This document shows, piece after piece, positions 1 through 64,000 of a DNA stretch of 64,000 nucleotides. Every line of letters begins with the position of its first letter. Position 1 is the stretch's first letter. The stretch comes from Cliona cf. orientalis (lineage: Eukaryota; Porifera; Demospongiae; Clionaida; Clionaidae), in contig OZ005689.1 of NCBI GenBank assembly GCA_963930775.1, positions 7,998,798 through 8,062,797 of the forward strand, written 5' to 3'. Made by a program: the position numbers and the translations under genes. Under the pieces are notes generated by a model. It did no database searches and had not been told where the DNA came from. It saw nothing but the letters and a program-made list of their open reading frames with translations.

Positions 1-143
1 TGCTGTTATCCATCACACCATCATAACATTCTCTAGAAGTGACAAAACCTATATTCAATACGTGTACAGGAACAATAAAAATTAAAAATGGATAAATATA
101 ATTATATGTTATGTGTACACACTCGGATATTATTATGTCTTAC

Positions 144-3100
144 TAGTAACTGCTGTCAAGATGGATATCAGCACTGATATCATCACTATGCCTATTGGGA
201 AGTTCATTAATGGTAAACAGCGATAATATTATAAATAAGTGTATGCATCTGTACAAAAAACATTATTATTAATGGTGAGATTTTCCTATTCATACCTACG
301 AGGAAATCACTCACTGATAATAACTGCTTGGTTTTCCTTAATACTATAGGCTAGCTTAAGCTGGAGACTTATCAGCTAGCATCGATATCTGGATCAGTTG
401 CACTGATGCCTGGAAAGACCTATAGCTAATCTACTTCTTGTACGCTAGTGTATGCAACCTCTAGTTTTGCAGGCATGCATAATAAGAGCTTAGTGGTTCC
501 ATATTAGCCTAGTAAATTTTGACTGACGTTAATTTCAAGCATTCACTGTATATACCATTTTCATGGGTCGTAAACTCACACATACTGAGCAATAATAATT
601 ATTATTATTGCAGATATTACTCATGTACACACTGCAGCAAGCCAGTCACATAATGTGCAAGTCAATATGTGCTCAATTGTCCATTATTAATGACATTATA
701 GTTCAATGAGATCATACATATATTCAGGTGGTCTAAGGACTGGGACACCCATTTCAGAGCATGATTTTAGCTGTAACTTTAGCCACCATATCTCCAGAAC
801 AATACATGTTGTGAACAAGGAAGTTGCACCATAAGATAGACCAACCATTTCTCTAACCGCAAACTAATTAATGGCCACGCCCATTAATTAGCTGCCTCCT
901 GGTGACGTCATGCGTAAAGGCTATTCTGAAGACAAGATCGCAAAAGGCGGCGGTGAAGATCAATCTGGACGACTGTCTCTCTAGGCCTTAAATAAAGTTT
1001 ATATGCCTAACTAATAAATATCACTGGGGCAAGTTGATCTGTCATCGTACTGAGCGGGAATGCCCCAAGGTGTGATAAACCTAAGGTCACACGAGGGTTA
1101 TTTACCTGAATATCTCCCGTCTCGTTCAACAGTTCTTCCTGCCCCAGGGCAGTATGGCTTAAAATCGTCGTTACTCGCTTCGTACAACAGAGATATCTTC
1201 ATAGCTAAGCGTCTTCATCGCCGCCTCAGCCAACCTCTGCCTTTGTACAGCTACTATATGGCCATGATCGTGATCATGTGACTAAACGTATTGAAGTATA
1301 TTGCGCGCACGTGACCCCTGTGTGGCGCGAGCGTACCCAGTCCTTAGATTACCTGAGATATACCTGGCATACAATTCCCTGATCTTACTCCGTTCCTCTC
1401 TGCAATAAAGGACATTACTATGAATAGTACTATTATAAAGTGAAGGAAATAATACAACTGAGCCAAATGGCTGCAATTGTTTTCAATAACAAGTATATTA
1501 TTATAGTATTACAGTCAGAATAATAATATATTATATGGAATTTTGAATTCTCTAAGGATCGAGAAGCTACAATATCATAGTATTAGTCAGCTGCCTACCC
1601 TTTCTTTCTTTGCACACGGCACCTGTAACTTGTAAGTTTCTTAATTTTTCTATGATGCCCATAGATATCCTGTGACGTTTAACATTAATCTTGCTACCTG
1701 TGCCCATGTATCTCAAAATTGAGATCTTTGCTGAGAAAGTTAATTGGAAATTTTGCCTGCTATTAATAGTTTTTGTGTACGAGTAGCTAATTAATACAGG
1801 ATCTGCCTCCCCCTCCCTCCTTGATCCTGTATTAGCTACTCATAAAGGTGGTATGGGGGGTAGGTACTGTGAATGTGTATAACAAGTTACAAGGCACATC
1901 AATCTAAATTTTGGAAAGTTTGAACTAACTAACAATGAATTGCATATACTTACGCGTATTAACATTTGAGTCACTGACTGTCTGTTCTGAATCAGCTGTT
2001 GGCATAGCACGATCGTAATTATTATTGGTAGTAGCAGAGTCCAACTTTGTTGCAGTGGAAGAATCCGAGGCTTCTACTGAAATGTCAGTATGATAGTATG
2101 CAACCCGTGAAATTGTATACACATCATGTAAATATCAAACCCTTATTCTAGGCTATAATAATATAACATTATCCATGAGCCACCTTCATGCTCTTGAATG
2201 GCTTGTAATAATATGAATCAGGCTTGAAAATAGCTAGGGTTATCATAGCAGGCCACTCACGCTTTTTCAATGTTGCATTGCGTTGCTGCGTGCATGCAAC
2301 ATTGAAAAACTGGAAGTGGCCTCGGGACGAGGCTAGAGTTATCACACTGAATAGCATGCTTACTTCTTCCTATGGCCACTGAAACAACTTTAACAAGTGT
2401 TATTATGAAAGCTGGAGATGATTAAGAGGATAATTATTATATCCTGTTCCCCCATCCCCATGATTATCTAGTTAATTGGAGCAGGAGCTTGATCATGATT
2501 AATTTTATGCAATTAATAACTTAAAGATACTTACTTGAAACGAATGTAACATTGTATTTAGTAGATGGTTGTCTAGTTCTATCACTGAACTTGAATTCAA
2601 TGCAATAGAAGCACTGGGGCTCATTCTCGACGGTAACTGTCACAGGACACCTTGCTCTCATTTTTATATCAGGACTAGGATTTTGGACATTATCGGGGCA
2701 GCCACTATCAGTTTCTGGTCCTTGGACAGGGTCATACCGAAGTAATAAAATATCGGCAGAACTAGTGCTTTCCAATATGCACTCTAAGATCCCTGTGGAC
2801 TTTTCAAATGTCTTTGTGATGGTATTATCAGGGTTCTGAGAGGAGGTCCGATTGATAACAACATAATTATATTATTCACAATAATTATTATGACAAATTT
2901 AAAGATTTTGTATTATCCACTTGCTTGTATGTTATCAACTTACTTGTATACAATAGTTTTCACTTTGTGCAAATCTTAATAGATCTAGAATGATCACGAT
3001 CCATACACTTTTCAAGTGCCTGTCACAATAATTATATAAAGATTTACACTTTTACACAGCAGATTTACCTCAAGCTTGCATGCCATATAATATTATTATA

Positions 3101-3195
3101 ATGTCATGCGTCCTGTATAATAGTATTAGCCGATTGTCGGAACAATTATCGTTCTCATTATACTCTCACTGGGCTAAATTAAGTACTTACACCAT
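144..3195 (-). CDS. Gene 1, left copy: Ig-like single-pass receptor, 3' end beyond the window
   Basis: Assembled from splice signals on the minus strand. CDS exons are 3195-3191 (ATGGT, then GTAAGT), 3019-2944, 2835-2535, 2076-1954 and probably 191-144. The first two give a 27-residue start with a hydrophobic core (WIVIILDLL), which fits a signal peptide ending in ENYCIQ. The third is a cysteine-containing Ig-like exon with LLLRYDP and QCFYCIEF. The fourth is a Ser/Thr/Asn-rich stalk. The 191-144 exon encodes a hydrophobic run (MISVLISILTAV) that I read as the membrane segment. Introns after the Ig exon are phase 1. A short stalk exon between 192 and 1953 and the tail exon (past position 1) were not resolved. 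The Ig exon starts with NP in phase 0, as in gene 3, so the two look paralogous. It lies 320 bp head to head with gene 2. The ligand is unknown. Confidence 0.62.
2232..2337. mobile_element. Small hairpin MITE, TAGCCTCG family
   Basis: Short inverted repeat whose right end reads as the reverse of CTAGCCTCGTCCCGAGGCC. Internal arms pair around TTTTTCAATGTTGCAT and ATGCAACATTGAAAAA. Related elements lie at 6720-6801, 29549-29770 and 58659-58722. It sits in an intron of gene 1. Confidence 0.5.
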
Positions 3196-3515
3196 ATTCA
3201 ATGATACTCCCCTGGCTGTATATAGCTGACGTGACCCGTAGTGTATTAAGTGTACCAGACATCAATCGCTATATCGCTTGGATGATCGAGAAGATAGCTG
3301 CATGTAGCGACTATAGCCAACAGTAGTACTGATATCAATTGCGGCTCCTCCCAACAGCCAATTAGGACATAATTACAATGCTAGTAATTTGGTAACGCGT
3401 GAATCGGACTGACCGTATGCTATTCTAAAATCGATTTCCGCGATTATCAGATAATTGTCTCTGAACGTCGATTTAAAACCAGCCGGTATATATCAGTCTG
3501 GTTTCCAATTACAGG
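3196..3515. promoter_or_regulatory. Shared divergent promoter region between gene 1 and gene 2, left copy
   Basis: This 320-bp spacer separates the two start codons of oppositely oriented receptor genes. Its counterpart at 54997-55341 has the same layout and most of the same sequence, with indels. No TATA box can be assigned with confidence. A bidirectional promoter is inferred from position only. Confidence 0.35.
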
Positions 3516-4926
3516 ATGGCACTAAGACTACATGCAGCTATGCGCATTGCTATTCGCTCTTTATCTGGTTCTCGAAGTGTGCTCGTGATCGTGATAATTT
3601 TTATTAATTTCTTGCAATCAAAATCAGCAGCTCAACTGTGTAAGTATTAGTTGACTAACTGACTATTAAACTTCGATCTTTTAAGTTGTTTTAATTAATA
3701 TATATTCCATTTATATTAGATGTTGACCAGTCACCTGTGAATGCGACGGTGAATTTGGGCATAAATGCCACTTTTCACTGCTCCTATCGATCCGCCGCCT
3801 CTGGCGATGGGACTAGCGGCACGATTCTCTGGTTCATGAATGAAACCCTGATACATGACCTGCCAAGTGAATACAGCGCGATAATATCGGCGGTCAGCAC
3901 GCAACGCACGGATGGAGTCAATGGCGTGAATTCTACGCTGACTGTCTTAGGGAGCGAGCTGACCGATGGTACACGGTATAAATGCGGAATTTTGGACTTT
4001 GCAACAGTTTCAATTGTAAATTCATCCGCTTTCGTCTCGCTGACAGTTCAAAGTAGGTGTAGATATAAATCAATTTTATTACCATGCATGATTAATAATG
4101 TGTGTCAGATAATTAAAATTTTTAACATTCCTTCACAGCTACTAGTAATAGATCAGCTAGGACATACTATGGACCATAGTAGTATAGATGGCTGATCATT
4201 GCAATAATCATCATTGCATGGTGTATCTATGTCCATGCATGCCATTCCTTTGGTGGCCCCTCCATGGGCAAACTTAACGATCACTATCACAAATTTTAAT
4301 TGATTATCCCATGATCCGTAGTGGACCATTGAATTTTCACAAGTATTATTATTATATTACTTTTACTATACAGTCAACACTGATTCTATAGTTCTCTTCA
4401 TGTTCACTTCAATTATAGAACCAACAGTTAATGTGCAAGAAGGACTATCAAGTAGAAACAATGGTAACTTTGCTTTCAATTTTGCTTATCTTCAGTTTTA
4501 TCATGATTATGCACAATTATTTTTTGTTTTTCAGATCATTATAAAATTATTGCTATAATTTCTATTAGTACATCTGTTGGTGTAGTATTAATCGTCATTA
4601 TAGTAAGCAGTTTAGTGGTAGCTGCAGTTTGCATTATTAGTCGAAAGACTTGTAACGAAGGTAAAGGAATAAATTAGTTTAACTTCTGTATGTGTTTTAT
4701 GAAAATGCTTTAAATATGGATTAAATTTACAGATCTAGACACAAAAATGGAAATGGATGCTAATAAAGCGTATGCAACAGCTAACGAGAGTGCATTATAT
4801 GATACAATTGCTGCTCCAGTTGAAGGTGTGGAACATAATAATAGTGTTGCTAATAAGGAGACAGTGATGATGACATACAAAAATGAAGCTTATGAATCAC
4901 CAGGGAAGAATATGAAGTTGGAATAA
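3516..4926 (+). CDS. Gene 2, left copy: single-Ig transmembrane receptor with tyrosine-bearing tail
   Basis: Five exons, 3516-3639, 3720-4052, 4419-4463, 4535-4660 and 4733-4926, join in phase 1 throughout and give 273 residues. Exon 1 is a signal peptide (core VLVIVIIFINFL). Exon 2 is one complete Ig domain, with Cys in ATFHCSY, Trp in ILWF, the YxC motif RYKCGI, and several N-glycosylation sequons. Exon 3 is a short stalk. Exon 4 is the membrane helix (GVVLIVIIVSSLVVAAVCII) followed by basic SRK. Exon 5 is a cytoplasmic tail with tyrosines in KAYATA, ALYDTI, TYKNEAYESP. YDTI is a YxxI site and YKN fits the Grb2-type SH2 motif pYxN. The start was chosen at the ATG directly before the signal core. 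It is a surface receptor by architecture, with unknown ligand. Confidence 0.85.
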
Positions 4927-5084
4927 CTGCATATGTATACTGCAGAAACCACGTACACAGGCAGTGACTCACAGGAGGCGTAATTTAGATAGTTTAATAG
5001 TATTACTTCCACAATACAGATCAGCGTCAATAATCACGGTAATCATTTCAGCGTATAATATTATTATTATTATAAATTATTGTG

Positions 5085-5760
5085 CCATTATACGTTGTTG
5101 GTGGCTGAACTCCTTGCATGAGCGTGGCTCCACTTTACGCTGGTGGCTAAGCTTAAACACCTTAAGCGTGGCTCCTATATAATTGCACTGGTGGTTAAAT
5201 TCCTTGAGCGTGACTCCAGTATATACGCTGATGGCTGAACTCCTTGAGCGTGCCCCCACTTACGCCAGTGGCTAAACTCCTTAAGCGTGGCTCCTATATA
5301 TTGCACTGGTGGCTACGGTAAACTCCTTGAGCGTGACTCTAATTACGCTGATGGCTAACTCCTTGAGCGTGGCCCCACTTACGCCGGTGGCTAAACTCCT
5401 TGAGCGTGGCCCCATTTTTATACGCTGGTGGCTAAACTCCTTAAATGTGGCTCCTATTGTACTGGTGGCTAACTCCTTGAGCGTAGCTCTAATTACGTTG
5501 GTGGCTAAACTCCTTAAGCGTGGCTCCTATTGGACTGGTGGCTAACTCCTTGAGCGTGGCTCTAATTACGCTGGTGGCTAACTCCTTAAGCGTGGATCCT
5601 ATGGTACTGGTGGCTAACTCCTTGAGCGTGGCTCAATCTACGCAAACACCTTCAGCGTGGCTATGGCTACACAGTCTTACGCAGGTGGCTAAACTCCTTC
5701 AGCGTGGCTACACTGGCTAATAATAAACTTCTTGAGCGTGCCTCGGAGTTTAATACAGCC
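5085..5760 (+). repeat. 36-bp minisatellite downstream of gene 2, left copy
   Basis: Roughly eighteen diverged units of about 36 bp, with the core GTGGCTAACTCCTTGAGCG and variable inserts such as TCTAATTACGCTG or TCCTATTGGACTG. The unit is a multiple of three, so frames stay open and read as a 12-residue repeat (NSLSVALITLVA). It starts about 160 bp after the gene 2 stop. A matching array follows the right copy at 56915-57690. Confidence 0.9.
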
Positions 5761-6719
5761 CCCAGAGAGAAAGAAGGAAATGGGGGGAGCGAGAATATTT
5801 TGGTGCTGTGGTACAGGTGACCAGTAATTTCCCTAAGATTAATAGCCACTTAGAGAATATGATATCACCGTCACACCCCAAAACAAAATATAATACATTT
5901 CCATCCCAGAATTGTTCGTCTTAATTATCTAGGTAATGCATACATCTTATATCTTAATACCCGTGCCCTATTCATATTGCATGCATGCCCAAATTGGGCT
6001 CCCGACATAAACAACAACACTATTATCTAATTAGGTCAATAAAATTTGAAACGTGAACATCGCTACCTAATAATTAGATTTTAAATTAGGTTTTTAGATT
6101 GAACTAGCACTGCATCAGAAGTTAGTTTTTCCTGAAGTTCACAAAAATTGTCTTTCTTGTTTGAGTGCTTGTGAATGTAGTATCTTTTGTCTATCATAAG
6201 ATCATGTTGGTAGCAACCTGTAGAAATGATAGATAAAGCCTATTCATTGCAATGACAACATAGATCTGCACACAATAGCTAATTATTATACCATATTGTA
6301 ACACTTACATGATATCAGTGCAGTTATGCCCACCTGCAACTGCAATAGTACACCTACACAGAAAATTGAAAGCTATGATAGCAAGTCACCATACAACTTT
6401 TGGTAGTTTCATCCTCTACAGGTACCTTTTTGCGTATATACGGCCATAGATAATGCATAGTCTAAATTATCTACGATACGGCATTTAAAAAGGTGGGAGA
6501 CATGTTGTGATATTTATGATGAGTGTTGTGATTAACACACTTACCCACTGGCATAATATTATGATTCTGAGATCTTCCGTTATTTCTACCTGTATGCAAG
6601 GAGTATTTATTAATAGATTTCATATGTATCCGGTGTACTAGTCTAAGGACTAATTCCTAATTAAATACTCTTACTACATCAATAACACTTAGTCAAAAAG
6701 TTAATGGTTGTAGTCCCAG

Positions 6720-6801
6720 CTAGCCTCATCCCCAGGCCACTCCCATGTTTTCGTACCCTTTTCTGCATGTAACATTGAAAAACATGGGAGTGGCCTGGGA
6801 A
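6720..6801. mobile_element. Small hairpin MITE, TAGCCTCA variant
   Basis: Inverted repeat pairing CAGGCCACTCCCATGTTTT with AAAACATGGGAGTGGCCTG. The same insertion is at 58659-58722 in the other duplicate, so it predates the duplication. Confidence 0.6.
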
Positions 6802-7722
6802 CTACATACAGAACTACATATAAATCTGGATATCTGCTTTAATCAAGATTTAGGGCAACTGTAACAGATGGAAAACTCAATCAATCTGATCACAAATTGT
6901 TGTGAGTAACCTCCATCGTTAACAACAGGAAACAGCTATTAAATGATGTGAATTTAAGGGGCTAACCATTAACCATTAGAGTAAGTGTTATCGATCACGT
7001 AACAAGAATTGTGGCCATACACATTATCATTGTGCAATTGAGAGTCACTCATGTGTGGTAAACCACAATCTGAAAGGGGCCGGGGGGAGGGGAAGGGGGT
7101 ACCGTATATAGTGTTCGGGGTAAGAGCCCGCATACTCCCGAGTAAGAGTTCATAATATACCACATTTCAAGGGATAAATGTTACAGTAGCAGCTTCATAA
7201 TAATGACAGTCATATCCCGGATAAGCCATATTTAAGTACCAATGGGTGCTTATCCAGGATACTACAATAACCAAAGCATAAGATGCTGTATGAATGGCAC
7301 TTACGTGGAGTTACAGTGGTACTATTTTTCTGTTCCATGAATGTGGAGTTTGAAGTGGAAATCAGCTCAACACCAGTAGCAGTAGGAGAGCCTGTTTGTG
7401 CAGTGTCATCTATTGTCATAGTGATGTTATCATCGTCATCAATTCATGTCACGTCGTTTAGATGCGTGTATGATAGCAGAGTGTATGTCAGTGTGTGCAC
7501 GTGTTTGTGTGTGGGGGGGGGGGGTGAGTATGTTGCAATTGGGTATGCGTATGTATATAATAATATTGTGACCCAAAGTCTTCGACTTAATGCTCAATGT
7601 ATATATATTAGCCCAGTCCTGAGAACTAGGCCCATGATTATCACCAGAACACCAAGCTAGCCTCGTGTTACACATAAATTAAAGGTGGGAATAGGGATGG
7701 GCACGAAGCTGTACACTAAGCC

Positions 7723-8069
7723 CAGTGGCGTACCCAGGGGGGTGCTCAGGGTGCTGGAGCACCCCCATCAGCTCTGGCACAACAGCCAGTTCAGTAGCTC
7801 AGTGACAAATATTGTTACTGATAATCGATGACTGGAAGCTAGCTACTACCAACAATAAACTTACTGGCCTCTAAAATTCGCTCCCATAACTGCAGTTTCT
7901 CATCCCTATTCGGCCTAAAACAGCCTTCTTTGTCAGCCAGCTACCTTCAAGAACGCGTTTAATTAGGGGTGTGGTCAATATTTTGGGGGCATGGCTAAAA
8001 ATTTTGCGCGCGCGCTTCGCGCGCGAATGTCTTAGCACTCCCCTCCCTCAAATCCTGGGAACGCCACTG
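7723..8069. mobile_element. hAT-like MITE inserted only in the left duplicate
   Basis: Ends are CAGTGGCGTACCCAGG and, on the opposite strand, CAGTGGCGTTCCCAGG. This terminal motif is typical of hAT-superfamily elements. The right duplicate has no element at the matching place (about 59706), which gives an empty site. The flanks share AAGC-like sequence, but an exact 8-bp target duplication is not clear. It contains a perfect GCGCGCGCTTCGCGCGCG-type hairpin near 8010-8030. Confidence 0.75.
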
Positions 8070-8804
8070 AAGCTAGCCATCCACATTCAGGGTTTCCTTT
8101 CAGATTATTTTAATGAAATTTGGAGCTACAATAATTAAATTTTGATAAGACAGTTGTAGGGATACAAATCTAATTGTGGGAGGATGGCATTTAGCAATCG
8201 AGGTACCCTTAGTAGACATTGAATTGAAGCTTAATCACCCCCTTCATGAATACTAGGAAGAATCCTTATGATTATGAGAATTAATTTTGGTAATTTACAA
8301 ACATGGCAGTTATATAGTGACTTACTTGAGCCTTGGACAACAACACTGAAGTGAGCAGACAGCTGGTTCATTTGGTCGAACAGTGCACGTTCAACACAGA
8401 AGAACGTTTCCGACACATTTTCCATGTCCACTGTCACTGAGCAACTTGTACTCACTCTCCCAACGTTTGTACTTTGACCTCTGCGGCAGTAGTACTCCTG
8501 AACCGTTGACACAGCGGTACACCTCTGCAATAACTGAGTTTTTATTTCGTGCTGTGCACTGCAAGTCGTCTATATTATCATGAAAAATCTCCATGATAAC
8601 CTCGCTGGGATTCTGTGTATAGTGGTAATAGAAAAGTAATACATGTACACTGTCACATGTAGTCAGTGATATACGGTGGCCCAGAAGGGCCATGTCCATT
8701 ACCCAATATAATATTTCCCATTACTAATTTCAACTTTTCTCATTACCAGCTTCCAATTTGGTTATTTCTCATTTCTGATTTTGAGTTTTCTCATTACCAT
8801 AAAA

Positions 8805-9196
8805 GTTCTAATTACAGCGCCAAAAAAAATAATTCTAATCTTCGTGTGGCGCTTATATTAGAACGTAAAAAATTGCATTAAGAAGCCAGTGGCGCTTAGA
8901 TTAGGGCGGCGCTTACTAATTAGAACGAGCTAGCTGTGCTTATAATCGCGCCGCATGTACTTACCGGTTACAGATATGCCGGGTGATTTTGAAGTCAGCT
9001 TCTATGCTGTGGTACGTGGCTTTCATGTGTACCAAGCTATTTGGACTCCTACAGTCGGAGAAGCACTAGCGACACAGCGGGAGCATGGTAATCCCGAAAG
9101 TGCTTATGCAGTGGCCGTTACGCAGCATTTACCACGTTCTAATTATAAGCGCCAGTTTTAATATTTCTGACTGGAGGTTGGCGCTATATTTAGAAC
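8805..9196. mobile_element. MITE with GTTCTAATTACAGCGCC ends
   Basis: Left end GTTCTAATTACAGCGCCAA pairs with right end TTGGCGCTATATTTAGAAC. Internal copies of the same motif make it a compound palindrome. A related element lies at 14733-15132. It sits right next to the left edge of the receptor duplication. Confidence 0.6.
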
Positions 9197-10541
9197 AGAA
9201 AAAATATGATACAATGCCAAGTGGTGCTTAAGGTACCATTAAATTGCGTGGGCGTGAGGTGGGGGATATGACACCTAAACCACATCAAAGTCATTAGTGA
9301 GGTGCATGTTGTGTAACCACGCCCTTTTAATTGCACAGGTCTCAGGGGTGTGGCTGCTAGAGCCGGAAGTGTTCATTTAATATCCTCCATGGACCGGAAG
9401 CCGAGCCGGAAGGGAGGGGCCAGGCCACGCCCAAAACAGCCCCACCCTGTTTCCCAAGGACCACCATTCTCAATCAAGTGCCTACTAACCACCGGATGTC
9501 CACCGGAAGCCCACAATCAATCCCAATTAAAACACACAGCTTCCTCAAGGCCAAAACACACACAAACACTTGGAGGCCGTTCTGCCACACCGCCCACACA
9601 AGAGCTCACCTCATTTCCTGTGTGGGCGGAGTAACAACACGTCATCGCAACCACATCCGCTTCAAACCATCGTCAGCTTCCGTCCAGCCGTACAGGCCCC
9701 TCGATCGCACCGCCGTACAGTGCCTCATTAACAGACATAGCCTCCTCCTGCCACGCCCCCAAAGCCTCCTGGACGGGTTCAAAGGTCACCACCGCATCCG
9801 GGACACGCCCACTTATCGCCGCAGCCACGTCCCCGGCCCCGATGTCCAAGCACTGGCCTGTGAAGCCACGCCCAATCGGAAGCAATAAAACCTGCATTAA
9901 CGCACACGCACACACTCCACACAGTGCCAGGAACACGCCCACATGCTTAATTAGGCCTAATTAGCTTTTTTTTTTTTTTTTTTTTCAAGGCGACCAGAAC
10001 ACTAAGCAGAAAAAAAAATTGTCCAGAAACCATCATATAATCGAGCTGGATGCATAGTGGAACCATACAATGCAAGCAGGCAGCCTAGATTTCAATTTTG
10101 TCAAAAGTTGGTAAAGGTCGTCACGTTTATGTGCGCGCGTGGCCCCACCCCTCACGTAGCGCGTGGGCGGAAACATTGCAAACGCATGGCTTCCCTGTAC
10201 AAACATAGGGGGAAACTTCAAAGGGCCGTAACTTTAATTCTAAGGCGTGAATCAAAAATCTGTCCGGTCAAATCTCTAGTTTCGACCCATTCTGCGTGCC
10301 CATGTAAAAATTGTCCCCCCAAGTACTCCCAAACCCCCCATGAATTAGATTATTTATTTAAATTTGCTTTTTTCAAGCTACCGTGCACACTAAGCAGAAA
10401 AAAAAAAAACTGCGGCACATAAGTATACGTACCTGCATTGTATAGGTTCGCACAAATTAATATGCACTTAGGCTTACTTTACATTGATTGTTTACCATGC
10501 ACATACATACACTGCAATACTTTATGTACATTTGGTATATA

Positions 10542-11094
10542 CAGTGGAACCCCTCTTAACGGCCACCCCTGATGGGCGGCCGCCCTGTCTATAACGGCCA
10601 CTCACCTTGGTCCCGATTGCATCTCCATATAAGATAGTACTTAAGAAACCCCTGGTTGGCGGCCACCCCTCTACTCCGTACAACGGCCACGTATTGTGGC
10701 CCCAAATGATGCTCACCAATACGTATTGACCTCGCACTACGGCCAGCTCCACCCACTTTAGCCAAGGTAAAGGTCGTCATCGGCCAGCTCTACCCACTTT
10801 AACGATCATTAGTGCGCATGATCTCATACTACGGCCAGCTCCACCTACTTTTTTTATTAATCATCAGTCAGTACAGTTTACAATAGGCTAACCTTCCTTC
10901 ACTGTACAAGCCTTAACTCTGCTAGGCAGAGCACACTTAAAGAATATTTTAATCCTACTTAATATTTTATTGCATAATTCAAGTTGTGTTGTTGTTTTAT
11001 CAATTTATGGAAAAAACCCCTGAGTTAAGGCCACCCCTCTATAAAGGCCACTACCTCATTCCCCAATGGTGGCCGTTATAGAGGGGTTCCACTG
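10542..11094. mobile_element. Tc1/mariner- or pogo-like MITE
   Basis: Ends CAGTGGAACCCCTCT and AGAGGGGTTCCACTG are inverted and flanked by TA on both sides (10540-10541, 11095-11096). The subterminal region repeats TAACGGCCACCCCT-like motifs. CAGTGGAACC ends with TA target duplications are typical of Tc1/mariner-pogo MITEs. No transposase is present. Confidence 0.8.
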
Positions 11095-11565
11095 TATTAC
11101 TATGGTAACAACATCTAATGTCACTAAAACCATTCTTCAGTAGAGTAGAGCATCCCGGAAATAGTCAAGTCATGTTCAAAACAGCTACCCTAGCCCACAA
11201 TAATTTAATCAATGTACAGTGCCTGTACGATTTAGCATTGTTATACCATAGTAACAATACCAAGTACCTCAGGTGATTTCCACCCACTCTAACTGCGCTG
11301 CAGGCGCAGTTAGAGCTTGCTGGAAATCATCTAAGGAGCTACCATGCACACTAAGCACAAAAAGTTCCACATAATTAGAAACATGCATGTATATAATATT
11401 CACACGCTACAGTATAGTAATATTATTATAGTCATCCCGAGTATTACTGTAAAAAAATTGTCCAGAAACCACCACATAGTTGAGCTGGATACCCATACAA
11501 TCGGAAACAAGGCCATCTATGCTCCTAATAGAGCCTAGAAAACACAGAGTATATGATCAGTGTTG

Positions 11566-11739
11566 AGAGGTTCAGTATACCAGTGGCCGCTGCAATACGT
11601 TACTTCCTACTAGTACTCAAGATCACCACAGCACACACACAAGGCTAGGGGAAGAGGTTCAGTACCTGTGGCCACTGTAACACGTTACTTTGTACTAGTA
11701 CTCAAGATCACCACAGCACACACACAAGGCTAGGGGAGA
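11566..11739 (+). repeat. Tandem duplication, 87-bp period
   Basis: Two near-identical units beginning AGAGGTTCAGTA and ending ACACAAGGCTAGGGGA. Confidence 0.85.
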
Positions 11740-12530
11740 AGCACAAAACAATTTTAGTTAGTTATGTTTCTAGAGCTCAATTAGATGTATTTTCCCACAC
11801 ACTGATCCACACATACAAAATGTAAAACTATAGCTGTACTACCCCACCTACCTCTCAGCAAAAACGGGAGAGTTACTGTTGTGACTGCTTCCTCATCCAT
11901 TCAGCAAGTCTCTGGATACAATACCAGCTCCATGGTAGCCTATGCATGTACTGGACTAGCGATTTTCTAAATAACGCACACCGGGACTCAAAACATTGCA
12001 AACACATGGCTTCGCTGTACAAACATATGGATAAACTTTAAAGGGCCGTAACTTTAATTCTAAGACATGAATCAAAATTCCCCAGGGTCAAATCTCTAGT
12101 TTCGACCCATTCTGCGTGCCCATGTAAAAATTATCTCCCCAAGTGCTCCCAAACCCCCCATGAATTTTCATATTTTTTGTTTTTTCTACTTAGTGTGTAA
12201 TTTCTACTTAGTGTATAATTAGTGTATAATTTGCTTTTTTTTTCTACTTAGTGTATAATTAGTGTATAATTAAATCGTTGCGGTTAATAGTTAAGCAAGA
12301 ATGCTTTGATCTTGCTTTGATGTGGGCAATTACCGGCCTTTTCTTCAGGGGCCACTTCCGGTCGCTAATTACACGCGCATAATCATCCCTGGCCGATTCT
12401 GGACACGCCCACCTTCGACCAAAAGCACTCGTATGGCCTCTTCGGCCACGCCCCTTCACGATTCGCTAATTGAATTAGCCATTCCTGACGCTCACGCCCA
12501 CGCAATTAAATGGTACCCAAAATTGGTATG

Positions 12531-15500
12531 CATACAAATTATATCTCTTACCTGCAATTTAATTAAGGATAAACTTTGATTCAGTCGGGACAAAGTGAAT
12601 CCACAGTTTATGTTTGAAAGTTTTTATTCATTTTGCATGTGGCCATGGGCGGGCACAGTCATTTTTCACATTTTAGATTGGTAGAAGTATCCATACACGA
12701 TTTTTACTTTGCATAGGCTCCGCCCCCCAATTAGAACGCTTGAGATCGAGGGGCGGTGGTTTGCTCCAGGGCGCTTTAAACCTACTGTGCTGTATCTGAA
12801 ATCTCAAAATCTCTGACAAAATCTGAAAATCCATGCGGAAATTAATTAACTGTCAACCGATGTACGCATGAAGCACGATTTCGCCTTCAGTTAATTTTGG
12901 TGTGTACATTGTGAACTTGAAAAGCTGGGCATGTCCTCGTGTACAAGTCAGATTCCCACAAATATGCGTGACCCTATAACATCGAATAATTGATTCACAT
13001 TCCAGAATCTTTACCATACAGCTACATACACCGTGGCTGGCCTAGCTGTTTCTCTGTGTTGAAAGTCTTAAGTTTCTGCCAGACAGTCGCCATATCGGGA
13101 ACCAGTGAGTTTCTTTAGCTAGCTAGATAGGGCTTCAGTACAATGTAGTTGCCATGAAAGTGTGATCTGATTGCTGACGGTTATAGTTAAGATCTATACA
13201 GCTGCACGTATACATACCTCAAGTGCGTGCACGTGTATACGCATGTTTATAATTTATGCAATCCCATAAATATGGCAATGGAGCACAATCCTAAAGATTA
13301 CTGTCTCGGCATCTTCATCACCTGCATGCAAGCTTTGGATTCATATACACGGCTACATGTTTGTTTTTTTTTAAGTTTGTAAGGTGACTGAAGAGGATCC
13401 ATATACATCATGTGACTGTTGCTACTATGTGTGTAAAGTGCTCACAATTTAATGCGTGATGCAAAACAGTCATGCTGTTTAAAAGTAGAGACATGGTGGC
13501 CAACTTTTAGTTGATTATGGAGGGGATGCGAACAAGTTTGTATGGCCTACGTAATTGGAGTATATACGACCATTGTGTAGCTATCTATATCATTGTATTG
13601 CCCCACTTATTGCCATACAGGCTAATGAGGGGCTTGGGAGGGAGATTTGACAGATTAATAATCGCTTGTGTATGTTATGAGTTGTTTTGACCTTATTTTA
13701 AATTAGTTGTTATTGCACTTTGTCCAGTGATTATATTTTGATATACAAGAGAATGGAGTAAGCATATTGTGTTTACTTCATAATAGATTATACAGTTATG
13801 TAACACAGGGCTATCCAGACGTTAAACTATCCATTTGTACTAACTCTATAGCCTGTCCCCTAAGAGATGGTCAATTTAGTGTAGCCAGTTCTCATGCACA
13901 GAGCATTAATTGGTTGCATGCTATGATAAGGGGGGGGGGGAGAGATATTCCACATGCAAACACAATGTACACACAGGAGCTCAGCTTAATTGGATTAATC
14001 AATCTATGGTATATTATGGTACATGTATATACGTGGCATTGTTCCACATTGGTGATCAAAATACTGTATAGCTAATGGTTTGCAGTGCAGCTTCTGCAGG
14101 CAGGAAAGTTTAAGTCGGCATGTGTACACTGACAAATGTCAGACTTATCTTCTTGCCATCTACTACAGGAGTACACAATACTAAAGCCACAGCCAGATGG
14201 GAAGCTGTAGCATGTTGCCTCTGTAAAAACTGAGGTGATCATCATTACATGTGTATAGTGACCATCACCACCCAAGTAACTTGACAATGTCATGAATGTG
14301 GAAAATTTAACCTTCCAACTCTCTGACCTTTCTACGACGCTTTTAGGCCACAGTTATTGTGAATCTACATAACTTCCAGACTGTGCGGTTAGCTACAACT
14401 TGGTTGGTATACAGCTAGTTAGCTATAAGCAACTTTTTAATATCAGTATTGAATATAAAATGCATGAGTAGCTAGTTACTGAGCCTTATACTTCTGTGTC
14501 AGTGCATGTAGCTAACTTGGTAATCTGTTAATTTTGCTGAAGCCTTCACAGGCTGCCTATAATATGTACAAGGTGTGCTAGAACTAGGTCTCTGATACTG
14601 TACTGTATTTCATCTCTCTGATAGAGTGAGTGCCGGTTAGAAAGCAAAATTTGGCAGATGCACTTGAGGTTGCACCTGTACGTATAGGCCCAGTAAATTA
14701 GTACTTAATTTGTACTTTTGCTGTTGAGTAGTTACCGTAGGCATTCTAATTTAGGCGCCACCCTAATTTAAGCGCCCTTTGTCTGCGCAAATTTTTTGGT
14801 TCTAATTAAAGGCGCCTTTGCGGAAGTCAACTATTTTTAGGTGGTGCCTATTTTAATTAGAACGAACATCGCCACATGCTCTATCGGTAAGCGACATCCA
14901 AAGAGTGAAACTAGAGCCATAGATTTGCTGTATTCGCCACTGACACAGTCATTGCCACTGAATAGTATTGGTAAATAGTAGCGCTTGTGCTATGACGAAA
15001 CATCGAGAACCGTTCTAATTGCAGCTCTTAGGCGCCCTTTCACCTGCCCACTAATTTTTCGGTTCTAATTGGAGGCACCTTTGTAAGCTGGAATTAATTT
15101 TTAGCGGCGCCTAAATTAGAACGCCTACCGTATCAGGATCACATGCATGTCAGGGCCATTCCTAGCTTTTTTCATTTGAGGGGGGGGGGGAGGGGGGGGC
15201 AAACTTGACATTAGGTGTATGTAGCAGGAGGCAGTCACCAAAAGAGGCAAATGGTCGTAAGCAGCTCTCTTCCCTATATAGCATCGCCAGAAATATGCAA
15301 ACATCCCAAGGTTGCTCGAGCAAATATGTTTCATATTTCATTTTCTTAGGGGATGTGCTAAAATGACAAGCAGCCAAACTTCTGATCATGCATCTAGACT
15401 ACACTTTAGCTGTAAAAAGTTAGCTAATTATGATTTACTACTGTCCTCAGTTTGCTCAGAATATACTTTTCATCATAGTATTACGTATAATTTCCTTAAA

Positions 15501-17713
15501 GTGTCTATCAATTTGCATGCATTTGCATCTTAAACTATATAAAAATCCAACTGCTGTTCATATAAACTACTCAATTTGACGTGAAACTTCATGAAACTAG
15601 CCTAAACTTTCCTTAATAGGTACATTTTTAATTCCAGTTTCTTTGCAAGTGCAAAGTTCAGCAATGTTGAACATCTTTTGCTGACTCAGCTACTATAGCC
15701 AGGCTACTATAGCCAGGTTTAGTCGCTAGTAGCACTCATTAGAATATCCTAATGGGGCTGCCAACAGTGTTGAGGTATTGCGTAGCTAAATTAAGTGATT
15801 TTTGCCTGCGAGAGACTGCTAGTAAGCATTAATTAATGATGATTCAATAAGGTAATTCCAATCTAGAAGTGGCTGAAGTAGAAGTTTTTAACTAAAAGCA
15901 TTCTGGCAGGATGATGTAGACAAATTGTATACATGCTATCAATGTCATGTACCTTGAGTGGGTGTTATGTAAGCACAGACTGCTATATATATACCTGCAG
16001 CTGATAAATTACTGGGGAATAACTAGGCACTATATGCCCAGGTGGGACATATACACTTCCCAGCATAATATGTTTAATGCAACCACCTACATGACCTCAA
16101 CCAGGTGTTGACTTGATATTCAGTAACTACTCTATGTCATCCCACTGGAGTATATTTGTGTGTAATTCAGTTAAGGCTCCCATCTAATCTACTTCTGTTC
16201 CCACTGCAATAGAAAGATCTCTGGGCAAAGAGTTTTCGACTTAGAAATGTACAAAAATGATTCAGATGTTTTTTCACATAGGAGCAGATACTAGCTATAG
16301 GTGGCGTTTTGTTGCGGTTTGTATAGTCAAGTTGTAATTGTCTGTATAATAATATGGCAAACCTGACACAATGTTTTCATATGACATGCTGCTGAGTGGA
16401 AGGGAGGCAAAAGCTTGCTTATCTAGCTAACCAAACTTGATTGGTAGTCACCGGGAGAGAAGTTAATTTGCTAATCCAAAAGATAATACTGGCTGAGGTC
16501 TATTATAGTTCTCCACTACATAGTCAAACTAGCCTATAATGCGTTTAAATCTATGTAGAAATATGATATATGTCTTGAGCTCTGTCAAACCAAACCTTTT
16601 ACGTGCATACACAGAATGTCCACAAGCTAGAAATATGTCAGAACCAGATTTTTGATTTTCACCTTCAATTTAGGGAAATGGCAGCATTTGTTAATTTCCC
16701 CATATGTTCCAATGCAGAAGCAATACTTTGCAGTGAAACAAATCCACACTTTACATATGTGCACCTTAGAAGTTTGGCACCTCTTTATGATTTGAAAGTG
16801 ATAAACTGACCAGCATGCATTATAATTGTTGACTACATATAGCAATGTCACTAATGCTAGAAAGCTTTTGTTTTCTGCTCAGTGGAGTTAGACACTTAAA
16901 AAAAAGACATGTACTGAGTAGAAAAAGTGATAGTGTGTTAGTGACATGCAGGACATGATATAGAGCAAGCCTGGGCTCTACAAAGATGGTTGCTCAAGCG
17001 CTGTAGTTCCCTATGTATCTCTTGATCTGACATCATGCTGCAGCCTAGCTATATAGCTTCTCTCTGTTCATCAGTCTCAGTAGCTAATCTCTCACTTTGA
17101 ATGGTATAGGCCTCCTCTGTAGCCTGGCCTCTCTCTGTTCTTCAGTCTTGGCAGCCAGCCTCTCACTTTGATTTGTGTACATCCTCTACTATAATAAATC
17201 TGTGTTACACAGCAATAGCATTAACATGGTACATTTCTGGGGCCAGGAAAGGTCAAAGACCTGTGTCTTTAATTTGTGTCGTTAGATGGAAAAGATTACT
17301 GGTGTGGCTGTGTGGCTGGAAATGGGCATGTTCATCTGGAGGAAAGTTCAGCACAGTGGGTGCCTGACAAGTGTATTTTAGGCTTTTTCTACCATACCTC
17401 TCATTCATGCAGTAATTAACATGCCTGTGTGGGATGTACGGCCCTATACGCTACCCATGCATTGGTGTGGTCAGTTGTAGGTTAAGAGCTAATACCCACA
17501 TGCAATTTTACATTAGCACCTAACATTGTTGCCAAGCTCCATAGTAAATACTGTGCTAAAGTGGGCGTGGCATGGGCATTTTGGAATTGTCTAGGGTAAT
17601 GCTTGAAGCTATGCTAAGGAAGAATGTACAATGTACGTCTTATTTTGTAAAATCAAATACAACCTAATATCATCACAAATATAACCATACATACTCATCT
17701 ATACAGGTTCACT
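12531..17713. other. Intergenic stretch without a supported gene
   Basis: No open reading frame with recognisable coding character was found. It contains a MITE at 14733-15132 and G-runs near 13931 and 15181-15199. A GTGAGT donor after GGGAACCA near 13102 could belong to a 5' untranslated exon of the gene starting at 17714. That link is a guess. Confidence 0.4.
14733..15132. mobile_element. MITE with TACCGTAGGC ends
   Basis: The left end TACCGTAGGCATTCTAATTT and the inverted right end TACGGTAGGCGTTCTAATTT continue into GGCGCC motifs, giving terminal repeats of about 28 bp with few mismatches. Internal TTCTAATT..GGCGCC palindromes relate it to 8805-9196. Confidence 0.75.
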
Positions 17714-20700
17714 ATGTCAGAGTCAAATAAGGACAAATTGGTGATTGAGCAAATGAAAGGTAATTGCCAGATCATGCAACTAAACTACAGTGATAGTCAT
17801 ATTGTCAATGAGTGGTTGACAAGGAATTATGGTGGTAAATAAACCAAGTGTCAGAGCACACCCTAACATGTAAAATTATGTACGGCTTGTACTGTACAAA
17901 AGTTCATCTTATCTCCAGTAGTCACTCAGGATGTATTTAAAGTGAACATTGACATCAGCAGCTATATATCTCCTTTTTTCACTGCTTGAGACTTAGTGCA
18001 CACGTCAGGGAATAATTATTAATGGGGTGCACCATACATGTGCATTAACATAATACTTGGCCCTCTCATCACTAACATTCCTTCTCTGACTACGACAAGG
18101 TTTGTCAATTTCTTGAATCACTAACTGCCAAGTGCCTTAGCATGAGGCAACTGAATTGTGCTTCCATGCAGTGCTGAGATGTGTATACACATATGTCTGT
18201 AATACTTAATGATATAGGAATACAAATCCAATTTTTTTTCAAAAAGGCAGATGACATCCAAAGTAGAAAAGTTTAGCACATTGACTTGCCATGCATGAAG
18301 CTCCAGCAGACAAGTTTTTGTTTCAAAGGTTTATAGTTGACTGTGTATGCATTTGTCCGGACAATCCTGGCACTTGGTCTAACCCCACAGAATGCAGAAA
18401 TATTGAAATATCCTTCTCTCATATCAAACAGACGTACACAATTGTATTTCATATTACCGTAGCCATGCATATCAAGTCAAGTATACACGAACTATTATTA
18501 GTATGGAGACAACACATGATATGTGCAGGGGCGGAGAAATAGGGGGGGCAGGGGGGGGCTTCAGCCCCCCCACTTTGGAAACAAGGGGGGCTGAGCCCCT
18601 CCATTTTATCACATGCCCATACTATAACATTCATAATTATGGGTGTTTGCAAAAGATTGCTCGAGTAAAAATAACTACTAAATCAGTCCAAAAACTGCTG
18701 CCAGAATGCATCAGAAACGCTCTCAGAGAGTCAAAATTTCCAAAATTTTCTGGGGGAGCATGCCCCCAGACCCCCCTAGGTGGGCTGTGGGCATATGCCC
18801 ACAGCCTCACTGCATGTTGTCATAGTACACAGTCAAAGGGCTGAGCCCCCCCCCCCCCCCCCCCCCACTTTTGCTACCTGTTCTCCACCCTTGATGTGCT
18901 GCATTCCCAGTATTAGTGCAGCTTATACTACTAGTAATACAGTAGTGATGTGCAGTACAACTGTGTAAACAGTGTGGCTACAAATCATGCTGATAGATTC
19001 TCCACAGGTTGGGAGACGTATATATTATAGTAACTGCAACAACTAGAGACTAAAAGTGAAATAAGAAAATCCCCGAAGTTGATCATTTTCATTGTTAAGT
19101 AATTGTACCTTAGTAGTATTTATTTGTTGATGTAGCATGTACAGGAGCTGAGATTAATTTTCAAGTGGTCCAATAGCTAGCCAACATACCAAGCAAAAAA
19201 AAGTACCATATAATACACAAAACTATAGGAGCACTGACAGTGTATCAATGTGCACAGAATATAGAGCTTTATTGCTGAGTGTTTTAGCATGAGGCATTAA
19301 TGACGGCCTTGGATTTCGGATTATATATATATACTTGTTCTAGATATTTCAATATTGATTATGCCATCGTACATGCTCAGAAATTCTAAGGGTGCTCTAA
19401 TGTTTATAATCTGACAACAATGTACTAGACACTCCCAGACTCCAGTTATATACTCTGGTATGTGCACTTGTATGTGGCACTGAGCCTGTAGCTTGCATTC
19501 AATGAACCACATAGATGGAGTTAGAAGCACGAGAGGCTGCTTATGGTATAACTACTCTGTGTAACCGTTTCAAACAGGGTGAATTTAGTCGATCCCCAGT
19601 ATTATTGTAAACATGATGTTTAATAATGTTGTGTAGTACAACGATGACGACCTTTATCAAAATAATATCATTGATAAATATGCATATGCAGGTGGGACTG
19701 AGAAACCATATAAACTAACTTTGTATGGCCTTACAGAAACAGGTGTAGCTCACAGAATATGGTTATTGCATGGTGATCTCAGCATCTCTGGGGTGTATTA
19801 AACTGCCGAATGCGGCGAGAGGGCATGTAACTCCCATATATTGCCACGTGAATGTCTAAATTCAAACATGGCAGCGTTTTTCTAATGTTAGCAACGGCCG
19901 TATATGGGCGGCGATCGGCCATGAATTTGCTTTATCGCATATGAATGTAATTTACAACCGGATAAATGTGTAAATTGAGCATGCGCAAAAATTGTATAGC
20001 CATAAACGGTGTAACTAATTTGACGTTCACGTATGTTGCATGCCCTCTCACCGCCTTTGCCCGGGCTTCGGCGGCTTGATACGCCCTTGATCATATTTAT
20101 ATAATATGTACTCCAAAATGTTATAGTATGACACACATTATGTAAATGCTTTATTCCTTGCATACAGATCAACTAGGCAATCATCCTATTGTTACTAAAC
20201 TGCTGGTGATACTTCATGTTGTAGCAAGTATTTTTGCTTTAGTGGACATTGGTTTAGGTGAGTAAAGATATAGATGTAGTTCATAGTAGTATATTATTAT
20301 ACTTCATGCATATTCCATTGCTTGCATGGTGCTGTTTAGGAGTGCATGGCATAAGCATATACAATAACAAATCATGTGTGACTGGATTTCAAAAACTCCT
20401 CCGTAAGCGACCCGTGTGCAATTTTCGCTATAATAGGTATTTATAGCGTCTCGAGTGATATCCTGTCAAAGTGGACATGAATGAAAGCATTGACCTTTGT
20501 CCTGTATGTTGCAGTAGTTTTATATAGACCATCCTCTCACCAACAAGCCTATAATCTCAACTAAAACATCTAAAATATAGTGCTGTACAGCTGAGCATAC
20601 ATATATAAAAAGAGATAATGGTTCATATTGCATGCATGTATGTAGGTGGAGGAATTGTTGGAAAGTCAAATATTGGAAGAGTACCAGACAACGACAATAG

Positions 20701-21100
20701 CGGAATAGGTATCTTTGCAATCATACATGGATGCATCTTCTTCTTTCTTCTTGCTCTTCCTTTTCTATTTTATTGTGTTTGTATTACTACAACAAAGGAG
20801 ACTTTAACTCAAACAACCATCAAAAGCGATGATCAAACAGCAGCTTGCTTTCTTCCTTGCTGCAATTGTCTGCTACTATCCATTGTTGCTGGCGGAATGT
20901 TTGCCTACTTTGGCTTCGGCATCTTCAGCTTGAGTGACATGTTTCAGTACGGTGGAGCATATGCAACTTCAATGGGAGTTATAACAGTCTTTGTCTTGAT
21001 GTTCAACTTGGTTGTTGGAGTAGAAGCAACAATTCTGCTTGGTGGAATGCTGCCCGATAGCTGTCAGCTGTGTTGTAAAGCACACAGAGATTACAGTTAA
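17714..21100 (+). CDS. Small four-TM membrane protein
   Basis: Three exons, 17714-17759, 20168-20257 and 20646-21100, join in phase 1 and give 196 residues. The start is the ATG of MSESNKDK, after a possible acceptor. TM1 lies around KLLVILHVVASIFALVDIGL. TM2 is GIGIFAIIHGCIFFFLLALP. TM3 is CLLLSIVAGGMFAYFGFGIF. TM4 is MGVITVFVLMFNLVVGVEAT. A polar loop with TTTKETLTQTTIKSDDQ separates TM2 and TM3, and the protein ends with Cys-rich CQLCCKAHRDYS. Both termini look cytosolic. The four-helix plan recalls tetraspan or MARVEL-type proteins, but no diagnostic motif (such as the tetraspanin CCG) is seen and I cannot name the family. Intron 1 is 2.4 kb and holds repeats at 18538-18890 and 19794-20084. 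Confidence 0.72.
18538..18890. repeat. G/C-run dispersed repeat
   Basis: Starts with two G-runs and GCTTCAGCCCCCCCAC, contains GGGGGAGCATGCCCCCAGAC, and ends at a run of about 20 C. A related piece with AGCATGTCCCCAGATCCCC lies at 32910-32950, and comparable G/C runs occur near 31808, 33827, 36815 and 49541. It looks like a degraded mobile repeat with a homopolymer edge. Confidence 0.5.
19794..20084. mobile_element. Probable MITE in intron 1 of the four-TM gene
   Basis: GCGGCGAGAGGGCATGTAAC on the left pairs with an inverted GCGGTGAGAGGGCATGCAAC on the right, preceded on both sides by GTATNAA..GCCGAA. The arms are about 40 bp and imperfect. Confidence 0.5.
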
Positions 21101-22157
21101 TTAAACCTTCAAATGAAACTGATTTGGCATGTTAATACATGCATGGATTCACCTAATATAGGATAGCTAATATTATTATGTAGTATAATAGGTAAGTTTA
21201 TTTTCATTGCTGATCTCTGCATGACATGCATATACTGTTGCAGTGAAAATGCTAAGGATAATCGTTTATTCTGTTGTGATAAGCTGTAGTGTGACAATGT
21301 AGACACTACTAATAACTTACAATACTGACTACAATAGAAGTAGATAATAATTCTATAGTGTACTTCTATACTAGCATTCATGATAGCCATGCAGGGCCAG
21401 GGAACTTGTCCAGTTGGTCCGGTATTGGCTAGGAGTATTGTACAATGGGTTGGCCTCTCTGGTAGAGTTTTCCTCTGTATATGCTCATGCATGGATTTGT
21501 TTTACAGTACAATTCTTCAGTATCATGTATCACAGAGGAGATGTGTATATTCATGCTGAGCAGCTCAAGAAAATTGTGTCTGGCTCTGCATGGGTTTGAA
21601 TGACAGCTACTGAAACTGACCTAACTGCATGATTGATAAAGACTTAGTGACAAACTTGATACATCACATAACAGTGCTATATTAAAATTGAAAGAAGTAG
21701 CTATGGAACTGTACGCATATAGTTTAGCAATGGCTCAGTTAGGAAAAGACACCTTAAAAAATGTGCAATTATTGAAAGACTAAAGTTGTGAAAGTTTGCA
21801 AAACAAAATATTATTACTTCTGTGCCATGTCGTGAGTATAATTGCTGAGCCTCAGTCATTTACATATATGCGTGCCAAGAAAGCGGTCTCTAGCTACAAG
21901 TTTACATAATATTATTGTTTGTCATATTATGTTGTGATGATCTTTGGTTCCTTATGTTGATTTCTGGATTTCCACCTTGATTTTCAGTACTTAGTGGGTG
22001 TGGCCGTACAAACTACGCCTTTCGGTTTTTTTTGTTTTTTTTGCGTATAATACTTTATGCAAACTTAGCATAGGATACACAATAGTTTAAAACTAATACA
22101 TGTGTGTACCCAGAATAAAATTTAATATGACACAAGAACAGAAATAAATTATTATAC
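21101..22157. other. 3' flank of the four-TM gene and 3' flank of the LINE
   Basis: No gene is supported. The LINE's 3' untranslated part should lie just left of 22158, but its end is not clear. There is a T-rich stretch at 22020-22045. Confidence 0.4.
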
Positions 22158-24956
22158 CTACAAATTAGAAATAAATGATTTATAAGAAGTACAAGTTACA
22201 GTTTTATTATCAAGCATGTTCCAATTAGACACAGTGTGAGGAAAGAACGAGTACATATAAGAATTTGTGTGTGCTCGCGGTCTTGACAGCTGCAGGGAGT
22301 GCGAGTTCCTGCTGTTACGACAGCTTGGATGGTATGACCAAGAACCTTCTGGGAAAAAGCAGAGGTTGTGGACCAGTTTGAATAGGATGCCTAGCTTCAG
22401 CTCAAGTCTCCTATCTTCAAGAGGTTGGACATCAACCAGTCTGAGCAATTCCTCATAGCTACTGTCCCACTTGGAGGTAGCCAGCTTGCAGGCAAACTTC
22501 TGCACCTTTTCTAGGGCACCTTTGTCCTTGGCCAGATGAGGGTCCCACACTTGACAGGCATACTCGAGATGTGGTCGTACATGAGAAAGATACAATTGCT
22601 TTAAGGATTCACGAGATGCTAGTCCGTAGAACCGCCTGTATAGTAGACCCAAAACACGTCTTGCTCTAGCACAAACAGATTCAACTTGAAGAGACCAGGA
22701 GAGGTTATCGGTAAGTAGCACACCCAAGTACTTATAGCTATCAACTTGATCAAGGGAACTCCCAAACAGCTGTAGTGGAGCATCAGGAAGTGTGGGGGAT
22801 CTTTTGCGTGAAATAACCATGAATTTGCACTTCGACGTATTAAAACTCAAATAGTTTTCAGTCGACCATTGTTCAATACGACTTATGACCTCCTGCAATG
22901 ATGCATAATCGGCTGCACAGGCAATAGTGTGGTATAGTAGAACATCATCTGCAAAAAGATTTAGATGGGATAGTGTGTTGGAAACAACAGCAGGGAGATC
23001 GTTGATATAAAGAAGAAATAGCAATGGCCCTAGAACAGAACCCTGCGGGACTCCTGACAGAACCGGGAGCAGGTCAGACTCCACACCATCCACCACCACC
23101 ACTTGCATCCTATTTGAGAGGTAGCTCTTTAACCACCGGATGATGCAGTCATCAAGACCAAGTGATCGAAGCTTTATCATCAGTGGACGATGGGGTACAG
23201 AATCAAAGGCTTTACGGTAGTCGAAAAAGACGGTACACACTTCACCTCCATCCTCTAAAGTCTTGAGCCAATCATCAGTGCACTTGATTAGTGCTGTCAC
23301 AGTGGATCTCCCTTCCAGGAATCCCCATTGCAAATCTGACAATGCTTGATGTACCTGTAAATGTTGAATAATTAGACCATGGAAATGTCTTTGAAGAAGT
23401 TTACTAAGAAGTGGCAATAATGAGATGGGGCGGTAGTTTGCCGGGGTTGAAGTATCTGAAGCTTTCGGGATAGCAACGATTGCAGATTTTTTCCATTGAG
23501 TAGGTAATTGTGCTCGAGATATCGAAAGGTTAAAGAGTTTAGTAACAGATGGAGTGATACTGGCTGCTGTGAACTTCAACATCCTAGCCGAGATCCCATC
23601 AGGTCCATTGGCTTTCAATACATCCAAAGATACCAGCAGTTCGAATACCTCTTCTTCAGTACAAAGGAGTTCAATTGGAGAAACAATGGAAGACTCTGTC
23701 GGAGAGCTGATGGGGAGATGCGAGGTATTAAAGCAAGAATGAAAGAATGAATTTAACAGGTTTGCCTTCTCACGGTCGGTTGATGCAGTTGTATCGCCAA
23801 GGGTAAGTGTTGGTATGGACTTTTGCTTCTTATTTAAGAATTTAACAGCCTTCCAAAACTTTTTGGAATCTTTCGGGTTGAGCTTCCTAAAATACGCCAG
23901 TTTAGCAGATCGAATATCAGCCAGAGTTTTATTACGAGCAATCTTATAATTTCTGAAACTCCCAGTTTTCTTCGCCCTTTTAAATAGCAAGTTCCTCTTT
24001 TTTATTGAATTAATCAGTGGTTTCGTAAGCCAGGGCAGGTTACGTTTGCTCAATAGGGTGCAATTAGGTATGAATTGGTTCATTATCGACATGAATTGAT
24101 GCATCCAATTTTCCCAGGTGTCGTCGATGTTTTGAGTCATAACAGTGGTCCAATCAAACTGCTCAATAGCCTCATTGGCACCATCCCAGTCAGCATAGGA
24201 GTATCTCCAGATCCTACGGCCCTTATTTTTAGTTCTTTGTTTATTAACCTTCTTATTAAAGACTGATAGAATCCCGTAGTGGTCTGAATTGGCAAGGGGA
24301 GGTACAGTCTCGCAAGTGTGCAGCTGCGAATCCTCACTGGTGAAAAGGAGGTCAATGGTTGAGTCGGAGCCACTATGATGAATGTGTGTCGGATCAGAAA
24401 CATGCTGAGATAAACAATAAAGTGACATAATTGATTCGAGTGTGGCATGATAAGGATGAAACTTGTCAGTGAAATTTACATTAAAATCATCAAGAAAAAT
24501 AAAATTTGAAAGAGAGCCAGCACAAATAGAATCCAAGTATGAGACTAAACTATCAAAAATATGACTACCAGAACTGGGTGGGCGGTAAAAAAGACATAAA
24601 TTAATTCTAAAATTATTAAGCCTGACTGATAATGCAAGGAGTTCTAATTGTAAAGGTGGATCAGGAAATACTGAAACCAATAAATATTCTGCAACATAAA
24701 TAAGAATACCTCCGCCATGGCGGTTTCTATCTCTACGATAGAGTCGGTATCCTTGAATATCTATTTCACTTGAGGTAATCTCATTGCCTAGCCAGGTTTC
24801 AACAATACAAATTATATGAGGGTGATAAGTTTCAATGGAAAATAAAAGAACATCGAACTTTGGTAATAAACTTCTAGCGTTATAATATAGAATAGTAAAA
24901 AAAATTACAATTAGAAAAAAGATAATTTTTTTTGCCTCACCGAAGTTGATGGTCAT
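22158..24956 (-). CDS. LINE ORF2: endonuclease/reverse transcriptase (L2/CR1 type)
   Basis: A 932-residue open frame without stops. The N-terminal apurinic-type endonuclease is marked by YNARSLLPK (about residue 25), IVETWL (about 51), YRRDRNRHGGGILIYV (about 73) and NSDHYGIL (about 223). The usual GDFN motif reads DDFN. The reverse transcriptase follows with NYRPISLLPLLSKLL (about 508), VFFDYRKAFDSVPH, GVPQGSVLGPLLFLLYINDL (about 636), the catalytic FADDVLLY (about 668) and DSYKYLGVLL. The C-terminal region, with CKLATSKWDSSYEELL and LELKLGILFKLV, is like that of L2/CR1 elements. It would nick target DNA and copy its own RNA there. The intact frame suggests a young insertion. Its start overlaps the stop of a short upstream frame (ATGA). 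Confidence 0.93.
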   Translation of the reverse strand: MTINFGEAKKIIFFLIVIFFTILYYNARSLLPKFDVLLFSIETYHPHIICIVETWLGNEITSSEIDIQGYRLYRRDRNRHGGGILIYVAEYLLVSVFPDPPLQLELLALSVRLNNFRINLCLFYRPPSSGSHIFDSLVSYLDSICAGSLSNFIFLDDFNVNFTDKFHPYHATLESIMSLYCLSQHVSDPTHIHHSGSDSTIDLLFTSEDSQLHTCETVPPLANSDHYGILSVFNKKVNKQRTKNKGRRIWRYSYADWDGANEAIEQFDWTTVMTQNIDDTWENWMHQFMSIMNQFIPNCTLLSKRNLPWLTKPLINSIKKRNLLFKRAKKTGSFRNYKIARNKTLADIRSAKLAYFRKLNPKDSKKFWKAVKFLNKKQKSIPTLTLGDTTASTDREKANLLNSFFHSCFNTSHLPISSPTESSIVSPIELLCTEEEVFELLVSLDVLKANGPDGISARMLKFTAASITPSVTKLFNLSISRAQLPTQWKKSAIVAIPKASDTSTPANYRPISLLPLLSKLLQRHFHGLIIQHLQVHQALSDLQWGFLEGRSTVTALIKCTDDWLKTLEDGGEVCTVFFDYRKAFDSVPHRPLMIKLRSLGLDDCIIRWLKSYLSNRMQVVVVDGVESDLLPVLSGVPQGSVLGPLLFLLYINDLPAVVSNTLSHLNLFADDVLLYHTIACAADYASLQEVISRIEQWSTENYLSFNTSKCKFMVISRKRSPTLPDAPLQLFGSSLDQVDSYKYLGVLLTDNLSWSLQVESVCARARRVLGLLYRRFYGLASRESLKQLYLSHVRPHLEYACQVWDPHLAKDKGALEKVQKFACKLATSKWDSSYEELLRLVDVQPLEDRRLELKLGILFKLVHNLCFFPEGSWSYHPSCRNSRNSHSLQLSRPRAHTNSYMYSFFPHTVSNWNMLDNKTVTCTSYKSFISNL

Positions 24957-25229
24957 TGTTGAGTCTCACAGGATTGTTGTAAGGGGTCACTGACAGGAGC
25001 TGGGGCAGTTTGAGATGTGTTAGATTCCACTGAACTTAATAAAGGGGCATTTAGTGCCAGTGTAACTCCACGTGCAAAGATGCTGATTTCTACCTCTGAT
25101 TTCTGTTGATTTCCACTGATTTCTCGAGGTAGCGTACGAGATTTCATTCGTTGCTGGCCCCTCAACACTGAGCCTGCGGAGTTCTGCCAATGTAGCTAAT
25201 CCGGCATCATCGTCATGCCATGATGCCAC
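24953..25229 (-). pseudogene. Probable LINE ORF1 remnant
   Basis: A 71-residue frame ends in TGA at 24955-24953, overlapping the ORF2 ATG (24956-24954). A second open frame covers 25229-25020. No ORF1 domain is recognisable and the element's 5' end is not visible, so the LINE is probably 5'-truncated. Confidence 0.35.
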
Positions 25230-25944
25230 ACGACCGAGGCTAGGCTGTGATCACAGCTGTAACTCGTGATCCTGGAAACTTGTCACATTATCATTTATTG
25301 ATGATAGAATATTCCTTCAAACCCCAGTAGGAAACACAGTGCCAACTCAAGCATTCTTTCGTCTGAAAACTTGACTGGAGCACTCCATATTTCCTTATAT
25401 GTTTCATTGAAGCAAATTCTGTCTTTTTGTAGTGATATATACCAGTAAGAAACTTGGTATTTGACATTAGTATTCATTTCAAGAAATTTAGTAGAAACTC
25501 AGTGCCATGGAAACTATTAGTTTCTGTATGCGTAAACAAACAAATTTCTGAAGTTTACCAGTTCAGTGAAAACTTTTAAGAAAATACCGATTTTGCTCAT
25601 GTGAAACCTATAAGGAAATCCACAGTTTGTGTTTCCATTGAGTTTGCTGAATAAAAATTTACAGGAAATATTTTTTTTTTCATAGTGTGGGGATGGCTAA
25701 AATTTTAATTTTTTGTGTGCTATGTGTGCATCTATAAACTACAACCCCACCATACTAAAAATTCCTAGATCCATCCCTGGGTTACTAAATTGGTTATACT
25801 GGCTTTCATCAAGGCTTGCACAGAATTTTTCTCACAGTATAATATACAGAACCAAAACAAGTTTTAGTGACCCAGTAGTATCTGGTACTGTGACAGTTTA
25901 CTATCTACACAATAGCTATGCGTGTACACACACACGCTGTGTTG

Positions 25945-25945
<1 letters not shown>

Positions 25946-25983
<38 letters not shown>
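25946..25983 (+). repeat. (TG)n microsatellite
   Basis: About 19 uninterrupted GT units. Confidence 0.95.
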
Positions 25984-25986
<3 letters not shown>

Positions 25987-26711
25987 ACTTAAATAAAGTC
26001 TGGGCAGCCCTGTGTCACATATTTGTGACAGTTGTCCTCAGGCTCTCCGAGAACTGGCTGGACTTTATTTAAACTGACCAGTTTTAATAAAACACCATGG
26101 ACACTCTTCTTTTTACAGTCATGTCCCATGTTTGTAATACTTTTAACTCACTCTGCTCACATGATCACACTATAACAATTATTGTACACGTTCTGCTTAT
26201 CTCTGTGTGTTTGGTATATGCCCAAGTGGGCCCATAATTAAGACCTGAAACTTTGAATGTGTATACATGTACAGACACAGTTTTCATAACAGGGCACAAT
26301 AGGCTAGGTTGTTGGTTCAACACTGCTTCAAATCAGAGGTCAGCACAAGCGTGTCAGTGAATGCTTTGAGTCCCTAGCTTAGTAGCAAGTAGTATCCTGG
26401 CACTGTGGAGGAGGAAAAACACCTGGTATACATGCATGCAATTAACTAAAAGTCATAAAGCCCCGTGGATGACTGCAAAAAACATCACAGTGTTAGTGGG
26501 TGCAGTCAGAATGTGTGATTACAGAACGCTATTACATAGTCAGTCCAGTGGCCCAGGTGGTCCTCTATCTCTCGTTGTATGTGACATTCGTGGCTGTCCC
26601 CATACGTTTCGTGTAGCAATGGAATAACACATGGTGACCTCCAAGGTCACTGGACAAGAAGCCAAGCCCAATCATAGCAACTGCCTGCAACTGGGGCCTT
26701 AATTGTGAACT

Positions 26712-26728
26712 TGTGTGTGTGTGTGTGT

Positions 26729-26759
<31 letters not shown>
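26712..26759 (+). repeat. (TG)n microsatellite
   Basis: About 24 GT units with one AT interruption. Confidence 0.95.
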
Positions 26760-27671
26760 CTACGGTGTGTGCGAAAAACACAAACCTAAAACTACACAGG
26801 CCCTTGGTGTGTTTGTTAGTAACATACAGTCTGTCATAGTGCATTATAGTACTTCAGGAGCCCACTTCTGTTTATGAATATGGCATAAACTGAAGACTTT
26901 TGTCTCCACTTTTGTCTTGACTTTAATAATTATTTGTACGGTGTGCATGCATGTGCAAGAGACAGAGTGAGAAAATAGACAGTGTGCGTGTCACTCTGCC
27001 TCTATGCATAAACAGGGTGAGCTTAAATTCTGAAGAACTAGCTAAATAGCACACTGACAAAGCCATATGTTGCTACTGAGTACCTGTATTTTACTTAAAG
27101 TTTTCAATAGTAAGTTCATCTGTTTCTCTATGAAGGTGCTACTTAATCTCTTTGGGCCACCGGGTGGTAATTTACATTTTCTGTGAGGTTATACGATGCA
27201 CTTGAACATTCTTCTTGCTTTACTATTGGGCCACCGTCAGTAGCAATAGACCTATATGACTGTAACTAAGCACCACCAATGGAAGTTAACAAGGCCTTAT
27301 ACGGTAGAGCTGGCAAACAGTGTATCATGATGACCCCACATTTTTACCAAGAGAATATCACTTAAGTTATGCAGCTAATTAGATCAGGTGCACCATGACC
27401 ACAGCTATAGCTTGTGATCTTGACGACCTTTTTCTATTTTCCGTCCCCGTTTCCGTTTCCGGTTTTCGGTTCATTTGCTATCCCCCCTTGAAGCATTCTA
27501 TCTTCATATTTAATGGATAATCAATTCACAGTACATGATCCTGTTTTCCGCTCCATATAGGATAGGAAGGACACGGCACTGCACAATTGAGCATGATCAC
27601 TCAGGGCTCAGACTGCTCTGGAAAGCATGCGGCCAAAATTGGAGAAGGCTTTCCTCGCTTTCCGTTTTGGC

Positions 27672-27716
27672 ATAGATATTATAGACTACGTTTACGTAGT
27701 CTATAGCTAATATCTA
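27672..27716. repeat. Hairpin
   Basis: ATAGATATTATAGACTACGT pairs with ACGTAGTCTATAGCTAATAT, with minimal loop. Confidence 0.6.
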
Positions 27717-28359
27717 TGGTTTTGGTGGCGCGCGCGCATTGCAGCTGTAGACCTTGTCGATGTCGTCATCGACAAGCAGTGCCTCCAACCTGCAGGATTG
27801 TCTATCAGTGTAAAGGTTATGCAATATCAGTGTTTTTGAAGGTCCATCAGTGGAACAGTAGATCAATATAATATAATTATACAATGCACAAGTATGTTTG
27901 ATGTCACACTACTAACAGTATGCTATGTACATGGTACAATCGAGTGTAAGTGAGTACAGTGCGCATGCGCAGATGAAAGCAGCACCATTATGGAGTAGAC
28001 CACACCCCTCACTGCAGGCCAAGAGCAGCTGCTCAAACTCACCGTGTATTAAATGGCGACATTCTCACCCTGCTCGAACGTCGAATCTACCACCACACCT
28101 TGACAAAGAGCAGACATCACCTCTCGCTTCGTTCGGTTTACCATTCTACTATATATCTATGGGCTATCAATTTCCGTGAATATGGGATTCCGGTGCGTGG
28201 TCCGTTTTCCAAACAGTATTTCCGGGAAAACACGGACGAATCCGGGTAGTTGGAGGCACTGGACAAGGCTTCTTTGCTGCACGTTGTGCAGTGTATGCGC
28301 GGCCACGCGCACAGGTGAATGCCCATCAAGATTGCTTGTCCGACATCAGATAGTGTTAA

Positions 28360-29099
28360 GGTACCATTAAATTGCGTGGGCGTGAGGTGGGGGATATGAC
28401 ACCTAAACCACATCAAAGTCATTAGTGAGGTGCATGTTGTGTAACCACGCCCTTTTAATTGCACAGGTCTCAGGGGTGTGGCTGCTAGAGCCGGAAGTGT
28501 TCATTTAATATCCTCCATGGACCGGAAGCCGAGCCGGAAGGGAGGGGCCAGGCCACACCCAAAACAGCCCCACCCTGTTCCCCAAGGACCACCATTCTCA
28601 ATCAAGTGCCTACTAACCACCGGATGTCCACCGGAAGCCCACAATCAATCCCAATTAAAACACACAGCTTCCTCAAGGCCAAAACACACACAAACACTTG
28701 GAGGCCGTTCTGCCACACCGCCCACGCAAGAGCTCACCTCATTTCCTGTGTGGGCGGAGTAACAACACGTCATCGCAACCACATCCGCTTCAAACCATCG
28801 TCAGCTTCCGTCCAGCCGTACAGGCCCCTCGATCGCACCGCCGTACAGTGCCTCATTAACAGACATGGCCTCACCTTTGACCTCCTGCCACGCCCCCAAA
28901 GCCTCCTCGCGGGGTTCAAAGGTCACCACCGCTTCCGGGACACGCCCACCTATCGCCGAGGCCAAGTCCCAGGCGCCGATGTCCAAGCACTGGCCCGTGA
29001 AGCCACGCCCAATCGGAAGCAATAAAACCTGCATTAACGCACACGCACACACTCCACACAGTGCCAGCAACACGCCCACATGCTTAATTAGGCCCAATA

Positions 29100-29135
<36 letters not shown>

Positions 29136-29378
29136 TCGTTGCGGTTAATAGTTAAGAAAGAATGCTTTGATCTTGCTTTGATGTGGGCAATTACCGGCCT
29201 TTTCTTCAGGGGCCACTTCCGGTCGCTAATTACACGCGCATAATCATCCCTGGCCGATTCTGGACACGCCCACCTTCGACCAAAAGCACTCGTATGGCCT
29301 CTTCGGCCACGCCCCCTCACGATTCGCTAATTGAATTAGCCATTCCTGACGCTCACGCCCACGCAATTAAATGGTACC
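28360..29378. mobile_element. TTAA-flanked non-autonomous element, complete copy
   Basis: Begins GGTACCATTAAATTGCG and ends CGCAATTAAATGGTACC, with TTAA directly on both sides (28356-28359 and 29379-29382). The terminal repeats continue through GTGGGCGTGAG with one mismatch. TTAA target duplications are the hallmark of piggyBac-type insertion, although the tips differ from the usual CCC. An internal T-run (29104-29132) marks where the other copy is split. No transposase is visible. Confidence 0.85.
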
Positions 29379-29548
29379 TTAACTGAGTAAACCCCTAGCT
29401 GTAGTGCATGCCGTGTCATATGATCGACCGATCGTGTCGGGCGAACACGTGCAATGGGGTTGTGATGTCCGTTAGTGTAGATCATATCTATAAGGCAAGT
29501 GGGACTATCATTGGCATGATATTGAAAGCAAATAAGCAATCTACCTGC

Positions 29549-29770
29549 TAGCCTCGTTCCCAGGCCCTTCAAGAGGAGGAGGAGAAAGGGCCTGGTACAC
29601 ATTGCACGCGCATGCGCCGGGGGACCCCTGGGGTAATCGGATACTACCGTACACTCTCCGTTTATCACCCATACAACTGTACGTCATGCAGAACCCGCGA
29701 GCGATCGGTCGCTATGGAGACCCCGGCGCATGCGCGCGCAATGTGTACCAGGCCCTTTCTGAACGAGGCT
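29549..29770. mobile_element. MITE with 10-bp target duplication just upstream of the GABA-B-like gene
   Basis: Inverted ends TAGCCTCGTTC and GAACGAGGCT enclose a second inverted pair around AGGGCCTGGTACACATTGC. Flanking ATCTACCTGC occurs at 29539-29548 and 29771-29780 as a direct target-site duplication. The element ends about 30 bp before the receptor ATG. It belongs to the TAGCCTCG family. Confidence 0.85.
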
Positions 29771-29801
29771 ATCTACCTGCTTGCAATAAATCAAATTACA
29801 G

Positions 29802-32800
29802 ATGATGGCGTACGCGCTAACTTCAATCTTGATCGTGCTAGCGGCGATAGCGAATCTGGGAGCTGCTCAGCTAGGCTCTCCAAACAACTCTCAGATCTAT
29901 GATGGTCCCTACATTCAAGTCTACCCTCCAGCTGACTTGTCTCAAAATCAACAAACCTGCTCTACACAGAGTACGACGTGTCCTCTCTTCTTTGCATTTA
30001 TACAATCGTTTGGTGGAGTCTACGATGGTCGTGGAACAATTCCAGGGGTGCAACTAGCTCTGGACCAGATCAATGCCGACCCAAACATGCTACCGGGTTA
30101 CACACTGCATTACACTCTTATGAATTCCAACGTAAGTGTATAATGGCACCTGACTCACACTGTATGCATATGTGCAATTCACCATAAGTGAGAAGCCATG
30201 TATAAGAGTACTGCATACCAAGCTCAGATGAAATGCAGCTACTATACTGTGGGCGCATATAATCTTACAGCTTGTAATTGTACTATATATAATAATTATC
30301 TTCCAGTAATTGGGGTGCATGAGATGCATGGTCAAATGCACCCCAATTACTGGCAGATAATTATTTTGTTGGTAGTTGACCTCTGTTCATCATTGGCCTA
30401 CTTTATGATAACCCAACCCCTTCCCATAGCCGCAAATTGCCTATAAAAACTTTGGTTGCTAAGCAACTACCAACAAGTTTAATTGCATGTGTTGGGATTA
30501 ACTTTGTGAGTAAAATACATATTAACTATGCATGAACATATTGGTGTGGCCAGAGAAGCCCATGCAATATAGCTCACTTGTTATCAGTCTGTTCAAGCAT
30601 CTCCAAGGTAACTGTCTATAGCTAGGTGTATGTAAACCACTATAGCCCAGGCGCCCATATAGTACACCTATGTAAACTGTTTGGATGCCATATGATACTA
30701 CAGTGGATTTCAGCTCACTTGAAACACCGTAGAAAAAGGCCAAATCACCTACCTTTGCATGTGCAAAAAAATCAGAAAACACAACATGGTCTCAATACTC
30801 TGTATTGGCCATAATAAAGTTTTCTACACATAATAGTTATCTGTCGGTGAGTGAGCAATATGAGCCCTGCAAATAATAGTTATCTGTCAGTGAGTGAGCA
30901 ATATGAGCCTATTTTGTTGTATCCAGCACTATTGGTAATGTAGGATTATGTAATCCTGCACACCTAATTGGATTGTGGCTAGAGTGTATGGCATGTACTC
31001 TGGGTGACTGCTCAACAACCAGTTCTATAAAACTCTTGAACACTACTCTACTGTACTTGGTTGCTTAGTAACTTACGACAAGGGCTCATATTGCTCAGAT
31101 AACAGATAACTATTAAATTTTTGTTGTATCTAGCACTGTTGGTAATGTAGGATTATGTAATCCTGCATACCTAATTGGATTGTGGGTAGAGTGTATGGCA
31201 TGTACTCTGGGTGACTGCTCAACAACCAAGACTCTTGAACACTACTCTACTGTACTTGGTTGCTTAGTAACTTACAACAAAGTGGCTTGCTACACAGCAG
31301 TTGATTGGCTTTATCTGTAGGTGCATGTTCCAAATGAGCCACAATCCACTATTTAAAGTATTGCAAGTTACTTATTAGTGACTAGTAGCATGGTTGAGTT
31401 GCTGAACAATAACATGCATATTAATAGCAACTTACAAGACTGCATGAATCAACTCTTGAGCCCAATGATTGACGGTAAGTAACTAAAAACTGGACCTCAG
31501 GCTCTACGTAGCGTTTGATCTGACCTTTTCCACTCAATTAAGTAGGTTAGAGGGAGGATTTTAGACCGAAAGTGGGTGTGGCACCCCCAAAATTTTTCAC
31601 TAGTTTTAGATATCCCCTTCTAAACATTCTAAATCTGCCACTGCATCCTCTGCATTTCAATGTTCCCATTAAGTTGTTTGCTAGTTTGGAATGTACCTGT
31701 GTGACCCCCTCATGTATAGAAGTGTGATACATGTACTGATTGTTACTATATGTTGGATGTGTTTGGATTATTCTTGGTAATTAAGTAAACTGGCCAGAAT
31801 CCCAGGTGGGGGGGGGGGGGGGGGGGGGGATTGAGTTTGTTTAAGGAGTGCAGCTTGTGAGCTGTCTGCATCAATCCTGTACTACACTGATAGTAGTGAC
31901 AAAGGGTAGGTCAATTTAGTGGGTCATGAATGTCAGTGCAATGTCTGTACTGTACTGAGGTGAGTCAAAAACAGGTGGACAGGCATGTTCTACAATAGGT
32001 ATATGAATATCTATAAAATCTCAAAAACATGTAGACAGGAAGTTAGTGGGATGTAAATATCTAGCACAATATGAGGTAAATCAGAATACCAAGGCTATAT
32101 ATACATATCCCATAGTTCTGCTTTGAATGTCATTTAGACTTTTTTGTAACTGCAGAGGATATTGTCAACCAATTTCATGGTACAAAGAATTTGTTAATTA
32201 TAGCTATAGTGTAGGTTAAGGAAAGTCCTCCCAAAATTTATAGCATCACTACAGTTGCATGGGTACACAATGTCTTTTCCTGTGAATTATGCTGTTTGAG
32301 AATATAAATTTGGATGGCACCACTTTTAACATGAATGCCATGTGTTACAGAAACCATGCACAGACTTATTCTACGTTAACAAATCTATTTATAATTCCAG
32401 TTGTAGTAGAACATTTGTTACTGGGTGCCAGGGATGCCATTATGTACACCTCTCCAATTTGTATCCTTATAGTCTAATGCATCTCTAATTACATTCTCAG
32501 ACACTTTAAAGTTAGCTGTCATGCAAATTCTAGCTAGATCATACAAAGAGAAAGTGACAAGGTGTTCATCAAAACAGCAATGCCATTTTTACAGTTTACA
32601 AGCAATATTAGGCATGTACATGTACTATAATGGATTGTGTGTCTTGATTGCAACATTCACATACAATTTGTGTGAGAAATTAACCGTAGTGGTTCTTAAA
32701 TTACAATCAGGGGTTTATCCATATAGGGTGGGGCAGAGAGAACCTCCCCCCCTCTCAGAAAAAAAAAAAAAAATCTGCTTCCTAAAGCAACCATTATACT

Positions 32801-35800
32801 ATTTATTATTAGCAGTTACTCAACAAGTTCATAACAGTACTCTTCCTGTTTCTGTGACAGTTGTCTCAAAACTTACCAGGAGCAGTCTCACAGAGCTCTA
32901 TTTTTTTAATTTTCCTAGGGTAGCATGTCCCCAGATCCCCCTAGTTAGGGCATGCAACGAATGCTGATCTGCCATGTCCAGCTTCCCCTCCCAAACTTTT
33001 TCTAGATGAAACCCTGACAGTGCATTTAGACTAAGTGTGCTTATCACAACTTGCATATACTGAATTTGTACACAATAGGCTAGTCTAGTGACTAGTTAGC
33101 TAGATTCTTCTCCAGCTGTTAACCTTCACCTTTAATTGTGTTTTGCTAGAGAAGGGTCCAACAAAGGTTAAGTTGGAATGCAATTAATTAGCAAAACATT
33201 AGGCTAGTACAAGCTATATACATAGTAGTTTCCTGTCCTGCTTGCAAGTTAAATAGCATGCAGGCAGGCAATTAATTTTTATGGGAGCGGTCACCGGAAA
33301 TGACTACTATATAACTGCAAACTCAATCACAGTGCAAGTCTAACCTACACAGTCTTGTAGTCTTAATTATATTCATAGATTAGTTAACTGTATGCTCTCT
33401 GTGTACAAGCTATTCAGCTACCAAGACAGCAATGAAAATAGTGTGCTGAAACATCAGAGAGCAAACATTAGTATGGCCGGGTACTCAAGAACGAGCTTTA
33501 CTATTTGCACACCGCTAAGTAAAATAAAAATGTTCGTTGTAATAGTCTATCTGACATGGGCGATGGACAGGAAACTACTATGCAATTCGTAGTGGCCTTA
33601 CTCATAAGCTTCTTAGCTTCATCTGGCAGGGACAATAGAGAACAAAAGCCTAAAGAATAGAATGGAGAGTGAATTTGAACAGCAAAACAGCTGATCAGTA
33701 ACATGACATGGGTTAGTGGACTAGCTCCCTTGTATGCTCATGGCTTTGAAGTCCCTGGGTATCAGCAACATCATTAGCCTGGCCAATGGACAGGTAGGTG
33801 TAGCTACTACCAGAATTCTATCTACCGGGGGGGGGGGGGGGGGGGGGGGGGAAGCTTCCCCCCAAACACTCCAGCTTCCCCCCCCCCTCCCGGAAAGTTT
33901 TGCTAGTATTAGTCAATTACACATAAAGTGGTTAAATTTTAGCTGTTTTTAGCTTATTTCACCTTCAAAAACCTCCAGCTTTGGGGCACACCCCCCCTCC
34001 CGAACCCACCTCCTGGGGCTGCTTACACAGCCCTTCCTCCTCCCTCCACCCAACGACTTCCTCCCCAGAATGAAAATCCTAGATAGAACCCTGACTACTG
34101 ACAGACAGCTTGGCTGTAGCCAAATTGGAGCCTACAGTTCATTTTGGAACTCAACTTTCCAGACTTTCTATCCATTGTTGAGCATCTCAGACTACTATAG
34201 TCTTAAAATGATCATTTGTTTGTGGCTTGTGAAGAAGCCATGTACCATACTGAGCTAGCAACCTTCTGCCAACCAACACAAAGAGTACTATAGTAATGAT
34301 TCTCTGATTGGTCACTTTTGTGCATTTCGAATCTCATGCATTAAACTTGACCTTTGGTAGACCATTTCAAGCATTACACAATAGAAGGTAATTTTCAACA
34401 GCCAGAAAAAAGGTCAAGCTCACTTGGCTAGTAATAAACAATCCCTATTGCTGGGCATTATAGGCAACAGTACACAGTACATATGCTTGCATGCATGGTG
34501 TACCTGTATACATACATTTTACCTGGTAGATAAGGTGATTATGGAATGTACTACATGACCACAGGCAGAACACTAATGATGCAGTTATTTTATATTACAA
34601 TGAATATGGTTATAACTGCACTGACTCAGATCAGTAGTTAGCATAAACACAATGCCTATGTGTGACATCAAATTGGTGGGGTACGGGGTTGAAACTTACA
34701 CTTGTCAGACTTTTGCAAGCTCACAACTTAACACAGGCAAGGCTATATCCTACAGTACTCAAATATGCAAGTCTATAGGTAAAACAGATTACGTAACTGA
34801 GAAATGAGCAGGCTGTGACCTTTCACATTAGGTTGGTGAACTTGGCAGAACAGAAGGTAAGAGGCTAGTGCATGTACTGATGGGTTCATAACTTACAAAC
34901 GACAAGAATTCAAGAACTGGAATTTGTTTGAAAAATAGCTAACTAAAAAGTTTGAAAGTTGACTCATTGTACACACTGAAACCATCTTGTTGTTTATGAT
35001 TTCAACAAGTCGACAAATCATTTGTTTGCTCCTGAAGTTACTGCAATGAAAATTAGCTGTCTTGTGACAGAAAGTGAAGGGGTGGCTCCGCTTCACAACT
35101 GTCTGTTCAAGAAGCTAAAGATAACCTCAGAAATAGTGCAGACTATATAATTATGTCATGTTGTCAACATCTCATATACTATTAGTATATTTAAAGATAT
35201 ATATCAGCCAAATACACACCCAATTCAGGAATGAATAATACATACTAACTGCTGATTCATTGGTGATTTACAGCAGTTACATTGTCATGCAGACAGGTAT
35301 GTGCATGTGGGATGAGAGTGACTTACTTAATTCAATTTGTATGTAAACAAGATCTGCATGCTATGTATAGTGATCCACAGCAGATCTAGCTATAGGCAGT
35401 TTGTAGCTATACTAACCCTAATCACTGGTGCACATAAGCAGTTACAATATTAAGCATTAGGCCACTCTGAATTAAGTCTTTGTTTGAACTGACAGACTGT
35501 AAGACTTAAAGGCATTGTGTCATGCTATAAGCGCTGATTGCCTGCTAATTGAAGCCGCATGCGCCCACGCGGTAAATGAACACTGGGCGCGGTGGATGGC
35601 TGATAAGTTCGCGTGTACATTCAAATCTGCCCGCTGAGGCTCGCTCTGCTGGGCGTTCGATTTTCTAGGCATCGTGTAGGCTCTCGATCCTATACTTATC
35701 AGTTTTCTTACTCTTTAGCCGTCCATAACCGAAGATTGCGGGCTTCTCAACTCGACCGTCGCGAATGTCTTCTGCGCTGCACGTGTTCGATCTCCGCGTA

Positions 35801-38800
35801 CTTCCGTGGACTATACCGTAATATTGGGCGCGCCCGTACTTCCTGTGCCCACTTTAATTGAATTTTTGAACTAATGAGCTCATTAAGAAGCAATTAGGCC
35901 TTATGTATGGACACAATGCCTTTAAGGCATCCAATAAATGAGTTCACATATAAGTTTACACTAGCACTTGTGATTAAATTCTTTGGTTAAACTATCACCA
36001 ACCAACCCTAACATTTTGTGGTCATATTTGTTCAAACAATTTATTCTGCATAACCTTATCGTTTGAGGATGCATACTTATACCTATTGTTGTCACACAAT
36101 AGCTATGCATGTACCATAACCCCTCAAACATACACCCCCACATTTTTGCACACTATACAAAAATGGGGAGGGAGATTATTATCAAATAATGCACTTAGCC
36201 TCAAAATTACACACCCTCAAGGTATGAATTGAACATGCACTGCCATTTATAAGGTCAAATTTACATATGAATAGCAAAAGTACAACCGTTCATGTAAGCA
36301 TAAGAGCAGAGTTCACTAAATAGATGCAGCTAAAGCTGGCTATATACTATGTACTATGGGGGATGTATACGAGGAGAATATACTGAACTTAGGGGTCGGG
36401 ATGAAGGGAGGGCTTACAGGTTTTCAAGGGGGGGGGGGGAGGAGGCTTACTAGTGAGAGTATACGGTATATTATGTATTGCATCACATGACTCTATTAAA
36501 AAGATACGTACCTTGGTTCTAACTGGCAATTGTCTTCTACATCCTTTATAAATGCATCTCAAGTTAATTGAGTTCTGGGGAGAACTGTATGTGCACACAC
36601 AGAAGTAAACAGAGATAATTTAAAAATTTATGAGGCATGGTCAATGGCTGACCTAGTGCCGTGTTCAAAGAGTGGTTAGCTAATACAGCTAATACATTAA
36701 AAAGTGTAGCTAGTTAGTGAGCTACCATTGACTAGTTTTAGCCTGTATTTAGTCCTAAGTTAACAGTTCGTGTTTGTAGATATTAGATTTGTTTCAAGGG
36801 TGTGGACAATGTGGGGGGGATTTAACCCCCCCCCTACCCCCAGTTTTTTTTACATGATATAGAATAATACATGTATACAATGCACAAGGGTATAGACACT
36901 GGGGCTTTAGCCCCCAAATTTTCAGACTCAATATATATCGTATATAGGCATAAGGGTATTTGTTGTCCACAAAGTACCAACAAAAGTAGAGCCATTCTAT
37001 ATACAAATCATGCTCCGCCAGGTGCATATGGTATTACAGTTGTATATACATAGTGCTATACCTGAGTCTATGAATTAGAGTTAGTCTATGAATATAATTA
37101 AGGCTAAAATTTTCATGCACAGTATGCACACCATTGTCACAAAGTTCCTCTGCAGAGCTTTAGGGGGTAATGGGCGTTAATTAGTTGTTAAGTGAGCATT
37201 AAGTGGGGAAAAACTTAGAAGGTTTCCTAACATCCTGTCATCTTCCCTATATCAATACATGGGAGAATAAAAGTAGCCATAACATGAAATTGAAATGGAT
37301 TTCTCTTGCATTTTAAATCTTATTTGCAATTATGAGCTCATGTCAAAATGGAATCAGCTTGCAAGCCCACAAGAGCCACTGAATTGCTCTTCTTTTCTAC
37401 TTGGTAGCTATAGGTAATTTCTCTCCCATGCATAAGTATATCAATAATGCATAAGTGGCATTGAGTGCCAACCAGTTTCGGAACCCTCCCACCAAGTAGA
37501 GTAATACTGCATGTTCCTATAAGCATATACTATTGTATATATATATTATCATGTGATTAATCACTTTGACTATTTTGACTTTAAAATTTCTCTTAGTGTG
37601 AGAGAGCAACTGGAATTAGGGCCCTGTTAACACAGCTCTTAACACCACCAACAAAGATAAGTGTCATTGGATCAGGGTGTTCATCAGCTACAGAGCCCAA
37701 TGCTGAACTGTCTCAGTATTTCAACCTTACCAAAGTAAGTTCTGTTTGTATTACTCATGTTAACTATGCCGCATTTATTTATTGATGTACACTGCTAGCT
37801 GTGTATGTATATCTACAATGCTCAAGACTAATGTAGCATCATGTACATGCATATGCATGCTTATTTAGCATGTGTTCAAAAGATACTAACTGAAATTAAC
37901 ATGCATAAATATAACTTAAGTTTTGCGTAGCTACCTCTGCAATGCGTATGTGGCAGTCCCAGGTAGAAATCAAATCTCATTCTGTCGTTAATGTTAGAGA
38001 AAAAAGCATCAAAGTTTGGTGAAATTTAGCATTTTCTAACAACCTTAAGTTTGAGCTTAGAAGCTTAGCAACACTTTTGTTACACTTGCCTGCCCATCTA
38101 CGATTACTGAACGGTGGCTCAAAGCTCAGAACAAGCCAGAAAACCACACAAAACGCTACTGTTCTCATAGACCTACAGTATAGGTAACTTGACTGGACTA
38201 TAGCAAAGAAGGCTCGAGCAGTTTGAAGCTTTTCGGTCTCTCATTGTCCTTTGGCCATTGCTCCTTGCTCAACAAACACACAAACAAGCAAGATATAATG
38301 TTCGATGAGTGTGAAGTGCCTTTTGTCTCAATCTTATCTACCTGTTTTTTTTGCTGATGGCGCAATAATTGCACAGGAAGTTGCACCCAAATGGGTGCTG
38401 TTTGGCGGTTTATAACTCACCATGTGTACATGCTATGGCACTATATAGACCAAGAACCACATAGACAAAGCCCTAAGATGTTCTTATCGGCACTAAACTT
38501 GATTTTCACCTCTATGGAATATTCTTTAATGTATACCAGAGACTGCCACACATGGCAATAGTAATAACCACATTAATGAACGTTCACTATGCTATAGTTA
38601 CGTAGTGAGCACTGTCACCATATACCTCCAATGGTTCGACGATACTACTAACGTCAAACATCCTTATCGCTCGATCGCCATTACTGTTGACCTCATGCAT
38701 AAAGCATTTAGTCCCATCCATTTGATTACTATCAGCAAGACTGGAAGCCATACCTGATTAGCAGTGGTAATTAGCTTACCACAAACCGGAGGTAAGACGT

Positions 38801-41800
38801 AATATAATATTATACTGCTAGTAGGGTTGTAAAATACAAAGCAAACGGCTTTGAGGCCATTTGGCATCTATCGCCCTTAGAGTACATTACAATTGACATC
38901 TATCACCTATAATAATTGGTTAAGGCACTGGATCAATATACAAAAACAATTCACACACTCACCCAGACATCTACATGCATAACGTTATACTCACACCCAC
39001 ACATGCACACACACTAACACAAACACACAGATGGCTTGCATATCTTCATCACCTGTACTCTCTGACCGTGACCGTTTCTTTTACTATTTCCAACTTCTTG
39101 CCTCGGAGGGAGAAGTAGCTTTTGGATTCTTTACACTGATTCAAAAGTTTGGATGGAGAAAAGTTAAAATCATTGTGCAAAATGAGCTTGTTCTTGTTAC
39201 AGTGAGTACATACTGTGTGATGTAGTACCGTACGTAAGCTAAAGTGTGTAATGTATCTCGTTTACCTGCTAATTATATATAAACTACTAATTTACTTCCA
39301 CTTTACTTCCCTTAAATCAGCACTAGCACAATCCATTGTTGATGCTCATTAATACTAATCTCATGGATGATTTATGTAACCTCTGGACAAATAAATTTGT
39401 TTCAAACTATCCATATATCAATTGAAACTAAAATTCTCTTTTAGCTGTCTGTTTGACACTTTCTATACCAAAATCTGGTTTAAAATTAGTTGTTTAGGCA
39501 AACTTTTGTAGCAGTAGATTATATCTTGCCCAAAAAATTGCCTTTTCTATGCATGTATAGTAAAAAAGTTAAAGTAGTTCATTGCAGACAGTATACTTTG
39601 TACTATCTGTACCATCAATAACAACAGGAAGGTAGCAAACCTGCAACTTGAGCTAGCTTCTATTTAAGCTCACAATAAGCATACCCCTAGTTGAAGTATA
39701 GACTTTACAAGTTGAAAAAGATGTATTCTAGCAATTTATTATGCGTAGCAGTCGGTTCTAGTCATAAATTTTTGTGTGATAGGTTACAAGTTTCGTGATA
39801 ATGGGACTCCTTTTGTTCTTTTTTGCGGGTGGGGTGTATATGAAAACCTAGAAGTCCAAAATCTATGAGTGGAGTGGAAAATGACTTTCCAAGAATATAT
39901 TCAGTGTCAATTCTATGACGTGATAATCACATGCATGTATCAATGAGTTGATGCTATATAGATATAAAGATGCACTGGGTGGGTTGTATACTTTGCAGTG
40001 TGTATGTATATGCTTTTCATCCAAATCTTATGATATTCAGACCATGGAGGGTTTGACTGAAATGCTAAGAAAAGAGAATGTAACTGTCACACAATCACGC
40101 TTTGAAACCAAGGAAGGAGTTCAGTCACTTGAAGATCCATTTGTGAGTTGATATTGCATTTATTGTATCATGATTACCTGATACCCTATTCATACTTTCA
40201 AGGACATTCAATCTGGTTCCGACACAAGGATATTTGTGTTATCGATGTTTGAAGGGTCTGCCAGACGTATGTTATGTCAGGTACTAAATCTATACATACT
40301 TTTTGGCCGAAATATTATACTGGTTCAAACATGAAATGGTAGTTGTGTACTTTAGACTGACAAGTCCAATAAACCAAAATTAATATATAATTTTTTGGCA
40401 GTTAAGCTAGTTTTTATCTTTGAAAACAACAGTAAATTAAGGTTTGATACCTTAAAAAATTTCCTGTTATGCTATATTAATTATGTAAGTATGTTTGTAT
40501 TGAAATGTGTATTTAAGTGATTGTACTATTCTTTATTGTTCACAGGCATACCAAAACAAGATACGATATCCCCGGTACTTAATTCTTACATATGCATGGT
40601 ACACACCCAAGTGGTGGATAGGATCAGATGAGGAACAGGAAATGCTTCTGAAAGAGTATGATGGCTGTACAGCAGAAGAGAGAGCAAGAGTTGCGCAGTA
40701 CTCACCTGCTGTGGTTATATCAGAGTTCATATCTGACAACAGTACAGTTGCAGATAGTGGAATAGTAAGCTATACATGAAATATCTGACAACAGTACAGT
40801 TGCAGATAGTGGAATAGTAAGCTATACATGAAATACCCCCCGTAAAGTCTGGTTAATAAGCGCACATGCTTATTAAGCGCATATTTTTTAATAAGCGCAT
40901 GCTTCCTTCCTGTTATTAAGTATTGTCTAATAAGCGCATGCGCCCAATAAAGACGACAGTAATAGTCATCGTTCGATCCAGAGTGTTCCATGCTCTACAT
41001 GGCTAGAACTAATTTACCAACCTATTTTCGGATAGCCAGCTGCATGAGATCAGTTATATTCAACAGTGCGATGTTCCACTGAGACGAGTTCGGACTCTTG
41101 ACCTTGACCAAGCGAGTCTCGCCAAAGAAGTCGGCTATTTTTCCACGGCTTTCTTCCAGCGATGGCTTCCGATCATACTCCCGTGAACTATTACAGAGCT
41201 TAGTCCAAGAATCGCTGTGTTCATAACTTGCTAGCTTTATGATTGAGCGCTCGAACGTGCTGGAAGTGGGCGGGGCCAAAACTTCACTCTCTATTAAGCG
41301 CACATCGTCTAATAGGCGCATGTTTCCTTACCACCGAGAGTGATAAGCGCATGCGCTTATTAACTAGACTTTACGGTATCTGACAACAGTACAGTTGCAG
41401 ATAGTGGAATAGTAAGCTATACATGAACATGTTTGCTTAGCTGTACATGTATAGTCACTATAAATAGGGTACATACTAAGGGTACATGATCATAGACTAA
41501 TTAGTAAATAATTAATCACCCCTGGATTTTAACACTATGAGGACTACTGTCACATGCAGATATGTGACACAGGACTGCCTTATAGACTTTATTTAAACTG
41601 TATTAACTAGCCCGTCCCCTAAGGGTTAATATATGGTGCTAAGATTCTAGCCCAACAAAAAAAAAAAAGCTGACTTTAAAAACACTGCTGTAAAACAGTG
41701 GCGTGACTGGGAAACACTATTTACGCTACTGTTTCCTTTATCTATATACCCTTATGATCATAAATATTATCAGATGTTGTATATATAGGTAATCACACAC

Positions 41801-44800
41801 ATTTGAGTCCGATTTGGGAATCATTGTACTAAACAATATACCGTAAATCTGGAAATTTTCGTTGTAAAAATATTTCCGTAGTTGATGGCGGCTACGAAAA
41901 TTGATCTTATGAAAATTAGCATGCACTATTAACGCTAATGCGGTTAGGGGTCGTTCCTACGAAAATTTTTTTACACGAAAATTTATCATACGAAAGTTTC
42001 TTTACACGAAAATTTCCAGATCTACGGTAGTCAAAATTGCATGTACAATTATTCCGAGTAGGATGAGAATGTGTGTGATTGCCTATTAATCATACACTTC
42101 CAGGAATCCCTCGTGCATCAGTCTATAGGGATCAGTTGGTAAAGAGTGCCATGTAATAATAAAGTCAGCCACGCTTAAGCAAATTAAATGCCTACTTCAA
42201 AGCAAATGCTACGAGTTTAGCAATGCTTTAGCCAGCATCCATTCTGTAGCAGTTCTGAAGAGCTCAAATGTCAATCTATAGGGTGGCAACTTCAGACTAG
42301 AAACATGGAAGCACTATATAATAATATTATGTCACCAAATGCCAGGTTACAGACCAAGTGAAAAACCACCAGTGTGATTGGCTGGCACACGCTGCATGAT
42401 ACAATAACAGAGTACAGTTACAGGATCTAGGGTGTCCATGTTCTACATGCTGCCTACAGTAAGTTCATGAATATTTAATTAGCTTATTTTTAACCACTAA
42501 AATTCGACAAATCTGTGGATAGCTCCTAAGCTCCTAAGCTCTCATTTCTGTGCAGTGTTTCCAGTTTATCTACAATTCCTCATGTTATTTAGAAGCTTTT
42601 GATACTCGTTTCGATGGCATCTGAATGCATTTTCGTACCCACCTGGACGAGAATAAGGTTAAGGCAGATTATAACCCCCACTAATTTCAATTATTAAAGC
42701 TTGTTGCCATGGTAACACATCTATGTTCTTCGTGCAACTTTGTCAAGGCATCAATGGGAAACTATAGTGTAACCTGTGCATGTCTTCGGTAGCAGCTTTT
42801 CTATCCTCACATGACATTTTCGTGATGTGATGGATTCGCGTTAACTGTACTGAGTGTAATTATGCTAACATGTTGATAACATTACTGCTATACTGGGAAT
42901 ATTGATTCACTACGTTACCTAGGATGACCATGTCAGTGAATACGTTTGCTTTATTGTATGAAGTCATGGTATAATCAGTCTATTTTAATACAGAACGGTA
43001 CAATGTACAATGACCTCACTGAACTCTACCATGTGGCTTCTCCATTGAATTTAACTCGCCTGAGTCCTGACTACGCTCAACAGTGCTATGATGCAACATG
43101 GGCCCTAGCTCGTGGCCTTGATGTAGTTGTGAAACGTATGTCGATGTAGTGTAAACGATGCATGATTCTCTTCCTAATTATAAGGCATTTATAAGAGATT
43201 TTACAAAGAATTAAACATGGCTTGTCTACAAATATTATGGTGAAAGTTGCACTCTATTAAATTGGTTTTGTGGTGAACCCAATTTGCATGTACATGCTTA
43301 TTGCCAGGAACCTATAGATGTGTGTATGTCATGCAGTATTACCTCCGAGTCACAAAGTAATATTAATACTCAACAGAAATACGGAGTAATCAAGCTCTTG
43401 GAGAGAGGCTAGCAAAGTTTAATACCGAGCTGTCTCTTCCACCTGGTGAACAGTTTGGTCTGCAACACTTTACATACAACAACTCAGGAGTGGTAGACCT
43501 TGTATTCGATGCTCTTGAGAAAACAAATTTCACTGGCATCACTGTAAGTAGCTACATAGGTATAATATTATGTATCCCCATTGATGATGCTATACTGGCT
43601 TTGTTTGAAATTATGCTTGCAGTGAACTCACACTCTAAGTGCACACAATAAATATATTATTGATGATAATGCCATGGACTTTACTACATGTACACAATTG
43701 TCTGTTGTAGGGTCACATCCAGTTCAATCAGTCAACTGGAGTCAGAAGAGCTGACGTTTTAGCAGTACACTCAAACCTGATCAGAGGTACGTACATTAGG
43801 CCACTACAAACTGCATAGTAGTTTCCCATCCACCGCCCCCATGCCAGATTGGCTACTGCCTTAAATTTTTAATATTGTGCATATTTCAATTTTACTTAGC
43901 AGTGTGCAAATAGTAAATGCTTGCTCTCTGATGTGTCAATGCACTATTTTCATTGCTGTCTTGGTTATAGCTGAAGGGCTAAAACACCAAAAAAAAGCTG
44001 TGTAAGTTAGACTTGCACTGAGGCTCTGTAACAGAGTTTGTGGTTAGTAGTCATTTCTGGTGACCACTTCAATAACTAGAGCTCTATAGAGCACATACCC
44101 CGCGCGCCCTGTAGCCACTCTAGCGTAGTATTGCAATACTATGAGGCACACATGTAGCGGTTTCATGACGTGACGACCCTTTACAACACAGTGCTTGAGC
44201 ATGCGCAGTCGCATCCGCATACTAAAAGAGTGGGTGTGGTCGATAAACCACAGGCATGCTGAACAGAAAATGCACGATTTGTAGAACTAGTAAGCTTTTT
44301 CGAGAAATTCGAAGCGCGTACAAACCATTTTTTCACCGATATCTACCGATTGGTTGTGCTTATAGCACGCACAGACGCCTAGAACTCGAGATCTGGCGAT
44401 TTTCGTGCCGACGACGACAACGACAACAACAACAGACATACAAACCGATTGCTTTACCCCTTGCGCATGCGCGCGGGGTAATAATAATAACAATGAACCA
44501 CCTGCATGCCCACATGCAATTTCACTTGTAAGCAGGACGGGAAACTACTATGCAATTTGTAGTGGCCTTATGCTGTGAAGAGGTAGCTTTATCATTAGTG
44601 TACGAAGCCACCACAGGCATAATTTTAGATTAGATATACCAGAAGCAGCTTAAGTAAAGTCAGCAACTGATTGTAGCCACAAGGTTGTGCTCTTAATGGT
44701 TGTGTAATGAAAGCCCAAATACGTCTATTTACCCAGTTCGACAGTAAGTAGCAATTGACAGTGGCAGCAATAGATATATTATCAGAGCATTGAATCCTGA

Positions 44801-47800
44801 TCTCAGCATACACTAATACTAAAATAGTCACATACGAACTTAATCAAAGAACATTGTGTGCAAAAACCACTGTCCGTGTGCAAAACCAAAAAGAGTAACG
44901 GACGTGTGGAAGTACATAACTCAACACATACCATACAAGGAAATTACACTAAGATTAATGACATACTGTTCTCTCTGTCCATTACAGTTGCAACTGTTAC
45001 ATTATAATCACCCTACCATGCACCGTTTAGAATGGGGTGCTAATATTCAAAACATTGCATCAAATTTTGCCATACTACATGGCTATCGTTGAGCAGAACA
45101 TGGCGTTAATTCACTACAAAGTACACATGGTCAGGACTTTCCCTTATACTTTTGTACTATAGCTAAGCAGTGGTCATTTAAAATTTCACAGGACAACAAA
45201 GAGGATACCTTATTTATATGCATGTCTATAACATCGTAGGGAGTTTAGGTTTCATGTGATGCCCACCATAGGCATTTTAGTGTGGGATTACGTATTTACT
45301 GATGTGCATAAAGCCAAGAAGTTATTAATTGGATAAAACTAAATCAGTGTAAAAGCCAGTTAGGAGCATTTGAAGAGCATGTTAACCTACGGCTTGATAT
45401 TTTTTTGTGCTTAAGTTGGTTTGTTGGTTAATTGTTGGATTGCATGAAAGAAACATGATCCCCTCCCATATTAATAGAGCGTTGGAGTAGATCTACAGCT
45501 CACATTTTTACACCAAATTTCAGCTGTCTATATAGATCAAATGATTTTGAGGTACAGCCACCTAACATCAGTCTGTCCTACTTTTAGTTTAAAGAATCAC
45601 AATGCAGCATCATGTATGTGAGTATATTTCACTTGTTTATACGCCCCCCAACTGCAGGTGATTGTTTATGTAGTGACAACGTAGTAATTAGCATGTACTA
45701 CATCCACTCTTATGTAAACATGACTTTTCGTGGTGTGTGTACTTGTACAGTATGTAGTAAGAACAGCTGTGGGGGCCTATGTACAACTTCGGAGGTAAAA
45801 GTGGGGGGAGGGCTTATATTCGAAGGGGGAGTATTAGTGAGTACATACAGTACACGCATTTGCCACACCTATGCAGGAAATTTGCAGAGTTCAGAATTCC
45901 TAGAGAGTGTGCCAAATGATGTGAGAATTAGGCCACTCCAAATGAGACTTTAGTTTCCCGTCCACCCCTGTTAGCAGAATGCATGCGGGCAGGCGGGCGC
46001 TGTATTATGTATTACGTATTACTATGAATTTCATTAAGTGGCTAATGAATCTGGCCACACCTATATATGTCAACTTACAAGCTTGGTTTTTACTGTTATA
46101 AGCCACTTGTCTGGTGTGGCCACAAGCACACACGGTTAATACATTTTTAAGTTTCTGTTTGGCCCACAAGAGCAGGGTTTTCTGTCGTAATACACCTATG
46201 AGTGCAATAAGTATAGGTAATAGTGAGGTTGTATGTTGAATTTGGGTAAAATAGCACTCTGAAATAGGTATTTGGTTCAAAAATTGTACGAGCGATAGCG
46301 AGTATAATTTAATGAACCAAATGCCTATTTCAGAGTGCTATTTATCCAAATTCAACATACAACCTCACTATCACAGACTAATAGTATACATACACAAAGT
46401 CAGCAAGGTATTTCAACTCAGAAGGGTATTTCAAATTCAGATGCCTATTTCACTTGTAATACTTGTAATTGGTATACAAGATTTGTACACATCAAAGTAC
46501 AAGTATACTATTATACAAGAAACGGGTGGCCCCCTCAGAGAGGAGCGGGTGGTGGACAGGAAACTAATGTCTCATTTGGAGTGGCCATACATGAAAATTC
46601 AGCCACAGCGCAAGCTCATGGTTCAAGACGGAAGCCAGTTGCTGTAGCTTTAACAATAGTGATCATTAGGAAAAATGTCCAAAAACGTAGTGCCTCAATT
46701 TGCATGGGCATTGTCACCATACAGACCACTGACCACATTAAAAGGTAGGATATGGAATGTACATCTTACTACCCATGTTAACTTGTGCACAAACTAGGGG
46801 TGTTGCTGGAAAAGCCTAAAATGCCCTTGACAGGAACCCAATGTGCAGGAAGCTCCTCCAGATGGACACACCCATTTCCAGGCCACAAAGCTGGCCCACC
46901 AGTTACCAGCAACCCCTGTGCCTAAATGAGCATGCATGGTTCCTCCTTGCATGGGTGTGTCTGGAGGCACTGCCCCTCCTATATCCGGTGTGACCTTTTT
47001 GTCTTTCTCTTGCCATGTCTATTCCTGTTGGGTTTTTAACCCTAGTTTGTTAATAGGGTTGCGGAGGTCCATAGGGTTTGGGGTGGCTTATAGGGTTGAC
47101 AATGGCTAGGATCAGGCTGTTGGGCCTGTGGTTGTGTAGGTTTGAGACTGGGCTGCTCGTCTGGGCACCTGATGGCCACTCTGGTCGTGGGGCCTTCGTG
47201 GGTGAGGAGTGAGGAGACCATGCTTGTTCTTGGCACCTAGAACTTGAGTCTTGCTGTAGTTCTGGCCACGTTTCTGGGGCCAGAGGTCAGTGGCCCGTGT
47301 CATCGTGTGGTTGGACAGTCAGTTTAAACATGGGACATTTCTTGGATAATTGACTTAGCAAAATATTTAATTTTTCTTGAAAATGACTGTAATCTTACAT
47401 GCCTACCAACATTGGTAGGAGCCTGTCAGTTCTATGGTACATTAAAGCATGTTTTTACAGCAAATATACTTAATTTTACCATATTACCGTATAGCGGGTA
47501 AATTTGGCGAGCATTAAATTTGGCTAATCACTCCCTTAAAGATATTGGCGAATTTTAAATTTGGTGACTTGACAAATTGTGAGCGCAAGCGCATGACATG
47601 ACGCGATAAACAAGTGACGTAATGCATGGATCAGCTGCGCTGCTGGCCGGCCTGCCACTCCATTCGCCGAGCTAGCTAGCTCTGGCTAGCAGCTATCAAA
47701 AATGGAGACGTGTCAGATCGAGAGTTGTGTTCGAGGCACATGTAGATGACGAAGGTAGCGTCGGATGTTTAACCTGAAAGAACTTGAGCAGCGACATTGA

Positions 47801-50735
47801 TTCCTGACAAACGATTCTGTTTTAGGTTGCGAGCAATCAATCTAGCTAATTTTGCTGAATTCGCACTGCTCTCGTTCACATGCGCATGCGCACACGTAGT
47901 CATTACGTCATAAAAATACGGTTATTTTAATATTTAATTTGGCGATTTTCTTCAAAATTCGCCAAATCGCCAAATTAAACACCTCGCCAAAGTTTCACAT
48001 CATGCAATTACTTTCCATCAAAAGTTGGCCCAGATCATATGCATAATACACGTTGCGATACTTATCAAGTTCAGATCATGCATGTGATAATTAGCGCAGA
48101 TCGCATGTATAATATACAGATTATTATGATACTCATCAAGCTCATGATCAGCATGTAATTCAGACTAGAAACCAACAGGGAAAAGTTAATTTTTTATTTA
48201 TTACTGTTTGTAGCTATCTTAAACCTTCACTTTAAACAATACACAATTAATGTCATAATATGTGATATGTGCATGCATAGGTGGCTCACTACAGCGTATT
48301 AATATTGGTGAAATCGACCTGAGGAAAAGGCCTAATTTGAAGTTAACTTTATTCGATGGGATAGCAGAAGATGACCTTTGGGGTGGTGAGTAAAAAAAAA
48401 TCACTTATACAGTTTACATGCACAATGTTATTATTGTGGATGTAAACTTTGAAGTTTAGTGTGATGTGCTTGTGTAACCCTAGCTTCATTCTGAACATAC
48501 TTAACCATGCAACTGACTAAACCATTGTACATTTCTCTATATACAGCAGCATAAAAGATGGATTAGTGATATATAATTTAGTGTATGCCAAGCCACCTAT
48601 ATTATACGTTATTGTTAATTCTCTCCCAAAATGTTGTAAATAGGTGATGGAATACCATATGATGGACTACCATATGAAGAGACGGTGACAGTATCCATTG
48701 CATTGACTGCTATTTTCTCTTTGCTTGCTACTGCTGGAATTATCTTTGCTATCATCTGCTTTATATTCTGCCTCATCTTCTGGAACAAAAAGTAATTAAG
48801 TTAACAGATGGTTGACCTCACTACAAATTATTAATCATTGACAGATTAATTCATCTCTCAAACCCAAAACTAAATCTCCTTATTGTGCTTGGAGCTATAG
48901 TCCTTTACATTGATGTCTACCTCTTTGTGATACCTACCACCGACCAAACAGCTGTGGCAGTACTCTGCAATGTAACAAACTTAAATAGCTTTATGAGATC
49001 TGATTCTAATTGCCATCTTCTTTCATTTTTAGATTACTCACTGATTGAGTGCTCTGGGTTACTCTCTCTGTTATGGTACCATAATTGCAAAGATGTTTCG
49101 AGTTTATATGATTTTCAATAATCCACTTCCCCAACTGAAAGTGGTAACCTTAAAATTTCATTGTTAGCTTTTATTGTATGTTCACAACATTTATTTTGCT
49201 AACATGCATGTAGACTGTTTCCAATTGGATGTTGGCTCTGGGTGTAATGTTGTTGGTGGCGATTGATCTCATCATTCTTATCATATACACTGGTGTGGAG
49301 GGATCCAGAGGAAATTTGTCTGCACAGAGAGTCCCAAACAGAGAAAACCCTGAAGATGTCTCTGGGGTAAGGGAGCACGTCCAAACTATTATTGGAAAAA
49401 TTAACATCATTGTGACGTTAAGCTCAGACACCCCCCCCCCCTCTTAACGTCATAATTTGACACAAACTTACCTTGCTTGGATACTGTTTTACCTTCAGCA
49501 GATATTTTTAACGTCACACCTTGAACCCCCCCCTCGATCCCCCCCCCCCCCCCCCCCCCCAATGTCATGATGAGGTTAATTTTTCAATCAATAGTTTGGA
49601 TGCGCCCCCAAAATTTAATTTATTGCATTATACATGCTGTATCAGGTGTTATACATTACCGTGTTCTACATGTGATTTGTATAGGTACACGATGTCATTA
49701 CAAAGTACTACATCTACGTGTGTGATTCAACAGCTCGTGACATTGCACTAGGAATTCTTTATGGCTACAAGGCTCTACTACAATTGATTGCTCTCATTTT
49801 GGCTTTCTCTGTTCGTAAAGTTGAGGCCAAAGTTGTTAACGACTCGCCATACATCACTTTTGCCATCTATGTTACCAGTATTGTGACGACAGTGATAATA
49901 GTGTCTACTTATTCACTTAATGACTTCGTGAATAGTTATGCTATTGTGTTTGGGTTGGGACTACTCATTGGAACTACTGCAATTCTTCTACTTGTCTTTG
50001 TACCAATTGTAAGTGTTTAGTGCATTTGCAAATGCACATAACATAGCTAGACACACTCATAAATACATGCACACATACACAAAAAGCATACAGGTAGACA
50101 TACACACATACACTGACATACATGACAAGTACTCATAAGCATGCATGCATATATATCTCACACAGATGATCAAATTGTATCGAGACCCAGGAGAACAAAC
50201 AATTGCCAAAGTGACTTTAGGTGATCAACCACCTACAGTTGCTGTTTCTCTTGTTGAGGATGTGAGTGTAAATGCATGCAGGGGTATATATTTATTATTA
50301 TACTCTTGGTAAAACTGTGTTATAATGTTTGTGTGTGTGTGCATGTGTAGTGTCTGCATGTATGTTTATGCTCTTGGTCCACAAGTTACTGACATCTATA
50401 CCGTATAGCGGGAAATTTTCGAGGGAGAAAACTTTCGCGGATCGGTAGGAAAGGAGCATTTCGCGGAGAAAACTTTCGCGGAATGTTAAAACCGGTCGCA
50501 TAATGGGTGTGGCATGCCTAGAATTTCGTGGAGAAAACTTTCGCGGATGGCTGAAAAATCGCGAAATTCGTGAAAGTTTTCTCCCTCGAAAATTTCCCGC
50601 TATACGGTATATATGTCCAGTGGTAGCTATAAAACTAATGCTTAGTTCATATTATGTATGGACTCTTTTGTATACTTCATGCAGGATACTGTGAAACCGA
50701 CCAACAGCGAAGAGAAAGTGAAGGGGGAAACATAA
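29802..50735 (+). CDS. GABA-B-like class C G-protein-coupled receptor, 17 exons, one in-frame TGA
   Basis: Exons: 29802-30131, 37597-37734, 39031-39201, 40041-40142, 40203-40280, 40546-40764, 42994-43135, 43377-43543, 43711-43786, 48281-48385, 48644-48791, 48845-48971, 49033-49143, 49214-49366, 49685-50008, 50166-50261, 50685-50735. All join in phase, giving 845 codons. Residues 1-23 form a signal peptide. An ANF/Venus-flytrap ligand domain spans about 50-470, with CERATGIRALL, ISVIGSGCSSATEP, FGWRKVKIIV, AWYTPKWW and YDATWALA. There is no cysteine-rich domain, as in GABA-B rather than mGluR. Seven helices span about 520-800, with NPKLNLLIVLGA (TM2), GYSLCYGTIIAKMFRVY (TM3), YGYKALLQLIALILAF (TM5) and FAIYVTSIV (TM6), and a short tail follows. 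Codon 605 (49042-49044) is TGA. The family fold is clear; the ligand is not known. Confidence 0.9.
30291..30365. repeat. Hairpin in intron 1
   Basis: CAGTAATTGGGGTGCAT pairs with ATGCACCCCAATTACTG. The arms are about 30 bp around a 15-bp loop. Confidence 0.75.
30831..31278 (+). repeat. Tandem duplications in intron 1 (43-bp and 207-bp periods)
   Basis: Two 43-bp units starting AATAGTTATCTGTC are followed by two units of about 207 bp, each starting TTGTTGTATC and ending near TTGCTTAGTAACTTAC. Confidence 0.85.
31808..31829 (+). repeat. Poly-G tract
   Basis: 22 consecutive G. Comparable tracts are at 33827-33851 (G), 18847-18866 (C) and 49541-49560 (C). Confidence 0.9.
35504..35926. mobile_element. 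MITE in intron 1 of the GABA-B-like gene
   Basis: CTTAAAGGCATTGTGTCAT at the left pairs with ACACAATGCCTTTAAG at the right. The interior is GC-rich compared with its surroundings. The open frame inside (35613-35861) is not recognisable. Confidence 0.65.
40731..41428 (+). repeat. 52-bp triplication of the exon 6 end and its splice donor
   Basis: The unit starting ATCTGACAACAGTACAG and containing GGAATA|GTAAGC occurs at 40731, 40783 and 41378. Each carries the last 34 bases of exon 6 and the donor. Only the first donor keeps the reading frame. A MITE separates units 2 and 3. Confidence 0.9.
40836..41376. mobile_element. TA-type MITE inside the exon 6 triplication
   Basis: The left end CCCCCCGTAAAGTCTGGTTA pairs with the inverted right end CCGTAAAGTCTAGTTA. 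The flanking TA is duplicated, and the empty site is still visible at the junction of units 1 and 2 (AAATATCTG). The interior repeats TAATAAGCGCATGC motifs. Confidence 0.85.
41839..42030. mobile_element. Short MITE in intron 6
   Basis: ACCGTAAATCTGGAAATTTT and inverted ACCGTAGATCTGGAAATTTT form the ends. The interior repeats ACGAAAATT motifs. Confidence 0.8.
43796..44570. mobile_element. MITE inserted ten bases after the exon 9 donor
   Basis: The left end reads TTAGGCCACTACAAACTGCA and the inverted right end AAGGCCACTACAAATTGCA, and both continue into TAGTAGTTTCCC. Same family as 45928-46587 and the lone end near 33600. It is split by the element at 44095-44481. Confidence 0.8.
44095..44481. 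mobile_element. MITE nested in the 43796-44570 element
   Basis: ATACCCCGCGCGC on the left pairs with GCGCGCGGGGTAAT on the right. Confidence 0.65.
45928..46587. mobile_element. MITE of the GGCCACT family in intron 9
   Basis: The left end TTAGGCCACTCCAAATGAGA pairs with inverted TGGCCACTCCAAATGAGACA, and both continue to TTTCC(C/T)GTCCACC. Contains the long hairpin at 46219-46373. Confidence 0.8.
46219..46373. repeat. Long hairpin, 61-bp arms
   Basis: AATAGTGAGGTTGTATGTTG pairs with CAACATACAACCTCACTATC across a loop of about 33 bp. The arms have only a few mismatches. Probably a further nested MITE. Confidence 0.8.
47485..47998. mobile_element. Probable MITE, CCGTATAGCGGG family
   Basis: The left end TACCGTATAGCGGG is the same as in 50399-50610. 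AATTTGGCGA motifs occur in both orientations near the two ends. The right terminus is degraded. Confidence 0.45.
49042..49044 (+). other. In-frame TGA at a conserved TM3 tryptophan position
   Basis: Exon 13 enters in phase 0 and reads I-T-H-TGA-L-S-A-L-G-Y. In GABA-B receptors a Trp lies five residues before the G-Y/F of TM3, exactly where TGA stands. TGG to TGA is a single change. No alternative acceptor restores the frame: AG at 49048-49049 gives the wrong phase. Confidence 0.75.
50399..50610. mobile_element. MITE with near-perfect ~40-bp inverted ends in the last intron
   Basis: TACCGTATAGCGGGAAATTT at the left and its exact inverse at the right continue into CGAGGGAGAAAACTTTC, with TA flanks. 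Nearly identical ends suggest a recent insertion. Confidence 0.88.
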
Positions 50736-51870
50736 AGTGTAGAAGTTTGACTGCATCTATAGACTGAACAGTGTTCACTCTTAACTTAAACTTGATAGTA
50801 TACACACACAATAGTTTTCTACAAGAGTTGTGTATATAGAGGTTTAGTATATAAACTGTAAATATTGTTAATACATATTGGTTATTTACATATTATGCTG
50901 CTGTTTCATGTTGCACAGGAGTACAGCTATTCTGCTGTCTGCTGACAATACTGCTATTTTAGGACATTTAACAGTGCCAGCTGCTCAGACTGGAAATGAA
51001 CCATCTGCGGAGCACACTTCAAACAAAACATTGAAGTGTCTATATATACTGTGATTATATTGATTCTGCATGCAATTCCAGAACACAGACTGTAATGTTA
51101 TAGGGTAGTGCTGCTATAGTGGAATGTTGTACATTCAGTGTGATAGTATAAGCAGCGAACTTCAGTATATTGAATATCACACAATATTCAGTTTGGATGC
51201 AAATTAGCAATCAATCCTTGTACAGTTCAGATCAATATGTACTAACTATAATGTCCATGCATGCACAACATCCACATCCAGAACAGCAGTCATGGAATAA
51301 ATGCAAAACAAATCATCCGAACAAATTTTACTGGCTCAAAGTTTAGCTGAAACTTACATTATAAGAGTAATGATGAACTGTTATAGAGTGTCTGTATAAT
51401 GTGAAGTGTTGATACTGAGTTGTCTTATATGTAAGATCAATGATCGGAATATGGTCTCCTTTGCGCTGCAGGATGAGGATGACGAGATTGCTTTGACACC
51501 AACCTCCCTGTTTTCTTTCAAGCTCATTTCTACATTGGTACACTTCTGCCTTTTTGTAGGGGGTTCGTCATGGGCACTGTTTAGAGGCTTACTGCATAGA
51601 CTTCGTAAACGAGCCAAGGCATCAAGTTCTTTGCACCGCTCTGCTGGCTCGCTTGGTAAGATTTCCTAGTTTTAGTGACTACAAGAGTTTGAGGATTTCC
51701 TATTCTCTCTGTCTGGTGAGTGGCATCACAACTGTTACCATCAAGCTATCTATATAGATAGCTTGATGGTAACAGTTGTGAAGCAGAGCTGGTAGCAGTC
51801 CAGAGACTATTGTTTTGCTAGTCTCTGGACTGCTACCAGCTCTGCTTATATAGCTATCTATCCAATTAAA
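50736..51870. other. 3' flank of the GABA-B-like gene with an unassigned open stretch
   Basis: Mostly non-coding. From about 51460 to 51660 both strands are open. The minus strand reads ELDALARLRSLCSKP and PPTKRQK, and the plus strand ends at a possible donor (GCTTG|GTAAG). Neither could be assigned to a family or joined to a gene. Confidence 0.3.
51727..51846. repeat. Two consecutive perfect palindromes
   Basis: 51727-51780 is a 54-bp perfect palindrome without loop (centre CTATCTAT|ATAGATAG). 51782-51846 has perfect 28-bp arms (AGCAGAGCTGGTAGCAGTCC and on) around a 9-base loop. They lie just upstream of the open frame at 51871. Confidence 0.95.
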
Positions 51871-52488
51871 ATGTTTAGATCCTTCCTTTTGAAGGTCATT
51901 CCTGGAGGTCGCTCACGTGCTGCACTCAATACTTTTGTAGAGAAGTTTTACAGTTGCTATAGAGATGGTCTTGATGGAGGAAGAGACATGAGAAGCTTTG
52001 CCTCCTTGTATTTGTTCATTAGAATACTCTGCTTTACTTGGTTTGAATTGACATATGAGGCCATACTCTTTGGAGTAAGTTGCCTTGTGATTGCACTTGT
52101 TAGACCATACAAAAAGACTTACGTGAACAACACTGATGTGTTAATTCTTGCTCTGCTGACACTCAACAGTATTCAACTTAAAAACTTCAGCAGTGCACCT
52201 GAATTAAACATGTGGAGCATGATAGCTACTGCATACCTTCCACTTTTAGTTCTTTGTTTTAGTATTTTCCCATGTAAATGCCTGTTCAATTTGATGAAGC
52301 AAAATTTTTCCGTCCATAAGTTATGCTGCATCAAGGATAAAGAAATGCACATGAATGTGGAAGAACTATCTGACAATGATGGCATTGATCCTGATCGAAT
52401 TATGAACCCTGCTACAAGTAGAAATTCTGAAAGTGATGCCTACTCTATGAACCAGAACGTGTACTTCAACCTGTGTATCTTAGCATAA
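51871..52488 (+). pseudogene. C-terminal fragment of a multi-pass (TRP-like) membrane protein
   Basis: A 205-residue open frame. It contains FYSCYRDGLDGGRDMRSFAS followed by helices around LYLFIRILCFTWFELTYEAI, FGVSCLVIALV, the motif RPYKKTYVNNTDVLILALL, and MIATAYLPLLVLCFSIFPC, then a hydrophilic tail. I associate the KDG/RDG..G.RD and RPYKK..N..D patterns with the C-terminal domain of large modular membrane proteins in sponges and cnidarians, related to fungal TRP-like domains. The extracellular part and the earlier helices are not found upstream, where the receptor gene's 3' end lies. It is therefore a truncated copy, or the last exon of a gene I could not extend. The start codon is uncertain and may be intronic, because an AG precedes ATCC at 51878. 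Confidence 0.5.
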
Positions 52489-52941
52489 ACTAATACCGTA
52501 AATTATCAGTTGTATGTATACACATGCATAGCATGCATATGCCTATATGTAGCTTGAGAATCTTTTATGTGTTCAATACATTCCATATTTCATATTGATA
52601 CTATCGCTGCTTACCAAAATTTGCCCACTATATAGTTAATAATTACATGATATGGTGTATGGGACCTTCCGGGTCAAATCTAAAAGTCTACTACTTGTTT
52701 AGCTTAGTATTCACAAAACAGACCGTGTTGATCGCATCTATACATCATTAGTATTGCTAGATCAGCTACGGGTATACTCTTTGGCTGAGGTGTCCACTGT
52801 CACAGTGATGTCGACTTGTATACACCTACAGTCCGCTTCTGAATTTGAACGATAAGGATAGATTGTACCTAGATTTTCTCTTTCGCTTTGTATGAGTGGG
52901 TTTTGCTCAAAAAATCTTTCTTGCTCAGCATTAAGCTCCCT

Positions 52942-54042
52942 TTAAATTTCATGGACCACTCTTGGAAAGTGTTGTCTAAGCTGGTTGTAGTTTCCATCAT
53001 TGCTTTTTCCATTTGAATCAAACATTGGTATGGCAAAACTGAATGGTGGGATTTGCATGAATATGCAAGATACTCGTCCATAGTGTGGAATGTGGACTTT
53101 AACAAAGTGAGGGTATTCTATTAGTTGCCCTTCTCTCTTAGGATGCCAAGCATGAACAATGTTAAGATGCTTGCATACTGATACAATATCTTCCATTGAT
53201 TTGTGCTTGCTGAGAAGCTTGAGGCAGATGTCATCATGTACTTCCTTCAGCTTGATCACTGTCTGCTGTACCTCTCTGCTGTATGGAGTGCAGTGGCAGC
53301 ATGTTGAGTTTACGAAGTGTTCAAGAGAGATTAAAACTCCATATGCGGAACGATATAGCATAGCAGCAAGTATAGGTATAATTGTGATGTCAAAATCCTC
53401 ACCTGATGAATGATCTTTGATGTATATGACTTTCCTTGTTTGAAACTGATTTGCGAATTCTTCCTCTAACTTGCTGATACTGCCATCAATTTAAAATGAT
53501 AAAAGCATCCGGTGAGGTGTAGTGCATTTTCTAGCATTCACTATTAGCAGGCGTTCTTTACGCTGCCCAATAAAATCTCCTCTGTAAAGTAATTACTTAT
53601 CACTGCTTGAAATTTATTTAAAATGCACTTTGCAATTGGGTGCCCATCCATTAGTAAGATGTTTACCACCTCTACATATTATGCGTAAAAAAGCTTTCCA
53701 CATTATTTTTCGGTCAAGTACCCATCCATGTTTCAATATACGTTGTTGGGCAAATAGGTCAGGATCAACGATTGGTACTAGTGGTAAACGTTGTTGATAA
53801 ATAGATTTACTTTCGAGTATCATTTCCTTTCTATACGCGTACGGCTGAAGTATCTCTGACTCTGATGTAGGATGTGGTGGCAATGTAGCAGATGTGAAGT
53901 TCAGTGTGGCAACTTGTTGCTGTTTACAATTGCCAACTTGCTGTGTTGCTACTTCAGAATCCAATTTCTCAGCTTTGAAATACTTCGGATGTATGGAAAC
54001 ATTTCTTATTGTCTCACATTCTGATTTTTGATAGTACACCAA
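52942..54042 (-). pseudogene. Unidentified gene remnant with interrupted frame
   Basis: Two open stretches (54042-53614 and 53361-52942, the latter extendable to about 53580 except for one stop) read as plausible protein. Fragments include GDFIGQRKERLLIVNARKC, KLEEEFANQFQTRKVIYIKD, AMLYRSAYGVLISLEHF, VNSTCCHCTPYSREV and VKVHIPHYGRVSCIF. A TAA after HRMLLSF and stops between the two stretches break it, although a small intron could bridge the second gap (acceptor TTTACAG near 53591). I do not recognise the family. A decayed gene or a domesticated transposon gene are both possible. Confidence 0.4.
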
Positions 54043-54106
54043 TGAGGCGGGTTTATACAGAAGATGGCTATTTCTAGGTGCCTCAAGAGATATACTGCGT
54101 AGATAC

Positions 54107-54230
54107 TAGTGTTGCACCGATATGGCTTTTCACCGATAATCCAATTTGCCGATACTTACTGGCAAGCTTAGCCGATGTGTTTGGCCGATCCAATTGTAAA
54201 TTAATTAAGTAAGAAATGTATTACATGTCA
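54107..54230. mobile_element. Fragment of a GTGTTGCACCGATA-type DNA transposon
   Basis: TAGTGTTGCACCGATATGGC is followed by repeated CCGATA motifs, a pattern seen at the ends of hAT-like elements. No matching opposite end is found before the duplication boundary at about 54323. Confidence 0.4.
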
Positions 54231-54323
54231 TGATGTCAATGATTCATGTGTGGAAAAAAAATGAAAAAATGACAAACCTCAGTAGGCATATTTACCCCCA
54301 GTAAGTTTCAGGTTGTTTTTGAT

Positions 54324-54996
54324 AACATTATATTTAGTAGATGGTTGTCTAGTTCTATCGCTGAACTTGAATTCAATACAATAGAAGCACTGGGGCTCAT
54401 TCTCGACGGTAACTGTCACAGGACACCTTGCTCTCATTTTTATGTCAGGACTAGGATTTTGGACATTATCGGGGCAGCCACTATCAGTTTCTGGTCCTTG
54501 GACAGGGTCGTACTGAAGTAATAAAATATCAGCAGAACTAGTGCTTTCCAATATGCACTCTAAGATCCCTGTGGACTTTTCAAATGTCTTTGTGATGGTA
54601 TTATCAAGGTTCTGAGAGGAGGTCCGATTGATAACAACATAATATTAATTAATATATTATTATTCACAATCATTATGACAAAGATGTTGTATTATCCACT
54701 TGCTTGTATGTTATCAATTTACTTGTATACAATAGTTTTCACTTTGTGTATGTCTGTTAATTTTTAACAGATCTATAGAATGATCACGATCCATACACTT
54801 TTCAACTGCCTGTCACAGTAATTATAAAGTTTACACACTGTCAGTAGATTTACCTCAAGCTTGCATGCCATAATTATTATAATAATATTTAATTTATTAT
54901 AATGTCATGCGTCCTGTATAATAGTATTAGCCGATTGTCGGAACAATTATCGCTCTCATTATACTCTCACTGGGCTAAATTTAGTACTTACACCAT
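54324..54996 (-). pseudogene. Gene 1, right copy: broken and truncated
   Basis: The start exon ATGGT is present at 54996-54992 with its donor. The signal exon 54809-54723 has a TAG directly after WIVIIL and is 11 bases longer than in the left copy, so the phase is lost too. The Ig exon starts at 54611 and is cut by the duplication breakpoint at about 54324, just before its donor. The stalk, TM and tail exons are absent. Three separate lesions make function unlikely, unless an alternative start feeds the Ig exon. Confidence 0.75.
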
Positions 54997-55341
54997 ATTC
55001 AATGATACTCCCCTGGCTGTAGCTATATAGCTGACGTGACTCGTAGTGTATTATAATTTAAAAGATAAAAGTGTACCAGACATCAATCTCTATATCGCTT
55101 GGATGATCGAGAAGATAGCTGCAATTAGCGACTAGCCAATAGTAGTAGTGATCTCAATTGCGGCTCCTCCCAACAGCCAATCAGGACATAATTACTATTA
55201 TTCAATGCTAGCAATTTTATGTTGTGGTAATGCTTGAATCGGACTGACCGTATGCTATTCTAAAATCGATTTCTGCGATTATATATCAGATAATTGTCTC
55301 TGAACCAGCCGGTAAATATCAGTCTGGTTTCCAATTACAGG
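54997..55341. promoter_or_regulatory. Divergent spacer, right copy
   Basis: Counterpart of 3196-3515, retained although the minus-strand partner is broken. It differs by indels (for example an added TATAATTTAAAAGATAAA stretch). Confidence 0.3.
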
Positions 55342-56749
55342 ATGGCACTAAGACTACATGCAGCTATGCGCATAGCAATGCGCTCTTTATCTGGTTCTCG
55401 AAGTGTGCTCGTGATCGTGATAATTTTCATCAATTTCTTGCTATCAAAATCAGCAGCTCAATTGTGTATAAGTATTAGTTGACTAACTTCGATCTTTTAA
55501 GTTGTTTTAATTAATATCCATTTCATTTATATTAGATATTGACCAGTCACCTGTGAGTGCGACAGTGAATTTGGGCATAAATGCCACTTTTCACTGCTCC
55601 TATCGATCCTCCGCCTCTGGCGATGGGATTAGCGGCACGATTCTCTGGTTCATGAATGAAACCCTGATACATGACCTGCCAAGTGAATACAGCGCGTTAA
55701 TATCGGCGGTCAGCACGCAACGCACGGATGGAGTCAATGGCGTGGATTCTACGCTGACTGTCTTAGGGAGCGAGCTGACCGATGGCACACGGTATAAATG
55801 CGGAATTTTGGATTTTGCTACAGTTTCAATTGTAAATTCATCCGCTTTCGTCTCGCTGACAGTTCAAAGTAGGTGTAGATAATAAATCAATATTATTACC
55901 ATGCATGATTAATAATTTGTGTCAGATAATTTTAACATTCCTTCACAGCTACTAGTAATAGATCAGGACATACCATGGACCATAGTAGTAGATAGCTCAT
56001 GCATACTAGAATATTGTGATCATTGCAATAATCATCATTGCATGGTGTATCTATGTCCATGCATGCATTCCTTGGGTGGCCTCTCCATGGGCAAACTGAA
56101 CGATGAATATCACAAATTGATTATCCCATGATCCGTAGTGGACTATTGAATTTTCCATATTTATTACGAGTATTATATATTTTACTATACAGTCAACACT
56201 GATTCTATACCTCTCTTCATGTTTACTCCGATTATAGAACCAACAGTTAATGTGCAAGAAGGACTATCAAGTAGAAACAATGGTAACTTTGCTTTCAATT
56301 TTGCTTATCTTCAGTTTTATCATGATTATGCACAATTATTTTTTTGTTTTTCAGATCATTATAAAATTATTGCTATAATTTCTATTAGTACATCTGTTGG
56401 TGTAGTATTAATCGTCATTATAGTAAGCAGTTTAGTGGTAGCTGCAGTTTGCATTATTAGTCGAAAGACTTGTAACGAAGGTAAAGGAATAAATTAGTTT
56501 AATTTCTCTACGTGTTTTATGAAAATGCTTTAAATATGGATTAAATTTACAGATCTAGACACAAAAATGGAAATGGATGCTAATAAAGCGTATGCAACAG
56601 CTAACGAGAGTGCATTATATTATGATACAATTGCTGCTCCAGTTGAAGGTGTGGAACATAATAATAGTGTTGCTAAAAAGGAGACAGTGCTGATGACATA
56701 CAAAAATGAAGCTTATGAATCACCAGGGAAGAATATGAAGTTGGAATAA
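55342..56749 (+). CDS. Gene 2, right copy: single-Ig receptor with ITIM-consensus tail
   Basis: Exons 55342-55465, 55536-55868, 56238-56282, 56355-56480 and 56553-56749 give 274 residues with the same phases as the left copy. Order: signal peptide, Ig domain (FHC, ILWF, RYKCGI), stalk, TM helix, tail. Six residues differ in the Ig exon, and two of these changes remove N-glycosylation sequons (N to S, N to D). The tail has one extra Tyr codon, giving ALYYDTI. The second Tyr has Leu at -2 and Ile at +3, which fits the ITIM consensus (S/I/V/L)xYxx(I/V/L). The left copy has Ala at -2. TYKNEAY is conserved. The first donor reads GTATAA here rather than GTAAGT, so splicing of intron 1 may be weaker. 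Confidence 0.85.
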
Positions 56750-56914
56750 CTGCATATGTATACTGCAGAAACCACGTACACAGGTAGTGACTCACAGGAG
56801 GCGTAATTTAGATAGTTTAATAGTATTACTTCCACAATACAGATCAGCGTCAATAATCACGGTAATCATTTCAGCGTATATATTATTATATAAAATAAAA
56901 TTATTGTGCCATTA

Positions 56915-57690
56915 TACGTTGTTGGTGGCTGAACTCCTTGAGCGTGGCTCCACTTTACGCTGGTGGCTAAGCTTAAACACCTTAAGCGTGGCTCCTATAT
57001 AATTGCACTGGTGGTTAAATTCCTTGAGCGTGACTCCAGTTTATACGCTGATGGCTAAACTCCTTGAGCATGGCCCCATTTTTATACGCTGGTGGCTAAA
57101 CTCCTTAAGCGTGGCTCCTATATATTGCACTGGTGGCTACGGTAAACTCCTTGAGCGTGGCCCCATTTTTTATACACTGGTGGCTAAACTCCTTAAACGT
57201 GGCTCCTATTGGACGGGTGGCTAACTCCTTGAGCGTGGCTCTAATTACGCTGGTGGCTAAACTCCTTAAGCGTGGCTCCTATTGGACTGGTGGCTAACTC
57301 CTTGAGCGTGGCTCTAATTACGCTTGTGGCTAAACTCCTTAAGCGTGGATCCTATGGTACTGGTGGCTAACTCCTTGAGCGTGGCTCCTATTGGACTGGT
57401 GGCTAACTCCTTGAGCGTGGCTCTAGATACGCTGATGGCTAACTCCTTGAGCGTGGCTCCTATTGGACTGGTGGCTAACTCCTTGAGCGTGGCTCTAATT
57501 ACAGTGGTGGCTAACTCCTTGAGCGTGGATCCTATGGTACTGGTGGCTAACTCCTTGAGCGTGGCTCAATCTACGCAAACACCTTCAGCGTGGCTATGGC
57601 TACACTTACGCAGGTGGTTAAACTCCTTCAGCGTGGCTACACTGGCTAGCTAATTATAAACTCCTTGAGCGTGCCTCGGAGTTACAGCCC
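56915..57690 (+). repeat. 36-bp minisatellite downstream of gene 2, right copy
   Basis: Same unit as 5085-5760 but a different number and order of variants, which shows array turnover since the duplication. Confidence 0.9.
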
Positions 57691-58006
57691 CCAGAGAGAA
57701 AGAAGGAAATGGGGGGGGGTGGAGCGAGAATATTTTGGTGCTGTGGTACAGGTGATCAGTAATTTCCCTAAGATTAATAGCCACTTAGAGAATATGATAT
57801 CACCGTCACACCCCAAAACAAAATATAATACATTTCCATCCCAGAATTATTCGTCTTAATTATCTAGGTAATGCATACATCTTATATCTTGATACCTGTA
57901 CCCCATTCATATTGCATGCATGCCCAAATTGTGCTCCCGACATAAACAACAACACTATTATCTAATTAGGTCAATAAAATTTGAAACGTGAACATCGCTA
58001 CCTAAT

Positions 58007-60599
58007 TTAAATTAGGTTTTTAGTTTGAACTAGCACTGCATCAGAAGTTTGTTTTTCCTGAAGTTCACAAAAATTGTCTTTCTTGTTTGAGTGCTTGTGA
58101 ATGTAGTATCTTTTGTCTATCATACAATCACGTTGGTAGCAACCTGTAGAAATGATAGATAAAGCCTATTTATTGCAATGACAACATAGATCTGCACACA
58201 ATAGCTAATTATTATACCATATTGTAACACTTACTAGTTGACAAGATTGATATCAGTGCAGTTATGCCCACCTGCAACTGCAATAGTACACCTACACAGA
58301 AAATTGAAAGCTGTGATAGAAACAGTCACTGTACAACTTTTGGCAGTTTCATTCTCTACAGGTAGCATATCCCAGTATACCTTTTTGCGTATATACGGCC
58401 GTAGATAATGCATAGTCTAAAATAATTATCTATGATACGGCATTTAAAAAGGTGGGAGACATGTTGTGATATTATGTTGTGATTAACACACTTACCCACT
58501 GGCATACGATTCCGAGATCCACTATTTCGACCTGCATGCAAGGATAAAATTTAGATTTCACATGAGTACTTGTATCCAGTGTACCAGTCTAAGGACTAAT
58601 TCCTAAATACGTTTCATCGATAACACTTAGTCAAAAATTTAATGGTTGTATTCCCAGCTAGCCTCATCCCCAGGCCACTCCCATGTTTTCGTATAACATT
58701 GCAAAACATGGGAGCGGCCTGAAGACTAATCAGGACATTTGTTTTAATTAAGATTCAGGGCAACTGTAACAGGCGGAAAACTCAATCAATCTGACCACAA
58801 ATTGTTGTGAGTAACCACCATCGTTAACAATAGGAGTTATTGAGCTTCTCATAGCAGTAACAATATTCCAACACATGAACTCAACATAGCAATGAGCCTA
58901 TATCAGATTGTTAACAACAGGAAACAGCCATTTAAGGGGCTAGCCATTAGAGTAAGTATTATCGATCACGTAACAAGAATTGTGGCCATGCATTATCATT
59001 GTGGATGTGAACAATGTCATGTGTGCAAGAGTCACTCATGTGCGGTAAACCACAATCTGAATGGGGGCGGGGGTGCCAGTGCTGTAGTGTTTGGGGTAAG
59101 AGCCCGCATACTCCTGAGTAAGAGCTCATATACCACCTTTCAAGGGATCAATGTTACAGTAGCAGCTTCTATACAAACATAATAATGGAAGTCATATCCC
59201 GGGTAAGCCATATTAATTTTAAGCACCAATGGGAGCTTATCCAGGATACTATGATAACCAAAGCATAAATGCTGTATGAATGGCACTTACGTGGAGTTGC
59301 GGTGGTGCTATTTTTCTGTTCCATGAATGCGGAGTTTGAAGTGGATATTAGCTCACCACCAGTAGCAGTAGGAGAGCCTGTTTGTGTAGTGACATCTATT
59401 GTCACAGTGATGTTATCATCGTCATTATCATGTCATGTCATTTAGATGTGTGTATGATAGTGTCAGTGTATGCATGTATTTGTGGGTGGGTACATTGCAA
59501 TTGGGTATGTGTATGTGTATGTGTATATAATAATATTATTATGATCCTCTTCAACTTAGTGCTATTATTTGTATTAGCCCAGTGCTGAGAACTAGGCCCA
59601 CGGTTATCACCAGAACACCAAGCTAGCCTCATGCTTATCCCTATTCCCACCATTTCAATGTTACACACAAATTAAAGGTGGGAATAGGGATGGAAAGCTA
59701 TACACCAAGCCATCCATATTCAGGGTTTCCTCTCAGATTTAATGAAATTTGGAGCTACCATAATTAAATTTTGATAAGATAGCTGCAGGGATACAAATCT
59801 AGTTGTGGGAGGATGGCATCTAGCGACCATTGATATTACTTTAATTAGTAGACGTTGAAGCTTAATCACCCCCTTTCATGAATGCCAGAAAGAACCCTTA
59901 TGGTTATGAGAATTCAGTAAATTTATAAACATGGCAGTTAGTGACTTACTTGTGCCTTGGACAAGTACAACACTGAAGTGAGCAGAGAGCTGGTTCATTT
60001 CCATGAACCCACGTTCGACACAGAAGAATGTTTCTGATATATTTTGCATGTCGATCATCACTGAGCAACTTGTGCTCACTCTCCCAGTGTTTGCACTTTG
60101 ACCTCTCCGGCAGTTGTCCAATAGTATTCCTGAACCGTTGACACAGCGGTACAACTGTGTAATAACTGAGTTTTCGCTTCTCGCTGTGCAGTGTAAGACG
60201 TCTGTACTTTCCTGAAACACCACCTCACTGGGATTCTGTGTATAGTGATAATAGAAATAGGATAATAAATTAATATACTATCACTGACAAATATATAGAA
60301 TTTTGATCTCAGGAGGCCCAAGATTACGAGTTATATTTAGGTGCCCATGGGCGTTTACCCGGGACACTACGGTATAACAATACTATTCCTCGTCATAAGA
60401 GTTCTACCCGGAATTCAGAGGAGCTCCCCAAACTTCTGGTTAGATAGCCCACCCTCTGCCCCCCATATTTCAAAATCATAATGGATCCATCTTGCAATGT
60501 ATAGTGCTTGCTCACTTGAGTGTCTGTATCGCAGTAGTTTTCACCCTTTGTCCACTGAATTACCACCAGAATCACAATCCATAGTAGGCCAAAATGCAC
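58007..60599 (-). CDS. Gene 3, right copy: intact Ig-like single-pass receptor
   Basis: Six exons on the minus strand, 60599-60516, 60235-59950, 59395-59291, 58531-58496, 58291-58235 and 58143-58007, join in phase to 234 residues. Exon 1 is a signal peptide (MHFGLLWIVILVVIQW). Exon 2 is an Ig-like domain starting NPSEVVF, with Cys in VLHCTA, YRCVNG, NCRRG, STSCSV and FFCVER. Exons 3 and 4 are a Ser/Thr-rich stalk. Exon 5 encodes the membrane helix (VGITALISILSTS). Exon 6 is a basic tail (CYQRDCMIDKRYYIHKHS) ending NLI, without ITIM, ITAM or YxN motifs. The first intron is phase 0 and the rest are phase 1, the same plan as gene 1. Head to head with gene 4 (736 bp apart). The ligand is unknown. 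Confidence 0.78.
58659..58722. mobile_element. Small hairpin MITE, right-copy counterpart of 6720-6801
   Basis: CAGGCCACTCCCATGTTTT pairs with AAAACATGGGAGCGGCCTG, with a shorter loop than in the left copy. Confidence 0.6.
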
Positions 60600-61334
60600 G
60601 ACACTGTGCAGTCTGTTAATATATTAAAAACACATTATGATTTGTGATTGGTGACAGAATTAATGCCTCGTACGTACAAGGGTCCCTGCTAAATAATATT
60701 ACACATAACGTCAATATAATATTCACTCAAATTCACAGTGACCCTTCAAGTGCTTTAGTAGAGAAAAGTGTTTGAGTAAATTTCCAAATTCTGGCAAGAG
60801 TTCATACATGCATTCATTCTAGTCTGGGGTGCCAGGGACGGGCACCTAGACCACATACATTCCCATAGCCATGGCCAGTGGATGATTCAGAAACTGATTC
60901 AAGCATTGATCTTAGCATAATATCATTATCAAGCATACAGTAAAATTAATATTAAAGTCAAATCCGAGACATCATAGATGATCACACTCACATGCTGAAA
61001 TCCATTTATCAAAGTAAGCTAAGCTCGGTTGGATCTGGAACAGCGGACTTTCAATCACAGCTACGTAGCAGGCCTGTTCCTCCTCAATCTACTTGTACCA
61101 AATTCCCAATACAATTGAATATGGAGGGCGTACAATACAAAGGAATAATATAAACACGCCCTTCCCCGCCTGATAACTCAATCACGATCACATGCTGATC
61201 ATGGTGATAAACGAAATTCCCCGTCTTTATTTTCTGTCCTCTGAAAGTTTAATATAATCTTTAATAGTCCAACACTGTCACTGACAACTGCAAACGTATT
61301 ATCATAGACCTGATCGATCGACAAGCTGGTCAGA
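60600..61334. promoter_or_regulatory. Divergent spacer between gene 3 and gene 4
   Basis: A 735-bp region between two opposite start codons. No motif is assigned. The promoter role is inferred from the head-to-head layout. Confidence 0.3.
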
Positions 61335-63423
61335 ATGCCAGGTGTACGCTCGCAATCGGCGGCTGTAAGCGCTCGATATGCGCTCGCCATCGCAACTATT
61401 CTCACCTTATTGCTGTCAAAATCACTAGGTCAACAAGTATGTAAGTGAGTAATAATTATTATTGCTTGTTGCCAATTATTAAAACTGTTGTATAAATGGC
61501 ATATGCCACTATCCATGACCGTGTGTACAATACAGATGTTGACCAGCAGCCAAAGAATGTGACAGTGCTACTGGGAAGACAGGCGGTATTTCATTGCTCA
61601 TCGGTAGATCTGAGAGCAGATGGCTCTAGCACGATACTCTGGTTTAGGAATCAGACCCTTATACATCAGTTGCCACCAGAATACAATGCATCATCTGTCA
61701 CCTCACCACGTACCGATGTGGCCAGAGGTGAAAACTCGACATTGACCGTTCTAGGTAGTGAGCAGACCAATGGTACGAGGTACAGATGCGGTATTTTGGA
61801 TGCAGGAGCAACTAGCATTGTTGAATATTCGGCTCTGATCACCCTTAGAGTGCAAGGTATGGCAATATACAAATCATATATAGTGCATGATAATTAATTT
61901 TATTAGCTATTATTAAATTATGGTTTGTTCACTTAGTCCTTAAAGTTCATAGCCACAGCTCTGAACTGTAGAGTGAATGATGCTAAATGATAAATGTATA
62001 CAGGAATCATGGGAGCTCTGGGGGGTCAGCTAGTGCCCTTACTATTTCCTGAACCAAAATTAATAATTATATTCCCTATAGAGCCCCGCTTTATCAATAT
62101 TATAATTCCTAACCAGTATGCATTTGAAGTGGAGAGCATGTATACCATAAGATAAAAGGTCTTATTGTGTACATGTGCTATTAAATTTTATATATAACTG
62201 TGATACTCACTTAATCTTCATGCAGGATCTCCACTTCCTCCAACTGGATTGGACCTCAGTATCAGTTTCAGCAGAGAACTCGACACACACAGGATTATAT
62301 TAACCTGGATGCCTCCAAGGACTCTATTTGACAAATTCGAAAGTGATACCAATAGATACGAACTTACTTATTTTGTGTACACCTACATAGGGCTAAACTC
62401 ATCAGTGTCGCCATATTTGCTGCACGTAATTGAAACTGGTTCCCCTTCAATGCACACAACCCTGCGAGATCTTGATATAGACGCCTGTAATCTCTCAATT
62501 GTCTTTTTCCGTGTGAGTGCAAAGTTCGAGGGAGTTCGTGAGGGAAATATGAGCCGTCCCAAACAAATTGATGATGAGGACATATGTATGAAAGGTAATC
62601 TTGTACTAGTGTAGTTTAGCATCAATGTTATTAGGTAAGGGTTATTAAATAAAAGCAATCCCTTGGTGCACAAGTAATTATATATAAACTTCATTAAACT
62701 GTCCATGGGCGCTTACCCGGATCAAAATCCCATATGCATGTGTGTAAAGAAGCTGCTACAGTGGCCCCCGAAATGTGGTACATCCATGGGCGTTACCCAA
62801 GAGTGGGCATAATAGCTTACCTGGGACACTTCGGTAATACATAGTTATTATACTTACATGTTATACACTATGATTATGCGCACTACACTATCTTATTCGT
62901 TCCTATAGATATTAGAGGAAGTGATGGCGGCCTCCAAGGAAATGGGAATGGTAATTTCCAATTATTATACTGTGATTCTTACAAACTACATTCTTTCTTT
63001 TTTTTCTCTCTGTGTGCAGACAACACAAGAACCATTGCTGGTTCCATCGTTCCGGGAGTACTAATTATTATTATTATTATTATTGTAGTAACTGTAATAG
63101 TTTACCAAAGAATTAAAAAACATACAGGTAAACCTTATGTTGTATAACAAGAATCTATTGTTATGATAATGTGGCACTACTTTAAATTAGATTCGAAAAT
63201 GACATTAAGTGCTAATGGAGCCTATGGAACAGCGATTGGTAGTAGTATCAGGAAGACTAGTGCTAGTGGCGGTGAGACGGAGACGTGCACTGACAATGCT
63301 CCTTCAGTGGAGGGTCAACATGTTTACGAACACGTTCGTGATGTGGTTAAGGGAACAATGCCAGTGCCAGTGGAGACACATCCTAATCAAGCCTACGAAC
63401 CAATAAACATCAGGAAAGAGTAG
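61335..63423 (+). CDS. Gene 4: Ig + fibronectin III transmembrane receptor
   Basis: Six exons, 61335-61440, 61536-61856, 62226-62594, 62909-62950, 63020-63127 and 63191-63423, all joined by phase-1 introns, give 392 residues. Exon 1 is a signal peptide (YALAIATILTLLLSKSLGQ). Exon 2 is an Ig domain close to that of gene 2 (VFHCSS, TILWFRNQTLIHQLPPEY, LTVLGSEQTNGTRYRCGI). Exon 3 is one FN3-like domain (PPTGLDLSIS, ILTWMPP, YELTYFVY, TTLRDLD, FFRVSAKF). Then come a short stalk, a TM helix rich in Ile (GVLIIIIIIIVVTVIVY), and a tail with tyrosines in GAYGTAI, HVYEHV and QAYEPI. YEHV and YEPI fit YxxV/I, but neither has an ITIM residue at -2. Surface receptor by architecture, clearly related to gene 2; partner unknown. 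Confidence 0.85.
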
Positions 63424-63800
63424 AAAAGTTACTATTTTTAATCTTGACCACAATCACATACATTCATTGACAGCCAGCATAATATTACTGTTAACTTTCA
63501 AGTTAAATAATCACTACTTTTAACACTATCTAGTTATCGTGCTGTGTGTGATTATTCAATTCACACCCCTGATTGACTTTTATACTATAATATTATTATA
63601 TAAAATCTCGTTCACATGTCACCTGTTTCCACTTCATACTTTTGACTATTGTAAACTGTACAGTATACATAAGCCTGTGTGTAAATTATTATAGATTTGG
63701 CTAACATTAGCATAAATGGTCATCATTAGTTACTGTCTACGTGTTTGCGTACATATAGCGATCTTTTCCATACTATGAAAAAATTAAAGGCGCCCTCTGC

Positions 63801-63808
63801 TGACGTCA
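63801..63808. promoter_or_regulatory. CRE-type palindrome TGACGTCA
   Basis: Full CREB/ATF consensus 45 bp upstream of the ATG at 63854. Another TGACGTCA occurs at 903-910. Function is inferred from the consensus alone. Confidence 0.35.
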
Positions 63809-63853
63809 GCATATTTTGCAAGCACACGCCTACTGTATACTGGTTAAGAAATT

Positions 63854-64000
63854 ATGAGATCTGGTAGTCCTACAGCAGCGCTGCTGGTGAGCGCTCATCG
63901 CCACGGCGCTGTTGGAGATGACTGGTATGATCCATCTAACGAGCACAAAGCCCTGCTGGAACAAAGCGACGGCCATGTAGGTCCTGGGCCAGTCGTGTAT
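63854..64000 (+). CDS. First exon of an unidentified gene, cut by the window end
   Basis: Open from ATG to the last base (49 codons), with a GC content and codon pattern unlike the flanking AT-rich DNA. It begins MRSGSPTAALLVSAHRHGA and ends HVGPGPVVY. No signal peptide or domain is recognisable. The context (upstream AT-rich spacer, CRE palindrome at 63801) fits a gene start. Confidence 0.45.
   Translation, partial: MRSGSPTAALLVSAHRHGAVGDDWYDPSNEHKALLEQSDGHVGPGPVVY

Follow-up and report, generated by a model that had tools for sequence, protein, structure and literature searches.

In the fuhc locus of Botryllus, the FF/FcoR system places a nonsignaling receptor beside an immunoglobulin (Ig) co-receptor with tyrosine motifs. 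In the available parts of the sources, Botryllus fester and uncle fester contain no known signaling domains and fuhc haplotypes differ in gene content. Vertebrate paired immune receptors (KIR, LILR, and FcRL) have short-tail and signaling-tail members with similar ectodomains in adjacent positions; the short-tail receptor carries a charged residue within its membrane span, and the long-tail member has an ITIM. The Hydractinia allorecognition complex, according to the accessible portion of the report, contains 41 Ig-superfamily genes with unusual V-set and I-set domains (PMC11999971). Sponges have receptors with Ig ectodomains, some of them with TIR or CARD, and Geodia has Ig-type adhesion molecules (PMC6208332, PMC11999971); in the sections available, the Ig-TIR, Ig/CARD, and Geodia molecules are reported as transcripts or single genes, without a chromosomal complex or divergent pairs. 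We found no description of an Ig-receptor gene cluster or of divergent Ig pairs in a sponge in the open-license literature, represented mostly by titles and abstract openings.

Here, we describe a locus of the sponge Cliona cf. orientalis with two complete pairs of divergent receptor genes, each consisting of a minus-strand (M) and a plus-strand (P) member. The window (the whole stretch of 64,000 nucleotides that was analyzed) covers the left part of a roughly 0.5-Mb Ig-receptor complex that lies on a single chromosome. The M6/P5 pair fits the FF/FcoR plan, while M1/P2 fits it only partly because the M1 tail has one YDGV motif. Unlike FF/FcoR, the M and P genes lie head to head and encode smaller proteins, the M partner has one membrane span instead of three, and the sushi domain of an FF/FcoR-type pair had no Pfam match in M or P (whole M1, M6, P2, and P5 proteins scanned, four of the five); the systems are compared by gene anatomy, and no homology is claimed. 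The short-tail M beside a signaling-tail P resembles vertebrate paired receptors, but the M and P ectodomain sequences are unlike each other, the M span has no charged residue, and no ITAM pattern was found. As in the Hydractinia Alr complex, Ig-type exons of one family are clustered on one chromosome, although the sponge neighbors add FN3-like domains, Cys-rich membrane-proximal domains, and some Death domains; the two complexes are compared by domain content and clustering.

Gene models and head-to-head arrangement

All gene models are splice models built from DNA alone. In the two complete divergent pairs, the start codons lie at 3195 (M1) and 3516 (P2) and at 61005 (M6) and 61335 (P5). The features of the window are as follows.

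1 to 3195, minus strand: M1, complete receptor gene (227 amino acids [aa]), open spliced model homologous to M6; exons: ATG 3191-3195, signal peptide 2944-3019, Ig-like 2535-2835, stalk 1954-2076, membrane span 144-191, tail starting at 48
2547 to 8634, no strand: block copy 1, from pairwise alignment with copy 2
3196 to 3515: gap of 320 bp separating the start codons of M1 and P2, candidate promoter region for both genes, from gene-model coordinates
3516 to 4926, plus strand: P2, receptor (273 aa), spliced model with all introns in phase 1; exons: signal peptide 3516-3639, V-like Ig 3720-4052, short stalk 4419-4463, membrane span 4535-4660, tyrosine tail 4733-4926
6084 to 8612, minus strand: MX, broken M6 copy at the right edge of block copy 1, with a frameshift in the Ig-like exon
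54323 to 54829, minus strand: M3, broken M1 copy; the block edge truncates its Ig-like exon, and its signal-peptide exon is frame-shifted and contains a stop
54323 to 60257, no strand: block copy 2, from pairwise alignment with copy 1
55342 to 56749, plus strand: P4, intact copy of P2 (274 aa), spliced model
58007 to 61005, minus strand: M6, complete receptor (243 aa), spliced model; exons: ATG 60992-61005, signal peptide 60516-60612, Ig-like 59950-60235, stalks 59291-59395 and 58496-58531, membrane span 58235-58291, tail 58007-58143
61006 to 61334: gap of 329 bp between the M6 and P5 start codons, from gene-model coordinates
61335 to 63423, plus strand: P5, receptor (392 aa), spliced model; exons: signal peptide 61335-61440, Ig 61536-61856, FN3-like 62226-62594, stalk 62909-62950, membrane span 63020-63127, tyrosine tail 63191-63423

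M1 is open over six exons and M6 over seven, with GT/AG at all junctions. The last exon of M1 extends 83 bp beyond the left edge of the window, which does not hold the whole gene, and the first exon of each M model, with 5 coding bases in M1 and 14 in M6, was placed by guesswork. The M1 model has one stalk exon, a short second one being a mere candidate. The membrane-span exons of M1 and M6 were identified by frame, splice sites, and homology; a search for strong hydrophobicity missed both, returning one wrong-frame candidate for M1 and none for M6. The preliminary description of this DNA had proposed a common exon plan with phase-1 introns, which fits every P intron and, within the M genes, the 3′ half, but not the 5′ half of M1 and M6, where the first intron is in phase 2 and a phase-0 intron precedes the Ig-like exon. 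These models rule out a phase-1-only plan for the M genes. Between the M6/P5 and M1/P2 gaps, 132 of 291 aligned positions were identical, with no clear conservation.

The duplicated block and its breakpoints

The block is present twice in the window, as had been claimed, at 77 to 89% identity per piece: 89.0% for 2547-5744 versus 54323-57567, 84.8% for 5099-6930 versus 57049-58835, 76.8% for 6915-7722 versus 58907-59711, and 80.3% for 8075-8634 versus 59708-60257. The copies have the same orientation; 46 kb separates them on one 37.5-Mb contig, and their flanks differ. A 1,001-base piece of the block, searched against the 217-Mb genome, gave at least two matches, namely the two copies; here and below, genome-wide match counts are lower bounds from one query each.

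The block had also been thought to contain two receptor pairs. Two head-to-head pairs do exist, but the block does not hold two intact ones: its edges cut through both minus-strand genes, leaving one intact and one broken copy each of M1 and M6, whereas the plus-strand gene alone is preserved whole in each of the two (P2 and P4). The broken M3 and MX rule out a copying of two whole pairs. MX still matches M6 in its stalk, membrane-span, and tail exons; the right edge of the block lies just 5′ of the M6 Ig-like exon and so leaves MX without a findable signal-peptide exon, and none was found by tblastn across 124 kb. M1/P2 and M6/P5 are two pairs older than the block duplication, and the later duplication copied one P gene intact and broke M genes at its edges. 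Since each end of the block has one broken M copy out of two while P is kept, M may be dispensable.

Ectodomains and tails of the P and M products

Judged by sequence, P2, P4, and P5 are members of the Ig superfamily, with a predicted V-like domain that has the B-strand Cys, the Trp, and the Y-x-C end; C20, W37, Y86, and C88 are invariant in all three. Whole proteins matched Pfam Ig_3 at 8.6e-5 (P2) and 1.7e-4 (P5), both below the curated cutoff, and a profile of the three P Ig exons matched antibody V domains in PDB, from 6.9e-5. The FN3-like exon of P5 was assigned by eye and had no Pfam match. P2 and P5 are 60 to 62% identical, with a dN/dS of 0.17 in the Ig exon, while P2 and P4 gave 0.33, based on 19 changes; neither dN/dS comparison showed a sign of diversifying selection on the P genes. 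The plus-strand members had been described as having tyrosine-motif tails, and each tail indeed has several tyrosines, with NxAY and Yxx[ILV] in all three and YxN in P2 and P4. One added Tyr codon in P4 relative to P2 changes ALYDTI to LYYDTI and creates an ITIM pattern, found in this one of the three P genes and also produced by 9.9% of 20,000 shuffled P4 tails. No ITAM pattern was found in the M and P tails. By eye, NxAY tails also occur on other receptors in the genome (L027, L028, L029, and L035), besides weak matches. The tail is thus not specific to P genes, and its presence on membrane proteins with other ectodomains means that it is no marker of immunity.

M1 and M6 are homologous but only 27% identical. 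Their Ig-like exons aligned with a score of 73 (shuffled mean, 24.5; standard deviation, 4.3), reached by none of 2,000 shuffles, and the signal-peptide stretch is likewise conserved (0 of 2,000). Compared with the 60 to 62% of P2/P5, this identity suggests that the M ectodomains diverged more than P over a presumably equal time. Neither M1 nor M6 matched Pfam (limit, E of 5) or PDB sequences, and an M profile matched outside the window only at an E value of 0.45 or worse. Their AlphaFold2 models were all strand, with pLDDT values of 62.6 and 64.8. All but 2 of the 50 structure matches listed for M1 were antibody or T-cell-receptor chains, while MHC, PD-L1, and other Ig chains made up most of those listed for M6, next to some non-Ig structures (CBM21 and ribosome); TMq values ranged from 0.36 to 0.66, and none of the matches reached an E value of 0.001. 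The M ectodomain perhaps is a diverged Ig-like domain unlike that of P. Its identification with the membrane-proximal domain of the neighbors was rejected (hhalign probability, 0.15%).

The M stalk is Ser/Thr-rich. The membrane spans of M1 (IVMISVLISILTAVTSFVT) and M6 (VLLQLQVGITALISILSTS) have no charged residue inside, although an Arg borders the M1 span. The M tails are short, and those of M1 and M6 are unlike each other. A motif-free minus-strand tail, as first described, applies to M6, with no Yxx[ILV], but not to M1, with one YxxV (YDGV). The first reading of similar ectodomains with opposite tails is unsupported, because M and P are not detectably alike: hhalign gave a probability of 0.6%, and the M1/P2 and M6/P2 alignment scores were reached by 1,724 and 1,075 of 2,000 shuffles, respectively. 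A homology of M to P was therefore rejected, and the opposite-tail part fares no better, with no ITAM pattern found and an ITIM pattern in P4 only.

The surrounding receptor cluster

With an Ig-type exon of a neighboring gene as the query, we found at least 50 matching places in the genome, of which 34 lie around the window (C1:7.974-8.461 Mb), versus 0.11 expected at random in 0.49 Mb; 13 others lie at C1:11.265-11.808 Mb, 2 on C18, and 1 on C5. The receptor cluster proposed in the preliminary description thus holds, and on these matches it is a chromosomal cluster of apparently related Ig receptors, as in invertebrate allorecognition complexes. Further paralogs, whose lack would have spoken against it, were missing as close relatives only: in single-exon genome searches, close copies of the P-type and M-type exons turned up within the window alone. 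The P exon searches gave two distant Ig relatives on the same contig, and P was linked weakly to the neighbors (E values of 0.0017 and 0.0078).

The neighbors combine Ig-type, FN3-like, and Cys-rich membrane-proximal domains, sometimes with a Death domain. Their Ig nature was judged from subthreshold Pfam matches and Cys-Trp-Cys patterns: 3 of 10 frames scanned had an Ig-family best match, all under cutoffs, and the query exon itself had no Pfam match. The membrane-proximal domain gave at least 38 matches, all 38 on C1, with 17 at 8.084-8.460 Mb and 21 in a second cluster 3 Mb away (11.240-11.822 Mb). Pfam Death was matched in one neighbor at 23.7 bits (cutoff, 22.6). With 150 of 422 Death candidates scored, 4 of the 17 genes of this cluster have a same-strand match to the Death exon 1.1 to 2.2 kb downstream of their membrane-proximal exon; such a match is also present in the one of the 21 genes of the second cluster that was checked. 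The end of the plus-strand L008 gene had no Pfam Death match. Further head-to-head receptor genes occur at L008 and L056, the latter pair being 76 to 77% identical across two Ig exons. The membrane-proximal exons of this cluster point both ways, with 12 of the 17 encoded by the minus strand and 5 by the plus strand, so that a few head-to-head cases require no particular explanation.

Discussion

Our preferred reading, to which we give about even chances, is that the sponge has an Ig-receptor complex in which divergent genes form receptor/co-receptor pairs and which would serve recognition. We infer that each M/P pair would form a two-part surface receptor, jointly switched on from one promoter region. 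P would be the signaling chain, its V-like Ig domain binding the ligand and its tail tyrosines, once phosphorylated, docking SH2 or PTB proteins. M, with its short tail, diverged ectodomain, and Ser/Thr-rich stalk, may serve P as a co-receptor, a ligand-binding partner, or a decoy. Death domains would carry the signal of some neighbors, so that the complex as a whole would serve the recognition of cells (self/nonself) or microbes. The narrower proposal of an allorecognition or immune complex, in which tyrosine-tailed P and fast-changing M form two-gene receptors beside Death-domain receptors, is unlikely.

M and P could instead be mere neighbors, with P an everyday receptor for tissue adhesion or docking and M an unrelated small surface protein sharing its promoter region. 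The lack of a detectable relation between the two ectodomains and the NxAY tails on other receptors agree with this, but the arrangement occurs twice at near-equal spacing despite identities of 27% (M) and about 60% (P), and the pairs sit in a receptor cluster; we regard this explanation as somewhat unlikely, albeit the most credible of the alternatives. It is less plausible still that the M genes are decaying cluster members and P alone is functional. Decay would fit the broken state of two of the four M copies, the lack of any M domain match in Pfam or PDB sequences, and the difference between the M1 and M6 tails, yet the six and seven open exons with GT/AG throughout, the conserved signal-peptide stretch, and the six synonymous versus two nonsynonymous changes between the Ig-like exons of M1 and M3 argue against decay.

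An assembly artefact, with two haplotypes set side by side as the duplicated block, seems very improbable. Sponges can be highly heterozygous, and redundancy exists in this assembly, since mitochondrial sequence forms a separate contig and another contig carries two copies of its atp9 at a distance of 19,633 bp. Outside the P exons, however, substitutions between the block copies amount to 5.7% to 14.7% in five stretches, the MX exon falling in the last of these, and gaps are numerous; the breakpoints of the copies lie inside genes, and 46 kb and different flanks separate them on the one contig. In the 19,633-bp mitochondrial contig, frames read by eye (5,000 bases) gave cob-atp9-nad4-nad4L. 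This atp9 points to a sponge, the gene being reported for the mtDNA of every analyzed demosponge except one, according to the available part of the source (PMC2444032).

The locus, inferred in the preliminary description to be a species-specific recognition cluster, is a candidate for sponge recognition of self, strangers, or microbes. In the accessible part of a report on grafts in a demosponge, genes for adhesion, apoptosis, or aggregation factors were not enriched as had been expected (PMC5450542). A mapped Ig-receptor complex with divergent pairs and Death-domain neighbors offers a concrete locus for studies of sponge recognition. It would also place a two-gene receptor plan in one of the earliest-branching animal phyla. 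If the narrower, unlikely proposal of an allorecognition or immune complex is true, the receptor-plus-co-receptor plan of the Botryllus type would also have arisen, or already existed, near the base of the animals.

Organization of the duplicated block

The preliminary description had reported a block present twice in the window. A self-comparison of the window bore this out, placing the two copies in the same orientation at 2547-8634 (copy 1) and 54323-60257 (copy 2). The 46 kb that separates them contains class C receptor exons and a retrotransposon.

Features between the block copies
22158-24965, minus strand: non-LTR retrotransposon whose open 935-aa frame encodes endonuclease and reverse transcriptase domains
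29790-50020, plus strand: class C receptor exons, among them an ANF-receptor-like N-terminal exon (E 0.00073, under the cut-off) and a 7tm_3 exon (E 1.4e-15)

A dispersed repeat also occurs twice in the window (9228-9985 and 28356-29122, 96.5% identity), and its translated letters reappear in one region of the surrounding cluster (L056, 3820-4479).

Splice models were made by hand, with frame, acceptor and donor verified at each junction, and the genes are predicted ones. The plus-strand receptor genes P2 and P4 encode a signal peptide, a V-like Ig domain, a short stalk, a membrane span and a tyrosine-containing tail, with phase 1 introns throughout; the third plus-strand gene, P5, has an added FN3-like exon, assigned by eye. 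The two complete minus-strand genes, M1 and M6, consist of a tiny ATG exon, a signal-peptide exon, an Ig-like exon of 286 to 301 bases, a Ser/Thr-rich stalk, a membrane span and a short tail, and their introns are in phase 2 after the ATG exon, phase 0 after the signal-peptide exon and phase 1 from the Ig-like exon onward. M1 extends 83 bp beyond the left window edge. Approximately 1.2 to 1.4 kb left of the window (L005) lies a second copy of the M1 membrane-span and tail region, 72% similar, whose tail soon runs into a stop; it is a relic or an alternative end.

The left edge of the block falls within the Ig-like exon of M1, and its right edge lies just upstream of the corresponding exon of M6. 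Copy 1 contains the 5' part of the intact M1, the intact P2 and MX, a 5'-cut and frameshifted copy of M6. Copy 2 contains M3, a 3'-cut copy of M1 with a broken signal peptide, together with the intact P4 and the body of the intact M6. Duplication of one segment from an ancestral row M1-P-M6-P5 would leave this content. The earlier observation that Ig-receptor pairs were duplicated as a block is therefore partly confirmed: the block was copied, but what it contributed is an extra P4 beside a dead M gene, and the two pairs, M1/P2 and M6/P5, are older.

Divergence between the copies was measured over five stretches, all outside the P exons. Substitutions amounted to 6.0%, 8.1% and 5.7% in the left and middle stretches and rose at the right end to 10.4% and then 14.7%, the last stretch taking in the MX exon. 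Either rates therefore differ among parts of the block, or gene conversion has kept the P-gene part alike. Between P2 and P4 there are 9 synonymous and 10 nonsynonymous differences (dS 0.048, dN 0.016). The arrangement of a minisatellite with units of about 36 bp, found 3' of P2 (5099-5744) and of P4 (56923-57687), differs between the copies.

The surrounding receptor cluster

The window occupies positions 7,998,798-8,062,797 of a 37.5-Mb contig (C1) of the 217-Mb genome. When individual exons were used as queries, neither P-type nor M-type exons had close copies elsewhere in the genome, and the P-type Ig domain had two distant relatives on C1 (8.28 Mb, E 0.0017; 8.52 Mb, E 0.0078). An Ig-type exon from the neighboring receptor L008, which lies 24 kb beyond the right window edge, gave at least 50 genomic matches at E ≤0.01 with 69 scored. 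Of these 50, 34 fall in one group that holds the window (C1:7,974,158-8,461,192), 13 in C1:11.265-11.808 Mb, 2 on C18 and 1 on C5. The proposed receptor cluster is thereby upheld and enlarged. The query exon had no Pfam match and shows a Cys-Trp-Cys pattern; two of its matched relatives had sub-threshold Ig_3 matches (0.0018 and 0.0066).

The neighbors are larger than the M and P genes and, judged by eye in L008, L003 and L004, combine Ig-type and FN3-like exons with a Cys-rich membrane-proximal domain and, in the cases where one was recognized, a membrane span; an FN3 match in another neighbor (L012) was under the cut-off (0.011). The membrane-proximal domain had at least 38 matches, all of them on C1, 17 in the window's cluster and 21 in a second one. 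This second cluster of the same family (C1:11.240-11.822 Mb) has at least 21 membrane-proximal and 13 Ig-type exons. Further head-to-head receptor genes occur at L008 and at L056, where two Ig genes are 76 to 77% identical.

In one neighbor, a Death domain exceeds the Pfam cut-off; the head-to-head partner of this gene had no Pfam match at the corresponding place. Six Death matches lie in 8.07-8.30 Mb, four of them 1.1 to 2.2 kb after a same-strand membrane-proximal exon and two not; the one case examined in the second cluster has the same arrangement. Death domains are widespread in this genome (at least 119 matches, with 150 of 422 candidates scored).

Ectodomains and cytoplasmic tails

Paired receptors had been described here. 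The pairs M1/P2 and M6/P5 stand, but M and P have no detectable relatedness to each other: the profile-profile probability was 0.6%, and their alignment scores were reached by 1,724 and 1,075 of 2,000 shuffles. M1 is homologous to M6: their alignment score, 73, was reached by none of 2,000 shuffles, which averaged 24.5 (standard deviation 4.3). From one pair to the other, identity is 27% for the M ectodomains and about 60% for the P Ig domains. M had no sequence match in Pfam or PDB. AlphaFold2 models of M1 and M6, built from a three-row input alignment, were all-strand and of low confidence (pLDDT 62.6 and 64.8). Among the 50 best fold matches listed for M1, all but 2 were antibody or T-cell-receptor entries; those listed for M6 were for the most part Ig chains, MHC and PD-L1 among them, together with some non-Ig folds. 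Neither search gave a match with E ≤0.001. Since the models match mostly Ig entries, the M domain is likely, though unproven, to be Ig-like.

No ITAM or hemITAM pattern was found in the M or P tails. Yxx[ILV] is absent from M6, occurs once each in P2, P4 and M1, and has three occurrences in P5, one of them at the membrane edge. Each P tail has two NxAY motifs, which M1 and M6 lack, and YxN is present in P2 and P4. An ITIM pattern, created by one additional Tyr codon, appears in P4 only; 9.9% of 20,000 shuffled P4 tails also produced one, so this pattern is a lead only. Repeated NxAY motifs were seen by eye in the tails of membrane proteins with other ectodomains (L027, L028 and L035 on C7; L029 on C15), and thus NxAY looks like a tyrosine docking motif of more general use in this genome. 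At C19:651-665 kb (L026, L030 and L034) there are three tandem receptor-kinase genes whose ectodomains, judged by eye, are Cys-rich and Frizzled-like.

Mitochondrial sequences in the assembly

When the genome was searched with ATP synthase subunit c, at least 13 matches came up. Three of these are 78-aa open frames of atp9: one lies on a contig of 19,633 bp, and C111 carries the other two, exactly 19,633 bp apart. The C111 spacing looks like a head-to-tail joining of mitochondrial copies during assembly. Read with code 4, a 5,000-base piece of the 19,633-bp contig contains cob, atp9, nad4 and nad4L, named by eye. Fungi and some protists also have a mitochondrial atp9, but are not known to have animal-type receptors like these. 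According to one account, the gene is mitochondrial in all analyzed demosponges but Amphimedon queenslandica (PMC2444032). On this evidence, the source organism is very probably a sponge, and a demosponge is likely.

A two-gene receptor model

The best functional model is a two-gene receptor, in which M and P of a pair would be driven from one promoter region, P would be the signaling chain and M its nonsignaling partner. Counted against this model are the loss of M copies while P stayed and the fact that no diversifying selection was seen on P. The nearest known plan is that of Botryllus, where, as one account describes it, the gene of each fester-family receptor lies next to, and is coexpressed with, that of a cognate motif-bearing Ig coreceptor (PMC12065747). 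The M/P pairs resemble that system in their working plan, which does not make them members of it; no sushi domain was found in the four of five proteins scanned whole against Pfam. No Ig-receptor complex in sponges was found in the literature searched. Overall, the locus appears to be an invertebrate Ig-receptor complex, of a known kind and, as far as that literature goes, new for Porifera.
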